NCBI RefSeq assembly: GCF_003627095.1 | Contig: NZ_CP032627.1 | Span: 620,001 to 684,000 of the forward strand | Source: Lactococcus allomyrinae | GTDB lineage: Bacteria > Bacillota > Bacilli > Lactobacillales > Streptococcaceae | DNA length: 64,000 nt | Direction: 5' to 3' | Shown: positions 1-64,000 of the stretch, piece after piece | Numbering within the stretch: the first letter of the stretch is position 1 | Layout of the letters: the number at the start of each line of letters is the position of its first letter | The notes under the pieces: model-generated | The model's input: the letters and a program-made list of their open reading frames with translations, nothing else | What the model was told of the DNA's origin: nothing | Database searches by the model: none | Made by a program: the position numbers and the translations under genes

Positions 1-102
1 ATCATGGTCAAAGATAATGGCGCGCGAGCTTGTTGTACCTTGGTCAATCGCCATGATATATTGTGGTTGTTCGGTGGATTGCAATGGTAATCCTTCAGAC
101 AT
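1..102 (-). CDS. glpK: Glycerol kinase, N-terminal 34 codons only
   Basis: The gene runs off the left edge of the window; only its first 34 codons are present, read on the minus strand from an ATG at 102-100. The peptide contains MAIDQGTTSSRAIIFD, the N-terminal phosphate-binding motif of FGGY-family glycerol kinase (ATP + glycerol to glycerol 3-phosphate). A strong ribosome-binding site (AAAGGAGGA) lies at 111-120. Two cre-like boxes upstream suggest CcpA repression. It is divergent from hemL. The identity rests on a short but very characteristic segment; integrity of the rest cannot be judged. Confidence 0.88.
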   Translation of the reverse strand, partial: MSEGLPLQSTEQPQYIMAIDQGTTSSRAIIFDHD

Positions 103-164
103 AGATGTGTTCCTCCTTTAAGGTATGAGTCTACTTTAATTTTACTGAAATAAACTCTAACATT

Positions 165-191
165 TGTAAACGTATTCTGAAAACGATTTCT
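165..191 (-). promoter_or_regulatory. Two adjacent cre-like boxes upstream of glpK
   Basis: TGTAAACGTATTCT (165-178) and TGAAAACGATTTCT (178-191) each resemble the CcpA-binding cre consensus TGNNANCGNWNNCA, with mismatches at the 3' end. They lie 63-90 bases upstream of the glpK start. Catabolite repression of glycerol kinase is well known in low-GC Gram-positives; that these two boxes bind CcpA is inferred. Confidence 0.55.
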
Positions 192-228
192 ATTTTACTA
201 CAAGAATAATACATTTTCAAGTTTGAAA

Positions 229-359
229 TTCACAAAGTGAACAAACTTTATAATTTGTCTAAAAATATAAATGCTTTATTTGCTTTGTTTATTGCTTGTT
301 TTTGATGAAAATAGAAAAATTGGTTTGTTTTTAAGAATTATGAAATTTCACAAAGTGAA
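229..359. promoter_or_regulatory. Paired identical 13-bp palindromes in the glpK-hemL divergent region
   Basis: The 13-mer TTCACAAAGTGAA, a perfect inverted repeat with 5-bp arms around AAA, occurs at 229-241 and again at 347-359, 118 bases apart centre to centre. Both copies are preceded by a TGAAAT context. The spacing and identity suggest operators for a dimeric repressor acting on hemL, glpK or both. I do not recognise the regulator. The rest of 192-459 is AT-rich with no ORF. Confidence 0.5.
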
Positions 360-459
360 AAAGTCAGAAAATATCCTTAAAGAAGCTATTGCTTGTTTTT
401 TTTGGTAAAATAGAAAGGTGAATTGAAACAAATTTCTGAGTATAAAAGAGTAACTTGGA

Positions 460-468
460 TGCTATAAT
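460..468 (+). promoter_or_regulatory. Extended -10 promoter element for hemL
   Basis: TGCTATAAT at 460-468 is a perfect extended -10 element, about 100 bases upstream of the hemL start. No good -35 hexamer is found 17 bases upstream, which is typical of extended -10 promoters. Confidence 0.55.
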
Positions 469-569
469 CTGAGAAAAAGATAAATTTTTTCAAATATATG
501 GTGTTCTGGATAGGGGTTAATTTCATATCCTTAAAACGAGTATTCTTTATATTTTTATGGGAGAAAATC

Positions 570-1859
570 ATGTTTGAAAAATCAGTAAAAGCTTTTGATG
601 AAGCTAAAAAAGTGCTACCTGGTGGGGTAAATAGTCCTGTACGGGCTTTTAAATCTGTTGATATGAACCCTGTATTTATTGACCATGGTGCTGGAAGCAG
701 GCTTTACGATATTGATGGCAATGAATATATTGATTATGTATTGTCTTGGGGACCATTGGTTCTTGGACACGCAGAGCAGTCGGTTGTGAGTGCCTTAGAG
801 GCTAGTGTGTCACGTGGGACGTCTTTTGGTGCACCAACAGAAATTGAAACTGATTTAGCTGAGCTTGTCATTCGTCGAGTGCCATCTGTTGAGATGGTTC
901 GGATGGTGAATTCAGGAACGGAGGCGACAATGTCTGCTCTGCGTCTTGCACGTGGTGTGACTGGGCGCAATAAGATTGTGAAATTTGAGGGTTCGTATCA
1001 TGGACACGCGGATTCGTTGTTAATTAAGGCGGGGTCTGGTGTGGCAACGCTTGGTTTACCTGACTCTCCTGGAGTGCCTGCTGGTATTGCGGAGAATACT
1101 TTGACGGTGCCTTACAATGATTTGGTAGCTTTGCGTGTTGCTTTTGAACATTTTGGTGCTGATATTGCAGCAGTCATTGTTGAACCAGTGGGAGGAAACA
1201 TGGGTTGTGTTCCGCCTGTTGCAGGTTTTTTGGAAGGCTTACGTGAGATTACAGCAGAGTTTGGCGCGCTTTTGATTTTTGATGAGGTGATGACTGGCTT
1301 TCGTGTGGATTACAATTGTGCTCAAGGTAAATTTGGTATTGAACCTGACATTACGTGCTTTGGAAAAATTATCGGTGGTGGTTTGCCTGTTGGAGCTTAT
1401 GGTGGACGTCGTGAAATAATGGAACAAATTGCACCTAGTGGACCGATTTATCAGGCTGGAACTTTATCTGGGAATCCTTTAGCGATGACAGCTGGTTTGG
1501 AAACTTTGAAACAGTTATCAGTTGATGATTACGTGGAGTTTGAGCGTAAAGCGGCTAGATTATTGTCAGGATTTGAGCTGGCGGCTAAGAAGTATGGAAT
1601 TGCTCTATCTACAAGTCATGTGGGAGGAATGATGGGTGTGTTTTTCACTAATGAGACAGTTGTTAATTTTGAAACAGCAAAAACAGCTGATACTGTGATG
1701 TTTGCACGTTTTTTCAAAAAAATGCTTGAGCAAGGGATTTATTTACCTGCTTCACAATTTGAAACATGGTTCTTGTCAACAGCACATACTGATGCAGATA
1801 TTGATGCAACAATAGCAGCTTGTGACCGTGCTTTTGCAGAATTGGTAAGAGAAAATTGA
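570..1859 (+). CDS. hemL: Glutamate-1-semialdehyde 2,1-aminomutase
   Basis: A PLP enzyme that converts glutamate 1-semialdehyde to 5-aminolevulinate in the C5 tetrapyrrole pathway. The 429-residue product has the usual family length. It shows the N-terminal [11 protein letters not shown] motif and the PLP lysine in [17 protein letters not shown] (about K266). The ATG at 570 is chosen because it follows GGGAGA and gives the typical MFEKS start; an upstream in-frame start at 498 would add 24 atypical residues. It stands alone in its transcript, followed by a long repeat region, then hemC. hemA and hemB, needed on either side of this step, are not in the window. Five-carbon heme genes are unexpected in Lactococcus. 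Confidence 0.93.
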
Positions 1860-1892
1860 ACTGACGGAGGGGTGACTTCTATACTAGACTAA

Positions 1893-2350
1893 TTTTGAAG
1901 TGATTCCTTCATTGGTAGGGGATTCTTTCTTCCTCACCAATGTTAGCATCAAAGATATGAGTTCACACCTCCGCTTCGCTACGTTATCCATTCGCTCTAT
2001 CTCCGCTTTGCTACGTTGTCGATTTCACTAACCGACTAAAGTCGGAAGTTCAAATCGCAATCGATTAAAAGTTGCAAGGCGAAATGGTCCTGTCCCTGAG
2101 GTCTATCTCGCTTTGCTATGCTGTCAATTTTACTATCTCCGTAACTTCGTTGCTACGCTGTCCATGCTTGCTATGGTGCTACGTGCTTAGCACGCCGTTC
2201 TACGAACGGTCTATGCAACTTCATTGCTAAGCAAACGGCAAAGTACCTAGTCGCAGTGGCAACCGACTAAAGTCAGAAGTTCAAATCGCAACCGCTAAAG
2301 TGCTAAGACCCTGGAACAGTAGAACGAAAGCAGCACTTGCTAAGTTAAAA
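1893..2350 (+). repeat. Dispersed repeat family A, longest copy
   Basis: This non-coding block shares ordered segments with copies at 18822-19115 and 24083-24201. It opens with a TTTGAAGTGATT..TTCATTGGT start and a hairpin closing in CCAATGTTAG. A module resembling ATCTCCGCTTTGCTACG follows, then TTGCAAGGCGAAATGGT and CTGTCCCTGA. It ends with GACCCT..CAGTA.AACGAA and GCAGCACTTGCTAAGTTAAA. This copy is expanded: a segment of about 32 bases (ACCGACTAAAGTCGGAAG and following) recurs at 2031-2062 and 2262-2293 with one difference, and the ATCTCC-GC module recurs several times. No protein is encoded. It may be a mobile or structured-RNA repeat. Confidence 0.7.
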
Positions 2351-2585
2351 TGATAGATTTTATTGGTTAGTCTGCAAAAAAATGCTTTTGGGGTGGGTGG
2401 TTGCGTAGCAAGCACAAGAAGCGGTACGATTGGGGAAAATGCTGCTTTCCTTATCTGAAACCTTGACGCCGTGCCTCAAGCGTAATATATAAACTTTGGG
2501 ATTCGACGAGGTAGCGAGAGAAGTTTTAGGCGTTTAGAGCGAATGGAGAACTGTGGTATGGACAGCAGAGTGAAGCAGAGATAGC
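2351..2585. repeat. Non-coding tail of the hemL-hemC gap with inverted family A modules
   Basis: No credible ORF. Around 2532-2583, TAGAGCGAATGGA and GACAGCAGAGTGAAGCAGAG are near reverse complements of TCCATTCGCTCTA and the CTCCGCTTTGCTACG-type module of the preceding repeat. The whole 1.9-2.6 kb gap therefore looks like an inverted arrangement of one repeat family. The segment 2351-2530 shows no clear signal. Confidence 0.5.
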
Positions 2586-2624
2586 TTTTAAATGACACAT
2601 TTAAAGGTCAAACAGTATTAGTAG
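2586..2624 (+). repeat. Dispersed repeat family B, copy 1, before hemC
   Basis: A short hairpin (CTTTTAAATG..CATTTAAAGG) is followed by the tail TCAAACAGTATTAGT. The same hairpin-plus-tail arrangement occurs at 10108-10148 and, on the minus strand, at 8528-8568 and 46928-46963. Here it ends about 20 bases before the chosen hemC start, so it lies in the untranslated leader. Confidence 0.6.
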
Positions 2625-2644
2625 AGATGGAAATACAGAGAAAC

Positions 2645-3526
2645 ATGAGAAATTTAAAAGTTGGAACGCGTAAGAGTCCGCTTGCTATGAAACAAACGGA
2701 ACTGGTCGTTGATATGCTTAAAGCCAAACATCCTGAACTTGGGATTGAAATTGTTGGAATTTCGACATTAGGAGATAGAGACCAAAAATCTAAGCTTTCC
2801 GAAATTGGTGGAAAGGGAATTTTTGCAAAAGAAGTAGAGCGAGAATTGATTGATTCGGAGATTGATTTTGCGGTACATTCTTTAAAAGATTTGCCGGCAA
2901 TATTACCTGAGGGTCTAGTTTTGGCGGCACATCCAAAGCGTGCAAATCCTTTGGATTGTGTGGTTTATCCTGAATATTCTGAAAAAAGAATTTCGGATGG
3001 TGGTTTGCGATTGGGTACTGGTTCAAGCCGTCGGATTAAGCAGCTTGGGCTTCATTTTAGTGATGTTGAAACGGTTCCAATTCGTGGAAAAATCGAGACA
3101 CGTTTAGAAAAAATGTTGGATGAACATTTGGATGGTGTTGTACTGGCTTGTGCTGGTCTTGAGCGCATGGGTTATTTAGATCATTTGTTGTATGAGCCAC
3201 TTTGTCCAGACAATTTTGTTCCTGCAGTTGGGCAGGGAATTCTAGGTGTGGAATGTCGGATGGATGATGAGGAAGTCTTTCAACTGTTGAAAGAGATTTC
3301 TGACCCTGAAACAGAACAGATGGCAATTGCGGAACGTAAGTTCTTAGAATTAATGAATGGAAATTGTGATATTCCGCTTGGAGCTTTGGCACAGAGATTT
3401 GACGAGGAATGGGTGTTTAATGCTTTTCTTGCCAAAGATGATAATGATGCAGGACGTTCTGTTCGTTTTACAGGGGTAAATCCACTTTCGCTTGCTGTGC
3501 AAGCTTATGAGGAGCTGATGAAGTGA
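2645..3526 (+). CDS. hemC: Hydroxymethylbilane synthase (porphobilinogen deaminase)
   Basis: Polymerises four porphobilinogens to hydroxymethylbilane in tetrapyrrole synthesis. The 293-residue product starts MRNLKVGTRKSPLA as is typical. It carries the dipyrromethane-cofactor cysteine in NGNCDIPLGA (about C241), at the position usual for the family, and the GGKGIFAKEVE substrate-site motif. ATG 2645 is preferred over an in-frame ATG at 2627, which would add six atypical residues. The stop overlaps the hemD start by four bases (GTGA), indicating translational coupling. The upstream 785 bases hold repeats rather than hemA or hemB. Confidence 0.93.
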   Translation: MRNLKVGTRKSPLAMKQTELVVDMLKAKHPELGIEIVGISTLGDRDQKSKLSEIGGKGIFAKEVERELIDSEIDFAVHSLKDLPAILPEGLVLAAHPKRANPLDCVVYPEYSEKRISDGGLRLGTGSSRRIKQLGLHFSDVETVPIRGKIETRLEKMLDEHLDGVVLACAGLERMGYLDHLLYEPLCPDNFVPAVGQGILGVECRMDDEEVFQLLKEISDPETEQMAIAERKFLELMNGNCDIPLGALAQRFDEEWVFNAFLAKDDNDAGRSVRFTGVNPLSLAVQAYEELMK

Positions 3527-4203
3527 AAATCGTTTCACGCACACATCAACAAAATGAGCATACGAAGAGCGTTTTGCTGACGAGAAAAAATTCTGCTGCT
3601 GATGAAAAGTTTTTTGCTGACAGAAATTTCGTAAGTCAAATTTTGCCTCTGTCAGAGCTTGTTTTGAGGGCGTTAACAGCACGAGAGATACAGGATTTGA
3701 ATCAGTCACATTGGGTTATTTTTACGAGTCAGACGCCAGTAAAAATGATTCTGTCGCTGCTTACAAAGCCAATAAAAATTGCTTGTATTGGCGAGCATAC
3801 GGCAGGCCGAATTCGTCAGTGCGGTTATGAGCCTGATTTTGTTTCGTCAAAGGCAAATAAGGCAGATTTTATTGCTGAATGGAAAAATTTGTATTCTGAA
3901 GAGGTACAGATTTTTTATCCGATGTCAGACTTGGCAGAGCCGATATTGGCGACAAATGCAGTCATTAAAAATGTGATTTGTTATGAGAATCGGGCAAATC
4001 TGTCAGCTACTTCAGCACTTGAAAGGCTTCTGTCAGCAGGAAATTTAGATGCGGTTTATCTGACAAGTCCATCAGCGTGGGCAAGATTTTATAGTGTCTA
4101 TAAAAATTTTGATTGCTCTTTGAAATTGATTGCAATTGGAAAAACAACACAAGCTGCAATTGCTGCAAACGGCTTTGTTTCTATATTGAAAGATGAATTA
4201 TGA
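3523..4203 (+). CDS. hemD: Uroporphyrinogen-III synthase
   Basis: Closes hydroxymethylbilane to uroporphyrinogen III. HemD proteins are poorly conserved, but this 226-residue product shows the family pattern: SVLLTRKN near the start, HWVIFTSQTPVK, KIACIGEHTA, then DAVYLTSPSAWARF and KLIAIGKTTQAAI in the second lobe. It starts at a GTG that overlaps the hemC stop, and its TGA stop overlaps the next start (ATGA), so hemC-hemD-rluE form a coupled operon. The position directly after hemC supports the call. Several CTGTCAG half-sites lie in the gene. Confidence 0.82.
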   Translation: MKIVSRTHQQNEHTKSVLLTRKNSAADEKFFADRNFVSQILPLSELVLRALTAREIQDLNQSHWVIFTSQTPVKMILSLLTKPIKIACIGEHTAGRIRQCGYEPDFVSSKANKADFIAEWKNLYSEEVQIFYPMSDLAEPILATNAVIKNVICYENRANLSATSALERLLSAGNLDAVYLTSPSAWARFYSVYKNFDCSLKLIAIGKTTQAAIAANGFVSILKDEL

Positions 4204-4733
4204 TTGTACTTTTTAATAAACCTTATAATGTATTGACAAAATTTACAGATAATGATGGTCGAGCAACGCTTGCGGACTATATCAAAATTCCTAATGTTTA
4301 TGCGGCTGGGCGATTGGATAAAGACAGTGAGGGCTTACTTTTACTGACAGATGATGGGCAGCTTAATCATCAGCTGACAGACCCAAAATTGAAGTCTTAT
4401 AAGACTTATGTGGTGCAAGTTGAGGGAGATTTTTCAGATGAAGCAGCTCGGAAATTAGGTCTCGGGATTTTGCTCAAAGATGGGAAAACATTACCTGCAA
4501 AGGTTAAAAAGATTGCACCGCCTGATTGGATTTGGGCGCGAACACCTCCGATACGTGAGAGAAAAAATATTCCAACAAGTTGGATAGAGATTTCGATTAA
4601 GGAAGGGAAAAATCGTCAGGTGCGCCGAATGACAGCAGCCGTTGGTTTTCCAACTTTGCGGTTGATTCGTAGGTCTATTGGTCAGTATGATTTGGGAGAT
4701 CTCAAATCTGGTGAGTATAAAATAATAAAATGA
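4200..4733 (+). CDS. rluE: rRNA large-subunit pseudouridine synthase, RluE/RsuA type
   Basis: A pseudouridine synthase of the RsuA/RluB/RluE family. The 177 residues lack an N-terminal S4 domain, as in RluE. The catalytic aspartate is D40 in GRLDKDSEGLLLLT, and the KEGKNRQVRRM motif is present. By family, the target would be a uridine of 23S rRNA. It overlaps hemD by four bases, so an RNA-modification gene is carried at the end of a tetrapyrrole operon. A strong terminator follows directly. Confidence 0.85.
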   Translation: MIVLFNKPYNVLTKFTDNDGRATLADYIKIPNVYAAGRLDKDSEGLLLLTDDGQLNHQLTDPKLKSYKTYVVQVEGDFSDEAARKLGLGILLKDGKTLPAKVKKIAPPDWIWARTPPIRERKNIPTSWIEISIKEGKNRQVRRMTAAVGFPTLRLIRRSIGQYDLGDLKSGEYKIIK

Positions 4734-4764
4734 AGTTTGTCAGCATACTGACAGACTTCATTTT
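4727..4764 (+). terminator. Terminator of hemC-hemD-rluE built around a CTGTCAG palindrome
   Basis: AAAATGAAGT pairs with ACTTCATTTT around the inner palindrome TGTCAGCATACTGACA (4738-4753), giving a long stem ending in TTTT. Confidence 0.8.
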
Positions 4765-4795
4765 ACTCAAATACTAGCGTAGATGTAGAGGTAAA

Positions 4796-4830
4796 ATAAA
4801 AAATTCATCAGTGAGATGAATTTTTTATTT
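4796..4830 (-). terminator. Terminator of the ydjI-ydjG-ydjH operon
   Basis: AAAAAATTCATC-agtga-GATGAATTTTTT lies immediately beyond the stop of the last minus-strand gene. The A/T flanks would let it work in both directions, facing the hemC operon terminator. Confidence 0.75.
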
Positions 4831-5619
4831 CTAGAAACTACGACCTCCGCCGGAACCTCCACCTGAACTACCTCCACTATTTGAAGAAGGGCGAGGAATT
4901 CGTCGTGTTGTGATGAAAGTATTAACGAGAACATCTTGTTGTTCATTGAGTTCAAGATTACCGTTTGTCCCGTAATCATAGCGCCAAATCGAATGGCTGC
5001 CCTTCATTTGATAACGTCGATAAATCGTCCAGACAAAACTGCCACCAACAATAAATGCAACAATGACTGCGATTAAAATATTGAGCGGTTGAAAACTTCG
5101 ATGAAAGGTAATGACGCCGGTTTCAGGGTTAACTGTATACTTGCGAGAAGTAGGGATACCAGCTTGATAATAATGTTCAACTTTGTCAAAGAAGACACTC
5201 ACTGCACCAATGTTATCGTTATCTGATAAAGCAGGTTGCACGACATCAAGCGTGGCATTAATCCGAGAACTTGGCAGATAATATTTCATATTTCCTGTTG
5301 CCCAGATATAAACTTTGCGCAAATTCATATTGATGACGAGGACAACGCCATTATTGCCACTACCCACCTTGTCTGCCAGATAAGTTCTTGCGTAATCGCC
5401 TGCTGATATATCATTTTCTGTCGTGACGACAAAGACGCCAGCTCTTGTTTTTTGCGCAACTTCTTGAGCTTTTTGGGACAATGTTGAAACACTATCTCCT
5501 AAAATCTGTGCACTATCTTCAATATTTGAAGGAAAAGTCTGTGCTGTAGCTTGCTGAGCAAAGAATATAAAAAATAAAGTCAAAAAAGAAAGGACAAAAA
5601 GTGTTGATTTTTTTCTCAT
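4831..5619 (-). CDS. ydjH: TPM-domain membrane protein, YdjH/YgcG-like
   Basis: A 262-residue protein with a signal peptide (MRKKSTLFVLSFLTLFFIFF, then a polar turn), an extracytoplasmic TPM domain (about 30-160), a membrane segment near ILIAVIVAFIVGGSFVW, and a C-terminal Gly/Ser tail ending GGGRSF, as in YgcG/YdjH proteins. The start at 5619 is chosen because it overlaps the upstream stop (ATGA) and begins the signal peptide. In Bacillus subtilis, YdjH works with YdjG at the membrane in a stress response linked to PspA; the same role here is inferred from gene order. Confidence 0.75.
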   Translation of the reverse strand: MRKKSTLFVLSFLTLFFIFFAQQATAQTFPSNIEDSAQILGDSVSTLSQKAQEVAQKTRAGVFVVTTENDISAGDYARTYLADKVGSGNNGVVLVINMNLRKVYIWATGNMKYYLPSSRINATLDVVQPALSDNDNIGAVSVFFDKVEHYYQAGIPTSRKYTVNPETGVITFHRSFQPLNILIAVIVAFIVGGSFVWTIYRRYQMKGSHSIWRYDYGTNGNLELNEQQDVLVNTFITTRRIPRPSSNSGGSSGGGSGGGRSF

Positions 5620-6716
5620 GAAATGAAATACCCCACTAAAATTCCTAAAATTAAAATAAGCACGCATAGTCCTATTGCCCAGATCCAAAGCTTTGTTTTG
5701 TCAATGGGTAGGACACCAGCTACTTTACCTGTTTGTCCGTTCATTGCATAGTAAAAAAGTTTATCATTGCCTGCTTCACGATAAGTGACAAGCCAAATAG
5801 GAAGAAGTACATAATCTTCATCAAGTTTTTTGATTTGCTGCTGACTGCGGACATTACTGACAGAGCTGTAACCACTAATCGTATTTTCCATAAGTCTGTC
5901 AGCATACTGACGAAACTCTTGTTCAACATTTTCTTTCATGTCAGTGAACTCGATATCTCGTTTTTCTGTCAGAAAACCTGATAGGTACTGATTTTTGAAT
6001 GGAATTGCTGCACCCATGTCAAAAGGTTGAACTGAACCAACCATCTTATCAGCCAGATTTTTTTGTAAAGCATTTTTGATTAAATCCTTGAAACTGCTAT
6101 CTCCAGCACGCGCAATAGAATATTGTGAGTGCTCGGTGTATTCTATGTCCCCAGCAATCCAAACGCGTAAATTAGTTGCATCGGCAGACATTTCGCCAGA
6201 CAAATCTGCATCAACAGCCCAGTATGGAAAATAGACACCAGAAAGATTTTGAATTTGTTTTTTATTAAAAAATTCTTTAGGGACGAACAATTTTTTACCG
6301 ACCCAATCTAAAAATTTTGCTTCAGCATCATCTCGTTCAATCTGGAAAGGTAAAATTTTCTCTGGCAAAAATTGACCAGAAAGTCTAGAAGTAAGCACAA
6401 CGGGATTATGGCAGTAATAACACCAAGTTGATGCTGTTGTTGCATCTGTCACGATTTCAGCACCGCAGGAAGGACACAGAAAAATGCCGACTTCTTTGGT
6501 TTTAGCGTCAATTTCATTGCTGTCAGTGCTGATAGAAGTTGTTGATAAGTTGTCAGTAATGGCTGCATCAGCCTGCTTAGCTTCAAACTCTGTCACTTCC
6601 TGTTCAGTGAAAGTAGAACCACAATATTCACAATGGAATTTTTGATTTTTAGGTTCAAATAAGAGCGGTCCACCGCAATTGGGACATTTGTGCGTAAGCA
6701 CAGTACTGTCGCTCAT
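5616..6716 (-). CDS. ydjG: Zinc-ribbon membrane protein, YdjG-like
   Basis: The 366-residue product starts with a TFIIB-type zinc ribbon (HKCPNCGGPL..FHCEYCGSTF), has a second Cys pair (FLCPSCGAEI..TWCYYCHNPV), a long middle region, and one C-terminal membrane segment (LWIWAIGLCVLILILGILVG). This is the layout of Bacillus YdjG. ATG 6716 follows GGAG. The stop overlaps the next start, so it is coupled to ydjH. The reading frame contains a near-perfect palindrome (5897-5911) translated as RQYAD. Confidence 0.75.
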   Translation of the reverse strand: MSDSTVLTHKCPNCGGPLLFEPKNQKFHCEYCGSTFTEQEVTEFEAKQADAAITDNLSTTSISTDSNEIDAKTKEVGIFLCPSCGAEIVTDATTASTWCYYCHNPVVLTSRLSGQFLPEKILPFQIERDDAEAKFLDWVGKKLFVPKEFFNKKQIQNLSGVYFPYWAVDADLSGEMSADATNLRVWIAGDIEYTEHSQYSIARAGDSSFKDLIKNALQKNLADKMVGSVQPFDMGAAIPFKNQYLSGFLTEKRDIEFTDMKENVEQEFRQYADRLMENTISGYSSVSNVRSQQQIKKLDEDYVLLPIWLVTYREAGNDKLFYYAMNGQTGKVAGVLPIDKTKLWIWAIGLCVLILILGILVGYFIS

Positions 6717-6729
6717 AAGGTCTCCTTTT

Positions 6730-7104
6730 TTAATAATCTGCCCAGTCATTGCTAGGGTCGTCATCTTCTAAAACACCGAGAGTTCGAAAGTGTTCTTGTT
6801 CTTTTTTTCCCAAGAAACTGGCGATGAAGAGCAAAAGGGCACCAGGAAAATCAAGTAAAGAAAGAATAGCAACAATTCGCATTAAGATACGCCCAGTTTT
6901 TATTGTTTTTGCACCTTTTCTTTTCATTAACTCGCGAGAAAACCAGCCGAAAACTAGCACAATACTAAACCATAATAAATAACCAATCATATCTGACAGA
7001 TACTGATGTTCATAAATTTGACTGATGGCACCAATCCAAAGGAAACCAAAAATTACAGAGTTAAAAATATTACCAATCAGACTCAAAATTAGAGAGGCTT
7101 TCAT
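6730..7104 (-). CDS. Small membrane protein of unknown function in the ydj-like cassette
   Basis: A 124-residue protein with three to four predicted hydrophobic segments (around ILSLIGNIFNSVIFGFLWIG, MIGYLLWFSIVLVFGWFS and IVAILSLLDFPGALLLFIAS) and an acidic tail (LEDDDPSNDWADY). The start at 7104 follows GAGG. It sits eight bases after ydjI and 13 before ydjG, inside the operon. I do not recognise the family. Its position suggests a membrane partner of the YdjG/YdjH complex; this is inference only. Confidence 0.65.
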   Translation of the reverse strand: MKASLILSLIGNIFNSVIFGFLWIGAISQIYEHQYLSDMIGYLLWFSIVLVFGWFSRELMKRKGAKTIKTGRILMRIVAILSLLDFPGALLLFIASFLGKKEQEHFRTLGVLEDDDPSNDWADY

Positions 7105-7112
7105 AAAAGACC

Positions 7113-8327
7113 TCACAAAGCCCTTGCAACAAAAGGTTTCCCACATTCAGGACAGAACTTAGGGACACCATTTGCTAAATTGACAACAGCCCCACATTCG
7201 TTACAAGCCATTTTGATATCAGAAGCTGCGACGGGTTCAGGCTTACCATGCCCACAGTTGGAGCAGAATTTTCCAGTATTCTTAGTCGAACATTCAGGAC
7301 AAGTCCAAGTTCCAGCAGATTCTTTTTGTACTTGTTGTTGTGTCATTTGTGCTTGATTTGTACTAGAAAAACCAGCTAGATTTTGTCCTCCCATATTCAT
7401 GCCCATGAAAGCATTCATTGCACCACCTTGATTGCTGCCAGCAGCTTCAAGACCACGTGCCACTGCACCTTGCACATAGCCTTCACGCACACTAGGATCA
7501 CCTAACATTGCGCCTTGGTTGCGCATATTGATAAGTTTTTGACTATCGTCTGTATAGGAAATGCTGGCGACGGCTACAGAGACGATTTCCATGCCACGCA
7601 GTTTTGTCCAATCTTCATCTAAGGCATCAGCCATATATTTTGACAATTCCATTGACTTAGAAGTCAAAAATGAAACGCGTTCTCCTTGTGCAGAATATTG
7701 ATTAATTGAGGTGTTCAATGCAGTCAAGAATTCAGCTAAATACTGCTCATTGATGTCATTAATTTCTACACGGTCAGCATTTTTAGGGATCGCATTCGCA
7801 TAAAAAGCCAATGGGTCTGTGATTTTGATTGAATAAGTCCCATGTGTTCGCAAAAACAACTCTGCATTGTAAAAATTATCAAAGTATTGCAAAGGTGTTG
7901 CTGTGCCAAACTTGATACCTTTAATCTCTTGTAAATTAATAAAGAAAACTTTCTGAGCTTGTGGAGTGACACCACCAAACTTGAAACGGAAGAAGCTTTC
8001 TTGAACAGAGGCACGCAAATCACCATTAAACATACTTGGTGCAGTGTCATTTTTAACAGTGTAATAGCCAGGTTCGGCAGTATAGTCAATAATTTTTCCA
8101 CCGTCAACAAGAAGCATCATCATATTTTCATAGACGTGTACGACTGAACCATCCGTTATAACATCGCTTGTTCCTTTGCGGTTTGAACCGCGTTTATCAT
8201 CTTTTCTAACTTTAACGCCATTTGTAAAAACAGTTTGTCCAGACATTTCATTTGGCTCAATCACTTCGAGCCATTGGTCAGAAAGTGCTCCACCAATACT
8301 GCTTGTTGCTGCTTTGATAATTCCCAT
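7113..8327 (-). CDS. ydjI: SPFH-domain protein with C-terminal zinc ribbons, YdjI-like
   Basis: The 404-residue protein starts MGIIKAATSSIGGALSDQW, typical of the YdjI/virion-core-like SPFH family, followed by an SPFH region to about residue 290 and a Met/Gly/Asn-rich linker. It ends in two zinc ribbons (WTCPECSTKN..FCSNCGHGKP and MACNECGAVV..FCPECGKPF), longer than Bacillus YdjI. SPFH proteins scaffold membrane microdomains. The start follows GGAAGGA. It is the first gene of the minus-strand operon, 8 bases before the small membrane gene. Confidence 0.78.
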   Translation of the reverse strand: MGIIKAATSSIGGALSDQWLEVIEPNEMSGQTVFTNGVKVRKDDKRGSNRKGTSDVITDGSVVHVYENMMMLLVDGGKIIDYTAEPGYYTVKNDTAPSMFNGDLRASVQESFFRFKFGGVTPQAQKVFFINLQEIKGIKFGTATPLQYFDNFYNAELFLRTHGTYSIKITDPLAFYANAIPKNADRVEINDINEQYLAEFLTALNTSINQYSAQGERVSFLTSKSMELSKYMADALDEDWTKLRGMEIVSVAVASISYTDDSQKLINMRNQGAMLGDPSVREGYVQGAVARGLEAAGSNQGGAMNAFMGMNMGGQNLAGFSSTNQAQMTQQQVQKESAGTWTCPECSTKNTGKFCSNCGHGKPEPVAASDIKMACNECGAVVNLANGVPKFCPECGKPFVARAL

Positions 8328-8385
8328 AATCGTTCCTTCCAAAATAGAATATTTTTATCATTCAATAAACTTATTATCCGTTTTC

Positions 8386-8391
8386 ATTATA
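8386..8391 (-). promoter_or_regulatory. -10 element of the ydjI operon
   Basis: On the minus strand TATAAT lies at 8391-8386, about 60 bases upstream of the ydjI start. The -35 region is weak. The remainder of the 378-base gap to 8705 holds a family B repeat and otherwise nothing recognised. Confidence 0.45.
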
Positions 8392-8527
8392 ACAAATTTC
8401 CTGTTTAAAACCCATATTATATCCATATTTTTTAAAAAATCGGTCCAAAGTCTGAAAAAATTGTGGCTTGAATTTTTAAAAGTAAAAGTTTAGAATTATC
8501 CATAGTACACAAGAGGTGAGGGGATTT

Positions 8528-8568
8528 TTAATACTGTTTAATTTTCAAACGTACCAATTGAAAATTTT
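8528..8568 (-). repeat. Dispersed repeat family B, copy 3, upstream of ydjI
   Basis: Read on the minus strand, TTTTCAATTGGTACGTTTGAAAA forms a hairpin in two arms (TTTTCAA..TTGAAAA) and is followed by TTAAACAGTATTAA, matching the other copies. It lies about 200 bases upstream of ydjI, beyond the putative promoter. Confidence 0.55.
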
Positions 8569-8705
8569 ACGCGAATCATCTCTTGCGCTTAATGCTGCTT
8601 TTCAAGGCTATGAATGAGAAAAGTATCGCCTTTTCCTTCCAAGCGTCACAAGACAATATTATCTATAGTGGAATCGCTAGATGAACTAATATAAGGAGAA
8701 TCTAT

Positions 8706-9848
8706 ATGAAGAAAATAATAAGTATCTTAGTTGTAGAGATTCTTTATCTTACAGCTTTCCATTTTATCATTGATTTTTTACAGCTTGGAGAGATGATAAA
8801 ACATTTTGGAGCTTATAGTATAACTGCTCAGATTTTTCTGGAAGAAATTCCAATTATTGTGCTCATGCTTTTCCTTAATCATTTTATTTGGAAACAAAAG
8901 ATCATTTTCAAAAAATATCCTTTAGGAAAAGGACTAGGCGTTTCTTTTTATACGATTTTAATGTTTTGTGTAGCGATTGGTGCAGGAATATACCGTCAAG
9001 TTGGACTAGGCATTTTTATTGCTTTATTTGTAGGAGCAATCTTTATTGGGCTTGCAGAGGAATTTGTCTTTCGCGGTCTTATTTTGGGACACTTGATTTC
9101 CAAAGGAAAATCACTCCTATTTTCGATGACGGTGTCTTCTATTCTCTTTGCTTGCTTGCATTTGGTCAACATCTTTCATCAACCACTTTTAAACACTTTT
9201 TTACAGGTGCTTTATGTTTTTCCTTTAGGAATGTTCTTGGCGGCGATTTATATCAAAACAAATAATCTGATGTTTGCAATCTTTCTTCATGCTATGCAAG
9301 ATTTTGCGGCATTAGTTTTTACGGGTGGAGTGAGTTCGCAAGTGACCTCATTGAGCGCTGTCTTGATGGATTATGCTTTGTATTTAACCCTTGCTTTAAT
9401 TATTTTATATGCGGATAGTCAGCAAATCGCTAACTTCAAGGCATTTTTAAAAAATATACCAGCTCAACTTGGAGACAGAAGCTTGCCAGCTTTGGCTAAA
9501 AATAAAATACTCCGCTCAGTTTTACTTGTTGTGGCGCTGATTTTTGGGATTATTACGAATTTTTGGTATGTCTTCGCCATTACTTCTAACGTACAACGTA
9601 CCTTGGCAGCAGGCAAAAATCATGCGGTCGCTACACAGGGAAACCAAGTATTAGGATTTACTTTGCTTTTAAGTATCCTATTTTATCTCGTTGTGATGAC
9701 CTTCTTTGATTATAGAAAAAGTAATTTCTGTTGGTTGCTTATTCCAGTGGTGGGTGGTCCAGTTTTTGTTATTATTGCATTGACAAAAAGTGTTCGTCCA
9801 AAATTTGACCAAAAAGTCAAACGAGGAAATCATCAAATGATTCGATAA
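8706..9848 (+). CDS. CPBP family intramembrane metalloprotease
   Basis: A 380-residue polytopic membrane protein with the CPBP (Abi/CAAX) motifs: EEFVFRG with E118, E119 and R123, FACLH with H152, and a later FLHAMQDF. At least eight hydrophobic segments are visible. Bacterial CPBP proteases include bacteriocin self-immunity proteins and Abi-like factors; no bacteriocin gene is adjacent, so the substrate is unknown. The start follows AAGGAGAAT. A C-terminal extension of about 130 residues with two more hydrophobic segments follows the protease core. The pyrK promoter begins directly after the stop. Confidence 0.85.
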   Translation: MKKIISILVVEILYLTAFHFIIDFLQLGEMIKHFGAYSITAQIFLEEIPIIVLMLFLNHFIWKQKIIFKKYPLGKGLGVSFYTILMFCVAIGAGIYRQVGLGIFIALFVGAIFIGLAEEFVFRGLILGHLISKGKSLLFSMTVSSILFACLHLVNIFHQPLLNTFLQVLYVFPLGMFLAAIYIKTNNLMFAIFLHAMQDFAALVFTGGVSSQVTSLSAVLMDYALYLTLALIILYADSQQIANFKAFLKNIPAQLGDRSLPALAKNKILRSVLLVVALIFGIITNFWYVFAITSNVQRTLAAGKNHAVATQGNQVLGFTLLLSILFYLVVMTFFDYRKSNFCWLLIPVVGGPVFVIIALTKSVRPKFDQKVKRGNHQMIR

Positions 9849-9851
9849 TCT

Positions 9852-9880
9852 TTGACGAAACTGATAAATTTCGTTATAAT
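9852..9880 (+). promoter_or_regulatory. Promoter of pyrK
   Basis: TTGACG (9852-9857) and TATAAT (9875-9880) are separated by exactly 17 bases, a near-consensus vegetative promoter starting the attenuated pyrK leader. Confidence 0.85.
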
Positions 9881-10228
9881 AATTTAAAACCTTTAAATGA
9901 GTCCAGAGAGGCTTACAAGGATACAGAAAATAGAATGTGAAGTGCTGACAATGTTTGATATAGTTCTGTCAGTGCTGACAGTTTTTAGTACACTTGTAGT
10001 CTGAGCTGCGAGTGTTTTTTGTATTATACTCGTTCGCCTTCAATTCTACGAAGTGCGATAGCATGGAGATAGAATTGTTAGATGAGCTGCAGATATTGTG
10101 CAAACTTTAACTTCTAAACGATACGTTTAAAAGTTAAACAGTATTAGTTCCACCGCTCAGCGAGATTTTGGACAAGCTTTGTGTGACTGACAACTTTTGT
10201 CAGCATACTGACAGAAATGGAGAAAGAA
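9881..10228 (+). promoter_or_regulatory. PyrR-type attenuator leader of pyrK
   Basis: AGTCCAGAGAGGCT at 9900-9913 is an exact match to the PyrR-binding loop consensus ARUCCNGNGAGGYU and is flanked by short complementary CCTT/AAGG arms. UMP-bound PyrR would favour termination. The first hairpin with a following T-run is the palindrome CTGTCAGTGCTGACAG (9966-9981) followed by TTTTT, which could be the attenuator. A second hairpin (CGAGT..ACTCG, 10011-10030) follows. The leader also carries a family B repeat and another CTGTCAG palindrome (10198-10213). The 348-base length is long for a pyr leader. Confidence 0.8.
10108..10148 (+). repeat. Dispersed repeat family B, copy 2, in the pyrK leader
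   Basis: AACTTCTAAACG and CGTTTAAAAGTT pair as a hairpin, followed by AAACAGTATTAGT. It is the best-preserved plus-strand copy of the family, 80 bases before the pyrK start. Confidence 0.65.
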
Positions 10229-11013
10229 ATGCCGAAATTACAAGAAATGATGACAGTGGTCAGTCAGCGTGAAGTTGCACGAGATATTTTCGAAATGGTG
10301 CTGACAGGTGAAATAGTTGCTGACATGGAAGTGCCAGGACAATTCTTGCATATCAAAGTACCCAATGATGCAATGCTTCTCAGACGACCAATTTCCATTT
10401 CAAGTTGGGATTCTGAAACTAATACTTGCACGATTTTATACAGAGCTGGGGATGAAGTGACAGGAACTAGACTTTTGTCAGTACTGACAGCAGGACAAAA
10501 GATTGATGTTATGGGACCTCTTGGACATGGTTTTCCGATTGACGAAGTCAAAAAAGGAGAACGTGTTTTGATTGTTGGTGGTGGTATCGGCGTTCCACCA
10601 TTATATGAGTTGGCTAAACGCTTGAGTAAAGTGAGTTGTAAAATTACAGTATTACTTGGTTTCGCCAGTAAAGAAGTCAAAATCTTAGAGCAGGAATTTC
10701 GTGAGTTATCAAATGTTGAGCTCAAAGTTGCAACTGATGATGGAAGTTATGGAACACAAGGTCATGTGGGACTTTTAATGAATGATTTAGACTTTGAACC
10801 TGACGCTGTTTATACTTGCGGTGCTGCTCCGATGCTCAAAGCGGTTGCTCAAAAATATGATACACTTGAACGACTTTATATCTCCATGGAAAGTCGGATG
10901 GCGTGCGGGATTGGTGCTTGTTATGCCTGCGTTGAACATGATAAAAATGATGAGTCAAAAGCATTGAAGGTATGTGAAGACGGTCCAGTTTTTACTGGAA
11001 ATGAGGTTCTTTT

Positions 11014-11017
<4 letters not shown>
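10229..11017 (+). CDS. pyrK: Dihydroorotate dehydrogenase B, electron transfer subunit
   Basis: The FAD/2Fe-2S subunit that passes electrons from PyrDb to NAD. The 262 residues show [11 protein letters not shown] (FAD binding), [13 protein letters not shown] (NAD binding) and the iron-sulfur cysteines in [21 protein letters not shown]. The start MPKLQEMM at 10229 follows GGAGA and matches the lactococcal form; an ATG at 10217 is less likely. A perfect CTGTCAG-type palindrome (10476-10489) is inside the gene and encodes LSVLT. The stop overlaps the following gene (ATGA). Confidence 0.95.
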
Positions 11018-12406
<1,389 letters not shown>

Positions 12407-12454
12407 TACAGAACGGTTCCAACTTTCAGAGTTTGTCCTGAGAGCAACTGTTTA

Positions 12455-12483
12455 TTGCTTTTCTATAGTGAATCAGTTATAAT
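12455..12483 (+). promoter_or_regulatory. Promoter before the GNAT-HAD-flavin protein-pyrF group
   Basis: TTGCTT (12455-12460) and TATAAT (12478-12483) with a 17-base spacer. It would give the downstream genes, including pyrF, a transcript of their own. Confidence 0.65.
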
Positions 12484-12516
12484 AAAATCCAATTTATCAA
12501 TTGTAAGGGAGAAGGT

Positions 12517-13023
12517 ATGCTTAGATGCCGAGAAATTGGAGAAAATGATGTAAAATATCTCTGGGAACTTTATACAGATGAGTCATCAATGCGGTATTTT
12601 GGAAGAGATTTAGCGAAGAATAAGTTAGAGATTATAAGTTTGATTCATCATTATATTGAAGGTGCTAAAAACTATGAAATGATTCGTTATCTTATGTTTG
12701 ATTGTGAAAAATTTATTGGATTTATAACAATCAAGCGCTATGATTCGCGTTACCATCGAGCTGAGGTTGATTATATCGTGGCGCCAGCTGTCAGAAGACA
12801 GGGTTATGGAGGGGCGATGTTACAACTTTTCTTAAAAAAAGTTTTTGCAGAATGGGAGTTGGCGCGCGTGACAGCTTATGTCAATCCAGAAAATATTCCT
12901 TCACAAAAATTGCTAGAAAAAACTAATTTTCACCGTGAAGGACTGCTCAGAGATTGGGATGGAGAAGGTGAAAGTCGTTATATTTATGGTTTCACAGCCA
13001 AAGATTTAAGGAAACTAAAATGA
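12517..13023 (+). CDS. GNAT N-acetyltransferase, RimJ/RimL-like
   Basis: A 168-residue acetyltransferase of the RimJ/RimL type. It starts MLRCREIGENDVKYLWELY and has RRQGYGGAMLQLFLKK (acetyl-CoA loop) and NPENIPSQKLLEKTNF, a hallmark of this group, then FHREGLLRDW. Substrate unknown. The start follows GGGAGAAGG. Its TGA overlaps the next start (ATGA). Confidence 0.82.
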   Translation: MLRCREIGENDVKYLWELYTDESSMRYFGRDLAKNKLEIISLIHHYIEGAKNYEMIRYLMFDCEKFIGFITIKRYDSRYHRAEVDYIVAPAVRRQGYGGAMLQLFLKKVFAEWELARVTAYVNPENIPSQKLLEKTNFHREGLLRDWDGEGESRYIYGFTAKDLRKLK

Positions 13024-13670
13024 CTTATTCAACAATTTTATTTGATTTAGATGGAACGCTCTCTAATCCAGCACGGGGCATTGTCAACGCTTTGGTTTAT
13101 GCGCTGCAAAAGTCTTCCGCACCTGAGATTAATCAAGAAGATTTACTCAAATTTATCGGACCTCCTCTTGCCGAATCTTTCAAAACTTTTTGTGGGTTTA
13201 ATGATGAGCAAACTGAGCAGGCAATTATTAACTATCGGGAGTATTTCAGTAAAAATGGCTTGTTTGAAAATCAGCTTTATGTAGGGATTTCAGAACTTTT
13301 GCACACTTTGAAAGAAAGTGGCAAGCAACTCGGTGTTGCAACATCAAAACCTGAATTTTATGCCAAGCAGATTATTGATTATTTTTCTATTTCCGAGTAC
13401 TTTGATTTTATCGCTGGTGCGACAATGGATGGAAGTCGGAGCAAAAAGAGTGATGTAATTGCCTATGCGATAGAAACTCATTGTATTACAAAGGAAAATA
13501 CTGTGATGGTTGGCGACCGTGCCTTTGATGTCATTGGTGCAAAAGAAAATGGCTTAAACTCAATCGGTGTTCTCTATGGCTTTGGAAATCAAAAAGAACT
13601 TGAAGAAGCAGGTGCTACTTGGCTTGTCGACGATATCAAAAGTTTGGAAGATAAACTGATGGGAAATTGA
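13020..13670 (+). CDS. HAD-superfamily phosphatase, phosphoglycolate phosphatase-like
   Basis: A 216-residue HAD hydrolase. Motif I is FDLDGTLSN with the nucleophile aspartate, motif II is GVATSKPE, and motifs III/IV are KSD and MVGDRAFDVIGA. It has the alpha-helical cap after motif I typical of the Gph/PpaX group. Its proximity to pyrF suggests a nucleotide-related or housekeeping phosphatase, but the substrate is not determined. It is translationally coupled to the GNAT gene before it. Confidence 0.82.
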   Translation: MTYSTILFDLDGTLSNPARGIVNALVYALQKSSAPEINQEDLLKFIGPPLAESFKTFCGFNDEQTEQAIINYREYFSKNGLFENQLYVGISELLHTLKESGKQLGVATSKPEFYAKQIIDYFSISEYFDFIAGATMDGSRSKKSDVIAYAIETHCITKENTVMVGDRAFDVIGAKENGLNSIGVLYGFGNQKELEEAGATWLVDDIKSLEDKLMGN

Positions 13671-13711
13671 TAGGTTAAGAGAAAAAACAAAATTTGAAAG
13701 GATGAGTAAAA

Positions 13712-14293
13712 TTGACCAAAAAAAGATTTAATTCAGAAATGTTTTATACAGGTTTTCCTGTGTTTATTACTCTTGTGAAAATAGACACAGAACAAATCCT
13801 TGCGACGACTTATAGCTCGTCTTATATGCTGGATAACTGGCTTGTCATAGGAGCAGGTGCTGACGGAAATACAGCTTCACATCTAAAAGTTGGAACAAAA
13901 TTGTCAGTAAATTATTTGGATGCTGAAAATGGGATTTTAGCTGATATTGCAGGTCTTGTCAGTAGTCGCACAAGGCTGTCAGTACTGACAGAAATGGGAG
14001 CAGAATTGACAGAGATTGATGAGATTCCGATCCTGGAAAATGGTTCAGTATCAATTATTGGGCAGATTGAAAAAGTTGTTTCGATGGATGGAATTAATCA
14101 TCTTTTTATAAAAATCACTGACAGATTTATTGATAAAAGGCTCCTTACTGACGGGAAAATTGATTGGGGAAATATGAGTGCGCTTGAATACTTTGGTGCT
14201 CAAACGGAACGATTTTACAAAGCTGTAAGTAGTGACAAAAAGAAAAAAGGACAATTTTTAAAAGAAAGTAGAAAACATGACACACGAAAATAG
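13712..14293 (+). CDS. Flavin reductase-like FMN-binding split-barrel protein
   Basis: The 193-residue product fits the flavin-reductase-like split barrel family, with [11 protein letters not shown] and [21 protein letters not shown] in the barrel. The TTG at 13712 is chosen from the AAAGGATG site upstream. The gene contains a perfect CTGTCAGTACTGACAG (13977-13992), translated LSVLTE. Its 3' end overlaps pyrF by 17 bases. The function is probably flavin-dependent reduction, with unknown substrate. Confidence 0.68.
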
Positions 14294-14993
14294 ACCAGTT
14301 ATTGCCTTAGACTTTCCAGAATTTGCGGATGTAAAAGATTTTTTGGAGCAATTCGACCCTTCAGAGAAACTTTATATTAAGTTAGGAATGGAGCTGTTTT
14401 ATACTGCAGGTCCACAAGTTGTCTATTATGTGAAATCACTTGGACATCGTGTATTTTTAGATTTGAAATTGCACGATATTCCGAATACAGTGGAATCCTC
14501 AATGCGTGTTCTTGCGCGCTTGGGTGTAGATATGGTTAATGTTCATGCGGCTGGTGGTGTTGAAATGATGATTGCTGCAAGACGAGGTTTGGAGGCAGGT
14601 ACACCGACCGGACGGAGAAAACCGAAACTTATTGCAGTGACTCAGCTGACCTCAACTTCTGAAGAAATCATGCACAATGACCAAAAAATCATGACAAGTC
14701 TGGAAGAATCTGTCATCAATTATGCTCAAAAAACAGCAGAAGCAGGACTTGATGGTGTGGTTTGTTCAGCACACGAAGTAGAAAAGATAAAAACAGCAAC
14801 TCATGAAGATTTTATTTGCTTAACACCTGGTATTCGTCCAGCTGGAACAGCTTCAGGAGACCAAAAACGAGTAATGACACCAGCGCAAGCCCATCAGATT
14901 GGCGCAGATTATATCGTGGTCGGTCGTCCTATTACCCAAGCACAAAATCCTATTGAGGCTTACCACAATATTAAAGCAGAGTGGAATCAATAA
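14277..14993 (+). CDS. pyrF: Orotidine 5'-phosphate decarboxylase
   Basis: Last step of UMP synthesis. The 238-residue product has the catalytic motif [11 protein letters not shown] with the Asp-Lys-x-x-Asp network, IALDF at the start, and LTPGIRP and VVGRPIT phosphate-binding motifs. The gene is separated from pyrDb by three other genes and overlaps the flavin-reductase-like gene. A clear terminator follows. Confidence 0.95.
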
Positions 14994-15029
14994 GTTAAAT
15001 TATGAACCAATCAATAAAAGTTAAAAATA

Positions 15030-15060
15030 AAATGGATAAGTGAACTTATCCATTTTTTAT
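15030..15060 (+). terminator. Terminator after pyrF
   Basis: AATGGATAAG-tgaa-CTTATCCATT followed by TTTTAT. Confidence 0.85.
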
Positions 15061-15100
15061 GGCTAGAAACATCATGGATATTAAAATAATCTGAAAATTA

Positions 15101-15109
15101 TGCTACAAT
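15101..15109 (+). promoter_or_regulatory. Extended -10 element upstream of serC
   Basis: TGCTACAAT is a good extended -10 element, 110 bases before serC. The leader between holds a small GGATAAAGCTATCC hairpin of unknown role. Confidence 0.5.
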
Positions 15110-15218
15110 ATATAAAAATTCTAATTTTCATACTGAGGATAAAGCTATCCATTTCTTCTGAAATATTAAATTTTTACAGTAGCTTAATGACCATTCCTCA
15201 CAGCTTAAAGGAGAAATA

Positions 15219-16304
15219 ATGATTTATAACTTTGCAGCAGGACCAGCCGTACTCCCACAAGAAGTGCTTAGAAAAGCGCAAAAAGAGTTTTTAAACTATG
15301 CGAACTCGGGAATGAGTGTGATGGAGTTGACACATCGGGGCAAGTTGTTTAGTGAAATTATTACGCACGCAGAAGAAACTTTGCGCGAGTTGATGAACAT
15401 TCCTGACCATTACAAAATTTTATTTCTACAAGGAGGAGCATCTACACAATTTACAATGGTACCGCTAAATTTGGCACTTGAGAAAAAAGCTTATTATACA
15501 ATATCGGGACTTTTCGGACAAAAAGCATACGAAGAAGCCGTTAAATTATCTAAAAAATTGGATTTGGAACCGATTATCCTTTCTGAGAGTAAAGGTGATC
15601 ATTTTACCAAAATCGCACAGTTTGATAAATGTCAAGTTGACCCAGAAGCTGCGTACGTTCATTTGACAATGAATAATACCATTGAAGGGAGCAGTATATA
15701 TGAACTCCCTGAAACTAATGGTGTGCCAATTGTTGGAGATATGAGTTCAAATATTCTTGCTGTAAAATATGATATTAATAAATTTGGACTAGTTTATGCT
15801 GGTGCTCAAAAAAATATTGGACCAGCAGGGGTAACCATTGTTATCGTGCGAGAAGACCTCTTACCTCATCAAGAAATGCTGTCTTCAATGCTGGATTATC
15901 AACTTTTAATCAAAAATCATTCGCTTTATAATACACCACCAACTTTTGGAATATACATGGCGGGGCTTGTCTTTGATTGGGTAAAATCGCTTGGTGGTGT
16001 TGATGAGATGGAGAAGTTAAATCGAGAAAAAGCAGTGTTACTTTATGATTATCTTGACAGCACTACTTTTTATCAAACACCAATCAAAAATAAAGCAGAA
16101 CGTTCAATTTGTAATATTCCTTTTACGACTTCTGATGAATCGCTTGACCAACTCTTTGTCAAACAGGCTGATGAATCAGGCTTAAAGAACCTAAAAGGGC
16201 ATCGTTCAGTAGGTGGGATGAGAGCAAGTATCTACAATGCTTTTCCAAGAGATGGTGTGGTTGAGTTGGTTAGGTTTATGAAAAAATTTGAAAAAGAACA
16301 TTAA
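15219..16304 (+). CDS. serC: Phosphoserine aminotransferase
   Basis: A PLP transaminase making 3-phosphoserine from 3-phosphohydroxypyruvate. The 361-residue product starts [13 protein letters not shown] as the family does. The PLP lysine is in [13 protein letters not shown], and the C-terminal [15 protein letters not shown] binds substrate phosphate. The start follows AAGGAGAA. It is followed by serA, the preceding step in the pathway, after 86 non-coding bases carrying a GAGATAGCAAGTTAAAA segment like the family A repeat end. Confidence 0.95.
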
Positions 16305-16390
16305 ATCTGTTCCGAAACTCAGCAGTGAGCAGCAATGCCCATAACTCAAAGAGCGGAGATAGCAAGTTAAAATAAATTGGGAGAAAAGAA

Positions 16391-17584
16391 ATGGTTTATA
16401 ATATCAAAACAATTGGAAATAATATTGACCCTCTAGGTTTACAAGCATTTGGCGAAGGTTTTGTCATTGATGCTGTAAAAGAAGATGAAGCAGATGCCTT
16501 TGTTTGTCGTGCTCAGAACTTTCATGATTATCAGTTTGGAAAAAATCTTCTAGCGATTGGTCGTGCAGGAGCAGGTTTCAATAATATTCCAGTTGAGCAA
16601 TGTGCTAGTGAAGGAATTGTTGTGTTCAATGCACCTGGCGGAAATGCTAATGCGGTAAAAGAGCAGGTACTTTGCATGATGATTTTTGGTTCTAGAAATC
16701 TCAAACCTGCAAATAAATGGTTGACCAGCCAAAAAGGAACCGATAGAGAAATTGATTTAGCCGTTGAAAAAGGGAAAAAAGCTTTTGCAGGGAGTGAAAT
16801 CCGTGGGAAAACACTAGGTATTATTGGTTTGGGTAATATTGGCTCTCGTGTAGCAAATGATGCGGCGAATCTGGGAATGAAAGTTTTAGGTTATGACCCC
16901 TATATTTCTGTTGAGCGCGCGTGGGATATTTCTCATGATGTGAAACGGGTAACGAATCTTGATGATATTTTTGAGGAAGCAGACTATATCACGATTCATA
17001 CACCATTGACCGAAGAAACAAAAGAAATGTACGGCTATGATAATTTTTCAAAGATGAAAAAAGGTGTGATTTTGATGAATTTTGCACGAGATGAGATTAC
17101 TGATAAATCGGCTGTTCTTGATTATATTGCCAATGGGACGATTCAATTTTTTGCAACGGATTTTGGCTCAGAGCAATTTTATCATCAAGAACATATTTTT
17201 GTGAGCCCTCATTTGGGAGGTTCAACTCAGGAAGCGAGTTTGAATTGCACAAGGATGGCCGCGAGGTCAATTCAAGCTTATCTTCAAACAGGTGAAATCA
17301 TTAATTCTGTGAATTTTCCAAATGTACGGCAAGAGCTAAAAGTTCCTTATCGGATTACATTGATTAATAAAAATGTTCCAAATGTAGTGGCACAAATTTC
17401 GGTGGCTGTTTCGGATAAAAATATTAATATCAGCAATATCATCAATCGTTCAAAAGGTGATTTTGCTTATACTTTGATTGACTTGGATGAACAAAATGAA
17501 TCTAAAATTCAAGCTTTAGTTGAGCATTTTGAAAATAGCGAAAATATTGTGAGGGTAAGAGTGATTAAAAAATGGTCATTGTGA
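16391..17584 (+). CDS. serA: D-3-phosphoglycerate dehydrogenase
   Basis: First step of serine synthesis, NAD-dependent oxidation of 3-phosphoglycerate. The 397 residues contain the Rossmann motif LGIIGLGNIGSRVAN, the catalytic histidine in SPHLGGSTQEA, and a C-terminal ACT domain (about 320-397, from VPYRITLINKNVPNV) that may bind serine. It lacks the extra ASB domain of long SerA forms. Its end overlaps the DUF1015 gene by 13 bases. Confidence 0.95.
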   Translation: MVYNIKTIGNNIDPLGLQAFGEGFVIDAVKEDEADAFVCRAQNFHDYQFGKNLLAIGRAGAGFNNIPVEQCASEGIVVFNAPGGNANAVKEQVLCMMIFGSRNLKPANKWLTSQKGTDREIDLAVEKGKKAFAGSEIRGKTLGIIGLGNIGSRVANDAANLGMKVLGYDPYISVERAWDISHDVKRVTNLDDIFEEADYITIHTPLTEETKEMYGYDNFSKMKKGVILMNFARDEITDKSAVLDYIANGTIQFFATDFGSEQFYHQEHIFVSPHLGGSTQEASLNCTRMAARSIQAYLQTGEIINSVNFPNVRQELKVPYRITLINKNVPNVVAQISVAVSDKNINISNIINRSKGDFAYTLIDLDEQNESKIQALVEHFENSENIVRVRVIKKWSL

Positions 17585-18795
17585 AGGCTTTTAAGGCGAT
17601 TAGACCACGAGAGGATTTGGTTGAGAAAGTAGCGACTTTGCCTTACGATGTCCTATCTAGCAATGAAGCAAGGGTGCTCTCGGCTGATAATCCTTACTCT
17701 TATTTGCATATTGATAAAGCTGAGGTCGATTTGCCAGTGGATATTGATTCGCATAGTGAAGCGGTATATCAGCAGGCTGCGACTGCCTTAAAAGATTTTT
17801 TAGAGGCTGGCTGGTTGAAAAAAGAAGATGAAGATAGACTTTATTTGTATGAGTTAACGATGAATGGACGGACTCAAACGGGAATTGTTGGCTGTACTTC
17901 AATTTCAGATTATGAAAACGGCAAAATCAAACGTCATGAGTTGACTTTGCCTGAAAAAGAGCAAGATAGAATTAATCATTTTGAGGCAACAAACTGCAAT
18001 ACTAGTCCTATTTTCCTTGCTTATCATGAAAAATACGAAATTCAAGCTTTGGTTTCAGAATGGAAACAGAGTCATGAGCCGATTTATGATTTTACGAGTT
18101 TTTATGGCGTTGCACATCGCATTTATCTTGTTGATGATAACGATGTTGTGGAGCAGCTTGAGCAGTATTTTTCTCAAGTTTCTGCGCTATATATTGCAGA
18201 CGGCCACCATCGGAGTGCGAGTGCATTCAGAGTAGGAGCAAAGCGTAGAGCTGCTGAAAATGATGATGAAAATGCGGAATATAACTATTTTTTATCTGTT
18301 ATTTTTCCGGATAATGAATTAGAAATTTTGGATTATAATCGAGTGATTAAAACAGCTCTACCGCAAGATTTCTGGGAGAAAGTTGCTGAAAAATTTTATT
18401 TTGAAAAAATTGAACGTTCAATTCCACAGAAAACACATGAAATCCATGCATTTTCGAATCATCAATGGTTTAGGTTGACACCTAAAAATGAATTCATTCC
18501 AACGGATGAAGTGGAGGCTTTAGATGTAGCAATTTTGCAAAATGAAATCTTGGCACCATTGCTAGAAATAGATAACCCAAAGACAAATCCTAATATTAAA
18601 TTTGTCGGTGGTATTCGTGGACTTTTAGCACTTGAAGACGAAGTAAATGCTGGAGCTGGAATCGCTTTTGCACTTTATCCTCCAACGATGGCAGATCTTC
18701 TCGCCGTTGCAGATGCAGGAAAAATTATGCCTCCAAAATCAACATGGTTTGAGCCAAAGCTTTTATCAGGACTATTTTTGCATGAATTAAGCTAA
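17572..18795 (+). CDS. DUF1015 family protein coupled to serA
   Basis: A 407-residue cytoplasmic protein of the DUF1015 family, recognisable from VKAFKAIRPREDLVEKVATL, YIADGHHRSASA and KIMPPKSTWFEPKLLSG. Its biochemical role is not established to my knowledge. It overlaps serA by 13 bases, so the two are translationally coupled, which suggests a role near serine or phosphoserine metabolism. Confidence 0.82.
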   Translation: MVIVKAFKAIRPREDLVEKVATLPYDVLSSNEARVLSADNPYSYLHIDKAEVDLPVDIDSHSEAVYQQAATALKDFLEAGWLKKEDEDRLYLYELTMNGRTQTGIVGCTSISDYENGKIKRHELTLPEKEQDRINHFEATNCNTSPIFLAYHEKYEIQALVSEWKQSHEPIYDFTSFYGVAHRIYLVDDNDVVEQLEQYFSQVSALYIADGHHRSASAFRVGAKRRAAENDDENAEYNYFLSVIFPDNELEILDYNRVIKTALPQDFWEKVAEKFYFEKIERSIPQKTHEIHAFSNHQWFRLTPKNEFIPTDEVEALDVAILQNEILAPLLEIDNPKTNPNIKFVGGIRGLLALEDEVNAGAGIAFALYPPTMADLLAVADAGKIMPPKSTWFEPKLLSGLFLHELS

Positions 18796-18821
18796 TAAAT
18801 TTTGTTGGAAAGTTAAAGTTG

Positions 18822-19115
18822 ATTTGAAGTGATTATTTCATTGGTGGAGAATTTTTCTTCTCCACCAATGTTAGGTGATGTAACAACTAAGTGACTTGTA
18901 CGCAAATAGTATGCTTAACATCAAAGAAATGAAGTTACATCTCCGCTTTGCTACGTTATCCATTCGCTCTAAGCGACTAAAAATTGCAAGGCGAAATGGT
19001 TCTGTCCCTGAAGTCTATCTCGTTAAGTTGTTAAAAGTAACAAGCACAAATCGCAAGTGTTAAAATATCGAGACCCTAGGGCAGTAAAACGAAGGCAGCA
19101 CTTGCTAAGTTAAAA
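18822..19115 (+). repeat. Dispersed repeat family A, second copy
   Basis: It begins TTTGAAGTGATTATTTCA, forms the strong hairpin ATTGGTGGAGAA..TTCTCCACCAAT, and keeps ATCTCCGCTTTGCTACG, TTGCAAGGCGAAATGGT and CTGTCCCTGA. It ends GACCCTAGGGCAGTAAAACG and GCAGCACTTGCTAAGTTAAA. The order is the same as at 1893-2350 but without the internal expansions. No ORF is present, and no other gene signal lies in 18796-19189. Confidence 0.7.
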
Positions 19116-19118
19116 CTT

Positions 19119-19166
19119 GATATACAGAAAACTCTGTCAGCGTGCTGACAGAGTTTTCTGTATATC
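19119..19166. terminator. 48-bp near-perfect palindrome between converging genes
   Basis: Two exactly complementary 22-base arms (19119-19140 and 19145-19166) flank the four bases CGTG. The centre is CTGTCAG-CGTG-CTGACAG. It separates the serC-serA-DUF1015 operon from the rsmG operon, so a two-way terminator is likely, although no T-run follows on either strand. Confidence 0.7.
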
Positions 19167-19189
19167 ATCATCACTTAAACTAACAGTGA

Positions 19190-19903
19190 TTAAAGTGGTT
19201 TTTTAGCTGGCAATCCAGCTTTTCTAGGATATTTTTTCGGTGTTTCTTTTTTCTTTTCAATGATAGCAATATGCCGTTCATCACCATTTGGCAATTCATA
19301 AGCGATTTCTTTGATGAATTTACTTCCGAGGATGGCAATGGCATTTTTTGCCTCTGATAACTCTTCTGTGAATTGGCTGGCTTTCAGCGATAGAAGACGA
19401 CCATCTTTCTTTAAAAATGGAATGGTGAATTCCGATAAGACCGAAAGTCTTGCCACAGCACGAGCCGTAACTAAGTCAAACTGTCCACGATAGTGCGGGT
19501 TTTGGCCAAAATCTTCCGCCCGTCCATGAAGTAGAGTTACCTCTTTAAGTCCTAGCTCATCTGTCAGTACTGACAGAAAATTGATCCGCTTTTGTAAGCT
19601 GTCAATGATCGTTACTTTTAATGACGGGAAAATTATTTTCATCGGTAAGCTAGGAAAACCAGCCCCAGCGCCAATATCAAGAAGAGTAGTCGCATCGTCA
19701 GCAATAACATCATACAAAATTGGAGCAATTGAATCATAAAAATGTTTTAAATAGACATCTGATTGCTCGGTAATTGCAGTCAGATTGATTTTCTCATTCC
19801 ACTCAACAAGTAACTCAAAATAGCGTTGGAACTGCTCTTTTTGGTGTTCAGAAAGTATAATATTAAATTCTGTAAGTAGCGACAAAAATTCATCAGGGGT
19901 CAT
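19190..19903 (-). CDS. rsmG: 16S rRNA (guanine-527-N7)-methyltransferase
   Basis: A 237-residue SAM-dependent methyltransferase with [15 protein letters not shown] (SAM site) and [13 protein letters not shown] near the start. The tail is basic ([20 protein letters not shown]). It is the last gene of a minus-strand operon and overlaps dmkB by four bases (ATGA). The gene contains a perfect CTGTCAGTACTGACAG (19561-19576), translated LSVLTD. Confidence 0.93.
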
Positions 19904-20859
19904 AAAGTCCGCTCCAAAAGTTTTCTAGTAATTTCTTTAATCATTTCTCTATTTTCGCTTTTTGGTAACTTTTCAATAAGTTCCAGAGCAGCAGTAGTAT
20001 AAGATTTTGCAAGATTTTTTGTTTCAGCTAATGCTTGTGAGCTTTTGATAAATTCATCCACAGCTTCAAAATTTTCATCTCTAATCCAGACAGACACTTG
20101 ATTAAAATCTTCACGCAAAGCAAAAAGGACAGGTGCAGAATAAATGCCTTGTCTGATGTCCTCAAGTACAGGTTTACCCAAAACACCACTTGTAGAAGCA
20201 TAATCAAGATAATCATCCATAATCTGAAAGGCAATGCCGATGTTCATCCCAATCTTATAAGATAAACTAGAAAGACGATTCTTTTTGGCAATTAAAGGTG
20301 CGATAGAAGCAGACATAGCAAAGAGTTCGCCCGTTTTCCCAGAAATATTTTCGATGTAATCTTCAAGCGATTGTTCAAGGTCAAAATGTTTGTTTAACTG
20401 GCCTAATTCACCACCTAGTAATCGCTCAATTGAACCAAGATTTTTTGTCAAATTTGTTAATTCTAAAGAATACTCAGACATCAATTTAAAAACGGCAACA
20501 AAAAGATAGTCACCTGCATAAACGGCAACTTCAGAGCCATATTTTGCGGATATTGTCGCAACTCCTCGCCTAGTCGTCGCTTTATCAACAACATCATCAT
20601 GAACCAAAGTTGCGGTGTGCAACATCTCCACGCTTGCTGCTAAGGCTAATTTCTCTTTCTCGTCTAACTCTGTAAAGTCAGCAAAAAGCAACAAATAAGC
20701 GGGACGAAGCATTTTACCTCCCGCATCAAAAATATCAAAAATCGCCGACTTAATCGACTCATTTTTGATTGAAATTTGACTTTTCATCAATTTCTGCACT
20801 TTTGAAAGTTGCTTTCCAAGTACTGGATAATCTTTCCAAATTGTGTTTTTTACGTCCAT
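19900..20859 (-). CDS. dmkB: Polyprenyl diphosphate synthase, DmkB/HepT-like
   Basis: A trans-prenyl synthase building the menaquinone side chain. The 319 residues have the two aspartate-rich motifs, [14 protein letters not shown] and [12 protein letters not shown]. It lies directly after eetB with a 10-base overlap; in Listeria and Lactiplantibacillus, DmkB, EetB and EetA sit in the flavin-based extracellular electron transfer locus. The role in quinone supply for respiration or electron export is inferred. Confidence 0.85.
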
Positions 20860-21380
20860 TGTTTACTTTCTTTGATAAATAATTCCTGTATTGGTTTGAC
20901 TCGCGTAATTAATTGATTACCACCAATTCCTATTGCAAACCCAGCTAACATCCCAAAAAAAGCCAGCCAGGGTAAATATAGCATGACAGAGGCAGCCTTT
21001 GCTAGAAAAGCTGCGACGACAAGTTGACCAAAATTATGAAAAAAGCCGCCAACAACTGATATTCCAATTAATGAAACTAACTTGGGTCCAAATTGTTTCA
21101 TGAGGTACATTGCAAGAAGAGATAATATTCCTCCAGCAAAAGAATAAAGAAACACAGAAAAGCCTGTGAACAGCGCAGTAATAAGTAAACGAAGAATCTC
21201 CATTACCCAAACTTTACGCCAATTCAAAGTGAAAATAGCAATAATCATCACTAAATTGGCAAGACCAATTTTGGCTCCAGGAGCAAATGCAAAAAAAGGT
21301 GGAAACATATTTTCGATGATTCCCATAACAACAGCGACAGCTGTCAATAGGGAAACGTAGACATATTCTTTAATATTCAT
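20850..21380 (-). CDS. eetB: EetB-like Gx transporter (heptaprenyl diphosphate synthase component I family)
   Basis: A 176-residue membrane protein with five or six hydrophobic segments, starting MNIKEYVYVSLLTAVAVVMG and containing FAPGAKIGLANLVMI, a hallmark of the Gx/ECF-S-like family once called heptaprenyl diphosphate synthase component I. In FLEET loci EetB helps flavin or electron export. It overlaps eetA by four bases and dmkB by ten. Confidence 0.8.
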   Translation of the reverse strand: MNIKEYVYVSLLTAVAVVMGIIENMFPPFFAFAPGAKIGLANLVMIIAIFTLNWRKVWVMEILRLLITALFTGFSVFLYSFAGGILSLLAMYLMKQFGPKLVSLIGISVVGGFFHNFGQLVVAAFLAKAASVMLYLPWLAFFGMLAGFAIGIGGNQLITRVKPIQELFIKESKQWT

Positions 21381-21784
21381 GCTGTGTAATCCACCTGATT
21401 ATCTTTTTTACCACTCATCACTTCAATGACAAGGTTGTGAGGAAGACAAACAGCAGTTTCTCCCACATTTGAAATCCAACCTCGATGAACAGCAATTTGG
21501 TCAGGAGAATTATCGGCCTTATCTCGAATTTTTCCATCAAGGACTTGGATTTTATTCCAATTACCATTTTTTGCCCGATAAGTCCAAGTTTGATTTTTTG
21601 TTAAATCAAAAGTTTTGATTACCTTTCCATTCACACGCACCTGTGCTTCAGCTCCAGCTTGGTGACTGGTTAGGAAAAAAAGAGTAGAAAAAGAAGCGAT
21701 AAACAATACGAAAATAATGACAAAATCTAGAGGTTTAATCTTTATATTTTTAAAAAACAGTATCGTATTTTTAAGGAATTTCAT
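21377..21784 (-). CDS. eetA: EetA-like NusG domain II protein
   Basis: A 135-residue protein with a short basic N-terminus, one membrane anchor (FVIIFVLFIASFSTLFFLTS), and an extracytoplasmic NusG domain II (from about residue 48), ending with GWISNVGETAVCLPHNLVIE. This is the EetA architecture of extracellular electron transfer loci. ATG 21784 has no ribosome-binding site and lies only nine bases from a perfect extended -10, so translation may be leaderless. Confidence 0.78.
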   Translation of the reverse strand: MKFLKNTILFFKNIKIKPLDFVIIFVLFIASFSTLFFLTSHQAGAEAQVRVNGKVIKTFDLTKNQTWTYRAKNGNWNKIQVLDGKIRDKADNSPDQIAVHRGWISNVGETAVCLPHNLVIEVMSGKKDNQVDYTA

Positions 21785-21793
21785 TATTGAACT

Positions 21794-21802
21794 ATTATAG
21801 CA
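21794..21802 (-). promoter_or_regulatory. Extended -10 promoter almost touching the eetA start
   Basis: Minus-strand TGCTATAAT occupies 21802-21794, and the eetA ATG begins at 21784. Initiation about seven bases beyond the -10 would leave a two- or three-base leader. A weak -35 (GTGAAA) is 17 bases upstream. Confidence 0.6.
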
Positions 21803-21831
21803 AAATTGATGAAATTTTTCACGAAATCTGC

Positions 21832-21861
21832 AAAAAGAAAGCGCCTTGAGGGCAACTTTCT
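21832..21861 (-). terminator. Terminator of gpsA-galU
   Basis: On the minus strand AAGAAAGTTGCCC..GGCGCTTTCTT forms a stem followed by TTTTT, starting at the galU stop codon. Confidence 0.75.
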
Positions 21862-22799
21862 TATTTTTTATTGGTTAATGGAACCTTAGTATTTGATTGT
21901 TTAGTGAGTTCTTGAGCTTTAGCGATAATATAAGCTTTCAAATCTTCGCTAATTTGAGGGTGTTCAAGTCCATATTCAATAGTTGTTTCAACAAAACCAA
22001 ACTTGTCTCCAACATCATAACGTTTTCCAGTAAATTCATGTGCAAAAACACGTTGAGTTTTGTTCAGGCGTTCGATGGCATCAGTTAATTGAATTTCGTT
22101 ACCTGCACCTGGTGCTTGTGACTCTAATACATCAAAAATCTCAGGTGTTAAGAGATAGCGACCAATGATTGCTAAGTCAGAAGGTGCTTCTTCAACTTTT
22201 GGCTTTTCAACGAAATGATTGACATTATAAAGTCCTTTAGAGACTTCGCCATCAGGTGCAATAACACCATATTTATCAACATCTTCATGAGGGACTTTCA
22301 TTACAGCAATAGTAGAAGCGTGAGTTTTTTCGTAATCGGAGATAAGCTCTTTAGTAAGTGGAGTACCTTCACCATTGATATTCATCAAATCATCCCCAAG
22401 CATGACAACAAAAGGTTCATTTCCGACAAAAGCCTTAGCTTGAAGTACAGCATGGCCTAAACCTTTTGGATGAGATTGACGGATAAAGTGAAGATTAATG
22501 TCTGTGGTTTCTTCAACGAGTTTTAATAATTCAGTTTTACCCTTTTCCAGTAAATTTTGCTCAAGTTCAAGATTGGAGTCAAAATGGTCTTCAATAGGAC
22601 GCTTTGCCTTACCTGTAACAATCAAAATATCTTCAATGCCTGATTTTAAGGCTTCTTCAACAATAAATTGGATTGTGGGTTTGTCAACGATTGGAAGCAT
22701 TTCTTTTGCCATTGCTTTTGTTGCAGGCAAGAAACGAGTACCTAAACCTGCCGCAGGAATAACAGCCTTACGGACTTTTCTAGCTTTAGTTTGATTCAT
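21861..22799 (-). CDS. galU: UTP-glucose-1-phosphate uridylyltransferase
   Basis: Makes UDP-glucose for wall polysaccharide and galactose metabolism. The 312-residue product has [20 protein letters not shown] (nucleotide site) and VEKP and [10 protein letters not shown] motifs. In lactococci the equivalent gene (hasC/galU) follows gpsA, as here, 70 bases downstream of it. Confidence 0.93.
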
Positions 22800-22869
22800 A
22801 AGATATAGAAGCTCCTTTTTTGTAAACAGTTACAAATATAACATATTTTATTTGTATTCACAAGATATG

Positions 22870-23889
22870 TCAATTGGTGAATTCATTTTCTGCTCGTGTT
22901 TCTCGGCGCATAATGTCAAGAATACCAACTTTAGCATCAAGTCCTTCATATAAAACTTTATAAATAGTTTCAGTGATTGGCATATCAATATTAAGTTGTT
23001 GTGCTAATTCATAAGCGGCTTTTGTTGTTGAAACACCTTCAATAATCATACCCATATTGCGCTCAACATCTTCAAGCTTTTCTCCACGACCAAGTGCATC
23101 TCCAGCGCGCCAATTTCGCGAGTGAACGGAAGTTCCTGTGACGATGAGATCGCCAACCCCAGAAAGTCCACTATAAGTTAAAGGTTCAGCACCCATTGCT
23201 ACACCGAGACGTGTAATCTCGGTAAGCCCGCGTGTGATGATTGCGGCTTTTGCATTATCTCCAAATCCAAGACCGTGAAGAGCACCAGCACCAACGGCAA
23301 TGATATTTTTAAGCGCACCCGCTGTTTCCACTCCAACCACATCAGTATTGGTATAAAGGCGGAAGTAGTCATTACTAAAAATATTTTGTGCATATTTTGC
23401 TTCGTCATGATTTTTTGAAGCAGCAGAGATTAAAGTAATGTCCCGAACGATTGTTTCTTCGGCATGAGAAGGTCCAGATACAACTACAATTTCTCCACGA
23501 TATTCAGCAGGGATTTCTTCTTCAAGAATACTTGAAATACGGGCATGTGTTCCTTGCTCAAGACCTTTTGATGCGTGAAGAATATGGACTTTATGCTTTA
23601 AAACTTCGGCAAGTTGCTTGGCAACAAGGCGAGTAACTTTTGTAGGAACAACAAAAAGAATAGCATCAACTCCATCAATAGCTTCACTTAAATTTGTAAA
23701 TGCCTTGATTTTTTTATCTAAAATGACCTCTTTAAAATAACGTTGATTTGTATGTTGTTCATTAATTTCCGTAATTTGCTCTGGATTATTTCCCCAGATA
23801 CGTACTTCATGACCATTATCATTTAGGACTTGTGAAAGGGCAGTACCCCATGACCCTGGGCCTAGGACCGCGATTTTTTGTGGTTTCAT
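22870..23889 (-). CDS. gpsA: Glycerol-3-phosphate dehydrogenase [NAD(P)+]
   Basis: Reduces dihydroxyacetone phosphate to sn-glycerol 3-phosphate for phospholipids. The 339 residues show the Rossmann motif [22 protein letters not shown], the catalytic lysine in [13 protein letters not shown], and [11 protein letters not shown]. It is the first gene of a minus-strand pair with galU. Confidence 0.95.
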
Positions 23890-24082
23890 ATGAATGAGCC
23901 TCTCTCATAAGATGTGAAATAGCCGATTTTATTTACTATCACTTGTTTAGTATAAAAAAACAGACGCTTTCATGTATTTCTATTTCCCTTTCATTTTATC
24001 ATAAGCAAGATTAAAAATCAGCCCTAAGTATGATTTCACTATCCAAAAATGTGATAAAATATAGATATAGCCTGATAGGGCT

Positions 24083-24201
24083 AGTTTGAAGTGAATACTT
24101 CATTTTTTTAGAAAGATGTTAGTACTAACGAAAACAGAGCTGAGTGCTGTTTGTTTTACCACCATAGATGGAAAAATTAGTAGGCACTTGCTAAAATAAA
24201 A
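24083..24201 (+). repeat. Dispersed repeat family A, degenerate short copy in the xpaC leader
   Basis: TTTGAAGTGAATACTTCAT matches the family A start, and GGCACTTGCTAAAATAAAA matches its end. The middle is shortened and holds a GTTAGTACTAAC palindrome (24118-24129). It lies between a possible promoter (TGATAAAAT, 24052-24060) and xpaC, so it would be transcribed as a leader. The rest of the 23890-24256 gap shows nothing else. Confidence 0.55.
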
Positions 24202-24256
24202 ATGAATTTGAAATTAGAAACTTGTGAGAACAGGACGCAAGCAGGAGGAAAAAAAT

Positions 24257-24880
24257 ATGCCAGTCAGTTTGTTTATGAATCATCAAGGAATGATGGCGGG
24301 TGGTGGACATTGGGGAGTTGTGAACATGATTTTTGGTTTGATTCTCTTTTTCTTGATTGTAAAAATGATTATTGGTATTGGCTTTATGCGCAAAAATCGT
24401 CGTGAGGAACGTGGAGGTTATAAGGATAAATCAATGAGTTTGAAAGAAAATATGGAACGTTACCATGAAGCAGGACTTTCTGATAGCGATATCAAGATTT
24501 TACGTGAAAATTTGGCTGAAGCAAAAGCAAATATTGAAACTTGGGAAACACATCAAAAGAAAGATGATGATTTACAAGTTGTTGAGTCTGTAACAGGTGG
24601 GCTTGACTCAAGTAAACAAACTTTCAGATATATTGTGCAAAATCCTCAAGAGCTGACAAAGCAAAATGAGTTTCTATACAAAAACTTACCAAATATGGTC
24701 AAACTGACAGAAAAATTCATTGAGATGAAAAAGCAATCTGTAAGAACTGATGATATTAAACGTGATTTGGATGAAACGTTATTACTGATTAAAACTTTGT
24801 CAGGAGCAATTTCAAAAAATTATCATGAAATTCTTATGGATGATGTTAATGTGATTAAACATCAAGTGAATTTTGACTGA
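24257..24880 (+). CDS. xpaC: XpaC family membrane protein
   Basis: A 207-residue XpaC-family protein (named for 5-bromo-4-chloroindolyl phosphate hydrolysis). An unusual Met/Gly/His-rich N-terminus (MPVSLFMNHQGMMAGGGHWG) precedes one membrane segment (MIFGLILFFLIVKMIIGIGF) and a long helical cytoplasmic domain. ATG 24257 follows AGGAGG. In Bacilli xpaC is paired with a TelA gene, exactly as here. The pair is linked to tolerance of toxic anions and cell-envelope agents, with an unknown mechanism. Confidence 0.8.
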   Translation: MPVSLFMNHQGMMAGGGHWGVVNMIFGLILFFLIVKMIIGIGFMRKNRREERGGYKDKSMSLKENMERYHEAGLSDSDIKILRENLAEAKANIETWETHQKKDDDLQVVESVTGGLDSSKQTFRYIVQNPQELTKQNEFLYKNLPNMVKLTEKFIEMKKQSVRTDDIKRDLDETLLLIKTLSGAISKNYHEILMDDVNVIKHQVNFD

Positions 24881-24954
24881 TAGCACAACCGATGCGTGTG
24901 ATTACTGTAAGTATTTATCAGCGAATAAAAGAGTTGTCAGCATAGCTGATAAGT

Positions 24955-24972
24955 CTGTCAGTATACTGACAG
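24955..24972. repeat. CTGTCAG palindrome between xpaC and telA
   Basis: CTGTCAGTATACTGACAG, perfect 7-base arms. It follows a partial copy (TGTCAGCATAGCTGATAA, 24935-24952). No T-run follows, so it is not a standard terminator. Confidence 0.75.
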
Positions 24973-25053
24973 AAATAAATTATTAAAAAATTCCTGTCAT
25001 TTTTGGCAGGAATCGTTTATAATTAAGAAAAATAGATAAAGGACAAAAAATTC

Positions 25054-26223
25054 ATGGAGAATCCGATTTTAGATGATTTACTAAATAATGATAAGGTCAT
25101 CAAAGATGCCGAGCAACTTGATGAACAGCAAAAGTCAGAAATTGTAGAGATGCATAAAAGCGCTTCCTTAGCGGCTGTTGACGCACTTTCACCTGAGGAG
25201 TTGGAAAAAGCAAAAGAACTTTCAAAACAGCTTGACGAAAATAGCGCACAGTCTGTCATTGCTTATGGAGCAAATGCGCAAGATAAAATTTCGGCTTTTT
25301 CGCAAAGTGTTTTAAATAAAGTACAAGCTCAAGACCTCGGAGAAGTGGGGATATCGCTGACAGACCTGATGTTTAACTTACAGCAAGCTAATCCTAATGA
25401 GTTAGTCGCGGAGAACAAAGGTTTGTTCACTAAGATGTTTGGAAAAGTTAAAAAATCAATTTTTGAGGTGACTCAAAAGTATCAAAAAATCGGGGCGGGA
25501 ATTGATAAGATTTCAGCAAAATTGAACAATGAACAACAGGGATTATTGCAAGATAATGAAACTTTGGACAAACTTTATGATGAAAATTTGAATTATTTTA
25601 AAGCGCTCAATGTTTTTATCGCAGGAGCGGAATTAAAAGTTCAGGAGTTGGATAATGAAACGTTGCCTAAGGCTCGCCTTGAAGCGCAGCAATCAACAGA
25701 TAATGCTCTCGTTGTCCAAAAAGTGAATGATTTGGAATCTTACAAAAATCGTTTGGAAAAACGTGCTCATGATTTACGTCTTGCTCGCCAGTTGACAATT
25801 CAACAAGCGCCTCAGATTAGACTGATTCAAAATACCAATCAAGAATTGGCAGAAAAGATTCAAACGTCAATCAATACAGCCATTCCGCTTTGGAAAAATC
25901 AAGTTGCGATTGCATTGACCTTGCTGAAGCAAAAAGATGCGTTGACGAGCCAGCGGATTGTTTCTGAGACGACAAATGATTTGCTCAAGAAAAATTCGGA
26001 GATGCTCAAAAATTCAACGATTGAAGCAGCTATTGAGAATGAACGTGGGTTAGTTGATATTGAAACATTGAAATTAACTCAACAAAATTTAGTAGATACG
26101 ATTCAAGAAACCATGCGTATCCAAGCTGATGGTCGTCAAAAACGTCAACAAGGTGAGATTGAAATGGCAAAAATGGAAGAAGAAATCAAAACAAAGCTTC
26201 TACAACTTTCTAATAAGCAATGA
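25054..26223 (+). CDS. telA: TelA/KlaA family toxic anion resistance protein
   Basis: A 389-residue, mostly alpha-helical cytoplasmic protein of the TelA family, recognisable from VIAYGANAQDKISAFSQSVL near the start and IPLWKNQVAIALTLLKQKDA in the conserved middle part. It follows xpaC by 173 bases, with its own possible -10 (TATAAT, about 25018). Homologues affect tellurite and envelope-antibiotic tolerance. Confidence 0.88.
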   Translation: MENPILDDLLNNDKVIKDAEQLDEQQKSEIVEMHKSASLAAVDALSPEELEKAKELSKQLDENSAQSVIAYGANAQDKISAFSQSVLNKVQAQDLGEVGISLTDLMFNLQQANPNELVAENKGLFTKMFGKVKKSIFEVTQKYQKIGAGIDKISAKLNNEQQGLLQDNETLDKLYDENLNYFKALNVFIAGAELKVQELDNETLPKARLEAQQSTDNALVVQKVNDLESYKNRLEKRAHDLRLARQLTIQQAPQIRLIQNTNQELAEKIQTSINTAIPLWKNQVAIALTLLKQKDALTSQRIVSETTNDLLKKNSEMLKNSTIEAAIENERGLVDIETLKLTQQNLVDTIQETMRIQADGRQKRQQGEIEMAKMEEEIKTKLLQLSNKQ

Positions 26224-26224
26224 C

Positions 26225-26256
26225 AAAAAGTCTGTCAGTATACTGACAGACTTTTT
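26225..26256 (+). terminator. Terminator of telA built on a CTGTCAG palindrome
   Basis: AAAAAGT-CTGTCAG-TATA-CTGACAG-ACTTTTT; the perfect palindrome is 26232-26249. Confidence 0.85.
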
Positions 26257-26302
26257 CAGTATGAAAGTAACTTCTGTCAGTTTAATTGGTATATACTTCT
26301 TA

Positions 26303-26331
26303 TTGACAGAAGGTAAAAATCGTGATAAAAT
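26303..26331 (+). promoter_or_regulatory. Promoter of nagA
   Basis: TTGACA (26303-26308), 17-base spacer, TAAAAT (26326-26331), with TG before the -10. It is a near-consensus promoter. TTGACAG also forms the right arm of a large-loop hairpin with CTGTCAG at 26274. Confidence 0.75.
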
Positions 26332-26340
26332 AAACTGAAA

Positions 26341-26435
26341 AAGAGCAAATTATTCAGAATGCAAGAAACTTGAGAAAAGTTAAAATTAGAATCTGCAAAA
26401 TTTTTTAGCACTCTAATTTTAATCCTGCATTGCTC
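26341..26435 (+). promoter_or_regulatory. Nested inverted repeats in the nagA leader
   Basis: An outer pair (GAGCAA..GAATGCA with TGCATTGCTC) encloses an inner pair (TTAAAATTAGA with TCTAATTTTAA). The 95-base segment could fold into one long transcribed stem upstream of the nagA ribosome-binding site. No known riboswitch class is recognised. Confidence 0.45.
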
Positions 26436-26458
26436 ATGTGTTAAACTAGGAGGATTTT

Positions 26459-27604
26459 ATGACTTATTACATCAAAGCTGACCAATTTTTCTATCCTTAT
26501 GAAATTAAAAAAGGTGGTTTTCTTGAAATTGTTGATGGAAAATTTGGTGACTGGACAGAAGAAATACCAACTTCCGCTGAAATTTTGGATTATTCTGGAA
26601 AATCTATTGCACCAGGACTTGTAGAAACACATATTCACGGATTTGGTGGGGCTGATGCACAAGATGCCGAAATTGAGGGAATCATGGGCACCATGTCTGA
26701 AGGGCTATTATCGGCTGGAGTTACTTCATTTCTACCTAGTCCATTGACAGATAATCATGAGGGATTAAAAGAAGTCTGTAGCGTTGTTGGCGAGCATTAC
26801 CAAGAAGCGCGTGGGGCCAAAGTACGCGGTATTTTCTTTGAAGGACCATTTTTCACAGAAGAACACAAAGGAGCGCAAAATCCTAAATATATGCGTGATG
26901 CGAAAATGTGGGAACTTGAAGATTGGCAAAATGCAGCACATGGGATGTTAAAAAAAGTCGGACTGGCACCTGAGCGTGAAGGTTCAGAGGAGTTTATCAG
27001 AAAAGCTACAGAATCAGGTGTAACCATTGCCCTTGGTCACTCCAATGCGACTTATAAACAAGCTGTAGCAGGAGTTCAAGCAGGTGCAACGATGTGGATT
27101 CATACATTCAATGGGATGTCAGGAATGACTCATCAAGAACCAGGGATGGTGGGGGCGATTCTAAACACGCCAAATACTTATGCTGAGCTTATTTGTGATG
27201 GTCATCATGTTCGCCCTGAAGCAGCAGAAATTGTGATGAAGATGAAGGGGGCTGACCATGTTGTTTTAATTACAGACTCGATGCGTGCAGCAGGACTACC
27301 AGATGGACCATATATGCTTGGTGAATACGAAGTTGAAGTACGTGATGGCGCAGCATGGCTTCCAACAGGTCGTCCCGCAGCTTCTATTTTAACATTGAAA
27401 ACAGCTGTAAAAAATGTTGTTGATTGGGGGATTGCAACTCCTGCCCAAGCGATTATGATGGCATCTTTAACTCCAGCTAAGTCAGTTAATATTGACGATG
27501 TTTGTGGCCAAATTAAAACGGGCTTGGACGCAGATTTCATTGTCCTTGATAGCGAAATGAACCTTGTTGCGACTTATCTTGATGGTCAAAAGAGATTCGG
27601 TTAA
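26459..27604 (+). CDS. nagA: N-acetylglucosamine-6-phosphate deacetylase
   Basis: Removes acetate from GlcNAc-6-P in amino-sugar recycling. The 381-residue amidohydrolase has ETHIHGFGGAD (metal site), ALGHSNATYKQA, CDGHHVRPEAAEI and the catalytic aspartate in LITDSMRAAGLPDG. The start follows AGGAGG. It is monocistronic between two terminators. Confidence 0.94.
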   Translation: MTYYIKADQFFYPYEIKKGGFLEIVDGKFGDWTEEIPTSAEILDYSGKSIAPGLVETHIHGFGGADAQDAEIEGIMGTMSEGLLSAGVTSFLPSPLTDNHEGLKEVCSVVGEHYQEARGAKVRGIFFEGPFFTEEHKGAQNPKYMRDAKMWELEDWQNAAHGMLKKVGLAPEREGSEEFIRKATESGVTIALGHSNATYKQAVAGVQAGATMWIHTFNGMSGMTHQEPGMVGAILNTPNTYAELICDGHHVRPEAAEIVMKMKGADHVVLITDSMRAAGLPDGPYMLGEYEVEVRDGAAWLPTGRPAASILTLKTAVKNVVDWGIATPAQAIMMASLTPAKSVNIDDVCGQIKTGLDADFIVLDSEMNLVATYLDGQKRFG

Positions 27605-27621
27605 GAACAAGTAATACTAAT

Positions 27622-27654
27622 AAAAGTCGAATATCGTTATGATATTCGGCTTTT
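27622..27654 (+). terminator. Terminator of nagA
   Basis: AAAAGTCGAATATC-gttat-GATATTCGGCTTTT. Confidence 0.85.
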
Positions 27655-29093
<1,439 letters not shown>

Positions 29094-29179
29094 GTTACTG
29101 CATTCTAGTTTCTAGTTAAGTGTTGAAGTACGCATAGCTAGAGACAGATAATAAAATCTTTTATAGGAGAAAACACATA

Positions 29180-30682
29180 ATGAATAAACGTGTAAAAATC
29201 GTCTCAACTCTTGGCCCTGCCGTTGAAACTCGCGGTGGTAAAAAATTTGGTGAAAAAGGTTATTGGGGAGAAGAACTTGATGTTGAAACTTCAGCAAAAA
29301 CAATTGCGTCTCTAATTCAGGAAGGTGCTGACGTTTTCCGTTTCAACTTCTCACACGGTGATCACCCAGAACAAGGTGCACGTATGGCAACTGTACGTCG
29401 TGCTGAAGAAATCGCTGGACGTAAAGTTGGTTTCTTGCTTGACACTAAAGGTCCTGAAATGCGTACTGAAGTTTATGAAGACGGCGCAGACGAATATAAA
29501 TTCCTTACAGGCGATAAATTCCGCGTGGCAACTAAGCAAGGCTTGACTTCAACTGTTGAAAAAATTGCTTTGAATGTTGCTGGTGGACTTGATATTTTTG
29601 ACGACGTTGAAATCGGTCAAACTATTTTGATTGATGATGGTAAATTGGGTCTGACTGTTCTTGAAAAAGATGTTGCTACTCGTGAATTTGTTGTTGAAGC
29701 TCAAAATGACGGACTTGTTGGTAAACAAAAAGGTGTCAATATTCCTAACACAAAAATTCCTTTCCCAGCACTTGCTGAACGTGATAATGCAGACATCCGT
29801 TTTGGGCTTGAACAAGGCTTGAATTTTATTGCCATCTCGTTTGTACGTTCTGCTAAAGATGTTAATGAAGTACGTGCAATTTGTGAAGAAACTGGCAATG
29901 CACATGTTCAACTTCTTGCAAAAATCGAAAACCAACAAGGGATTGATAACCTTGATGAAATCATTGAAGCAGCAGATGGTATCATGATTGCTCGTGGGGA
30001 CATGGGGATTGAAGTACCGTTTGAAATGGTTCCAGTTTACCAAAAATTAATTATTCGTAAAGTTAATAAAGCTGGTAAGATGGTTGTTACCGCAACGAAT
30101 ATGCTTGAATCAATGACTGAAAAACCCCGTGCAACTCGTTCAGAAATTTCTGACGTGTTCAACGCAGTTATTGATGGTACAGATGCTACAATGCTTTCAG
30201 GTGAGTCTGCTAATGGTAAATACCCACGCGAATCAGTTCGCACAATGGCTACTGTTAACAAAAATGCTCAAACAATGTTGAAAGAATACGGTCGTCTTCA
30301 TCCAGAAAAATATGATAAAGCAACTGTAACAGAAGTTGTTGCATCATCAGTTAAAAATGCTGCTGAAGCAATGGATATCAAGTTGATTGTTGCTTTGACT
30401 GAGTCAGGTAACACAGCGCGTTTGATTTCTAAACATCGTCCAGACGCTGATATTTTGGCTGTTACATTTGACGAAAAAGTTGAACGTGGCTTGATGATTA
30501 ATTGGGGAGTTATTCCATTGTTGACTGAAAAACCTGCTTCAACTGATGATATGTTTGAAGTAGCTGAAAAAGCGGCTTTGGCTTCTGGTTTAGTTGAATC
30601 TGGTGATAATATTATCATCGTTGCTGGTGTACCAGTTGGTTCAGGACGCACAAATACAATGCGTATTCGTACAGTTAAATAA
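29180..30682 (+). CDS. pyk: Pyruvate kinase
   Basis: Second las gene, converting PEP and ADP to pyruvate and ATP. The 500-residue product starts MNKRVKIVSTLGPAVETRGG, has the substrate motif FRFNFSHGDHPEQG, LDTKGPEMRTEVYE, the metal-binding MIARGDMGIEVPFE, and a C-terminal allosteric domain. The length and the insertion after STLGPA are typical of the lactococcal enzyme. Confidence 0.97.
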   Translation: MNKRVKIVSTLGPAVETRGGKKFGEKGYWGEELDVETSAKTIASLIQEGADVFRFNFSHGDHPEQGARMATVRRAEEIAGRKVGFLLDTKGPEMRTEVYEDGADEYKFLTGDKFRVATKQGLTSTVEKIALNVAGGLDIFDDVEIGQTILIDDGKLGLTVLEKDVATREFVVEAQNDGLVGKQKGVNIPNTKIPFPALAERDNADIRFGLEQGLNFIAISFVRSAKDVNEVRAICEETGNAHVQLLAKIENQQGIDNLDEIIEAADGIMIARGDMGIEVPFEMVPVYQKLIIRKVNKAGKMVVTATNMLESMTEKPRATRSEISDVFNAVIDGTDATMLSGESANGKYPRESVRTMATVNKNAQTMLKEYGRLHPEKYDKATVTEVVASSVKNAAEAMDIKLIVALTESGNTARLISKHRPDADILAVTFDEKVERGLMINWGVIPLLTEKPASTDDMFEVAEKAALASGLVESGDNIIIVAGVPVGSGRTNTMRIRTVK

Positions 30683-30707
30683 ACCTAAAGAAAAAAAGAA
30701 TATGACA

Positions 30708-30738
30708 AATAAGTCTGTCAATATTGACAGACTTTATT
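30708..30738 (+). terminator. pyk-ldh intergenic hairpin, variant of the CTGTCAG palindrome
   Basis: AATAAGTCTGTCA-ATAT-TGACAGACTTTATT. The inner arms are one base shorter than in the standard repeat (CTGTCA). It may partly terminate pyk transcripts. TTGACA in its right arm plus a downstream TACAAT (15-base spacer) could also give ldh a weak promoter. Confidence 0.65.
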
Positions 30739-30811
30739 TCCTGATACAATGTCAAATATTTTTGACAAAAATAGCTCAATCTGTTCTTTAAGCAATGCTA
30801 AATAAGGGTAG

Positions 30812-31846
<1,035 letters not shown>

Positions 31847-31871
31847 TTTTTGATAATTATTAACTTTATAA

Positions 31872-31911
31872 GAGTTTATGGTGGAATTATTTTCTGCCAT
31901 GAACTTTTTTA
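31872..31911 (+). terminator. Terminator of the las operon
   Basis: GTTTATGGtgG..CtgCCATGAAC followed by TTTTTT. Confidence 0.8.
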
Positions 31912-32095
31912 TTTATAAAAATATATTTCATTTAATATTATTGATAAGTTATTGCAATTGTATATAAAAAAGAATATAATTGTGGATACTTTGGTACATA
32001 CTTTATAATAGTGATTTCAGAGTGAAGAAACCAGATGATTGACTGAAAATAAATGTATTAGCTTTTGTTAAGTGAAATTTTTAGTGGGGAAAAAT

Positions 32096-32845
32096 ATGAT
32101 GAAAGTAATTATTGCTATAACAGCAGATAGTATGGTCGAGCCTTCTAGAGTTATCAATCAGAATTTTGCTGATTTTGCTCCAAGAGATTTGAAAGAAGTG
32201 ATTATTGAAGCGGGAGGAATTCCGATTATATTACCGTTTCCTGAGAATGTGAGTCTTGCTGACGAGTTTGCCAGAGAAGCTGTGAGATTATTTGATGGGT
32301 TGATTATTCCAGGCGGTCCAGATATTGATCCAACTTTTTTTGGTGAGGAGCCAATTCGTGAAATAGGTCGTACAGCTTATCAACGCGATTATTATGAAAT
32401 TGCTCTAGTGAAAGCTGCAAGGAAAGCAAATAAACCTATATTTGGGATTTGTCGTGGTTTACAACTTATTAATGTGGCATTTGGAGGGACACTCTATCAA
32501 GATTTGGCCGTACAAAATCTGGGGAGCAATCTCAAACACAGTCAATCTGCACCAGGCGGTTTCCCAACACATCACGTAAAAATTGACGAGTCAAGTCATT
32601 TGTATGAAACTTTTGGGTCTGAGGCTTATGTTAACTCGCGCCATCATCAGGCTGTTAAAGATTTAGCGAAAGGTTTTAATGTGATTGCAACAGCTTATGA
32701 TGGAGTTGTTGAGGCGATTGAATCAAAGGAAGAAGATATTTTAGCGGTTCAGTGGCATCCAGAGAATATGTGGCGTTCAAATAAGTTGCAACTAGAGATT
32801 TTTGAGCACTTTGTAGAGTGTTGTGAGAAATCAAAGATAAATTAG
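32096..32845 (+). CDS. Peptidase C26 (gamma-glutamyl-gamma-aminobutyrate hydrolase-like)
   Basis: A class I glutamine amidotransferase-like hydrolase of 249 residues. The nucleophile cysteine is in FGICRGLQLINVAFGG, the catalytic histidine in AVQWHPENMW, and IIPGGPDIDP marks the PuuD/C26 group. ATG 32096 follows GTGGGGA. It stands alone, just before a permease remnant, so an original hydrolase-transporter unit is possible. Confidence 0.85.
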   Translation: MMKVIIAITADSMVEPSRVINQNFADFAPRDLKEVIIEAGGIPIILPFPENVSLADEFAREAVRLFDGLIIPGGPDIDPTFFGEEPIREIGRTAYQRDYYEIALVKAARKANKPIFGICRGLQLINVAFGGTLYQDLAVQNLGSNLKHSQSAPGGFPTHHVKIDESSHLYETFGSEAYVNSRHHQAVKDLAKGFNVIATAYDGVVEAIESKEEDILAVQWHPENMWRSNKLQLEIFEHFVECCEKSKIN

Positions 32846-32849
32846 AATA

Positions 32850-33548
32850 AAAAACAACACGGTTACTTTATTTTATATTTTTACAGGCTTTGAGGAGCTA
32901 GTTGTCGTAGCTGGTGATATGGAAAATCCAAAGAAAATTTTGCCTCGTATTTTTATATTGACGACATTTGCCATCGTGGTATTCTATGTTTTAATACAAG
33001 TAGTGGCAGTTGGTATTTTAGAAAGCCATTCGTTATCAGCAAGTTCAGTGCCTATTCAAGATGCTTTTGAAAAAGTTGCAGGAAGTTTTGATAGAGATCT
33101 AATTGCAGCTGGAGTAGTGCTTTCAACAGGAGGATTGCTTTATTTGAAGGATGCTTTAACCGAAAATAAAATGCTATCTAAAGTGGTTGCGAGAAGAAAT
33201 AGATTTAATGCACCTTGTATTTTTATTATTATTATTCCTAGTATCATTGTTCTTGTAATCGCATGGTCAGGTGCTTTTTCTCAGCTTGCTCTGATTTCAG
33301 CACTTTCGCACTTTGCTCAATATGTCCCGACTTGTCTCGCTGTTTTGGTCTTTGCAAAAACTAAAAAAGAGGTTAAACAGTCTTTTAGATTGCCGTTTGG
33401 TTAGGTTATTCCTAGTGTGGCTATTTTAGTCAGTATCTGATTACTCACACAGGTTGAAGTTGAACAATTGCTTTGGGAATTTGGAGCATTGGTTGTTGTT
33501 ATTCCTTTTTATTTTATCACTGGACTATATAAACGAAAAAAAGAATAA
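32850..33548 (+). pseudogene. Amino acid permease remnant (APC family), N-terminus missing and two in-frame stops
   Basis: Translation from 32850 gives TLFYIFTGFEELVVVAGDM followed by ENPKKILPRIFI, the conserved region of APC amino acid permeases after transmembrane segment 5 or 6. There is no N-terminal half upstream. Stops interrupt the same frame at 33402 (TAG) and 33438 (TGA), after which the frame continues to a natural C-terminus (YFITGLYKRKKE) at 33548. Fewer than half of the usual residues remain, so it is a decayed gene. The longest intact stretch from ATG 32919 (161 residues) is not a functional transporter. Confidence 0.85.
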
Positions 33549-33556
33549 ATTTATTC

Positions 33557-33585
33557 TTGACAGAAAATAATGTTTATGCTAAAAT
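33557..33585 (+). promoter_or_regulatory. Promoter of the his operon
   Basis: TTGACA (33557-33562), 17-base spacer, TAAAAT (33580-33585), with TG one base before the -10. Transcription would begin near 33592 at the T-box leader. Confidence 0.85.
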
Positions 33586-33591
33586 TCAGAT

Positions 33592-33858
33592 AATTTAAAA
33601 TAATTTAAAAATAGAGATGAAAGAGTAATTTGTTTGTAGCAGAAAAGAGAGCCTCGTTGCTGAGAAAGAGGTCTGTTATGACAAATGAACCACACTCATC
33701 GCAATCTTTTTTCTGTCAGCACTGACAGAAAACGTTTGTCCCGTTATAACTTGAGTTTATACTTACAGAGGTACTTTTTGTGAAAAGAGTACGAAAAAAG
33801 GTGGAACCACGATTGATATGCCGTCCTTTAAGCCTCGCGCTTTTAGGCGGTTTTTTTA
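33592..33858 (+). promoter_or_regulatory. T-box leader (histidine) of hisC
   Basis: A stem I region with GAGATGA, AGAGAG and a GTTGCTGAGAA distal loop precedes a specifier loop containing GAACCACAC, where CAC reads as a histidine codon. The T-box TGGAACCACG is at 33802-33811, and a GC-rich terminator with TTTTTTT ends at 33858. Uncharged tRNA-His would stabilise the antiterminator. An intact CTGTCAGCACTGACAG (33713-33728) sits between the specifier region and the antiterminator, an extra hairpin not part of the T-box fold. Confidence 0.9.
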
Positions 33859-33867
33859 TATCAATTT

Positions 33868-33885
33868 CTGTCAGTATACTGACAG
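33868..33885. repeat. CTGTCAG palindrome between T-box terminator and hisC
   Basis: CTGTCAGTATACTGACAG, perfect arms, 29 bases upstream of the hisC start. It is the second copy in this leader. Confidence 0.8.
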
Positions 33886-33914
33886 AAAAAAAGGAACTTA
33901 TGAAAGGAATGTTT

Positions 33915-34979
33915 ATGTCTTGGAAAGATAATCTACGTAAAGTTCACCCTTACGTTGCGGGTGAACAACCTGATTTTATGGATATGATAAAGCTTAATAC
34001 GAATGAGAACCCCTATCCTCCCAGTCCCTTAGTGACGAAACAGCTTCGTCAGTATGACAGTAAGGATCTTCGGCTTTATCCGCAAGCTGATGCCGATCGA
34101 CTTCGTGCAGAATTAGCTCAATATTATAGGTTATCTGAGCAACAAATATTCATTGGTAATGGTTCTGACGAGGTGCTTTCTCTTTCGTTTTTAACTTTTT
34201 TTAATAGTGATAAGCCATTGTTAATACCAGATATTAGTTATTCCTTTTATCCTGTTTACTGTGATTTGTACGATATTGAGTATAAAAATGTAGCTCTTAC
34301 TCAGGATTTCCGTTTAGTTTTTGCAGATTATTGTCAGCCAAATGGTGGGATTGTCTTTGCTAATCCTAATGCTCCGACTGGTTTGGCGATAAATCTACAC
34401 GAAATTGAGTATATTTTGCAAAAAAATCCAGATTCTCTTGTTTTAATTGATGAGGCATATGTTGATTTTGGTGGACAATCAGCGATTTCCCTCTTGGATA
34501 AATATGAAAATTTATTGATTACACGAACTTTTTCAAAATCACGCGCGCTTGCTGGTATCCGTTTGGGTGTAGCTTTGGGGAATGAGTTTGCGATTAGTAA
34601 ACTATATGACGTTAAAAATTCGTTTAATTCGTATCCTGTGGATAGTTTGGCACAAGAAATCGGGATTGCTAGTATTTTAGACCAAAAATATTTTGACCAT
34701 ACTGTTAAAAAAATTATTTCTACGCGAGAATGGTTCAAAGCATCGCTGATAACGCTTGGTTTTGAACTGACAGACTCTAAAGCCAATTTTGTATTTGTTA
34801 AACATCCTAAAATTTCGGGAAAAGAGTTATTTAATGCGCTTTACGATGAAAAAATTATTGTGCGACATTGGCAAAAACCGCGTCTTAACGATTGGTTGCG
34901 CATTACAATCGGTACTGATGATCAAATGAAAAGAGTTGCGCAGTTTTTAAAACAATATCTTGAAGAAAGAAAAAAATAA
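33915..34979 (+). CDS. hisC: Histidinol-phosphate aminotransferase
   Basis: A PLP transaminase of histidine synthesis, 354 residues. It has MIKLNTNENPYPPSP, the VLIDEAYVDFGG motif and the PLP lysine in TRTFSKSRALAGIRLG. The start MSWKDNL at 33915 follows AAAGGA and matches the family; starts further upstream would run through the T-box terminator. First gene of the his operon. Confidence 0.95.
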   Translation: MSWKDNLRKVHPYVAGEQPDFMDMIKLNTNENPYPPSPLVTKQLRQYDSKDLRLYPQADADRLRAELAQYYRLSEQQIFIGNGSDEVLSLSFLTFFNSDKPLLIPDISYSFYPVYCDLYDIEYKNVALTQDFRLVFADYCQPNGGIVFANPNAPTGLAINLHEIEYILQKNPDSLVLIDEAYVDFGGQSAISLLDKYENLLITRTFSKSRALAGIRLGVALGNEFAISKLYDVKNSFNSYPVDSLAQEIGIASILDQKYFDHTVKKIISTREWFKASLITLGFELTDSKANFVFVKHPKISGKELFNALYDEKIIVRHWQKPRLNDWLRITIGTDDQMKRVAQFLKQYLEERKK

Positions 34980-35091
34980 AAGTGTTTCAATAAAAAATTT
35001 ATATTTTGTATATTTCATTAAGATGCTCCAACAGCACTCAAATAAAGTAAATCAAAAGCTTTCAGAACACTCTAACTATAAGGAGTTATAA

Positions 35092-36060
35092 ATGAACAAC
35101 TATCACTATCTGCTTCCAGAAGAGTCAGCGGAAATGTCACTTATACAAGTAGCTAATCTAAGAAAAATTGAAAAAATATTGCGCGAGATATTTATTAACG
35201 CGAACTATCAAGAAGTAATGCCGCCTAACTTTGAATACGTTGAACTTTACACCCAACTTGGTTCAGATTTTAAATCAGAGAAACTTTTTCAGATGATTAA
35301 TCATGAAGGAAAATCTATCGCTTTGCGCTACGATTTCACCATCCCTTTAGCACGAACTTATGCCTATACAAGAAATTCAGAAGTTGAACGTTATGTCTAT
35401 TTTGGCAAGGTTTTTAGAAAAGAAAAACGGCATAAAGGTCGCCGTACGGAGTCTTATCAAATTGGCATTGAATTATTGGGAGCCCAAGAACAACTTGCGG
35501 ACAAGGAAATTATTGCATTGAGTCTTGCGACACTAGAACAAATTCCCCTCAAACATTCCGTCCTTGAAATTGGCTCAGCAAAATTTTACAAACGTCTTTG
35601 CGAATTAGTTGGGCAAGAAAAATCAAAAGAGTTGACAGAACTTCTCAAAAAAAGAAATATCAGCGGTATTGAGCAATTTGTAAGTAGTAATCAATTTCCG
35701 TCAGCATTCAAAAATTTACTGACAAAGTTGCCAGTGCTGACAGACCCACTGTCATTACTGAAATTAGTTGCTGCTACCCAAGATGAAATACTGATTGAAG
35801 CTGTCAGTACACTTACTCAACTTTGTCAGCAATTTTCTGACGACCATCAGATTGTCATTGATTTGGCAATGGTTCCAGCCATGAGTTATTACACAGGCTT
35901 GATGCTGACAGCTTACAGTGATGTTGTCAGTCAACCCATTATCTCAGGTGGACGCTATGATGAACTTTTATCAAGGTTTGAACTTAAAACTACTGCGATT
36001 GGTTTTTGTTGTCATATGGACAATATTCTCAAAGCAATAGAGGAGGAAACAAATGCTTAA
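35092..36060 (+). CDS. hisZ: ATP phosphoribosyltransferase regulatory subunit
   Basis: A class II histidyl-tRNA synthetase-like protein without tRNA-charging function that activates short-form HisG. The 322 residues show [18 protein letters not shown] and [20 protein letters not shown] (motif 2), and [13 protein letters not shown] (motif 3). It overlaps hisG by eight bases. Between 35698 and 35935 the gene is packed with CTGTCAG/CTGACAG half-sites. Confidence 0.93.
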
Positions 36061-36682
36061 AATCGCCGTTACAAAAGGTCGTATTCAAGAACAACTTATC
36101 CTTTTACTTCAAAAATCAGGCTATGATACACAACCAATCATCAATATGGGCCGAAGTTTGGAAGTGACCACAACAGATGATTTACAGTTTATCTTTGGCA
36201 AAGCAAATGACGTTGTCACCTTTCTTGAACATGGTGTTGTTGATATTGGATTTGTTGGTAAAGACACCTTGCAAGAGAGTGATTTTGATGATTACTATGA
36301 GTTGTTTGATTTGCAAGTTGGTCAATGTTATTTCGCATTAGCTGCCTACCCAGATTTTAAAAATAAAACATTCCACCGCCGAAAAAGGATTGCATCCAAA
36401 TATCCAAAAGTGGCAAAAGCATACTTTTCCAACCAAAAAGAAGATGTTGAAATCATCAAACTAGAAGGCTCTGTTGAATTAGGGCCTGTCGTAGGACTAT
36501 CAGATGCCATCATTGACATCGTGGAAACAGGAAATACTTTAGCAGCAAATGGTCTTGAAATTATTGAAAAAATCAGTGACATCTCGACACGAATGATTGT
36601 AAACAAAGCCAGCTTTAGATTTAAACAACAAAATATTTTACAAATGGTAACAAAATTTGAGAAAGCAGGAAAAATAAAATGA
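36053..36682 (+). CDS. hisG: ATP phosphoribosyltransferase catalytic subunit, short form
   Basis: First committed step of histidine synthesis (ATP + PRPP to phosphoribosyl-ATP). At 209 residues it is the short form without the C-terminal regulatory domain, matching the presence of hisZ. Motifs: [25 protein letters not shown], and the PRPP loop [18 protein letters not shown]. It overlaps hisD by four bases. Confidence 0.95.
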
Positions 36683-37980
36683 CACTCTTAGAAATCATAG
36701 AAAACACAGAAAATCTAACAGATTTAACTACGAAATTTCAAGGAAGAAAATCCCAAGTTTCCAAAGAAATCACCAATATTGTTGAAAAAATTATTGAAAA
36801 TATTAAAACAAAAGGTGATGAGGCACTCTTTAATTATGCGAAACAATTTGATGGAGTAACACTCACAACGAAAAATTTGATGGTCACACCAGAAGAATTC
36901 GAAGAAGGACTTTCGCAAATAGACGAAGATTATATCCGTATTTTGGAGCGTACAAAAACTCAAATTGAGGAATTCCATAAACATCAGTTGAGCAACTCAT
37001 GGTCTATCTACAAAGATGAAGGAATCATCATGGGGCAAATCGTTCGTCCACTTGAGCGAGTGGCGCTCTACGTTCCAGGAGGAACAGCGGCTTATCCCTC
37101 TACTGTCATGATGAATGCCGTACCAGCCAAACTTGCTGGGGTTAAAGAGCTTGTAATCATTACTCCGACCAAAGCAGGAGGTAAGGTCAGTCCTGTGATT
37201 CTTGCAGCAGCTAAAGTTGTAGGGGTAGATAAAATTTATAAAGTAGGTGGTGCTCAAGGGGTTGCAGCTCTTGCCTACGGCACAGCCTCCATACCAAAAG
37301 TTGACAAGATTGTAGGACCCGGCAACATCTTCGTAGCGACTGCGAAAAAACTTTGCTACGGTAGTGTTGATATTGATATGATTGCAGGCCCATCTGAGGT
37401 GCTTATTATTGCTGATGAAAAGGCTAATCCTAAATATGTTGCAGCAGACTTGATGGCACAAGCAGAGCATGATAAACTTGCTTCAGCAATACTCGTCACC
37501 ACTTCAGCACCACTTGTAGAAGCAGTCAATCAGGAACTTGAACGACAGATTCAACAACTTGAACGACGTAAAATTATCGAAAGTTCACTTAAAAATTATG
37601 GTGGAGCAATTCTTTCTCAGACGATTGAGGAAGCTTTTGAGGTTTCCAATCAACTCGCTCCAGAACATCTAGAGGTTCTAACTTCAGAACCGCTCAATAA
37701 ACTTCCATTGATAAAAAACGCTGGTAGTATATTTCTTGGAGAGCATACCCCAGAACCATTAGGTGATTACATGAGTGGTACCAATCACGTTCTTCCAACA
37801 GGAGGCACAGCAAAATTTTATTCTGCGTTGGGAGTATATGATTTTGTAAAATACAGTTCATACAGCTACTATCCACGGGAAAGTCTAGCAAAATTTAAAG
37901 AAGATGTAGAAAAGTTCGCAAAATCAGAAGGTCTGAGTGCTCATGCGAATTCTATAACAGTAAGATTTGACAAAGAGTAA
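36679..37980 (+). CDS. hisD: Histidinol dehydrogenase
   Basis: A zinc enzyme catalysing the two last oxidations to histidine. The 433 residues have [55 protein letters not shown] (zinc/catalytic) and NHVLPTGG. A 159-base gap without a gene follows before hisB. Confidence 0.96.
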
Positions 37981-38139
37981 ATTATACTAAAGATTACGCT
38001 TGACATACAGTATCAAGGCTGTAGATGTTTTACCAATTATCACAAAACAGTATATTTGCAGTTCGTCTAATAACTTTCCTTAGAAAAATTAAAGATGAAC
38101 TAGTATAAAATCCCATATCTAAAACCAAAAGGAGAAAAA

Positions 38140-38739
38140 ATGCGGGCAGCACAAATTACGCGCAATACAAAAGAAACTCAAATTACAATCACAATTGACC
38201 TTGATGGAACAGGGCAAAGTGACATTACTACAGGAGTTGGTTTTTTTGACCATATGCTCACACTTTTAGCTTATCACGGAGATTTTGACCTAACACTAAA
38301 AGCTCATGGCGATAATGAGAGTGTAGGAATGGATGCTCACCACTTGATTGAGGACGTTGCGATTGTTCTTGGGAAGTGTATCAACCAAGCACTAGATGAT
38401 AAACGAGGGATTCAACGTTATGGGAGCTTTACGATACCGATGGATGAGTCACTAATTACTTGTGACCTCGATATTAGTGGTCGCCCTTATCTGGTCTTTA
38501 ATGCTGATTTATCAGCTAATAACAAACTTGGTGACTATGATACTGAAATGACAGAAGAATTTTTCCGAGCTTTATCCTTTAATGCGGGGATTACTCTACA
38601 TATCAATGAACATTATGGAAAAAATACTCATCATATTATTGAGGCAATATTCAAGGCTACCGCACGTGCACTTAAACAAGCAGTTGCCATAGACAATAAA
38701 AAAATAGATGAAATTCCATCTTCAAAAGGTATTTTATAA
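38140..38739 (+). CDS. hisB: Imidazoleglycerol-phosphate dehydratase
   Basis: A 199-residue monofunctional dehydratase (no phosphatase domain, which HisK supplies). Motifs: FFDHMLTLLAYHGDFD, DAHHLIEDVAIVLG and the second metal site in NEHYGKNTHHIIEAIFKATA. The start follows AAAGGAGAA after a gap that might hold a weak promoter (TTGACA at about 38001). Confidence 0.95.
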   Translation: MRAAQITRNTKETQITITIDLDGTGQSDITTGVGFFDHMLTLLAYHGDFDLTLKAHGDNESVGMDAHHLIEDVAIVLGKCINQALDDKRGIQRYGSFTIPMDESLITCDLDISGRPYLVFNADLSANNKLGDYDTEMTEEFFRALSFNAGITLHINEHYGKNTHHIIEAIFKATARALKQAVAIDNKKIDEIPSSKGIL

Positions 38740-38773
38740 AATCAGCATCCATAAGAAAGACAATAGGCAGAAA

Positions 38774-39382
38774 ATGATTGTTATTATTGACTACAATGTA
38801 GGAAATCTTCAAAGTGTTCAAGGAGCAATAGAGCGACTAGGATTGGAGTGTATTATTTCAAGAGATTCCGAACAAATTAATAAAGCTCAAGCTCTGATTT
38901 TACCGGGAGTAGGAGCTTTCCCAACAGCAATGAAACAGCTTACGCAGTACAATCTAGTTGAACTAATAAAAACACGTGCAGCAGCAGGAGTTCCAATCTT
39001 AGGAATTTGTCTTGGAATGCAAATACTTTTTGAAAAAGGCACAGAAAAAGAAAAAACAAAAGGGCTTGGCTTATTGAAAGGAAGTGTTAACTTGATACAA
39101 ACGGTGGAGAAACTTCCACACATGGGTTGGAATCAACTTCATTTTACACAAAATCATCCACTACTTAGATATTTAAAAGAAAATGATGAAACTTATTTTG
39201 TGCATAGCTACGCAGTGCAATGTCCAAAAGACGAACTCATTGCCTACACAGAATATGGCGATGTCAAAATCCCAGCTATCGTAGCTTCTGGTAATGTGAT
39301 GGGTTGCCAATTTCACCCTGAAAAATCAGCTCAAATAGGTCAACTCATACTTAAAGCTTTTAAGGAGATGATACTATGTTAA
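38774..39382 (+). CDS. hisH: Imidazole glycerol phosphate synthase, glutaminase subunit
   Basis: A glutamine amidotransferase partner of HisF, 202 residues. It has VIIDYNVGNLQSV, the nucleophile cysteine in LGICLGMQILFE, and the catalytic His-Glu in CQFHPEKS. ATG 38774 gives the normal N-terminus; the ribosome-binding site is weak. It overlaps hisA by seven bases. Confidence 0.95.
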   Translation: MIVIIDYNVGNLQSVQGAIERLGLECIISRDSEQINKAQALILPGVGAFPTAMKQLTQYNLVELIKTRAAAGVPILGICLGMQILFEKGTEKEKTKGLGLLKGSVNLIQTVEKLPHMGWNQLHFTQNHPLLRYLKENDETYFVHSYAVQCPKDELIAYTEYGDVKIPAIVASGNVMGCQFHPEKSAQIGQLILKAFKEMILC

Positions 39383-40095
39383 TAATTCCAGCAATTGATT
39401 TAAAAGACGGAAAAGTGGTTCGCCTTTATCACGGTGATTATTCAAATCAAACGACCTACAGTGAATTTCCTGAACAAATTGCTCAGAATTTTGAGAAAAT
39501 GGGAGCAAAACATCTCCACGTTGTGGATCTTGACGGTGCAAAAGAAGGTAAAACGACTAATATAGAGATAATCAAAAAAATAAAAGCAACAACTCAACTT
39601 CAGATTCAAGTTGGAGGTGGTGTAAGAACTCCTGAAGTTCTTGCTCTCTATTTAGAAAAACTAGGAATAAACCGTGTTATTTTGGGAACTGCCGCGTTAG
39701 AACATCCCGATTTTCTCAAAACAGCTTTAAAAAAATATGGAGCAGAGAAAATAGTGGTGGGTGTAGATATAAAAAAAGGATACGTATCAACAAGTGGTTG
39801 GTTAAAAACAAGTGATGTTCCTTATCTCATATTTCTAAAAAAACTAGAAAAAATGGGTGTCGGTTATGTTGTAATCACAGATATTTCTAGAGATGGGACA
39901 TTGACAGGACCTAATTTTTCATTATATGAAGAAATAGCTCAAAAAACGAGTCTTAAATTTGTAGTTTCAGGTGGTGTGAAAGATAGAGAAGATATTATTC
40001 AAGCCAGGCAAAAGGATTATTATGCGATTATCGTTGGGAAAGCCTATTATGAAGGAAAGATAAATCTTGAGGAGGTACTGAGAAATGTTGAGTAA
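39376..40095 (+). CDS. hisA: ProFAR isomerase
   Basis: A TIM-barrel isomerase of histidine synthesis, 239 residues. It starts [19 protein letters not shown], and has VGGGVRTPE and [16 protein letters not shown] phosphate-binding loops. It overlaps hisF by 11 bases. Confidence 0.95.
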
Positions 40096-40858
40096 ACGTA
40101 TTATTCCTTGTTTAGATATTAAAGACGGTAAAGTAGTAAAAGGAACGAATTTTATTGGCTTAAAAGAACTAGGAGAACCTGTAGAATTTGCCAAAGAATA
40201 TGAAAAACAGTGCGCAGACGAGATTATTTTTCTTGATATTACAGCAACTTATGAAAATCGTGAAATTATTGGAGATATCATTTCACATGCGGCGCGTGTT
40301 TTATCAATTCCACTTACAGTAGGTGGCGGAATTCATACGATTGATGATTTTCAGAAAATATTATCAAAAGGGGCTGATAAAGTATCTATTAATTCTGCAG
40401 CAGTAAAAGATCCAAAACTTATTACGCAAGCAGCAGAAAAATTCGGTAATCAATGCGTTGTAGTTGCTATTGATGCCAAAATAAACTCTGCAGGTTCTTA
40501 TGATGTTTATATCAAGGGTGGGCGAGAAAACACAGGTTTAGACCTTGTCCGGTGGGTTAAACAATGTGAGCAGCTTGGAGCGGGTGAGATATTATTGACG
40601 TCTATGGATAAGGACGGGACTAAATCAGGTTACGACATTAATATGCTCAATATAGTTTGTGAATCCGTAAATATCCCTGTGATTGCAAGCGGAGGTTGTG
40701 GAAGTGTCGAAGATATTGTCAATGTTTTCAAAGAAACTCGTTCAGATGCGGCGCTTGTAGCTAGTTTATTTCACTATAAAGAAATAACTATTGATGAGGT
40801 AAAAGAAGCTTTAATCAAAAATAAAGTTCCAGCTCGTCGTTTGAGCATGAGAACTTGA
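40085..40858 (+). CDS. hisF: Imidazole glycerol phosphate synthase, cyclase subunit
   Basis: The TIM-barrel cyclase partner of HisH, 257 residues. It starts [20 protein letters not shown], and shows [20 protein letters not shown] and the catalytic aspartate in [14 protein letters not shown]. Confidence 0.95.
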
Positions 40859-40880
40859 AGTAATAGGAGAAAAAAGAAAA

Positions 40881-41519
40881 ATGAAACCAGATTTTAAAAA
40901 ACAAATTTTGATACCAGTAATTGTCCAAGATTATCAAAGTAAGCAAATTTTGATGCTCGCTTATACGAATGAGGAAGCCTATGAAAAAATGCTTGATACA
41001 GGAGAAACATGGTTTTATTCACGTTCACGGCAAAGACTTTGGCATAAAGGCGAAGAATCTGGACATATCCAAAAAATCAAAGGAATAATGCTTGATTGTG
41101 ATGAAGATACGTTGTTAGTCTATGTCGAGCAAGTTGGAGCAGCTTGTCATACAGAAAATTATTCTTGCTTTTTCAATGAAATTAAAGCTTTTGATGATAG
41201 AAATATTTTTTTAGAACTAGAACACTTGATTGAAGAACGTAAATCAAATCCAATTGAGCAGTCTTATACTAATTACCTTCTTGAACAAGGAATAGATAAA
41301 GTGTTAAAAAAAGTTGGTGAGGAAGCAAGCGAAGTCATTATTGCCAGTAAAAATCCTGATAAAGTAGAATTAGTTGGAGAAATCTGTGACTTGCTCTATC
41401 ATCTTTTTGTATTGATGAATCAAAGAGAGATTACTCTTTCTGATGTAGAGGATAAACTAAAAGTACGTCATCAAAAAGAGCAAAACAAAAAAATATTTCA
41501 TCAGAAAGGAAGTTATTGA
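40881..41519 (+). CDS. hisIE: Bifunctional phosphoribosyl-AMP cyclohydrolase / phosphoribosyl-ATP pyrophosphatase
   Basis: 212 residues in two domains. HisI covers about 1-115 (FYSRSRQRLWHKGEESGH, CDEDTLLVYVEQVGAACHT); HisE follows (LEQGIDKVLKKVGEEASEVI). The fusion is common. The ATG follows AGGAGA. Its stop shares one base with the hisK start. Confidence 0.94.
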   Translation: MKPDFKKQILIPVIVQDYQSKQILMLAYTNEEAYEKMLDTGETWFYSRSRQRLWHKGEESGHIQKIKGIMLDCDEDTLLVYVEQVGAACHTENYSCFFNEIKAFDDRNIFLELEHLIEERKSNPIEQSYTNYLLEQGIDKVLKKVGEEASEVIIASKNPDKVELVGEICDLLYHLFVLMNQREITLSDVEDKLKVRHQKEQNKKIFHQKGSY

Positions 41520-42307
41520 TGCGGAATGTTGACTATCATCTCCATTCATACTTCTCTGCAGATAGTGAAGAAAACCCCAGAAATCAAGTTTTAGAGGCGA
41601 TAAAATACGGACTAGAGGAGATATGTTTTACTGAACATCATGAATTTCATTTTCCAGGGCTAAGTTTTAATCTAGATGTTTCTGCTTATTTTGATGAGAT
41701 ACAGAGTCTCCAAAAAGAATTTGAAGGAAAAATCAAAATAAAAAAAGGACTGGAAATAGGGTTAGACAGCCGATTTAAAGAGGAAATAGATTTATTTGTC
41801 AATGAACATGATTTTGACTTTGTTATCGGTTCAATTCATGAAATTGATGATATTGAAGTTTATGAAGACACAAATTATTATAAGAATAAATCCAAAATAA
41901 CTGCACATAGAGAGTATTTTGAACATTTATTAGAGTGCATAGACACATTTAAGTGCTTTGATAGTTTAGGGCATTTGGATTATGTAGCGCGTTATGGACC
42001 GTATCAAGATAAACTGATTGATTATGATAAGTTTGAGGGGATTATTCATCAAATTATCAAAAAATTAGTTGAAAATGGTAAGGGGATTGAAGTAAATACT
42101 CGATTATTCCAGTTTCCAAAAGCACAAATATTTTATCAATACTTGCTTACGGAGTATGCGATGGCAGATGGTAAAATTGTAACTTTGGGTACGGATAATC
42201 ATAAAGCTGATAGAACTCTTGATCGGATTCAAGAGGCTCAACATTTGATTCAGAGTGCAGGATTTTCAGAGATATCAACATTTAGTCAAAGGATATTAGA
42301 TAAATAA
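41519..42307 (+). CDS. hisK: Histidinol-phosphatase, PHP family
   Basis: The 262-residue PHP-domain phosphatase completes the histidine pathway. Metal-binding motifs include VDYHLHSYFSADSEEN, CFTEHHEFHF and the late TLGTDNHKADR. ATG 41519 follows AAAGGAAG inside the end of hisIE. Last gene of the his operon. Confidence 0.92.
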   Translation: MRNVDYHLHSYFSADSEENPRNQVLEAIKYGLEEICFTEHHEFHFPGLSFNLDVSAYFDEIQSLQKEFEGKIKIKKGLEIGLDSRFKEEIDLFVNEHDFDFVIGSIHEIDDIEVYEDTNYYKNKSKITAHREYFEHLLECIDTFKCFDSLGHLDYVARYGPYQDKLIDYDKFEGIIHQIIKKLVENGKGIEVNTRLFQFPKAQIFYQYLLTEYAMADGKIVTLGTDNHKADRTLDRIQEAQHLIQSAGFSEISTFSQRILDK

Positions 42308-42315
42308 ATGTATAG

Positions 42316-42346
42316 AAAAAAGTCAGCTGTTAAACTGACTTTTTTG
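42316..42346. terminator. Two-way terminator between hisK and nupC
   Basis: AAAAAGTCAG-ctgttaaa-CTGACTTTTTT between converging genes. Confidence 0.85.
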
Positions 42347-43300
42347 TTATTTAGATTTGATGTAGTTGACACCGTCTGCTTTTGGAGCAACTGCTTTTCC
42401 TAAGAAGAGTGCAAGGACGACGATCGTAAAGACGTAAGGAGCCATTTGCAAGAAAGCAGATGGAATTTCTTTAATCCCTGGAATTTGACCACCAACAACA
42501 GCAAGTGAAGTAGAAAGTCCAAAGAGAAGTGAAGCGAGCATAGCTCCGATTGGATTCCATTTACCAAAAATCATTGCTGCAAGTGAGATGAACCCTTGAC
42601 CAACGATGGTTGACACAGCAAAGTTACCAGAAATAGCTTGGGCATAGATTGCACCACCGATACCACCAAGGACACCAGAGAGAAGGACACCTGCCCAACG
42701 ATAAGCATAAACGTTGATACCAAGTGTATCTGCTGCTTGAGGGTTTTCACCAACAGAGCGAAGACGTAAGCCAAAGCGAGTTTTAAAGAGAACATACCAA
42801 GCAATAAATGCAACAACAATTGCGAGAAAACCAGGTAATGAAGTTTGGCTAAAGAATATTTGACCGATGATAGGAATTTTTGAGAGAAGTGGAAAATCCC
42901 AATAACCAATTTGTTCGTTGATGTTGATTTGTCCTTGATTATAGAGAACTTGGAGAAGGAAAACGCCCAGTGCTGGTGCCATTAAATTGAGTACAGTACC
43001 AGATACAATGTGGTCTGCGCGGAAATTAACTGTGGCAACGGCATGAAGCGAAGCGAACACTGCTCCAATCAAGGCACCAAACAGGATAGAAATCCAAGGG
43101 GTCAAACTTCCAAAGATACTCGCTGTTGTCAGGTTAAATACAACGGAACTGAAAGCTCCCATGGTCATGATACCTTCAAGACCGACGTTTACGATACCGC
43201 CCCGTTCTGAGAATACACCACCAATACTTGTGAAGATGAAAGGTGTTGAGTAAATAAGCATATTTGCAACGATAATTTGCAAAGTGTTAACGAGATTCAT
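42347..43300 (-). CDS. nupC: Nucleoside ABC transporter permease
   Basis: A 317-residue membrane protein of the BPD-type permease family. It shows GGVFSERGGIVNVGLEGIM, typical of BmpA-dependent nucleoside permeases, and RSVGENPQAADTLGINVYAY. It lies directly after nupB. Confidence 0.88.
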   Translation of the reverse strand: MNLVNTLQIIVANMLIYSTPFIFTSIGGVFSERGGIVNVGLEGIMTMGAFSSVVFNLTTASIFGSLTPWISILFGALIGAVFASLHAVATVNFRADHIVSGTVLNLMAPALGVFLLQVLYNQGQININEQIGYWDFPLLSKIPIIGQIFFSQTSLPGFLAIVVAFIAWYVLFKTRFGLRLRSVGENPQAADTLGINVYAYRWAGVLLSGVLGGIGGAIYAQAISGNFAVSTIVGQGFISLAAMIFGKWNPIGAMLASLLFGLSTSLAVVGGQIPGIKEIPSAFLQMAPYVFTIVVLALFLGKAVAPKADGVNYIKSK

Positions 43301-44394
43301 TAGGCTTTTTCTCCTTTCTTCTTAGCATTTTCAGCAGCTTTTATTTCCTTTGCTTTTGGCAGCATTACTTCGATGATGAATTTCACTGCAATAAAGAAGA
43401 TGATTGAAGCTGTAACGACCTGTACGATTTGTGGCGGAATAGCATCATTCATCATACCGGGAGCGCCTGTCTGAAGGATAGAGAAGAGGAGACCAGCAAA
43501 TAGGATACCAACGGGGCTATTGCCTCCTAATAAGGCTACTGCCATACCGTTAAATCCAATGTCAAGGGAAGCAGACTGCGAAACAAAGTTTTGCATATAG
43601 CCAAATCCGTAAACGACACCACCAAGACCTGCAAGAGCACCTGCAACAAGCATTGACATAATGATTGTACGTTTTGCAGAAATACCTGCATATTCAGAAG
43701 CATCTGGATTTAATCCGACAGCTTTGATTTCAAATCCAAGTGTTGTTTTTGAGAAGACGATAGCCATAATCACTAAGGCGATTAAAGCAATAATTAACCC
43801 AATATTGAGTGTGGAATTATCTGTAAGAGAAGACATCCAGCCTGTTCTGAAAGAAGCATTTGCACTGATAAGTTTTGTTTGGTCTGTTGTATTTTCCATC
43901 AAAATATTCTTTTGGAACATATCATGAATCATATAGGTCGAGAAGAATAAAATAATATAGTTGAGCATGATGGTAGTGATGACTTCTGAGGTTCCAAGTA
44001 AGGCCCGAAGTATCCCAGGAATGAAGCCCATCAAAGCTCCGAAAACCATCCCAATAATCACAACAAGTGGAATCATAAGTACACGAGGGATATCTGGAAA
44101 ACTGAGTGCAAACCACATGGAAGTAATCCAACCTGCCAGTGCTTGACCAGACATCCCAATATTGAATAGACCAGCTTTCATTGCTACTGCAAAGGAAAGG
44201 GCAGTTAGGATAAGTGGACCAGTAGTTTGTAGTGTTTCGCCAATTGAGCGGGCACTACCTAATGCAGAGATGAAGAGATCTTCATAACCCCACAGTGGGT
44301 TGTAACCGAAAACCACCATGATAATCGCACCGAGTACAAAACCAGCAAGAACGGCAATGATTGGTACGAGAATTTTTTTCATTTTACTATTCAT
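43300..44394 (-). CDS. nupB: Nucleoside ABC transporter permease
   Basis: A 364-residue permease partner of NupC. It has an extracytoplasmic stretch near MIHDMFQKNILMENTTDQTK, and IKAVGLNPDASEYAGISAKR (EAA-like loop). A Lys/Glu-rich tail ends the protein. It overlaps nupA by eight bases. Confidence 0.88.
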   Translation of the reverse strand: MNSKMKKILVPIIAVLAGFVLGAIIMVVFGYNPLWGYEDLFISALGSARSIGETLQTTGPLILTALSFAVAMKAGLFNIGMSGQALAGWITSMWFALSFPDIPRVLMIPLVVIIGMVFGALMGFIPGILRALLGTSEVITTIMLNYIILFFSTYMIHDMFQKNILMENTTDQTKLISANASFRTGWMSSLTDNSTLNIGLIIALIALVIMAIVFSKTTLGFEIKAVGLNPDASEYAGISAKRTIIMSMLVAGALAGLGGVVYGFGYMQNFVSQSASLDIGFNGMAVALLGGNSPVGILFAGLLFSILQTGAPGMMNDAIPPQIVQVVTASIIFFIAVKFIIEVMLPKAKEIKAAENAKKKGEKA

Positions 44395-45907
44395 TAATAT
44401 TACCTCCGACCATCAAAATACCGAGTTCTTGTTTTGTGGTTGTTTCAGGAGAAACGATACCCTGAATATGACCATCATGGATAACAGCGATTCGGTCAGA
44501 GACATTGAGAATTTCATCAAGTTCGAAAGAAACAACTAGGACAGCCTTGCCTTCATCTCGTGCTTGAATTAAGCGTTTGTGAATGTATTCAATCGCACCA
44601 ACATCAAGTCCACGTGTAGGTTGCGAAACAATGAGCAGGTCTGGGTTACGATCAACTTCGCGTGCGATGATTGCTTTTTGTTGGTTACCACCAGAGAGAG
44701 AACCAGCAGAAACCCATTCTCCAGCACCACGAACATCAAATTCATGCATTAAATCACGAGCGTAGCTATTGATTTTGTTGTAGTCAAGGAATCCATATTT
44801 GCTCATTGGAGCTTTGTAATAGGTTTGAAGCGCAATGTTTTCAGCGACGGTCATTTGGAGGACTAAACCATCACGATGACGGTCTTCTGGAACGTGCCCG
44901 ACAGATTGTTCGGTAATTTTACGAGGGCGTTGATTTGTAATGTCTTTACCATGTAATTTTACTGTACCTGAATCAACTTTCATCAATCCAGTAATTGCTT
45001 TGATTAGCTCAGTTTGACCATTTCCATCAATACCTGCGAGTCCAACGATTTCGCCTGCATGAACGTCAAGTGAAAGTCCTTTAACTGCAAGAGAACCACG
45101 ATTTTCTCTGACTTGTAGATTCTCTACTTGGAGAACGACATCAGTAGGATGCGCAGGTTCTTTTTCTGTAACGAAAGAAACAGCGTGTCCAACCATCATT
45201 TCTGCGAGTTCTTGGTTTGTTTTGTCTCCAAGCTCAACGGTTTCAATAGATTTACCACGGCGGATTACGGTAATACGGTCAGCAACTGCACGAATTTCAT
45301 CAAGTTTGTGTGTGATGAGGATGATAGATTTACCTTCTTTAATGAGATTTTTTAATATCTGCATTAATTCAGTAATTTCGGCGGGAGTCAGAACGGCTGT
45401 TGGTTCATCAAAGATTAAAATATCTGCTCCACGATAGAGTGTTTTTAGTATCTCAACACGCTGCTGTTGTCCGACAGAAATATCTCGCACAAGAGAGTCG
45501 GGTTCTACTGTAAGACCATAGCGATTAGAAAGTTCAAGGATTTTCTTTTTCGCTGTTTTGAGGTCGAGGTTTAGTCCTTTTGTGATTTCATTACCGAGAA
45601 TGATATTTTCCGCGACTGTAAAAGCGTCAACTAGCATGAAATGCTGGTGAACCATACCAATTCCTAGGTTGGCTGCTTTAGATGGAGAATCGATATTTTC
45701 GAGTTTTCCGTTGACGTGAACTTCCCCAGAAGTAGGTTCAAGGAGTCCTGAAAGGATATTCATTAGTGTTGATTTACCGGCACCATTTTCACCGAGTAAC
45801 GCATGAATTTCCCCTTTCTTCAACTCAAGATTGATTTTGTCGTTAGCGACAAATTCACCAAATCGTTTGGTCACATCAATCATTTGAATGACATTTTCGT
45901 TGGCCAT
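44387..45907 (-). CDS. nupA: Nucleoside ABC transporter ATP-binding protein, two ATPase domains
   Basis: 506 residues with two ABC domains. The first has LLGENGAGKSTLMNILSGL and ISVGQQQRVEILKTLYRG; the second has LAGIDGNGQTELIKAITGL and LSGGNQQKAIIAREVDR, diverged as in sugar/nucleoside importers. First gene of the nupABC operon. The substrate-binding lipoprotein BmpA is not encoded nearby. Confidence 0.92.
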   Translation of the reverse strand: MANENVIQMIDVTKRFGEFVANDKINLELKKGEIHALLGENGAGKSTLMNILSGLLEPTSGEVHVNGKLENIDSPSKAANLGIGMVHQHFMLVDAFTVAENIILGNEITKGLNLDLKTAKKKILELSNRYGLTVEPDSLVRDISVGQQQRVEILKTLYRGADILIFDEPTAVLTPAEITELMQILKNLIKEGKSIILITHKLDEIRAVADRITVIRRGKSIETVELGDKTNQELAEMMVGHAVSFVTEKEPAHPTDVVLQVENLQVRENRGSLAVKGLSLDVHAGEIVGLAGIDGNGQTELIKAITGLMKVDSGTVKLHGKDITNQRPRKITEQSVGHVPEDRHRDGLVLQMTVAENIALQTYYKAPMSKYGFLDYNKINSYARDLMHEFDVRGAGEWVSAGSLSGGNQQKAIIAREVDRNPDLLIVSQPTRGLDVGAIEYIHKRLIQARDEGKAVLVVSFELDEILNVSDRIAVIHDGHIQGIVSPETTTKQELGILMVGGNINE

Positions 45908-45938
45908 AGTGGCTCCTTCTATAAAATAATTACAGCTA

Positions 45939-45966
45939 ATTATAGCAAATTTTGAACATTTATGAA
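45939..45966 (-). promoter_or_regulatory. Promoter of nupABC
   Basis: Minus strand TTCATA (45966-45961), 16-base spacer, TGCTATAAT ending at 45939. Weak cre-like boxes lie upstream at 45986-45999 and 46041-46054. Confidence 0.65.
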
Positions 45967-46095
45967 AGTGTTTTTTCAGGCAGAAAGGATGCGCTTACAC
46001 GAAAGAAAAAATTTTCAATGCCTTTTGTTCATTTTGAAAAAAATAACGCTTTCAGGATTTAGTGAGGGAAAAACTTATGTTAAAATTTTACTAGA

Positions 46096-46914
46096 TTAAT
46101 GAAATTGACGTGTCAAACAGTCAATTTCGATACTGACAGTGATTTCTAATTCTTTATATGTTTTGAGTTTGTCAATACCGTCAGGTTTTATTTTCCAGTA
46201 GTGAGGTGTCATTAGAAGTAGGCTGAGCAGGTCATCAGTGGTTTTAATCGTTGTTTTGTAGCGATAATTTTCACGTTCAACATGGTAACCTGGGAAATAC
46301 TTGATGCTGGCTGCTTTAACTTTTTCATGAATTTCAGGGTAAATGATATTTTTTAATTCCAAAAGATGGTCGCTTGCAGCTCTGACAATAATGACAGTAC
46401 CTTTGTCAGCAAGGACTCGATCAATTTCTTCGACAGAATATTCAGCGAACATGGACAAAACACTGCTGATAGAATGGTCAGTAAAGGGAAGTTTGGAAAA
46501 ATTGGCCACAAGCCAATGAATGTCAGGATTTTTCTTTGCTGCCATACGAATACCGAGCTTTGAAATATCAAGACCATAGAACTGATCTGCATGATGAGCC
46601 ATTTGACGTTGAAAGCGTGAGAGGTAGTAGCCCTCACCACAGCCGATATCAATGACAGAACTTTTGTCAGTACTGACGGCTTGTAAGTGAGTATTGATAT
46701 GGTCTGACAGCTTTTCGTAATAGCCTTTTGCGAGAAAATTTCGTCTGGCTGCCATCATTTCTTTGGAATCACCCGCTGTCTTTTTGGCATTAAGTAAAAG
46801 GTTAAGATATCCTTCTTTAGCACAATCGAAACTATGATGATTGCTACATTCATAAGTTTTTTCATGTGGAGTTAATGCTTGGTCGCAGACAGGACATTTT
46901 AATATTTCATTCAT
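46096..46914 (-). CDS. rlmA: 23S rRNA (guanine-N1)-methyltransferase, RlmA family
   Basis: A 272-residue protein with an N-terminal zinc-binding site (LKCPVCDQALTPHEKTYECS..H) and a SAM site VIDIGCGEGYYLSRF. The NLLLNAKKTAGDSKEM segment is typical of RlmA. The target is a guanine in 23S rRNA helix 35, either G745 or G748 by homologues. ATG 46914 is preferred over an ATG at 46920 on spacing from AGAAAG. A near-perfect palindrome (46675-46688) lies in the gene, translated AVSTD. Confidence 0.88.
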   Translation of the reverse strand: MNEILKCPVCDQALTPHEKTYECSNHHSFDCAKEGYLNLLLNAKKTAGDSKEMMAARRNFLAKGYYEKLSDHINTHLQAVSTDKSSVIDIGCGEGYYLSRFQRQMAHHADQFYGLDISKLGIRMAAKKNPDIHWLVANFSKLPFTDHSISSVLSMFAEYSVEEIDRVLADKGTVIIVRAASDHLLELKNIIYPEIHEKVKAASIKYFPGYHVERENYRYKTTIKTTDDLLSLLLMTPHYWKIKPDGIDKLKTYKELEITVSIEIDCLTRQFH

Positions 46915-46927
46915 TATCATTCTTTCT

Positions 46928-46963
46928 GGTACTGTTTAACTTCTAAAAGTGTTTTAGAAGTTA
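46928..46963 (-). repeat. Dispersed repeat family B, copy 4, just before rlmA
   Basis: On the minus strand AACTTCTAAAA..TTTTAGAAGTT forms the best hairpin of the family, followed by AAACAGTACC. It ends 14 bases before the rlmA start. Confidence 0.65.
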
Positions 46964-47125
46964 CTCTGTTGTATTACGTTGTAGATTTGTTCTAAATTAC
47001 TAAAGCTTTTAAGACGAAGGGGAAGGAACAAAAAGCAAGCGTAAGACAGTTGAGTTGTGGAGTTTGTCTGACTAAACAACTAAAGTCAAAGTCATATAGA
47101 GATGAGCTAATTATGAGAAATCAGC

Positions 47126-48748
47126 CTATCTCGAAATCTTTCTGGCTTTAATGATTTCTTCATCTGGTGTGACGCGAATCGTTTTTTCACGGTCATAGGT
47201 AACAAATCCGGGCGCTGTACCAGTAGGTTTGTGTAATTTTTTAGCTTCTAAAACATCAACTTGAACAAGGTTGGAGTGACGTGCTTTGCTGAAATAAGCA
47301 GCGAGTTCTCCAGCAAATGTAATCGTTTCATCAGAAGGAGTGGGATTTCCCGTAATAAGTACGTGACTTCCAGGAATATCTTTGACATGAAACCACAAAT
47401 CTCCACGTCTTGAGAGTTTGAATGTGACTTGTTCATTTTGTAAATTATTTTTGCCGACGAGAATAATTGTGCCATCGGGGGCCTGATATTTTTCGGGTGG
47501 TAGCATTTTTTGTTTCTTGTTACGATATTTTTGCTTGATATATCCGGTCTGAATAAGTTCTTCACGAATATCTGCAATCTCAGGAACATCAGCATTTGAA
47601 AGATTTGATTCAACAGATTCAAGATAAGTGATAGCTTGTTTGGTTTGCTCAATTTGTTCGCCCAAGAATTTGACAGCTTGTTTTAATTTTTGATAGCGAT
47701 GGAAGTAGCGCTGAGCATTTTGCACAGGCGTTCGGGATAAATCTAAGGCGATCTCAATCGGTTTGTCAGTATAATAATTTTCTAATGTTACTGATGGTTT
47801 GTCATTTGGCACTTGCTGGAGGAAAGTGTTGAGGAGTTCACCTTTTTGACGAAAAATTTCAGCTTTGTCAGTTGCTGACAGCTCTGTTTCTTGCTTTTTA
47901 AGTTTGTCACGATTCTTTTTAAGCTCATTTTGAACTTTTTTGATGACGCTGCTTGCGACTTGTTTGACACGGTCTCGCTCCGCCTTGTCGGCATAATAGA
48001 TATCCAGCATTTCTGACAAATCATCAAATTTGACAAAATCATCTGTCAGTTGAATACTTGAAAAACGATCATCAGAATAAATTGATGGTACAACGTTAGT
48101 CAATTTTTGCTTAAAGTCATTGACTGACAGACCTGAAAGCGCCTCTCGACTATCACGCCCAATACCTTGAAAAACTTTTGAGAGGCTGTCAGTCTGAAGC
48201 GCATCAAAAATTTTTTCGTCAGTGCTGACAAAAGGATTAATAGCATTTGTCAGCGGTGGTGTGATGTAAGTCGAACCTGGCAAAATCGTTCGATATTGAT
48301 TTTGTGAAAATCCAATGTGTTTGATACTCTCAATAATTTTACCTGAAGTTTGCTCAAGTAAGATAATGTTACTGTGTTTGCCCATAATTTCTGCAATTAG
48401 CGCGATTTTCATCATGTCACCAATTTCATCCTTGGTGGAAATATGGAAAATAATTTGTCGATCATTGCCAACTTGTTCAATTTTTTCAATGAAACTGCCA
48501 GCCAAATACTTGCGCAGAATCATGACAAAATTAGTCGGATTTTGTGGATTTTGAAAGTCTGTTTTCGTCAATTGAACACGTCCAAATACAGGATGAGCGG
48601 ACAGCAAAAGTTTATGTGATTTACCATTTGCACGCACGGTCAGCACAAGTTCCTGCTCGAAAGGCTGATTGATTTTCTGAATACGACCGCCGACAAGGAG
48701 CTGCAATTCAGCGGTCATGTGGTGTAGAAAAATACCATCAAAAGACAT
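47126..48748 (-). CDS. rqcH: Rqc2/RqcH family ribosome quality control protein (NFACT, fibronectin-binding-like)
   Basis: 540 residues with an NFACT-N domain (MSFDGIFLHHMTAELQLLV; HPVFGRVQLT), a central coiled coil (about 260-400, KKVQNELKKNRDKLKKQETE) and an NFACT-R domain (RRGDLWFHVKDIPGSHVLI). RqcH adds alanine tails to stalled chains on free 50S subunits; older names call it fibronectin-binding protein. It is monocistronic. Confidence 0.92.
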   Translation of the reverse strand: MSFDGIFLHHMTAELQLLVGGRIQKINQPFEQELVLTVRANGKSHKLLLSAHPVFGRVQLTKTDFQNPQNPTNFVMILRKYLAGSFIEKIEQVGNDRQIIFHISTKDEIGDMMKIALIAEIMGKHSNIILLEQTSGKIIESIKHIGFSQNQYRTILPGSTYITPPLTNAINPFVSTDEKIFDALQTDSLSKVFQGIGRDSREALSGLSVNDFKQKLTNVVPSIYSDDRFSSIQLTDDFVKFDDLSEMLDIYYADKAERDRVKQVASSVIKKVQNELKKNRDKLKKQETELSATDKAEIFRQKGELLNTFLQQVPNDKPSVTLENYYTDKPIEIALDLSRTPVQNAQRYFHRYQKLKQAVKFLGEQIEQTKQAITYLESVESNLSNADVPEIADIREELIQTGYIKQKYRNKKQKMLPPEKYQAPDGTIILVGKNNLQNEQVTFKLSRRGDLWFHVKDIPGSHVLITGNPTPSDETITFAGELAAYFSKARHSNLVQVDVLEAKKLHKPTGTAPGFVTYDREKTIRVTPDEEIIKARKISR

Positions 48749-49241
48749 TTTTCACCTCTTTTCATTTCTATAAGTGCTGACAGAAAACTGTCAGTGATTT
48801 GTTTAATAAAGATGTGAGAGCAATTTGTTTTGCTTTTAAATGAAGCGTAATCATGGTGTTGCGAAATGACATTTATGCCATACAAAAGGATCGTTTGACA
48901 AAAAACAGAGTTGCTTTCACACATCTAGTGAAATTAAAAAATTCTTAGACCATTTTATCAAAAAAAAGCGTTTTTTTCTTGTCTTTCCAAATGTATCAAT
49001 AAGATTTTACTAGTTTATACAAATTCATCCTTACTAGATTTTTATAAAATAATAGACATATCAAGGATTCGACTTTTATTAACAAAAAATGGTAGAATAA
49101 TAAGAGGCTACTCTCCGAATAGATGATTTGTAATTATATTTGTATGTAATATAAAATTTATCGGATTTTAGAGTGAAACCAGTTAAAATATTGTATTTTT
49201 TAGTAAATTCGACATAGAAGATGTTTAAATAGGAATAATGA
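48749..49241. other. Non-coding region with a 117-base imperfect inverted repeat
   Basis: AGATGTGAGAGCAATTTGTT (from 48810) is roughly the reverse complement of the segment ending at 48926 (GAGTTGCTTTCACACATCT). An inner hairpin, ATGG..AAATG-a-CATTT..CCAT, lies near 48853-48882. It could be a remnant miniature element or a structured RNA. The remainder to 49241 is AT-rich upstream sequence for the next gene, with no clear signal. Confidence 0.45.
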
Positions 49242-49685
49242 ATGAGTAAAACGATTACAATTATCCAGCGAATTCTGCGCATTATTACGTTAATAGTCGC
49301 AATAGCAATGCTTGGTGGCGCATCATTTTTGATAGGAGTTCATCAGGCAAACAAAAATTTAGAAAAAACACCCGTTTCAGGGAAAATTGTTTATGGCGAC
49401 GATGTCAAAGCGATTCATGAGGTTTCTTACGAGTTTGAAGGTAAACACTTCGTTCGTCGTCCATTAGATGTATACTTTAGAAAACTTGGAGATGAAGGGG
49501 ATAAAATCACGGTTTACGTTGTTAATGACCACCCTTCAAGAGTATTTACAAGTCAACGTGGCGATGATTTACAGGATTCAGCGGCTTTATTAGGCGGTTG
49601 GAGTTTAGTGCTATTCCTTATTTTGTTTGGAGAACATCAGCTCATTAAACGAATGAAAATTCTTGAAGAGAAAACAAAAAAGTAA
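49242..49685 (+). CDS. Small membrane protein, DUF3592-like
   Basis: 147 residues with two membrane segments (ITLIVAIAMLGGASFLIGVH and LLGGWSLVLFLILFGEHQ) flanking an extracytoplasmic domain rich in beta-strand pattern (ISYEFEGKHFVRRPL-like; KITVYVVNDHPSRVF). This arrangement resembles DUF3592 proteins. Function unknown; monocistronic. Confidence 0.65.
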   Translation: MSKTITIIQRILRIITLIVAIAMLGGASFLIGVHQANKNLEKTPVSGKIVYGDDVKAIHEVSYEFEGKHFVRRPLDVYFRKLGDEGDKITVYVVNDHPSRVFTSQRGDDLQDSAALLGGWSLVLFLILFGEHQLIKRMKILEEKTKK

Positions 49686-49717
49686 ACTTTCTTTAGTCAT
49701 CTTGACTTTAAAATATT

Positions 49718-49733
49718 CTGTCAGTACTGACAG
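49718..49733. repeat. CTGTCAG palindrome downstream of the DUF3592-like gene
   Basis: CTGTCAGTACTGACAG, a perfect 16-base palindrome, 32 bases after the stop, with no T-run. Confidence 0.8.
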
Positions 49734-49789
49734 AAGCTAAAATTTATCAAATAAATTTGTAAGCAAATTTTTAGTAAATATCAAAAGAA

Positions 49790-49898
49790 TACGATAGAAT
49801 AATAAAGTCAAAGCCTATCCAACTTTGGCATCTCTGAAATTCTTTTCAAATTACAAACATTGAGCAAGCTCCTTTTACATGAGGAGCTTGCTTTTTTG
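49790..49898 (+). ncRNA. Candidate small RNA with strong terminator
   Basis: ACGATAGAAT at about 49791 could be a -10, and AGCAAGCTCC..GGAGCTTGCT followed by TTTTTT (49863-49898) is a strong intrinsic terminator. The roughly 95 bases between have no ORF and include a small CCAACTTTGG hairpin. Alternatively the terminator serves the upstream gene, 178 bases away. Confidence 0.35.
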
Positions 49899-49902
49899 CA
49901 TT

Positions 49903-49918
49903 CTGTCAGCACTGACAG
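49903..49918. repeat. CTGTCAG palindrome after the 49.9 kb terminator
   Basis: CTGTCAGCACTGACAG, perfect, four bases after the T-run of the preceding terminator. Confidence 0.8.
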
Positions 49919-49979
49919 AGCTGAATTGACAAGGAATAATAAAGAAGAAGTGCTTTAATTTCAATAAATCGTAATTTTT

Positions 49980-50120
49980 TGATATAATTTATTACAGAGT
50001 TATCAAAAGATATCTCCAGAGTGTTATGTTTAGATTTTGAAGAGCCGCAAAGGGGTGGCTTCTTGAGAAAACCAGTTTAAGAGGGTCAGCTATTACTGAC
50101 CACTGACAGGAGGAAATCAA
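49980..50120 (+). promoter_or_regulatory. Promoter and structured leader of a 49-residue gene
   Basis: TGATATAAT (49980-49988) is an extended -10. The transcript leader contains AAGAGCC..GGCTTCTT (about 50039-50065) and GGTCAG..CTGACC (about 50087-50103) hairpins before an AGGAGG site at 50109. No known riboswitch is recognised. Confidence 0.5.
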
Positions 50121-50270
50121 ATGTCTAAAAAAGCTTCAATAAAAGTCGTAAAAAATAGCAAGAATCATAATGATAGAAATGCAATCCTTGCTGATACTTT
50201 TGAAAACCGATGGTTCCAAAATGAATGGAAGCATAAACTGGAGATACTCACCGCAGAAAATAGAAAATAA
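50121..50270 (+). CDS. Small basic protein, unknown
   Basis: A 49-residue ORF starting MSKKASIKVVKNSKNHNDRN and ending LEILTAENRK. Its AGGAGG ribosome-binding site is excellent, it has a promoter upstream and a terminator immediately after the stop, so expression is credible. It is hydrophilic and basic, with no membrane segment or signal peptide. I do not recognise the family. Confidence 0.55.
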   Translation: MSKKASIKVVKNSKNHNDRNAILADTFENRWFQNEWKHKLEILTAENRK

Positions 50271-50274
50271 AAAG

Positions 50275-50307
50275 ATATCGTCAGTGATTACTGATGATTT
50301 TTTTATA
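50275..50307 (+). terminator. Terminator of the 49-residue gene
   Basis: ATCGTCAGT-gatt-ACTGATGAT followed by TTTTTTT, again a CTGTCAG-like core. Confidence 0.75.
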
Positions 50308-50404
50308 TAAAATATACCAATCAAATGATAATGCGATATCCGAACTTTCAGAGTTATTTTTGATGAATCAACAACTTTTAGTGAAAGTAGGAGAAAATAA
50401 TTAT

Positions 50405-50535
50405 GCTATAATGAAAAATGTCACACAGAGTAGGGGAAGTGCGTTAAGTACTGCAAGACGGGATGTTGCTTGCAGGCGAAGTACAGATTTGTTGAAATTA
50501 CAAATACTGTACGCGGTACAACTCCGCATCCGCTG
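50405..50535 (+). promoter_or_regulatory. THF riboswitch (folT RNA) with promoter
   Basis: An extended -10 (TGCTATAAT, 50404-50412) precedes conserved THF-riboswitch segments in order: GAGTAGGGG, GTGCGTTAAGTAC, GACGGGATGTT, GGCGAAGT, GCGGT and CCGCATCCGCT. A T-run follows CCGCTGG, and the downstream CCAGCGGAGTT (50597-50607) can pair with it. The adjacent gene is a folate-type ECF S component, the usual partner. The remaining leader to 50735 (200 bases) has no other gene. Confidence 0.88.
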
Positions 50536-50735
50536 GTTTTTTTGTGTCTTGCACAATAATCAGTGTTACTCTACCTTAAATTTATGGGAACTTTACCCAG
50601 CGGAGTTTGGCAGGATTGAAGTTATGAAACTAACTAGCTATTCATTTGTTTGCGTAAGCAAATAAATTTACAAGCAAGGTGATAGATTTATGACTCCAAA
50701 ATGGTCAAATTCATATCTTATTCAAGGAGAATAAC

Positions 50736-51296
50736 ATGAAAAACTTTACGAAAAAAATTGAGCTGCAACGCTTAGTCCTTTTGGCCTTTCTATTGGCGTT
50801 ACAGTTAGTACTATCAAGACTAGCCATTGGCAATAGTTTTTTTAGACTTAGTCCAGTCTTTATTGCTAATGCACTAATTGGAATGATTGCAGGACCATTA
50901 TGGGGAGGAATTCTCCTAATGATAGGTGATATTCTAGGAGCTGTCTTATCAGGAGTGCCCTATTTCCCAGGGTTTACGATTTCTGCATTTTTTGTAGGGA
51001 TACTTTATGGCATATTTTTCTATAAAAAACGTCTAGACATAAAAAATAAAAAACATTGGTTCTTCGTATTCATAGCGATTGCGATAATCATGCTCATAGA
51101 TTCAACCTTTTTTAATACATTATGGATAACGTTGATGATACCAAATTCGAACTTTTCAACTTTTATGACCTTGCTTAGCGGCCGAGTCCTGTTATTACTC
51201 CAAGTTCCACTCGAAACTTGTATTCTAATGTTTATTATCCCAACTCTTCAATCAATAAAACCTATTGGAGCATTCATAACAGAACATTCAAAATGA
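50736..51296 (+). CDS. folT: Folate-specific ECF transporter S component
   Basis: A 186-residue membrane protein with six hydrophobic segments and the FolT-family motifs ALQLVLSRLAIG, LSPVFIANALIGMIAGPLWG and SGVPYFPGFTISAF. It pairs with a shared EcfA/A'/T energising module encoded elsewhere. The THF riboswitch upstream fits control by folate. The start follows AAGGAGAA. Confidence 0.9.
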   Translation: MKNFTKKIELQRLVLLAFLLALQLVLSRLAIGNSFFRLSPVFIANALIGMIAGPLWGGILLMIGDILGAVLSGVPYFPGFTISAFFVGILYGIFFYKKRLDIKNKKHWFFVFIAIAIIMLIDSTFFNTLWITLMIPNSNFSTFMTLLSGRVLLLLQVPLETCILMFIIPTLQSIKPIGAFITEHSK

Positions 51297-51346
51297 AGTC
51301 AAGACTAAGTTAAAGGCTTAGCACACACTGGTTTTGATAAAAAAAT

Positions 51347-51382
51347 AAAGTGATTATCAGAAATTTCGATAATCACTTTTTT
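51347..51382 (+). terminator. Terminator of folT
   Basis: AAAGTGATTATC-agaaatttc-GATAATCACTTTTTT. Confidence 0.85.
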
Positions 51383-51454
51383 AATTATATCTCATTTTGT
51401 TCTAATAAAACCGTTTGTTATAATAGAAATATAAAAATATAGGAGATTGCCGAT

Positions 51455-51823
51455 ATGGAGCAAAGAAAAGTAGGAGCCACAAAGATAAAAAGAGCAACAA
51501 TCAAACAGTTTGTTGACATTGACCCAGTCATCGAAAGCGAAATGATGAAACTTGTGATTGATAGTTATCTTCAAGGAAATCAAAGTAGAACATTTTCTAA
51601 TGGCACAGAAGTAGAAGTAAGTATTCATCAAGGAAACAAGGAGCATGTGCATCTTTTTATCGAAGAAAGTCATAAAAGTACAGTAGAGATTTATCAAGGA
51701 AAAGGAAAAATCACAATTCTCAAAAATATTGGGAGTGAAGATATCGGTTATCTGCTCCCCTTTATCAAATGTTTGGGAATCTCAGATACCAGTCCTCTTC
51801 AAGAATATTTACAAGAAATCTAA
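51455..51823 (+). CDS. Hypothetical cytoplasmic protein
   Basis: A 122-residue soluble protein, MEQRKVGATKIKRATIKQ near its start, followed by beta-rich sequence (EVSIHQGNKEHVHLFIEE, VEIYQGKGKITILKN). It is bounded by its own -10 (TATAAT, about 51419), an AGGAG site and terminators on both sides. No family recognised. Confidence 0.6.
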   Translation: MEQRKVGATKIKRATIKQFVDIDPVIESEMMKLVIDSYLQGNQSRTFSNGTEVEVSIHQGNKEHVHLFIEESHKSTVEIYQGKGKITILKNIGSEDIGYLLPFIKCLGISDTSPLQEYLQEI

Positions 51824-51827
51824 GATT

Positions 51828-51857
51828 AAAAAACCAGCAAATTAGTGTTGGTTTTTC
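51828..51857 (+). terminator. Terminator of the 122-residue gene
   Basis: AAAAAACCA-gcaaattagtgt-TGGTTTTTC. Confidence 0.65.
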
Positions 51858-51985
51858 TTATTAGAAAAATAATAAGAAAATAATTAAAAAAATATGATAA
51901 AAGTATTGACATAAACTTTTAATTTTATTATAATATGATTATATAAATGAGAAAAACATTATAATAACAAAAGGACATGAAAACA

Positions 51986-52411
51986 ATGATAAAATTATTT
52001 TACTTCCCAGGATGCTCATCAAGCCAGAAAGCTAAACAGTGGTTGATTAAAAATGAATTAAACTTTGAAGAAGTTAATTTGATAGAAGATGAGTTAGAAA
52101 AAAGTGATATTCTAAGAATACTCTCATTAACAGAATTGGGTGCAGAAGAAATTCTTTCAAAAAGAAGTCATATTTATAAGGCATTAGATTTGGACTTTGA
52201 TACACTTAGCCTAAGTGAATTAGTAAAATTAATCAGCAAAAATAGAGGACTTCTAAGACGTCCACTTCTTGTAGACGAATACAGATTGCAAGTGGGTTAC
52301 AATGAAGATGATATTCGGCAATTTCTCCCTCGCTCCGTACGAAAAATAGAAATCGCACGTGCAATTGATAATGTTAGAATGTGGGATGAAGAAAGAGCTG
52401 CCTGCAATTAA
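51986..52411 (+). CDS. Spx/ArsC-family regulator with CxxS active site
   Basis: A 141-residue Spx-like protein starting MIKLFYFPGCSSSQKAKQWL. Spx contacts the RNA polymerase alpha subunit under thiol stress through a CxxC switch; here the second cysteine is serine (CSSS), as in some lactococcal paralogues. The late RRPLLVDEYRLQVGY motif fits the family. ATG 51986 gives a 10-base spacing to AAGGA; the ATG at 51977 lies only one base from it. Confidence 0.8.
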   Translation: MIKLFYFPGCSSSQKAKQWLIKNELNFEEVNLIEDELEKSDILRILSLTELGAEEILSKRSHIYKALDLDFDTLSLSELVKLISKNRGLLRRPLLVDEYRLQVGYNEDDIRQFLPRSVRKIEIARAIDNVRMWDEERAACN

Positions 52412-52438
52412 GGGTTATAAAGCTCACAAATATTTATG

Positions 52439-52476
52439 AAAATCAAGCGAAATATCATTTTTCTTGATTTTTTTTA
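52439..52476 (+). terminator. Terminator of the spx-like gene
   Basis: AATCAAG..CTTGATT followed by TTTTTT. Confidence 0.75.
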
Positions 52477-52532
52477 ATTACGGAGTTGTTTTTTATAAGA
52501 AATAGGCATATAATATAATTATGGTTTACAAA

Positions 52533-52546
52533 TGTAAACGAAGAAA
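52533..52546 (+). promoter_or_regulatory. cre-like box at the pox promoter
   Basis: TGTAAACGAAGAAA partly matches the cre consensus (weak 3' half). It lies just downstream of a TATAAT (about 52509-52519), a repressing position. Confidence 0.4.
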
Positions 52547-52597
52547 GAAACCAAGCAGTATTACTTGGATTGATGATTAAATACTGGAGGGAATATT

Positions 52598-54391
52598 ATG
52601 AAAAACACCGTAAAAGCAGGCGTTGCTGCAGTTAAAGTTCTTGAAAATTGGGGAGTAAAAAATATCTATGGTCTTCCCGGAGGATCCATTAATTCTTTGA
52701 TGGATGCACTTTTAGAAGAAAGAGAAAACATTCATTATGTTCAAGTTCGTCACGAAGAAGTAGGAGCAATGGCCGCAAGTATGCACGCTAAATTCACTGG
52801 ACATATTGGAGTAGCTTTTGGTTCTGCAGGACCTGGTGGGACTCATTTGCTCAATGGACTCTATGACGCTAGAGAAGATCATGTACCAGTCTTAGCTATC
52901 ATTGGACAGTTTGGAACAAGTGGGATGAATATGGATACTTTTCAAGAAATGAATGAAGACCCCATTTATGCTGATGTTGCTGTTTACCATCGAGTAGTTA
53001 TGACCGCTCAATCTTTACCTCATGTGATTGATGAAGCGATTAGACAAGCTTATAGCCAAAGAGGAGTCGCAGTCGTCCAACTTCCAGTTAATCTAGGATG
53101 GGAAGAAATTCCTTCAGGCAGTTGGTTTGATGCGAGTCAAGTTTATGCTCAACCAAAACTAGCTAATCCAGAAGCAAAACAAATAGAAAAAGCAGCTGAA
53201 ATTCTAGAAAATGCTGAACGTCCTTTGATTTTTGCAGGGATTGGAATGCGAGGAGCAGGTGATGAAGTAATTGCTCTATCCAAAAAACTTAAAGCCCCTA
53301 TCATGATTTCAGCCTTAGCGATAGATATTATTGACCATGATTATGAAGCATTTTTAGGTTCAGCAATCCGTGTATCAAGAAAACCAGCAAATGAAGCTAT
53401 CGCAAATGCAGATACTGTTTTAATGCTTGGTACCAACCAACCTTTTATTGATGTGACCAATATGTTTGAACATGTGAAGCATGTCGTACAAGTTGATATT
53501 GACCCAGCAAAACTTGGAAAAAGACAAAAAACAGAATTAGCAATCTTAGCTGATGCCAAAAAAGTCGTTCATTCATTAAATGAAAATATCAACGAAAAAT
53601 CAGAAACAGCGTGGTGGCGTGCTAACATAAAAAATGTTGCTAACTGGAAATCATATACAGATTCTCTTGAGCAAGATGTTCAATCTCCGTTAAATATGTA
53701 TCAAGTTTATCACGCCATTAATAAAGTGGCGACTCATAATGCTTTATTTTCAACTGATGTGGGTGATGTTACAATGACTTCAGTACGTCACTTGAAGATG
53801 GGTAAAGGACAAATGTGGCGTACATCAGGACTTTTTGCAACGATGGGTGTTGGACTTCCAGGAGCAATTACGGCAAAACTAGATTATCCTGAACGACAAG
53901 TTTGGTCATTGTCAGGTGATGGTGCATTCTCCATGGTGATGCAAGACCTAGCTACCCAAGTACAAGAAAAACTAGGTATACTCAATGTTGTCTTTTCAAA
54001 TGAACAATTTGGTTTTATAAAAGATGAACAAGAAGCTACAAACAAAGGATATCTTGGTGTTGAATTTACAGGTATTGATTTTGCAAAAATAGCGGAAGCT
54101 ATGGGAGCTAAAGGATATACTGTTCGAAAAGTTGAAGAGTTAGATCATATTTTTGAACAAGCTTTGAATGATATCGAAAAAAATATTCCTGTATTGGTTG
54201 ATGCCAAAATAACTGGAGAAAGTCCTATTCCTGCCGAAGCTTTAAAATTAGATTCAGAACGGTTCTCAAAAGAAGAAATCAATAAATTCAAAACTAGATT
54301 TCATGCTGAAATTCTTAAACCATTTTCTGAATATATGAAAGAAGAAGGATTAAGTGAAGCTGAAAAAGCAACAGCACAAGGTGGTTTCTAA
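52598..54391 (+). CDS. pox: Pyruvate oxidase (acetyl phosphate and hydrogen peroxide forming)
   Basis: A ThDP/FAD enzyme converting pyruvate, phosphate and oxygen to acetyl phosphate, CO2 and H2O2. The 597-residue product matches lactic-acid-bacterial Pox, with VRHEEVGAMAASMHAKFTG (ThDP glutamate), FGSAGPGGTHLLNGLYDARE, DIDPAKLGKRQKTE, and the ThDP motif SGDGAFSMVMQDLATQVQEK. It ends in QGGF. Acetolactate synthase is a relative, but the VPVLAIIGQFG and C-terminal region favour Pox. Confidence 0.92.
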   Translation: MKNTVKAGVAAVKVLENWGVKNIYGLPGGSINSLMDALLEERENIHYVQVRHEEVGAMAASMHAKFTGHIGVAFGSAGPGGTHLLNGLYDAREDHVPVLAIIGQFGTSGMNMDTFQEMNEDPIYADVAVYHRVVMTAQSLPHVIDEAIRQAYSQRGVAVVQLPVNLGWEEIPSGSWFDASQVYAQPKLANPEAKQIEKAAEILENAERPLIFAGIGMRGAGDEVIALSKKLKAPIMISALAIDIIDHDYEAFLGSAIRVSRKPANEAIANADTVLMLGTNQPFIDVTNMFEHVKHVVQVDIDPAKLGKRQKTELAILADAKKVVHSLNENINEKSETAWWRANIKNVANWKSYTDSLEQDVQSPLNMYQVYHAINKVATHNALFSTDVGDVTMTSVRHLKMGKGQMWRTSGLFATMGVGLPGAITAKLDYPERQVWSLSGDGAFSMVMQDLATQVQEKLGILNVVFSNEQFGFIKDEQEATNKGYLGVEFTGIDFAKIAEAMGAKGYTVRKVEELDHIFEQALNDIEKNIPVLVDAKITGESPIPAEALKLDSERFSKEEINKFKTRFHAEILKPFSEYMKEEGLSEAEKATAQGGF

Positions 54392-54502
54392 TCATAAAAA
54401 GAGAGTAAGAATTTGATTTTTCTGTCATAAAAAGATACAATCTTTCTCGTATGCTTTAATTTTATATCAAGCAGAAAAAACAATCTTGGAGGCTATAGAT
54501 AA

Positions 54503-55441
54503 ATGAAAATTACAATCGCAGGAGCTGGTGCAATGGGGAGTCGCTTTGGTTTAATGCTACATCAAGGCGGCAATGATGTTACCCTAGTTGATGGCTGGGC
54601 TGACCATGTGAATGCAATTAAAGAAAATGGCTTACAAGCTAATTTTAATGGGGAAGATATTGTGGCTCATTTGCCAATAGAGCTTCAATCAAATATTTCT
54701 TCTCAAGAGAAAACAGACTTGATTGTCTTATTTACTAAAGCGATGCAATTGGATAAAATGCTTCAAGATATCAAGCCGCTAATTGATAAACGCACGAAAG
54801 TTTTGTGCTTACTTAATGGGATTGGACATGAGGATATTGTTGAGAAATATGTTCCAGTAGAGAATATTTTCATTGGAAACACAATATGGACTGCGGGCTT
54901 GGAAGCGCCTGGTAGAGTAAAGTTATTTGGAGATGGTTCAGTCGAGTTACAGAACTTGGCGATGGGGCAAGAAGCTGCTGCTAGAGAACTTGCTAAAGTT
55001 TTATTTGAGTCTGGTCTAAATGCTAAATATTCAGAGAATATTCGTTATTCAATTTATCGTAAAGCTTGTGTAAATGGTACAGTGAATGGTTTATGTACGA
55101 TTTTAGACACTAATATGTATGGGCTTGGAATTACACAATTTGCTCATGATACGGTTGTCACTATTGTCGATGAATTCGCAGCTGTAGCCAAGTATGAAGG
55201 AGTAAATTTAGATATATCTGAGGTTGTTGAGCACGTCGAAACTTGTTTTAATCCCGATACCATCGGTATGCACTATCCCTCAATGTACCAAGATTTAATT
55301 AAAAATAATCGTCTTACAGAAATTGATTATATTAATGGTGCAGTATCAAGAAAAGGGGTAAAATATCATGTTGCAACACCTTACTGTGATTTTTTGACAC
55401 AACTGATTCATAGTAAAGAAGAAATCTTAAAAGCAAAATAG
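54503..55441 (+). CDS. panE: 2-dehydropantoate 2-reductase / D-2-hydroxyacid dehydrogenase (PanE)
   Basis: 312 residues, as in lactococcal PanE, which reduces ketopantoate and branched-chain 2-keto acids. It starts MKITIAGAGAMGSRFGLMLH (NADPH) and contains SIYRKACVNGTVNGLCTI with the catalytic lysine. The start follows GGAGG. It is likely in the pox transcript or separate; 111 bases lie between. Confidence 0.9.
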   Translation: MKITIAGAGAMGSRFGLMLHQGGNDVTLVDGWADHVNAIKENGLQANFNGEDIVAHLPIELQSNISSQEKTDLIVLFTKAMQLDKMLQDIKPLIDKRTKVLCLLNGIGHEDIVEKYVPVENIFIGNTIWTAGLEAPGRVKLFGDGSVELQNLAMGQEAAARELAKVLFESGLNAKYSENIRYSIYRKACVNGTVNGLCTILDTNMYGLGITQFAHDTVVTIVDEFAAVAKYEGVNLDISEVVEHVETCFNPDTIGMHYPSMYQDLIKNNRLTEIDYINGAVSRKGVKYHVATPYCDFLTQLIHSKEEILKAK

Positions 55442-55470
55442 TGGTTTAACTTATGGTGAAATAATCATAC

Positions 55471-55507
55471 AAAAAATACCTTGATAAGATTATCAGGGTA
55501 TTTTTTT
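55471..55507 (+). terminator. Terminator of panE
   Basis: AAAAAATACCttGATAA..TTATCagGGTATTTTTTT. Confidence 0.85.
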
Positions 55508-55547
55508 ATGATATAATTATTTTTTAAGATTGAAGGAAGAAGAAAAT

Positions 55548-56276
55548 ATGAAAAATGCATCAGAAATTTTAGAAAAAATGAATAAAAATCAAAAAATTAA
55601 TTATGATAGAGTTTTTCAAAAAGTACAAGAAGATTGGATTGAGCAGGGGATTCGACCTCAAATATTGCTGCATAGTTGTTGTGCACCATGTAGCACTTAT
55701 TCACTTGAATATCTTACTCGTACAGCTGATGTGACAATTTATTTTGCTAATTCAAACATACATCCTGCTAGCGAATATGAAAGACGAAAAATTGTTCAGC
55801 AGCAATTTATTGAAGAATTCAATCAACGAACAGGTAATGAAGTTAAATTTATTTCCGCTGATTATGAGCCTAATCTTTTCATAAAAATGATACAAGAAAA
55901 TCATCTTGCTGGTGAGCCTGAAGGTGGAAAAAGATGTACGGCTTGTTTTCAAATGAGATTGGATATTGTGGCTGAGAAAGCCAAAGAACTAGGGTTTGAC
56001 TATTTTGGTAGTGCTCTGACGCTTTCTCCAAAGAAAAATAGTCAACTTATCAATGAAATTGGTCTTGATATTCAGAAAATATATAGTGTAAATTATCTTC
56101 CAAGTGATTTTAAGAAAAATAACGGCTATAAACGTTCTATTGAGCTTTGTAAAGAATATGATGTTTATCGTCAATGTTATTGTGGATGTATTTATGCTGC
56201 TAAAGCGCAAGGTGTGGACTTGAAGATTCAGAATAGGGAAGCTATTGCTTTCATAAATAATCAAAAAAAGATTTGA
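55548..56276 (+). CDS. queH: Epoxyqueuosine reductase QueH
   Basis: A 242-residue member of the QueH family (non-homologous to QueG), the last step of queuosine tRNA modification. Cysteine motifs include LLHSCCAPCSTYSLEYL, RCTACFQMRLD and QCYCGCIYAAK, for an iron-sulfur centre and metal site. ATG 55548 follows GAAGGAAGAAG. Confidence 0.9.
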   Translation: MKNASEILEKMNKNQKINYDRVFQKVQEDWIEQGIRPQILLHSCCAPCSTYSLEYLTRTADVTIYFANSNIHPASEYERRKIVQQQFIEEFNQRTGNEVKFISADYEPNLFIKMIQENHLAGEPEGGKRCTACFQMRLDIVAEKAKELGFDYFGSALTLSPKKNSQLINEIGLDIQKIYSVNYLPSDFKKNNGYKRSIELCKEYDVYRQCYCGCIYAAKAQGVDLKIQNREAIAFINNQKKI

Positions 56277-56300
56277 TCGTCATTTAATGTATATTTTACC

Positions 56301-56326
56301 AAAAGAGAGCATTCAGCTCTCTTTTT
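56301..56326 (+). terminator. Terminator of queH
   Basis: AAAGAGAGC-attca-GCTCTCTTTTT. The rest of the gap to 56497 is AT-rich with no clear signal. Confidence 0.85.
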
Positions 56327-56497
56327 CTTTTGACTAAAATAGATAAAATCTTTAAAAAGTCAGTAAAATTAAGGTTTTATCCATCATCGATATTTGCATA
56401 TCATTAGGTAAATTAAATTTTATATGAGATAATTCTAATTATAAGTTAATAAAATGTATTCATTAGATGACGAAAATATTAGAGAAAGGAAGAATTA

Positions 56498-56539
56498 GTG
56501 TTAAATTGGACATTAATTCAAGTAAAAATCCATGAGTAA
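56498..56539 (+). CDS. 13-codon leader ORF overlapping the surface-protein start
   Basis: GTG at 56498, preceded by a strong AAAGGAAG site, reads MLNWTLIQVKIHE and stops at 56537-56539. The surface-protein ATG (56532), which lacks its own ribosome-binding site, lies inside this ORF. Translation of the leader could couple to the main gene. Only sequence logic supports it. Confidence 0.4.
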   Translation: MLNWTLIQVKIHE

Positions 56540-59500
56540 AAAAAGATTTAAAAAGTCAATAAAGCTTTTTGCGATTCTGGCTCTGGTTCTCCCCTTATTT
56601 AGCGGATTTGGTACAATCAGAACATCAGGAGAAACATCTGGTGCGATTAATCCGAATTATCAAGACCAAGAATCTGATATTGGAGGAAGCGGACGACCTT
56701 TGGCAGCTAACACTTGGAAAGTTGCTGACCATGAACGGGTTCTGAATCATACAGGAAATACTATAAGAGGAATAAATAATTTTATAACAAATGCACCTGA
56801 TGCTTCAGAAAGTGATTTTCCAGAAATAGGCTCAAGTAATACATTAGATAATACCTGGATTCAATATGGTACAATGTCACAACCAGAATTTGATATCACT
56901 CAATTTGCTAAAGAAACTAAAACTCCTGGTCTATATGATGTCTTCACTCATGTTAAAGGCTATCGGCATGTCTTAACCAAGCCGCTTGATGTTATTTTAG
57001 TATCAGATTTTTCGGCGTCTATGGATAGTCAATCGCGTATGAATTATTGGCGAGGGGCAGTCAACGAATTTTCAAACTTACTAACCAATTATGAGGGAGT
57101 AAAAGCGGACGATGTTCGAGTGGGACACGTTGCTTTCGGGTCAAAAGTATATAATACAGGAAACGATGCAAATACTGCGACCTACTTTAATTTGAAAAAT
57201 TATGGTCAGGCTGCGGAAGATTTAAAAAGGATTGCTAATCCTCAACAAACACCGATTTCGCTTTCCTCTAATTATACGTTCACTCAAGCTGGACTTCGTG
57301 CAGCTCAAAATATGTTTGACGTAACTGATGGAAGTCGTGAAAGGATTGTTATCTTACTGACAGATGGGATTCCGACGTTTTCTAATTCAATAACGGCATT
57401 TGATAATAAAAATTCTAATAATACTATAGATATTGGTGAAGTTACAGAAACGACTGGTGAAGGGAACTCAACAATACGTGATGGCGTCCCAGCGGCACAG
57501 ACTCCATCTGGTGCTAATACTACTGTTGCAGGTAATGGTAATGGATACAATAATTCTGGGCGTATTATTGATTGGTCTCAAGGAGTTAATGGTGGCCTTC
57601 GTCCTAGAAATGCTGTAGGTTCTAGTTCTAGTAACCCTCAGTATGACAATGTTTTTCCAGCGACAATCTTTCAGGCAGATAAGATGCAGCAAGATGGAAT
57701 ACAACTTTATGGTATTGGGATGAACATTGCTGCAACGAATACTAGTGGAACAGAACGTGGTTTTAATATTGAAGAGGTAAAAAAGAATTTTGAACGTCTA
57801 GTTGATGGAGAAAATTATGATTACGAAAGCAATGAATCAAAATTTACCAATTTTCCTGGTGGAGATTTTCATCTTATTTCTCAGAAATTGTCCGGTATAC
57901 TTCAAGATCATTTAAATACTGTTAACAACGGGCAAATTAATATTAAAATTGGCGAACAATTTAATCTTGAATCAAGCAGTGTTAAAGCCAACTTAGTGGG
58001 AACTGGAGGAAATATTGGTGCTATAGATACTTCTGCTAATGATTCTATAGTATTATCTGATATCAGCTTAGGAGCTAATCAGGAAGTTCAAATTTATCAT
58101 CAAGTACGAATCAAGACTGAGGATAAAAATTTTGTTCCAGAGCAGTGGTATCATATCTCTGACCCTGTAGCTACCCAATTTGTAAATAATACCAACTCTG
58201 TGAATAGTAGAGCTGAAGCGCTATTTGCGGTACCATCGGGTAATGCTCCTGGTGTGGATTTGGATTTTGCTAAACATTGGGTTGCTAATCTTGAAAGCAT
58301 TCCTAAACAATTAGAGCTGGTGCTGGGCCGTTCTACAGAAAATGGAATTTCTGACTGGGAAAAATCAGTTTTATTAAGTAGTGAGGAAGATTGGAGAGCT
58401 TCACTGTCTAAACTTCCGAAATTTAGTAATCTTGGACTAGATTTTAATTACAAAGTTAATAATGAAATATTTTCTGATGAAGATAAGAATCTGTCTAATG
58501 TTTACCAGTGGGATGTAACTGGTACTACAGATATGACAGTTGTCAACACAGAACGTTTCCGTTTACAGTTGATTAAGACTTCCAATCATACTAATAAACC
58601 ATTAGCAGGGGTAGAGTTTATCCTGAAAAATAGTGAAGGAAAAGAGGTTGCGCGTGATAGGACAGGTGAATCTGGGGAGATTCTTTTTGAAGATTTCCGA
58701 TTGAACTATGGAGAAGAATATCGCTTGTCTGAAACAACGCCAGCGGGTCATAAACCAACAGAACCGTGGACAATAAGAGCAGAAATTAAGGAAGGAAAAC
58801 CTGTAGTATTTGTTGGGGATGAGAAGGTAGAGTTGGATGCTGAGAATAATAGATTTGTTCTTACACTTAATATCACAAATGAGATTAATGTTGAAGCATT
58901 TAAAAATTCTGTAAAAGTTGATAAACGAGATGCAGTAACTGGGCAATCAATCTCAGGAGCACACTTTAACCTATACCATCTAAATGCGCTTAGTGATGAT
59001 TTAGCGGATTTGACAGCTTTGGAAAGTTTTGATAATTTGTTACCTGGGTTGTATGCTTTACAAGAAGTTGCAGCACCAAATGGATATTTCCGTAATGATG
59101 AGGTTCAATATTTCAGAATTGATTTTGAGGGTGGATTTACCGCGATAAATGCTGAGGGTGAAGAAGTGCCGTTTTTAGAGGAAGCAGAGATTGGGCAAAA
59201 TGGTTTTATCTTTGAAAAAGATGAAGAAAATAATCCTATACTTACCCTCATCTTTCATAATCAAGCTGCTCCTCCACTCTATCTTGAAGTAACAAAATGG
59301 GATGCTGACTTTACTTCTCCATTAGCAGGGGTGACTTTTGAACTGACAAAAGTTGGAAGAATCAATGGAGAGGATGGAAATACAAGTGCAAGTGAACCTG
59401 TTACTCCTTTGAGACTTTTTGATAGTGTAGCTTTGGATGATACTGTTTTATTAAAATCAAATGATTCTGGACATTTATCGCCTTTGGACGATGAGGGAAA

Positions 59501-60548
59501 TCTGATAGAAAATGCAGACCCTATTGAATTAGATTATGATACAGAGTATCAACTAGTTAAAAAAGATACTGTTGGTTTATTCCCAAACTTCGGAGAATTG
59601 AGCCAATGGACAATTAAAACACCGACTGCTGCAAAAGTACAGGAACACGCTAATGCAAATAGTGCTATAACTATCTCAGGAGATGACCTAATTGAAACAC
59701 CTGATGAAGCTATCTCTGATTCTGTTGTTCATCCGCCTTCTCCTGTAGGCTATGTTTCACTTATCACAACACAAAATGCAGATTTCAAACCAATGGTAAA
59801 TCTAGAATCTAATGCAAGGGCTGCTTTAAAGATGTCACGTAATACTGAAGCATCAGCTTATGTTATTTCTTTTGAAGTTCATTCAAATATTACACATCCG
59901 TTTACGATTGAGAAAGTTGATGCAAGAACTAATGCTCCTATGGATACACAATTTATCTTACGATGGGTACAGAGATTTGTTCCTGCGACAGATTTTGATT
60001 CACTGAAGACTTTAAACCTTGAGGATTTAGAACTTTCTGGAGGGGAAGACGAAGATAGTGAAACAGAGGTAGATGTATCGACGGGTGCTACACTTTCAAC
60101 GGTTAATGGTTCTAAAACACTGGATCATATGTCTCGGGGGAATCTTTATATTATTAGTGAGGATACTCCACCAGCTGGCTATCAGCCAACTAACACAGTG
60201 ATTGTTGCTTATATGGATGAAGCTCAAGGTTATAGTGATGTAGCAGATATTCACATCCGCTTAGCCCGTCGTTCAGCTAATAATCCTAATCTTTTAGAAT
60301 TTGGTGCCTTGGAAGAATTTCCTGAATATCGTGGAACTCTTGATGATAAGATAGGATTGGTTTTTGCTAACTTTGAACTTGGAGAACCTAATGATGGTAA
60401 TGGAGATAATGACGGTAATAATGAAGATGTTAAGGATGAAGGAAGTTCAAAATTACCTAGTTTGGGAGTAGTTAGTGCTGGTATCACTGGTATAGGTGCC
60501 TTGGTATTGATTGCTACTTATCTCATGAAGAGATACCTGAAGAAGTAA
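56532..60548 (+). CDS. Cell-wall-anchored VWA and Cna-B/SpaA repeat surface protein (pilin/adhesin-like)
   Basis: 1338 residues. Signal peptide at about 1-35 (FAILALVLPLFSGFG). A von Willebrand A domain starts at about 150, with the MIDAS DFSAS (D159, S161, S163) and ILLTDGIPTF (about 277), with a long Asn/Gly-rich insert. Four Cna-B/SpaA-like domains follow at about 675, 790, 916 and 1123, each with a lysine (LIKTS, VDKRD, VTKWD, IEKVD). The paired glutamate is kept in SETTPAG, QEVAAPNG and SEDTPPAG but is lysine in the third (VKKDTVG). The C-terminus is a sortase-type signal, LPSLG, then a membrane segment and RYLKK; threonine of LPXTG is leucine. No sortase or other pilin gene is adjacent. 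Confidence 0.88.
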   Translation: MSKKRFKKSIKLFAILALVLPLFSGFGTIRTSGETSGAINPNYQDQESDIGGSGRPLAANTWKVADHERVLNHTGNTIRGINNFITNAPDASESDFPEIGSSNTLDNTWIQYGTMSQPEFDITQFAKETKTPGLYDVFTHVKGYRHVLTKPLDVILVSDFSASMDSQSRMNYWRGAVNEFSNLLTNYEGVKADDVRVGHVAFGSKVYNTGNDANTATYFNLKNYGQAAEDLKRIANPQQTPISLSSNYTFTQAGLRAAQNMFDVTDGSRERIVILLTDGIPTFSNSITAFDNKNSNNTIDIGEVTETTGEGNSTIRDGVPAAQTPSGANTTVAGNGNGYNNSGRIIDWSQGVNGGLRPRNAVGSSSSNPQYDNVFPATIFQADKMQQDGIQLYGIGMNIAATNTSGTERGFNIEEVKKNFERLVDGENYDYESNESKFTNFPGGDFHLISQKLSGILQDHLNTVNNGQINIKIGEQFNLESSSVKANLVGTGGNIGAIDTSANDSIVLSDISLGANQEVQIYHQVRIKTEDKNFVPEQWYHISDPVATQFVNNTNSVNSRAEALFAVPSGNAPGVDLDFAKHWVANLESIPKQLELVLGRSTENGISDWEKSVLLSSEEDWRASLSKLPKFSNLGLDFNYKVNNEIFSDEDKNLSNVYQWDVTGTTDMTVVNTERFRLQLIKTSNHTNKPLAGVEFILKNSEGKEVARDRTGESGEILFEDFRLNYGEEYRLSETTPAGHKPTEPWTIRAEIKEGKPVVFVGDEKVELDAENNRFVLTLNITNEINVEAFKNSVKVDKRDAVTGQSISGAHFNLYHLNALSDDLADLTALESFDNLLPGLYALQEVAAPNGYFRNDEVQYFRIDFEGGFTAINAEGEEVPFLEEAEIGQNGFIFEKDEENNPILTLIFHNQAAPPLYLEVTKWDADFTSPLAGVTFELTKVGRINGEDGNTSASEPVTPLRLFDSVALDDTVLLKSNDSGHLSPLDDEGNLIENADPIELDYDTEYQLVKKDTVGLFPNFGELSQWTIKTPTAAKVQEHANANSAITISGDDLIETPDEAISDSVVHPPSPVGYVSLITTQNADFKPMVNLESNARAALKMSRNTEASAYVISFEVHSNITHPFTIEKVDARTNAPMDTQFILRWVQRFVPATDFDSLKTLNLEDLELSGGEDEDSETEVDVSTGATLSTVNGSKTLDHMSRGNLYIISEDTPPAGYQPTNTVIVAYMDEAQGYSDVADIHIRLARRSANNPNLLEFGALEEFPEYRGTLDDKIGLVFANFELGEPNDGNGDNDGNNEDVKDEGSSKLPSLGVVSAGITGIGALVLIATYLMKRYLKK

Positions 60549-60574
60549 TTTAGTGTTTTGACTTCACAAATTTT

Positions 60575-60613
60575 TAAAAGTTTGCATAATAATTATTATG
60601 CAGGCTTTTCTTT
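60575..60613 (+). terminator. Terminator of the surface protein
   Basis: A perfect palindrome GCATAATAATTATTATGC inside AAAAG..CTTTTCTTTT. Confidence 0.75.
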
Positions 60614-60679
60614 TAGAGGTGATGTTGTGAGGCGTGTATTACAAAAAATAGATTTATAGGCTAACTCTTTGAAAATAAA

Positions 60680-60688
60680 TGCTATAAT
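60680..60688 (+). promoter_or_regulatory. Extended -10 of kdpD
   Basis: TGCTATAAT, 26 bases before the kdpD start; -35 not clear. Confidence 0.55.
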
Positions 60689-60713
60689 ATGAGCAACTAA
60701 ATATCAGGGGCAA

Positions 60714-63353
60714 ATGATGAAAAAAGGAAAATTACGAATTTATTTCGGTTATGCGGCTGGTGTTGGGAAAACTTACGCTATGCTTGAAGGGGCGCATGAA
60801 GCCCAAAAAGATGGAATTGATGTGGTGGCTGGTTATATTGAACCTCATGCACGACCTGAAACCATGCGATTGCTGGATGGATTGGAGAAATTACCGACTA
60901 AGAGTTTGATTTATAAGGGAATTAAACTTCAGGAATTTGATATTGATGCTGCAATTGTAAGAAAACCGCAAATTATGCTAGTTGATGAGTTGGCACATAC
61001 TAATGGTTATGGGTCACGGAATAAGAAAAGATTTCAGGATATTGAGGAGTTACTTCGGGCAGGAATTGATGTTTATACAACGGTGAATGTTCAGCATATT
61101 GAGAGCTTGAATGATGTTATTGAAAAGATAACAGGAATTCGTGTGAATGAAAGGATTCCTGATGATATTTTTGATGAGGCTGACCAAATAGAATTAGTTG
61201 ATATTGAGCCGTTGGATTTGCTTGAACGTCTTGATAAGGGAAAGATTTATCAAAAAGCTCAAGCCTATCGTGCAATGCAAAATTTCTTTACAGAGGAGAA
61301 GTTGATTGCTCTTCGTGAGATAGCATTGCGCAAAACAGCTGACCAAGTGAACCATAGTGCGGTTCGCATGGATAAAAATAGAAATAGTGCTTATACGAAA
61401 GAGCATGTTTTGGTCTGTGTTTCTCCTTCACCATCAGCACTGCACGTGATTCGATCAGCGGCACGTTTGGCGATGGCGTTTAAAGCAGAATTTACGGCGC
61501 TTTATGTGGGAAATGCGGAGACTGAATCTTTTAGTGACGAAGATAAATTGAGGTTACGTCAGAGCTTACGGTTAGCTGAACAGCTAGGAGCAAAGGTTTC
61601 GGTTGTTTATGGGGATGACCTCCCTCAACAAATCGTAGAGTATGCCAAGGTGAGTCATGTGTCAAAGCTAGTAATAGGTAAAAGTGCGGAACAACCATTT
61701 TGGCGAAGGGTGAATATTGTTGATTTTTTAAGTCAGACGGCGCCTAATTTAGATATTTATGTCATCCCAAATGGGAGAGCACTGGAGGAGACATCACATC
61801 GAAAGTTTTATCAACTGGCAAAACTACATTTTTCTGTCAGCGATTTATTTAAAACTTTACTGATGCTTGTCATTGTGACGGTAGTCGGTCTGGCTTTTCG
61901 ATATTGGAATTTCAGTGTTGCAAATATTATTACAATCTATATCTTAGGGGTTCAGATTAATGCTGTGCTGACAAAGGGAAGAATTTTTAGCGTTATTTCG
62001 TCAGTGCTTTCAGTGCTTTGTTTTAACTACTTTTTTACTGCTCCTTATTTCACTTTTGTGGCATTTAGTCCGAATTATCCAGTAACTTTTTTTATCATGC
62101 TTGCTGCAGGGTTAATTACAGCAACATTGATTAAGAGGATTCAGGAGCAAGTGAGAGCTTCTGCTGAGAAGTCTTATCGTACGGAAATTTTACTTCAAAC
62201 CAATAAGGAATTGGCACAATCTGATTCGGTAGTAGATATTTTAGAGGCTACAGCTTATCAAGTTGAAAAATTGTTGGAGCGTGATATTGTTGTCTATCCT
62301 GTTGAAGAAGGCGTACTTAGCGAACCACATTATTTTGCTACGGGACAGTCTAATCGTACATTAGCCACTTATGAATCCTATAAGGAAAAAGGCGTAGCTG
62401 AGTGGGTGATGCATAATAACAAGCGAGCGGGAGCAACAACGAGTACTTTATCTGCTTCAAAATATTTGTATCTTTCTATTCGAGGTAAAAATCAGGTTTT
62501 TGCTGTGATTGGAATATTAATGACTGAAAAATCTGAACTGGAAGTTTTTGAAAAATCAGTCGTTTTTGCGATTTTAGGTGAGGCTGCACTAGCTTTGGAG
62601 AAAGAAATTTTACGTGAGGAGCAGCAGAAAACGGAGCTTAAGATGCAACAAGAGCAGCTTCGCGCTAACCTACTTCGTGCGATTTCTCATGATTTGCGGA
62701 CACCACTGACAAGTATTTCAGGTCATGCAAAATTACTGATGGAATCTGGTCAAAGTCTGGACGAGCTTCAGAAAAATGAGCTTTCAGCGTATATCTATGA
62801 TGATGCGATGTGGCTGATTAACTTAGTCGAAAATCTGCTCTCTATCACAAAATTGGATGGTGATGTGGAGTTGCAGCTAACAACAAATATCATTGACGAA
62901 GTGATTGAGGAGGCTTTGAAACATGTGGATAGGCATTTGAGTCAACATCAATTTAGTTTGGAACTATCATCTGAGGTGTTGACTGCGAAAATGGATGCTT
63001 CTTTAATGATTCAAGTATTAATCAATATTATTAATAATGCTGTAAAATACACGCCTGTTGGCTCAATGATTGTGCTAAGCACACAGCGTTTGGACGGAAA
63101 AATGGTGGTAGAAGTTGCTGATGATGGGGTTGGGATTAGAGATGAAGCAAAGTTGAAAATTTTTGATTTATTTTATACAACAGGAAATCGTCAAGTGGAT
63201 TCAAAACGTGGTTTAGGTCTTGGTCTATCCTTGTGTAAGAGTATTATCGTGGCGCACGGTGGTGAGATTTATGCACGAGATAATTATCCAAAAGGTGCAA
63301 TTATTGGTTTTACATTACCTTTAGTGGAGGTTGTTTTAGCAGATGGAGAATGA
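60714..63353 (+). CDS. kdpD: KdpD sensor histidine kinase
   Basis: 879 residues in the full KdpD order. The N-terminal KdpD domain has GYAAGVGKTYAMLEG (Walker A). A universal-stress-protein-like domain follows (about 230-360), then four membrane segments (about 380-480), a GAF-like region, HisKA with the phospho-accepting histidine in RAISHDLRTPLTS, and HATPase (NIINNAVKYTPVG, DDGVGIRDE, RGLGLGLSLCKSI). It senses potassium or turgor in known systems. It overlaps kdpE. The kdpABC pump genes are not in the window. Confidence 0.94.
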   Translation: MMKKGKLRIYFGYAAGVGKTYAMLEGAHEAQKDGIDVVAGYIEPHARPETMRLLDGLEKLPTKSLIYKGIKLQEFDIDAAIVRKPQIMLVDELAHTNGYGSRNKKRFQDIEELLRAGIDVYTTVNVQHIESLNDVIEKITGIRVNERIPDDIFDEADQIELVDIEPLDLLERLDKGKIYQKAQAYRAMQNFFTEEKLIALREIALRKTADQVNHSAVRMDKNRNSAYTKEHVLVCVSPSPSALHVIRSAARLAMAFKAEFTALYVGNAETESFSDEDKLRLRQSLRLAEQLGAKVSVVYGDDLPQQIVEYAKVSHVSKLVIGKSAEQPFWRRVNIVDFLSQTAPNLDIYVIPNGRALEETSHRKFYQLAKLHFSVSDLFKTLLMLVIVTVVGLAFRYWNFSVANIITIYILGVQINAVLTKGRIFSVISSVLSVLCFNYFFTAPYFTFVAFSPNYPVTFFIMLAAGLITATLIKRIQEQVRASAEKSYRTEILLQTNKELAQSDSVVDILEATAYQVEKLLERDIVVYPVEEGVLSEPHYFATGQSNRTLATYESYKEKGVAEWVMHNNKRAGATTSTLSASKYLYLSIRGKNQVFAVIGILMTEKSELEVFEKSVVFAILGEAALALEKEILREEQQKTELKMQQEQLRANLLRAISHDLRTPLTSISGHAKLLMESGQSLDELQKNELSAYIYDDAMWLINLVENLLSITKLDGDVELQLTTNIIDEVIEEALKHVDRHLSQHQFSLELSSEVLTAKMDASLMIQVLINIINNAVKYTPVGSMIVLSTQRLDGKMVVEVADDGVGIRDEAKLKIFDLFYTTGNRQVDSKRGLGLGLSLCKSIIVAHGGEIYARDNYPKGAIIGFTLPLVEVVLADGE

Positions 63354-64000
63354 TGTGATTAAAATTTTGATTTGTGAGGATGATCCGTCAGTCAATAAAT
63401 TATTGTCTTTAACGATGGAAGTTGAAGAATATGATTATACGGCGGTTCAGACGGGTAAAGATGCTTTACGTGAGTTAGTAACGCACCGCCCTGATGTATT
63501 GATTTTGGATTTGGGACTGCCTGATATGGATGGTCGTGAAATCATTGAAAAAGTGCGCGGTTTCTCACAACTACCGATTATTGTGGTGAGTGCGCGCGGT
63601 GAAGAGACGGATAAAATCGGTGCGTTAGATGCGGGTGCAGATGACTATTTGACGAAACCTTTTAGCACTGATGAGTTGTTAGCGCGTCTGCGTGTGAGCT
63701 TACGACGAGCAAAATTTGCTGACAAGAATCTGTCAGCACTGACAGAAAAAACAGAATTTATCAACGGCTGGCTGCGAATAGATTTTTTGTCAAAATGTGT
63801 ATTTGTCAATGGTGAAGAGATCCACCTGACTCCAATTGAATACAAATTACTTTGTCTTTTGTCTGAAAATATTGATCGTGTTTTGACTTATCATTTCATT
63901 GTCAAGGAAATTTGGGGTTATTATGAGGAGGATTTTTCGGCTTTGCGTGTCTTCGCTAATACATTGCGCAAGAAAATTGAACTTAATCCAGCACATCCTA
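63343..64000 (+). CDS. kdpE: KdpE response regulator, OmpR family (C-terminus cut off)
   Basis: An OmpR-type regulator running off the right edge; 219 codons are seen. The receiver domain has ICEDD, the phospho-aspartate in LILDLGLPDMDG and the lysine in YLTKPF. A winged-helix DNA-binding domain follows (LTPIEYKLLCLLSEN, LRVFANTLRKKIE). ATG 63343 overlaps kdpD by 11 bases, with GGAGG upstream; GTG 63355 is an alternative start. A perfect CTGTCAGCACTGACAG (63730-63745) lies in the linker, encoding LSALTE. Confidence 0.92.
   Translation, partial: MENDVIKILICEDDPSVNKLLSLTMEVEEYDYTAVQTGKDALRELVTHRPDVLILDLGLPDMDGREIIEKVRGFSQLPIIVVSARGEETDKIGALDAGADDYLTKPFSTDELLARLRVSLRRAKFADKNLSALTEKTEFINGWLRIDFLSKCVFVNGEEIHLTPIEYKLLCLLSENIDRVLTYHFIVKEIWGYYEEDFSALRVFANTLRKKIELNPAHP

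Follow-up and report, generated by a model that had tools for sequence, protein, structure and literature searches.

Several kinds of highly iterated short DNA sequences have been described in bacteria. HIP1 of cyanobacteria is an octameric palindrome of unsettled function that is highly iterated, also in coding DNA, and for which we know of no helical phasing. The uptake sequences of Pasteurellaceae (USS) and Neisseria (DUS) are spread by uptake and recombination, and REP/BIME elements are interspersed palindromes, some of them adjoining gene ends. In Lactococcus lactis, Mrazek is said to have described WWNTTACTGACRR in 2002 as a highly repetitive motif. This motif, noted two decades ago, is discussed at the RNA level in an article that, in the passages used here, ties TTACTGAC / GTCAGTAA to mRNA destabilisation and describes it as almost missing from the genes of phages and transposons (PMC2526093).

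In the window analyzed here, the whole of a 64-kb stretch of Lactococcus allomyrinae DNA, we found 15 TGTCAG-N-CTGACA dyads versus 0.03 expected from 100 dinucleotide shuffles (largest count 1), in agreement with the preliminary description, which had put the chance expectation at far fewer than one. The 14 full-arm copies that it listed were all recovered, to within one base according to whether or not the outer C is included, and all 14 carry the YR or YRYR spacers that it had reported; the fifteenth dyad, listed there as a near copy, lies at 47866..47880 and has the three-base spacer TTG. None is assigned to a strand. Two palindromes sit between convergent predicted genes, within a longer stem at 4738..4753 (spacer CATA) and a long stem at 19135..19150 (spacer CGTG; arms kept in the same-genus genome G011, with spacer CACG). 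Three surround the start of a gene at 10217-11017, which we take to be pyrK-like: a terminator-like match upstream of it (9967..9980, spacer TG, followed by a T-run, arms intact in G011), a copy just 5' of its predicted start (10198..10213, CATA, unchanged in G011) and one inside it (10476..10489, TA, one arm change in G011). At the aligned place of the last, L. hircilactis (G005) has a palindrome, and G007, G012 and G003 have none. Other copies inside predicted genes are those at 13977..13990 (TA; gene 13739-14293; unchanged in G011), at 19562..19575 (TA; gene 19190-19903, presumably RsmG-like; aligned with a single unit in the lactis-like G007), at 63731..63744 (CA; gene 63343-63999, which runs off the window and which we assume to be response-regulator-like; unchanged in G011) and the fifteenth dyad (gene 47126-48748; G007 and G012 retain one half). 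Intergenic copies were found at 24956..24971 (TATA; one arm base different in G011, a single unit in G007 in a gapped alignment), 26233..26248 (TATA, with an extended stem; unchanged in G011), 33714..33727 (CA, replaced by TA in G011), 49719..49732 (TA; TG in G011) and 49904..49917 (CA; TA in G011), and one lies just 5' of a predicted gene at 33900-34979 (33869..33884, TATA; CATA in G011). Five of the six near copies named before (5897, 28020, 30714, 47866 and 48220) fall within a few bases of their given positions, the one at 30715..30730 showing paired changes (CTGTCAATATTGACAG), and the sixth, 46675, proved to be the right flank of a copy with two mismatches (46664..46679). Further near copies lie at 6520..6535 (one mismatch) and 35728..35743 (two mismatches).

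The check set beforehand, a genome-wide count, gave 540 palindromes in L. allomyrinae (G000) and one for the reversed control pattern, far from the near-random number that had been named as counting against the motif. A chromosome sample of 824 kb, made up of the window and 38 stretches and covering 31% of the chromosome, contains 182 palindromes with spacers of 2 (124), 3 (4) or 4 bases (54); YR or YRYR spacers are present in 165 of the 182, and no conserved sequence was seen past about 10 bases on each side. The repeated unit is TACTGACAGAA, 11 bases long and often arranged in back-to-back mirror pairs. Each palindrome is two head-to-head units, and spacers of 2 and 4 arise because these units either share TA or abut at it. 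In the sample we counted the seven-base core RCTGACA 1103 times, versus a median of 134 across 150 permuted words. The density, 1.3 units per kb, is similar to that of uptake sequences, which typically reach about one per kb and greatly exceed chance.

Four other searched genomes hold 442-706 palindromes each, three from the same genus (G005, G011 and G013) and one from another (G045); mirrored pairs at such copy numbers in these four and in G000 distinguish the signal from the printed L. lactis motif. Yet both have the same core, and the TTACTGAC core reaches high copy number here too: TTACTGACAG is found 824 times, mostly unpaired, in G007 (labelled lactis-like from its GC, its form of the motif and its place in the tree), 547 times in G001 and 256 times in G000. 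The TTACTGACAG motif of L. lactis thus proves to be one among the dialects of a wider Lactococcus signal. The preliminary description, which knew of no described function, came close: for L. lactis the half-site has been published together with its link to mRNA destabilisation (PMC2526093, in the part used here), but neither the palindromic form nor its helical phasing nor the phased A-tract flanks were found in the literature searched. A garvieae-like clade (our own label for G003, G004, G006, G008 and G010) has 0-1 palindromes. The motif was apparently lost in G002, by comparison with G005 and G013, and in G012, by comparison with G007, G001 and G016. Plasmids stay near background, with 14 units versus 85 expected. 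In viral contigs the 16-mer was seen as 16 single-copy stretches, which we read as chance.

The units are strongly clustered, up to six per cluster, and in G000 the distances between them repeat every 10.36 bp (bootstrap 10.32-10.38), coherently to ∼250 bp. Of the 617 unit pairs 2-11 turns apart, 532 share a helix face and 85 do not, whereas an even split would be expected by chance; the face offsets were fitted on the same genome. The power of this phasing is 250.8, and none of 300 jittered controls exceeds 8.5; nearest-neighbour pairs alone still reach 155.7 (versus 11.3). All three orientation classes share one face, in that their offsets close. At one turn, same-direction pairs are nearly absent (4) and mirrored ones common (172 and 102), as the bulk of a protein together with the dyads would give. 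With the offsets fitted on G000, the phasing recurs in G007 (418 pairs, power 70.2), in another genus, g2 (83 pairs, power 21.7), and, among the matches listed, in L. hircilactis (706 pairs, power 134; the loci were chosen by an 18-mer of the motif, a bias for palindromes and not for spacing); in G013 it is weak (26 pairs, power 2.1). In a scan of phased weak 4- and 5-mers the figure for GACAG was inflated by incomplete masking of full units, and it is not used here. Whatever its putative reader does, the signal is very probably read from one face of double-stranded DNA.

A-tracts flanking the units share their phase, strongly to ∼100 bp, with a best period of 10.28 near units versus 11.18 genome-wide. 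Because clustered units share flanks, which inflates the power, units were thinned to one per 400 bp, and the A-tract power at 10.36 bp in G000 was then 75-94 in five draws, whereas none of 59 control words exceeded 13.2. Lone palindromes (53) were each counted once, since using both orientations would force symmetry on the profile and understate the noise; on either side they display A+T waves, similar in phase, out to ∼104 bp. With thinning and single counting the A-tract phasing holds in G000 and L. hircilactis, and it is weak in G007 after thinning (12-21 in five draws versus a control maximum of 10.6). Unit clustering, one-face phasing of pairs and phased A-tract flanks are new here.

Such flanks could also mean that the palindromes are preferred sites of a topoisomerase of type IIA, for instance gyrase, an enzyme that wraps DNA and recognises bends in phase. 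A gyrase-type stagger prefers G at -4 and C at +8, and spacer-2 palindromes have these bases around a centred four-base stagger; single units and palindromes with spacers of 4 do not keep to this stagger. In E. coli the gyrase motif, according to the excerpted text, is symmetrical and spans 130 bp with flanks of periodic G+C content (PMC6379681), resembling the symmetrical centre and the phased A/T flanks on both sides of our lone palindromes. But that motif, in the same excerpts, has a period of 10.75, ends near 65 bp and is degenerate, without a rigid core, whereas the Lactococcus signal combines a period of ∼10.3 and longer flanks with a strong seven-base core and a dialect of single units. 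Motif-free Lactococcus, moreover, presumably has gyrase too, and we consider a topoisomerase site an unlikely explanation.

According to our own simple gene finder, by which coding shares are approximate, 99 of the 182 palindromes in the sample lie within predicted genes and 83 are intergenic. The claim that copies extend beyond terminators into coding DNA is thereby borne out, and the confinement to terminators that would have spoken against it is not what we see. Part of the picture is indeed accounted for by terminators of transcription or by mRNA stability hairpins in which one stem is favoured: a T-run adjoins 39 of the 83 intergenic palindromes, at least five extra stem pairs extend 25 of the 83, and the half-site has its link to mRNA destabilisation in L. 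lactis. However, just 13 of the 99 coding palindromes have a T-run, so that intrinsic terminators describe a share of the copies and not the family, and single units form no hairpin at all. Phasing recurs in coding DNA alone (power 76), where the helical phasing of same-direction units has no RNA meaning, and terminators or RNA hairpins therefore cannot explain all copies; as a full explanation they are excluded, and that such hairpins are what the signal is about appears very improbable.

The preliminary description had further suggested a spreading hairpin element. High copy number and a strong consensus would fit a mobile or self-copying, REP-like palindrome. Nevertheless, the core is gapless against a relative in 12 of 14 aligned coding cases, a small sample, from which it follows that the palindromes arose by substitution. 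No conserved sequence accompanies them beyond their nearest flanks, they are common in coding DNA, unlike REP/BIME, and a Y1 (RAYT) transposase match was obtained in four of 26 genomes, with, among those rich in the motif, none in G000, G011, G013 or G045 and one with internal stops in G005. A REP-like origin is thus largely refuted, and we give it hardly any credence. A segregation signal, also proposed, is not supported in its directional, KOPS-like form: units are found 562 times on the leading and 541 times on the lagging strand, without the leading-strand preference of KOPS or Chi, and the symmetry check suggested earlier comes out as no replication-strand bias. No density trend toward ori or ter is visible by eye either, and so no macrodomain role shows. 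Within genes there is a mild sense excess (390 versus 322).

Sites mostly arise by substitution and turn over, and they are better kept than control words. At 94% identity, cores are intact in 86% of 116 sites, versus 68.5% of 2922 control words. Over a longer distance they are barely better kept: 20 of 99 positions are shared with G007, versus 16.7% for control words, and no single site therefore seems essential. The coding density of units drops from 2.06 to 0.44 per kb with rising codon adaptation (based on a reference of only seven genes), and units pile up where proteins are under weak constraint (local identity 0.62 versus 0.71). The falling density fits tolerated accumulation as well as function.

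Many of these properties are those of an uptake signal, for which competent cells would prefer unit-bearing DNA, and uptake and recombination would spread the unit through the core genome. Like USS and DUS, the units occur at about one per kb, lack replication-strand bias, lie mostly in coding DNA where they come by substitution rather than insertion, and form dialects by clade; their accumulation in weakly constrained segments and the near-background plasmids agree with this. As in USS, though not DUS, core and A/T tracts are one helical turn apart (PMC1626085, in the part cited), a feature weak in G007. The Lactococcus signal differs in its Gram-positive host, its palindromic form, its phased clusters reaching ∼250 bp and its tracts on both sides to ∼100 bp. 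Its units cluster strongly, whereas USS/DUS are described, in the excerpted text, as somewhat more regular than random; our USS sample for phasing beyond the known USS segments (38 USS in 48 kb of Aggregatibacter kilianii) was underpowered. Competence genes show no tie to the motif. Among motif bearers, G000, G011, G005, G013, G007 and G016 have a full open frame for ComEC, and in G001 and in G045, whose assembly is incomplete, it is in pieces; the frame is equally open in G004, G006, G008, G010 and G017, which are motif-free. ComEA scores over the cut-off in 24 of 26 genomes, comG frames are missing or split in some motif bearers, and the comG region of L. hircilactis lacks most pilin frames, so that competence-gene status, as compared for ComEA, ComEC and comG, does not separate motif-bearing from motif-free species. 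As of 2006, uptake sequences were known solely in Pasteurellaceae and Neisseriaceae (PMC1626085, in the part cited), and a 2025 review, in its excerpted text, names Neisseria as the sole exception to unselective uptake. An uptake signal is a possible but doubtful reading.

The one-face arrangement suggests that a protein reads the unit. We propose, as the most likely reading, that TACTGACAGAA is the site of a putative sequence-specific protein sitting on one side of bent double-stranded DNA, which would probably engage units as dimers or larger assemblies and could wrap or bend ∼200 bp as a nucleoid-type organiser. Such a nucleoid or wrapping role has, in our judgment, slightly less than an even chance. 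The units, arranged on one face in coding and intergenic DNA alike, lend support in kind to the earlier suggestion of a binding-protein site or an uptake-type signal. More tentatively, thousands of units and A-tracts, dispersed in coding DNA, might jointly form a positional code on one helical face over ∼200 bp, and a bacterial protein, either a nucleoid protein of the wrapping kind or a multivalent receptor for DNA uptake, would use it to identify the DNA of the core chromosome as self. We know of no earlier such positional code in Gram-positives, nor of one of the uptake-signal kind. If true, this would be the first such code in a Gram-positive and, given an uptake role, the first Gram-positive uptake-signal system. 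The double-helix geometry of the signal makes the question of the reader testable. A sequence-specific wrapping protein would represent a new kind of bacterial chromatin component, and an uptake signal would overturn the view of Gram-positive competence as sequence-blind, in a food bacterium.

The pattern TGTCAG-N(0-8)-CTGACA matches 15 times in the window, against a mean of 0.03 and a maximum of 1 in 100 dinucleotide shuffles, and these matches include all 14 palindromes listed in the preliminary description. The excess is also genome-wide: the 2.76-Mb genome of this Lactococcus (chromosome of 2,695,154 bp) carries 540 dyads versus a single copy of the backward-read pattern. In a chromosome sample of 824 kb, made up of the window and 38 stretches of 20 kb, we found 182 palindromes with 2-4 base spacers (length 2, 124; length 3, 4; length 4, 54). 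They are conserved symmetrically as TTYTGTCAG-YR-CTGACARAA, beyond which only A-rich and then T-rich flanks are seen. In half-site copies outside palindromes, TA is favoured ahead of the core and AA behind it, which defines the unit as TACTGACAGAA. Counted on both strands by its core RCTGACA, this unit occurs 1103 times in the 824 kb (median of 150 permuted words, 134), and the genome holds 131 clusters of at least three units, versus 10 under random placement. The rule that spacers are YR or YRYR, proposed from the window, describes 165 of the 182 palindromes. We infer that a spacer of 2 represents two head-to-head units sharing their TA and a spacer of 4 (TATA) two abutting units, a geometry that would explain both this rule and the scarcity of 3-base spacers.

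The main new result of our analysis is the helical phasing of these units. Distances between same-direction pairs peak at 21, 30, 40, 50, 60, 71, 82 and onward, and thus follow the turn of the double helix, with a Rayleigh power of 117 at 10.3 bp; the best of 150 control words, which overlaps the palindrome itself, reached 10.4, and the next 3.3. Because unit pairs are not independent, we used controls in which each unit was jittered by up to 6 bp: the observed power of 250.8 compares with at most 8.5 in 300 such controls, and nearest neighbours alone give 155.7 versus 11.3. For G007, a lactis-like relative with mostly unpaired units, offsets derived from L. allomyrinae yield a power of 70.2 versus 9.8 in jittered controls. 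A fit over 17-200 bp gives periods of 10.36 bp for L. allomyrinae (bootstrap 10.32-10.38) and 10.25 bp for G007 (10.20-10.32). Coherence in L. allomyrinae is 0.68 at 17-45 bp, 0.33 at 200-250 bp and 0.18 beyond, and in G007, with few pairs, it falls from 0.62 to 0.27 between the first two ranges. One half of the helix holds 532 of the 617 pairs at 2-11 turns (offsets fitted on the same genome). Each pair class (same-direction, mirrored heads, mirrored tails) has its own offset, yet the three close on a common face: adding the offsets of heads and tails and subtracting twice the direct one leaves, modulo a turn, -0.2 bp in L. allomyrinae and -0.6 in G007. At a distance of one turn, there are 4 same-direction pairs versus 172 and 102 mirrored ones. 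Phasing is found within coding units alone (power 76) and among intergenic units (34). The L. allomyrinae phase recurs at 104 loci of L. hircilactis DSM 28960 (power 134, 706 pairs); units are also phased in G045, a motif-rich genome of another genus (21.7, 83 pairs), and in G011, a near relative of L. allomyrinae and hence not independent (47.3), and weakly in Lactococcus sp. dk101 (2.1, 26 pairs).

Since same-direction units inside genes are phased over many turns, their reader would view the double helix from one side, and we consider it very probable that the motif is read on one face of double-stranded DNA. Reading at the RNA level was rejected because the helical phase shared by same-direction units within genes would carry no meaning for RNA; such phasing over many turns would also mean little for single strands. 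Among the interpretations offered in the preliminary description, one-face phasing favours a protein site or an uptake-type signal.

A-tracts around the units are phased as well. A ranking of every 6-mer and 4-mer by phase relative to the units put TTTT and AAAA first among the 4-mers, and A/T runs alongside motif parts at the top of the 6-mers. Around all L. allomyrinae units, A-tract power reaches 259 at 10.36 bp and rises to 304 at its optimal period of 10.28 bp. As clustered units share flanks, we took one unit per 400 bp in five draws, which gave 75-94 in L. allomyrinae (at most 13.2 for 59 thinned control words), 97-139 in L. hircilactis (at most 8.9 for 58 words) and only 12-21 in G007 (at most 10.6 for 60 words); thinning lowers the figures, but the conclusion stands. 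The signal is strong to ~104 bp, with fainter traces further out in L. allomyrinae (power at 200-300 bp: 26 for all units, 9 after thinning). Around 53 lone palindromes, each counted once, A+T waves of 0.046-0.113 (noise 0.021-0.031) run on both sides out to 104 bp with phases of 3.3-5.5 bp, nothing clear being seen beyond, and the averaged peaks lie ~14.5, 25, 36, 46 and 56 bp from the centre. Phased A-tracts bend DNA, so that the typical palindrome would form the centre of a ~200-bp segment curved in a single plane, its core predicted to share a face with the A-tracts. The genome-wide A-tract period is 11.18 bp, unchanged (11.18) away from units, and 11.32 bp in three motif-free garvieae-like genomes pooled (G003, G004, G008). 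A period of ~10.3 rather than the genome's 11.2 suggests that the DNA being read lacks the usual underwinding, being either protein-wrapped or outside the cell. The E. coli gyrase motif has flanks of the same kind, but it is degenerate, extends over 130 bp and has a period of 10.75 bp, versus ~10.3 here (PMC6379681).

The motif exists in several dialects. Among 18 genomes of the genus, palindromes (N2-4) are numerous in L. hircilactis (706), G011 (568), L. allomyrinae (537) and dk101 (494), fewer in G002 (71), G007 (28), G001 (23), G016 (19), G015 (18) and G012 (6), and number 0-2 in the remaining eight. Few genomes outside the genus exceed background in a family survey of 295 genomes, evenly drawn out of a larger group: G045 (442), G040 (36) and G034 (19), all of genus g2, and G039 (9). 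The largest genus surveyed, g5, probably a streptococcus, has 0-4 throughout; the reversed control ACAGTCN2-4GACTGT is raised in a few genomes of this genus (G096 15, G271 10, G252 8 copies). The single form TTACTGACAG, searched on both strands of 59 genomes (L. hircilactis and G011 falling outside that draw), occurs 824 times in G007, 547 in G001, 344 in G016, 256 in L. allomyrinae and 40 in G012, and its reversed control at most 14 times per genome. In G007, 369 of 382 CTGACAG copies lack a mirrored partner immediately upstream, and single units stand at orthologous positions occupied by a palindrome in L. allomyrinae, examples being 24956 and the gene at 19190-19903. An unbiased k-mer ranking of 46-100 kb samples of nine relatives, plus L. 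allomyrinae, placed on top TTACTGACAGA-type words in G007, parts of CTGTCAGTACTGACAG in L. allomyrinae, L. hircilactis and G011, and parts of CTGTCAGCGCTGACAG in the GC-richer G045; no motif-like word ranks high in the samples of G002, G003, G004 and G008. A different repeated word, CAAAGCGACAGAGAGCA-like, has ~15-25 copies in the G004 sample (L201-L203). In a pyruvate kinase tree, motif-poor G002 adjoins the rich L. hircilactis and dk101, and motif-poor G012 adjoins G016, G001 and G007, which may be read as two separate losses, gains being also conceivable. Two adjacent pyruvate kinase-like genes lie in tandem in L. hircilactis (C23), G002 (C12) and dk101 (C8).

Compared with G007 (116 orthologous gene pairs, 76% nucleotide identity), 12 of 14 alignable palindromes have a gapless core and therefore arose by substitution, which argues against the spreading hairpin element that had also been considered. 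Units stand in the same place in 20 of 99 cases, versus 16.7% for 179 pooled permuted control words. Against G011 (94% identity over 89 kb of alignment), 86% of 116 units keep an intact core, versus 68.5% of 2922 control words, and the spacer varies within YR. Unit density is maintained while positions drift. The pyrK-like gene gave two overlapping partial matches in G011 (C1:1663417-1664213), one with an internal stop.

Our own gene caller predicted 791 genes (83% coding) in the sample, with 99 of the 182 palindromes inside genes and 83 between them, the latter between same-direction (65), convergent (10) or divergent genes (5) or at stretch ends (3). A T-run accompanies 39 of the 83 intergenic palindromes and 13 of the 99 in genes, and at least five further stem pairs 25 and 4, respectively. 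Roughly half of the intergenic copies may double as terminators, and the palindrome is, as previously held, not confined to these. The sample showed no replication-strand bias of units (leading 562, lagging 541), which speaks against the segregation signal once envisaged, and no ori-ter trend in density by eye over the 39 stretches. Genic units mildly favour the sense direction (390 vs 322), despite the absent replication-strand bias. Three stretches (L132, L133, L157) hold 5-6 units per 20 kb versus a mean of 27 and are dense in short one-direction genes; we took them for mobile or prophage DNA, with genes listed for L132 only. L132 (chromosome 210001-230000), whose listed genes resemble an integrated mobile element, belongs to a long gap without palindromes (183-298 kb). 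In genes outside these stretches, unit density drops from 2.06 to 0.44 per kb between the lowest and the highest fifth of codon adaptation, and units favour less conserved protein segments (local identity 0.62 vs 0.71, n=99). Two small plasmid-like contigs carry 14 units in 63 kb, versus 85 predicted from the chromosomal rate, and 0 palindromes versus 14 predicted.

A putative reader acting as a dimer or larger assembly on bent or wrapped DNA would account for the phasing, the clustering, the mirrored pairs and the virtual absence of same-direction neighbours at one turn. Our first choice, tentative and held at slightly under even chances, is a nucleoid-type wrapping protein. Ranked closely behind it is an uptake signal, which we regard as possible though less likely than not: the motif agrees with the description of the Pasteurellaceae USS in its abundance, dialects, substitution origin, plasmid scarcity, helically spaced A/T tracts and freedom from replication-strand bias, but its units are clustered, unlike uptake sequences, for which that account gives a somewhat regular spacing (PMC1626085). 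Elsewhere, Neisseria is named as the exception to unselective DNA uptake (PMC12236230). Competence genes, moreover, fail to track the motif. ComEA scores above its family cut-off in 24 of the 26 genomes, some of them motif-free, and ComEC has a full open frame in motif-bearing genomes (L. allomyrinae, G011, L. hircilactis, dk101, G007, G016) and equally in motif-free ones (G004, G006, G008, G010, G017), while it is fragmented in motif-bearing G001 and G045 (the latter an incomplete assembly) as well as in G003, which lacks the motif. Most pilin-like frames are missing or split in the comG region of L. hircilactis (L383), but as there is one genome per case, recent decay of competence genes is possible. 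The L. hircilactis genome combines the defective pilin frames with the highest palindrome count of the 18. The comGB-like frame is split in L. allomyrinae (L374, 1117-1945 and 1953-2232, reverse strand) and is a single 371-codon frame in G011. A small frame, comGG-like by position, follows the comGF-like gene in other Lactococcus genomes; it was not seen among frames of at least 70 codons in the comG regions of the motif-free clade (G003 L377, G004 L378, G006 L371, G008 L369, G010 L376).

The consensus of Mrazek's 2002 motif is reportedly WWNTTACTGACRR. In L. lactis IL1403, regions downstream of ~19% of genes contain gtcagtaa/ttactgac; phage, prophage and transposon genes almost lack this word (4%), which is referred to as a highly repetitive motif (Mrazek 2002) with a role in mRNA destabilisation (Redon 2005) (PMC2526093). 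The preliminary view that no function had been described thus needs amending for the half-site, and stands for the palindrome within the literature searched (mostly titles and abstract openings), which held nothing further on the palindrome, Lactococcus uptake sequences or motif function, nor TTACTGACRR in print. The Lactococcus motif is already known yet unexplained; its double-helix geometry, which we did not find described in that literature, makes the motif's putative reader findable.
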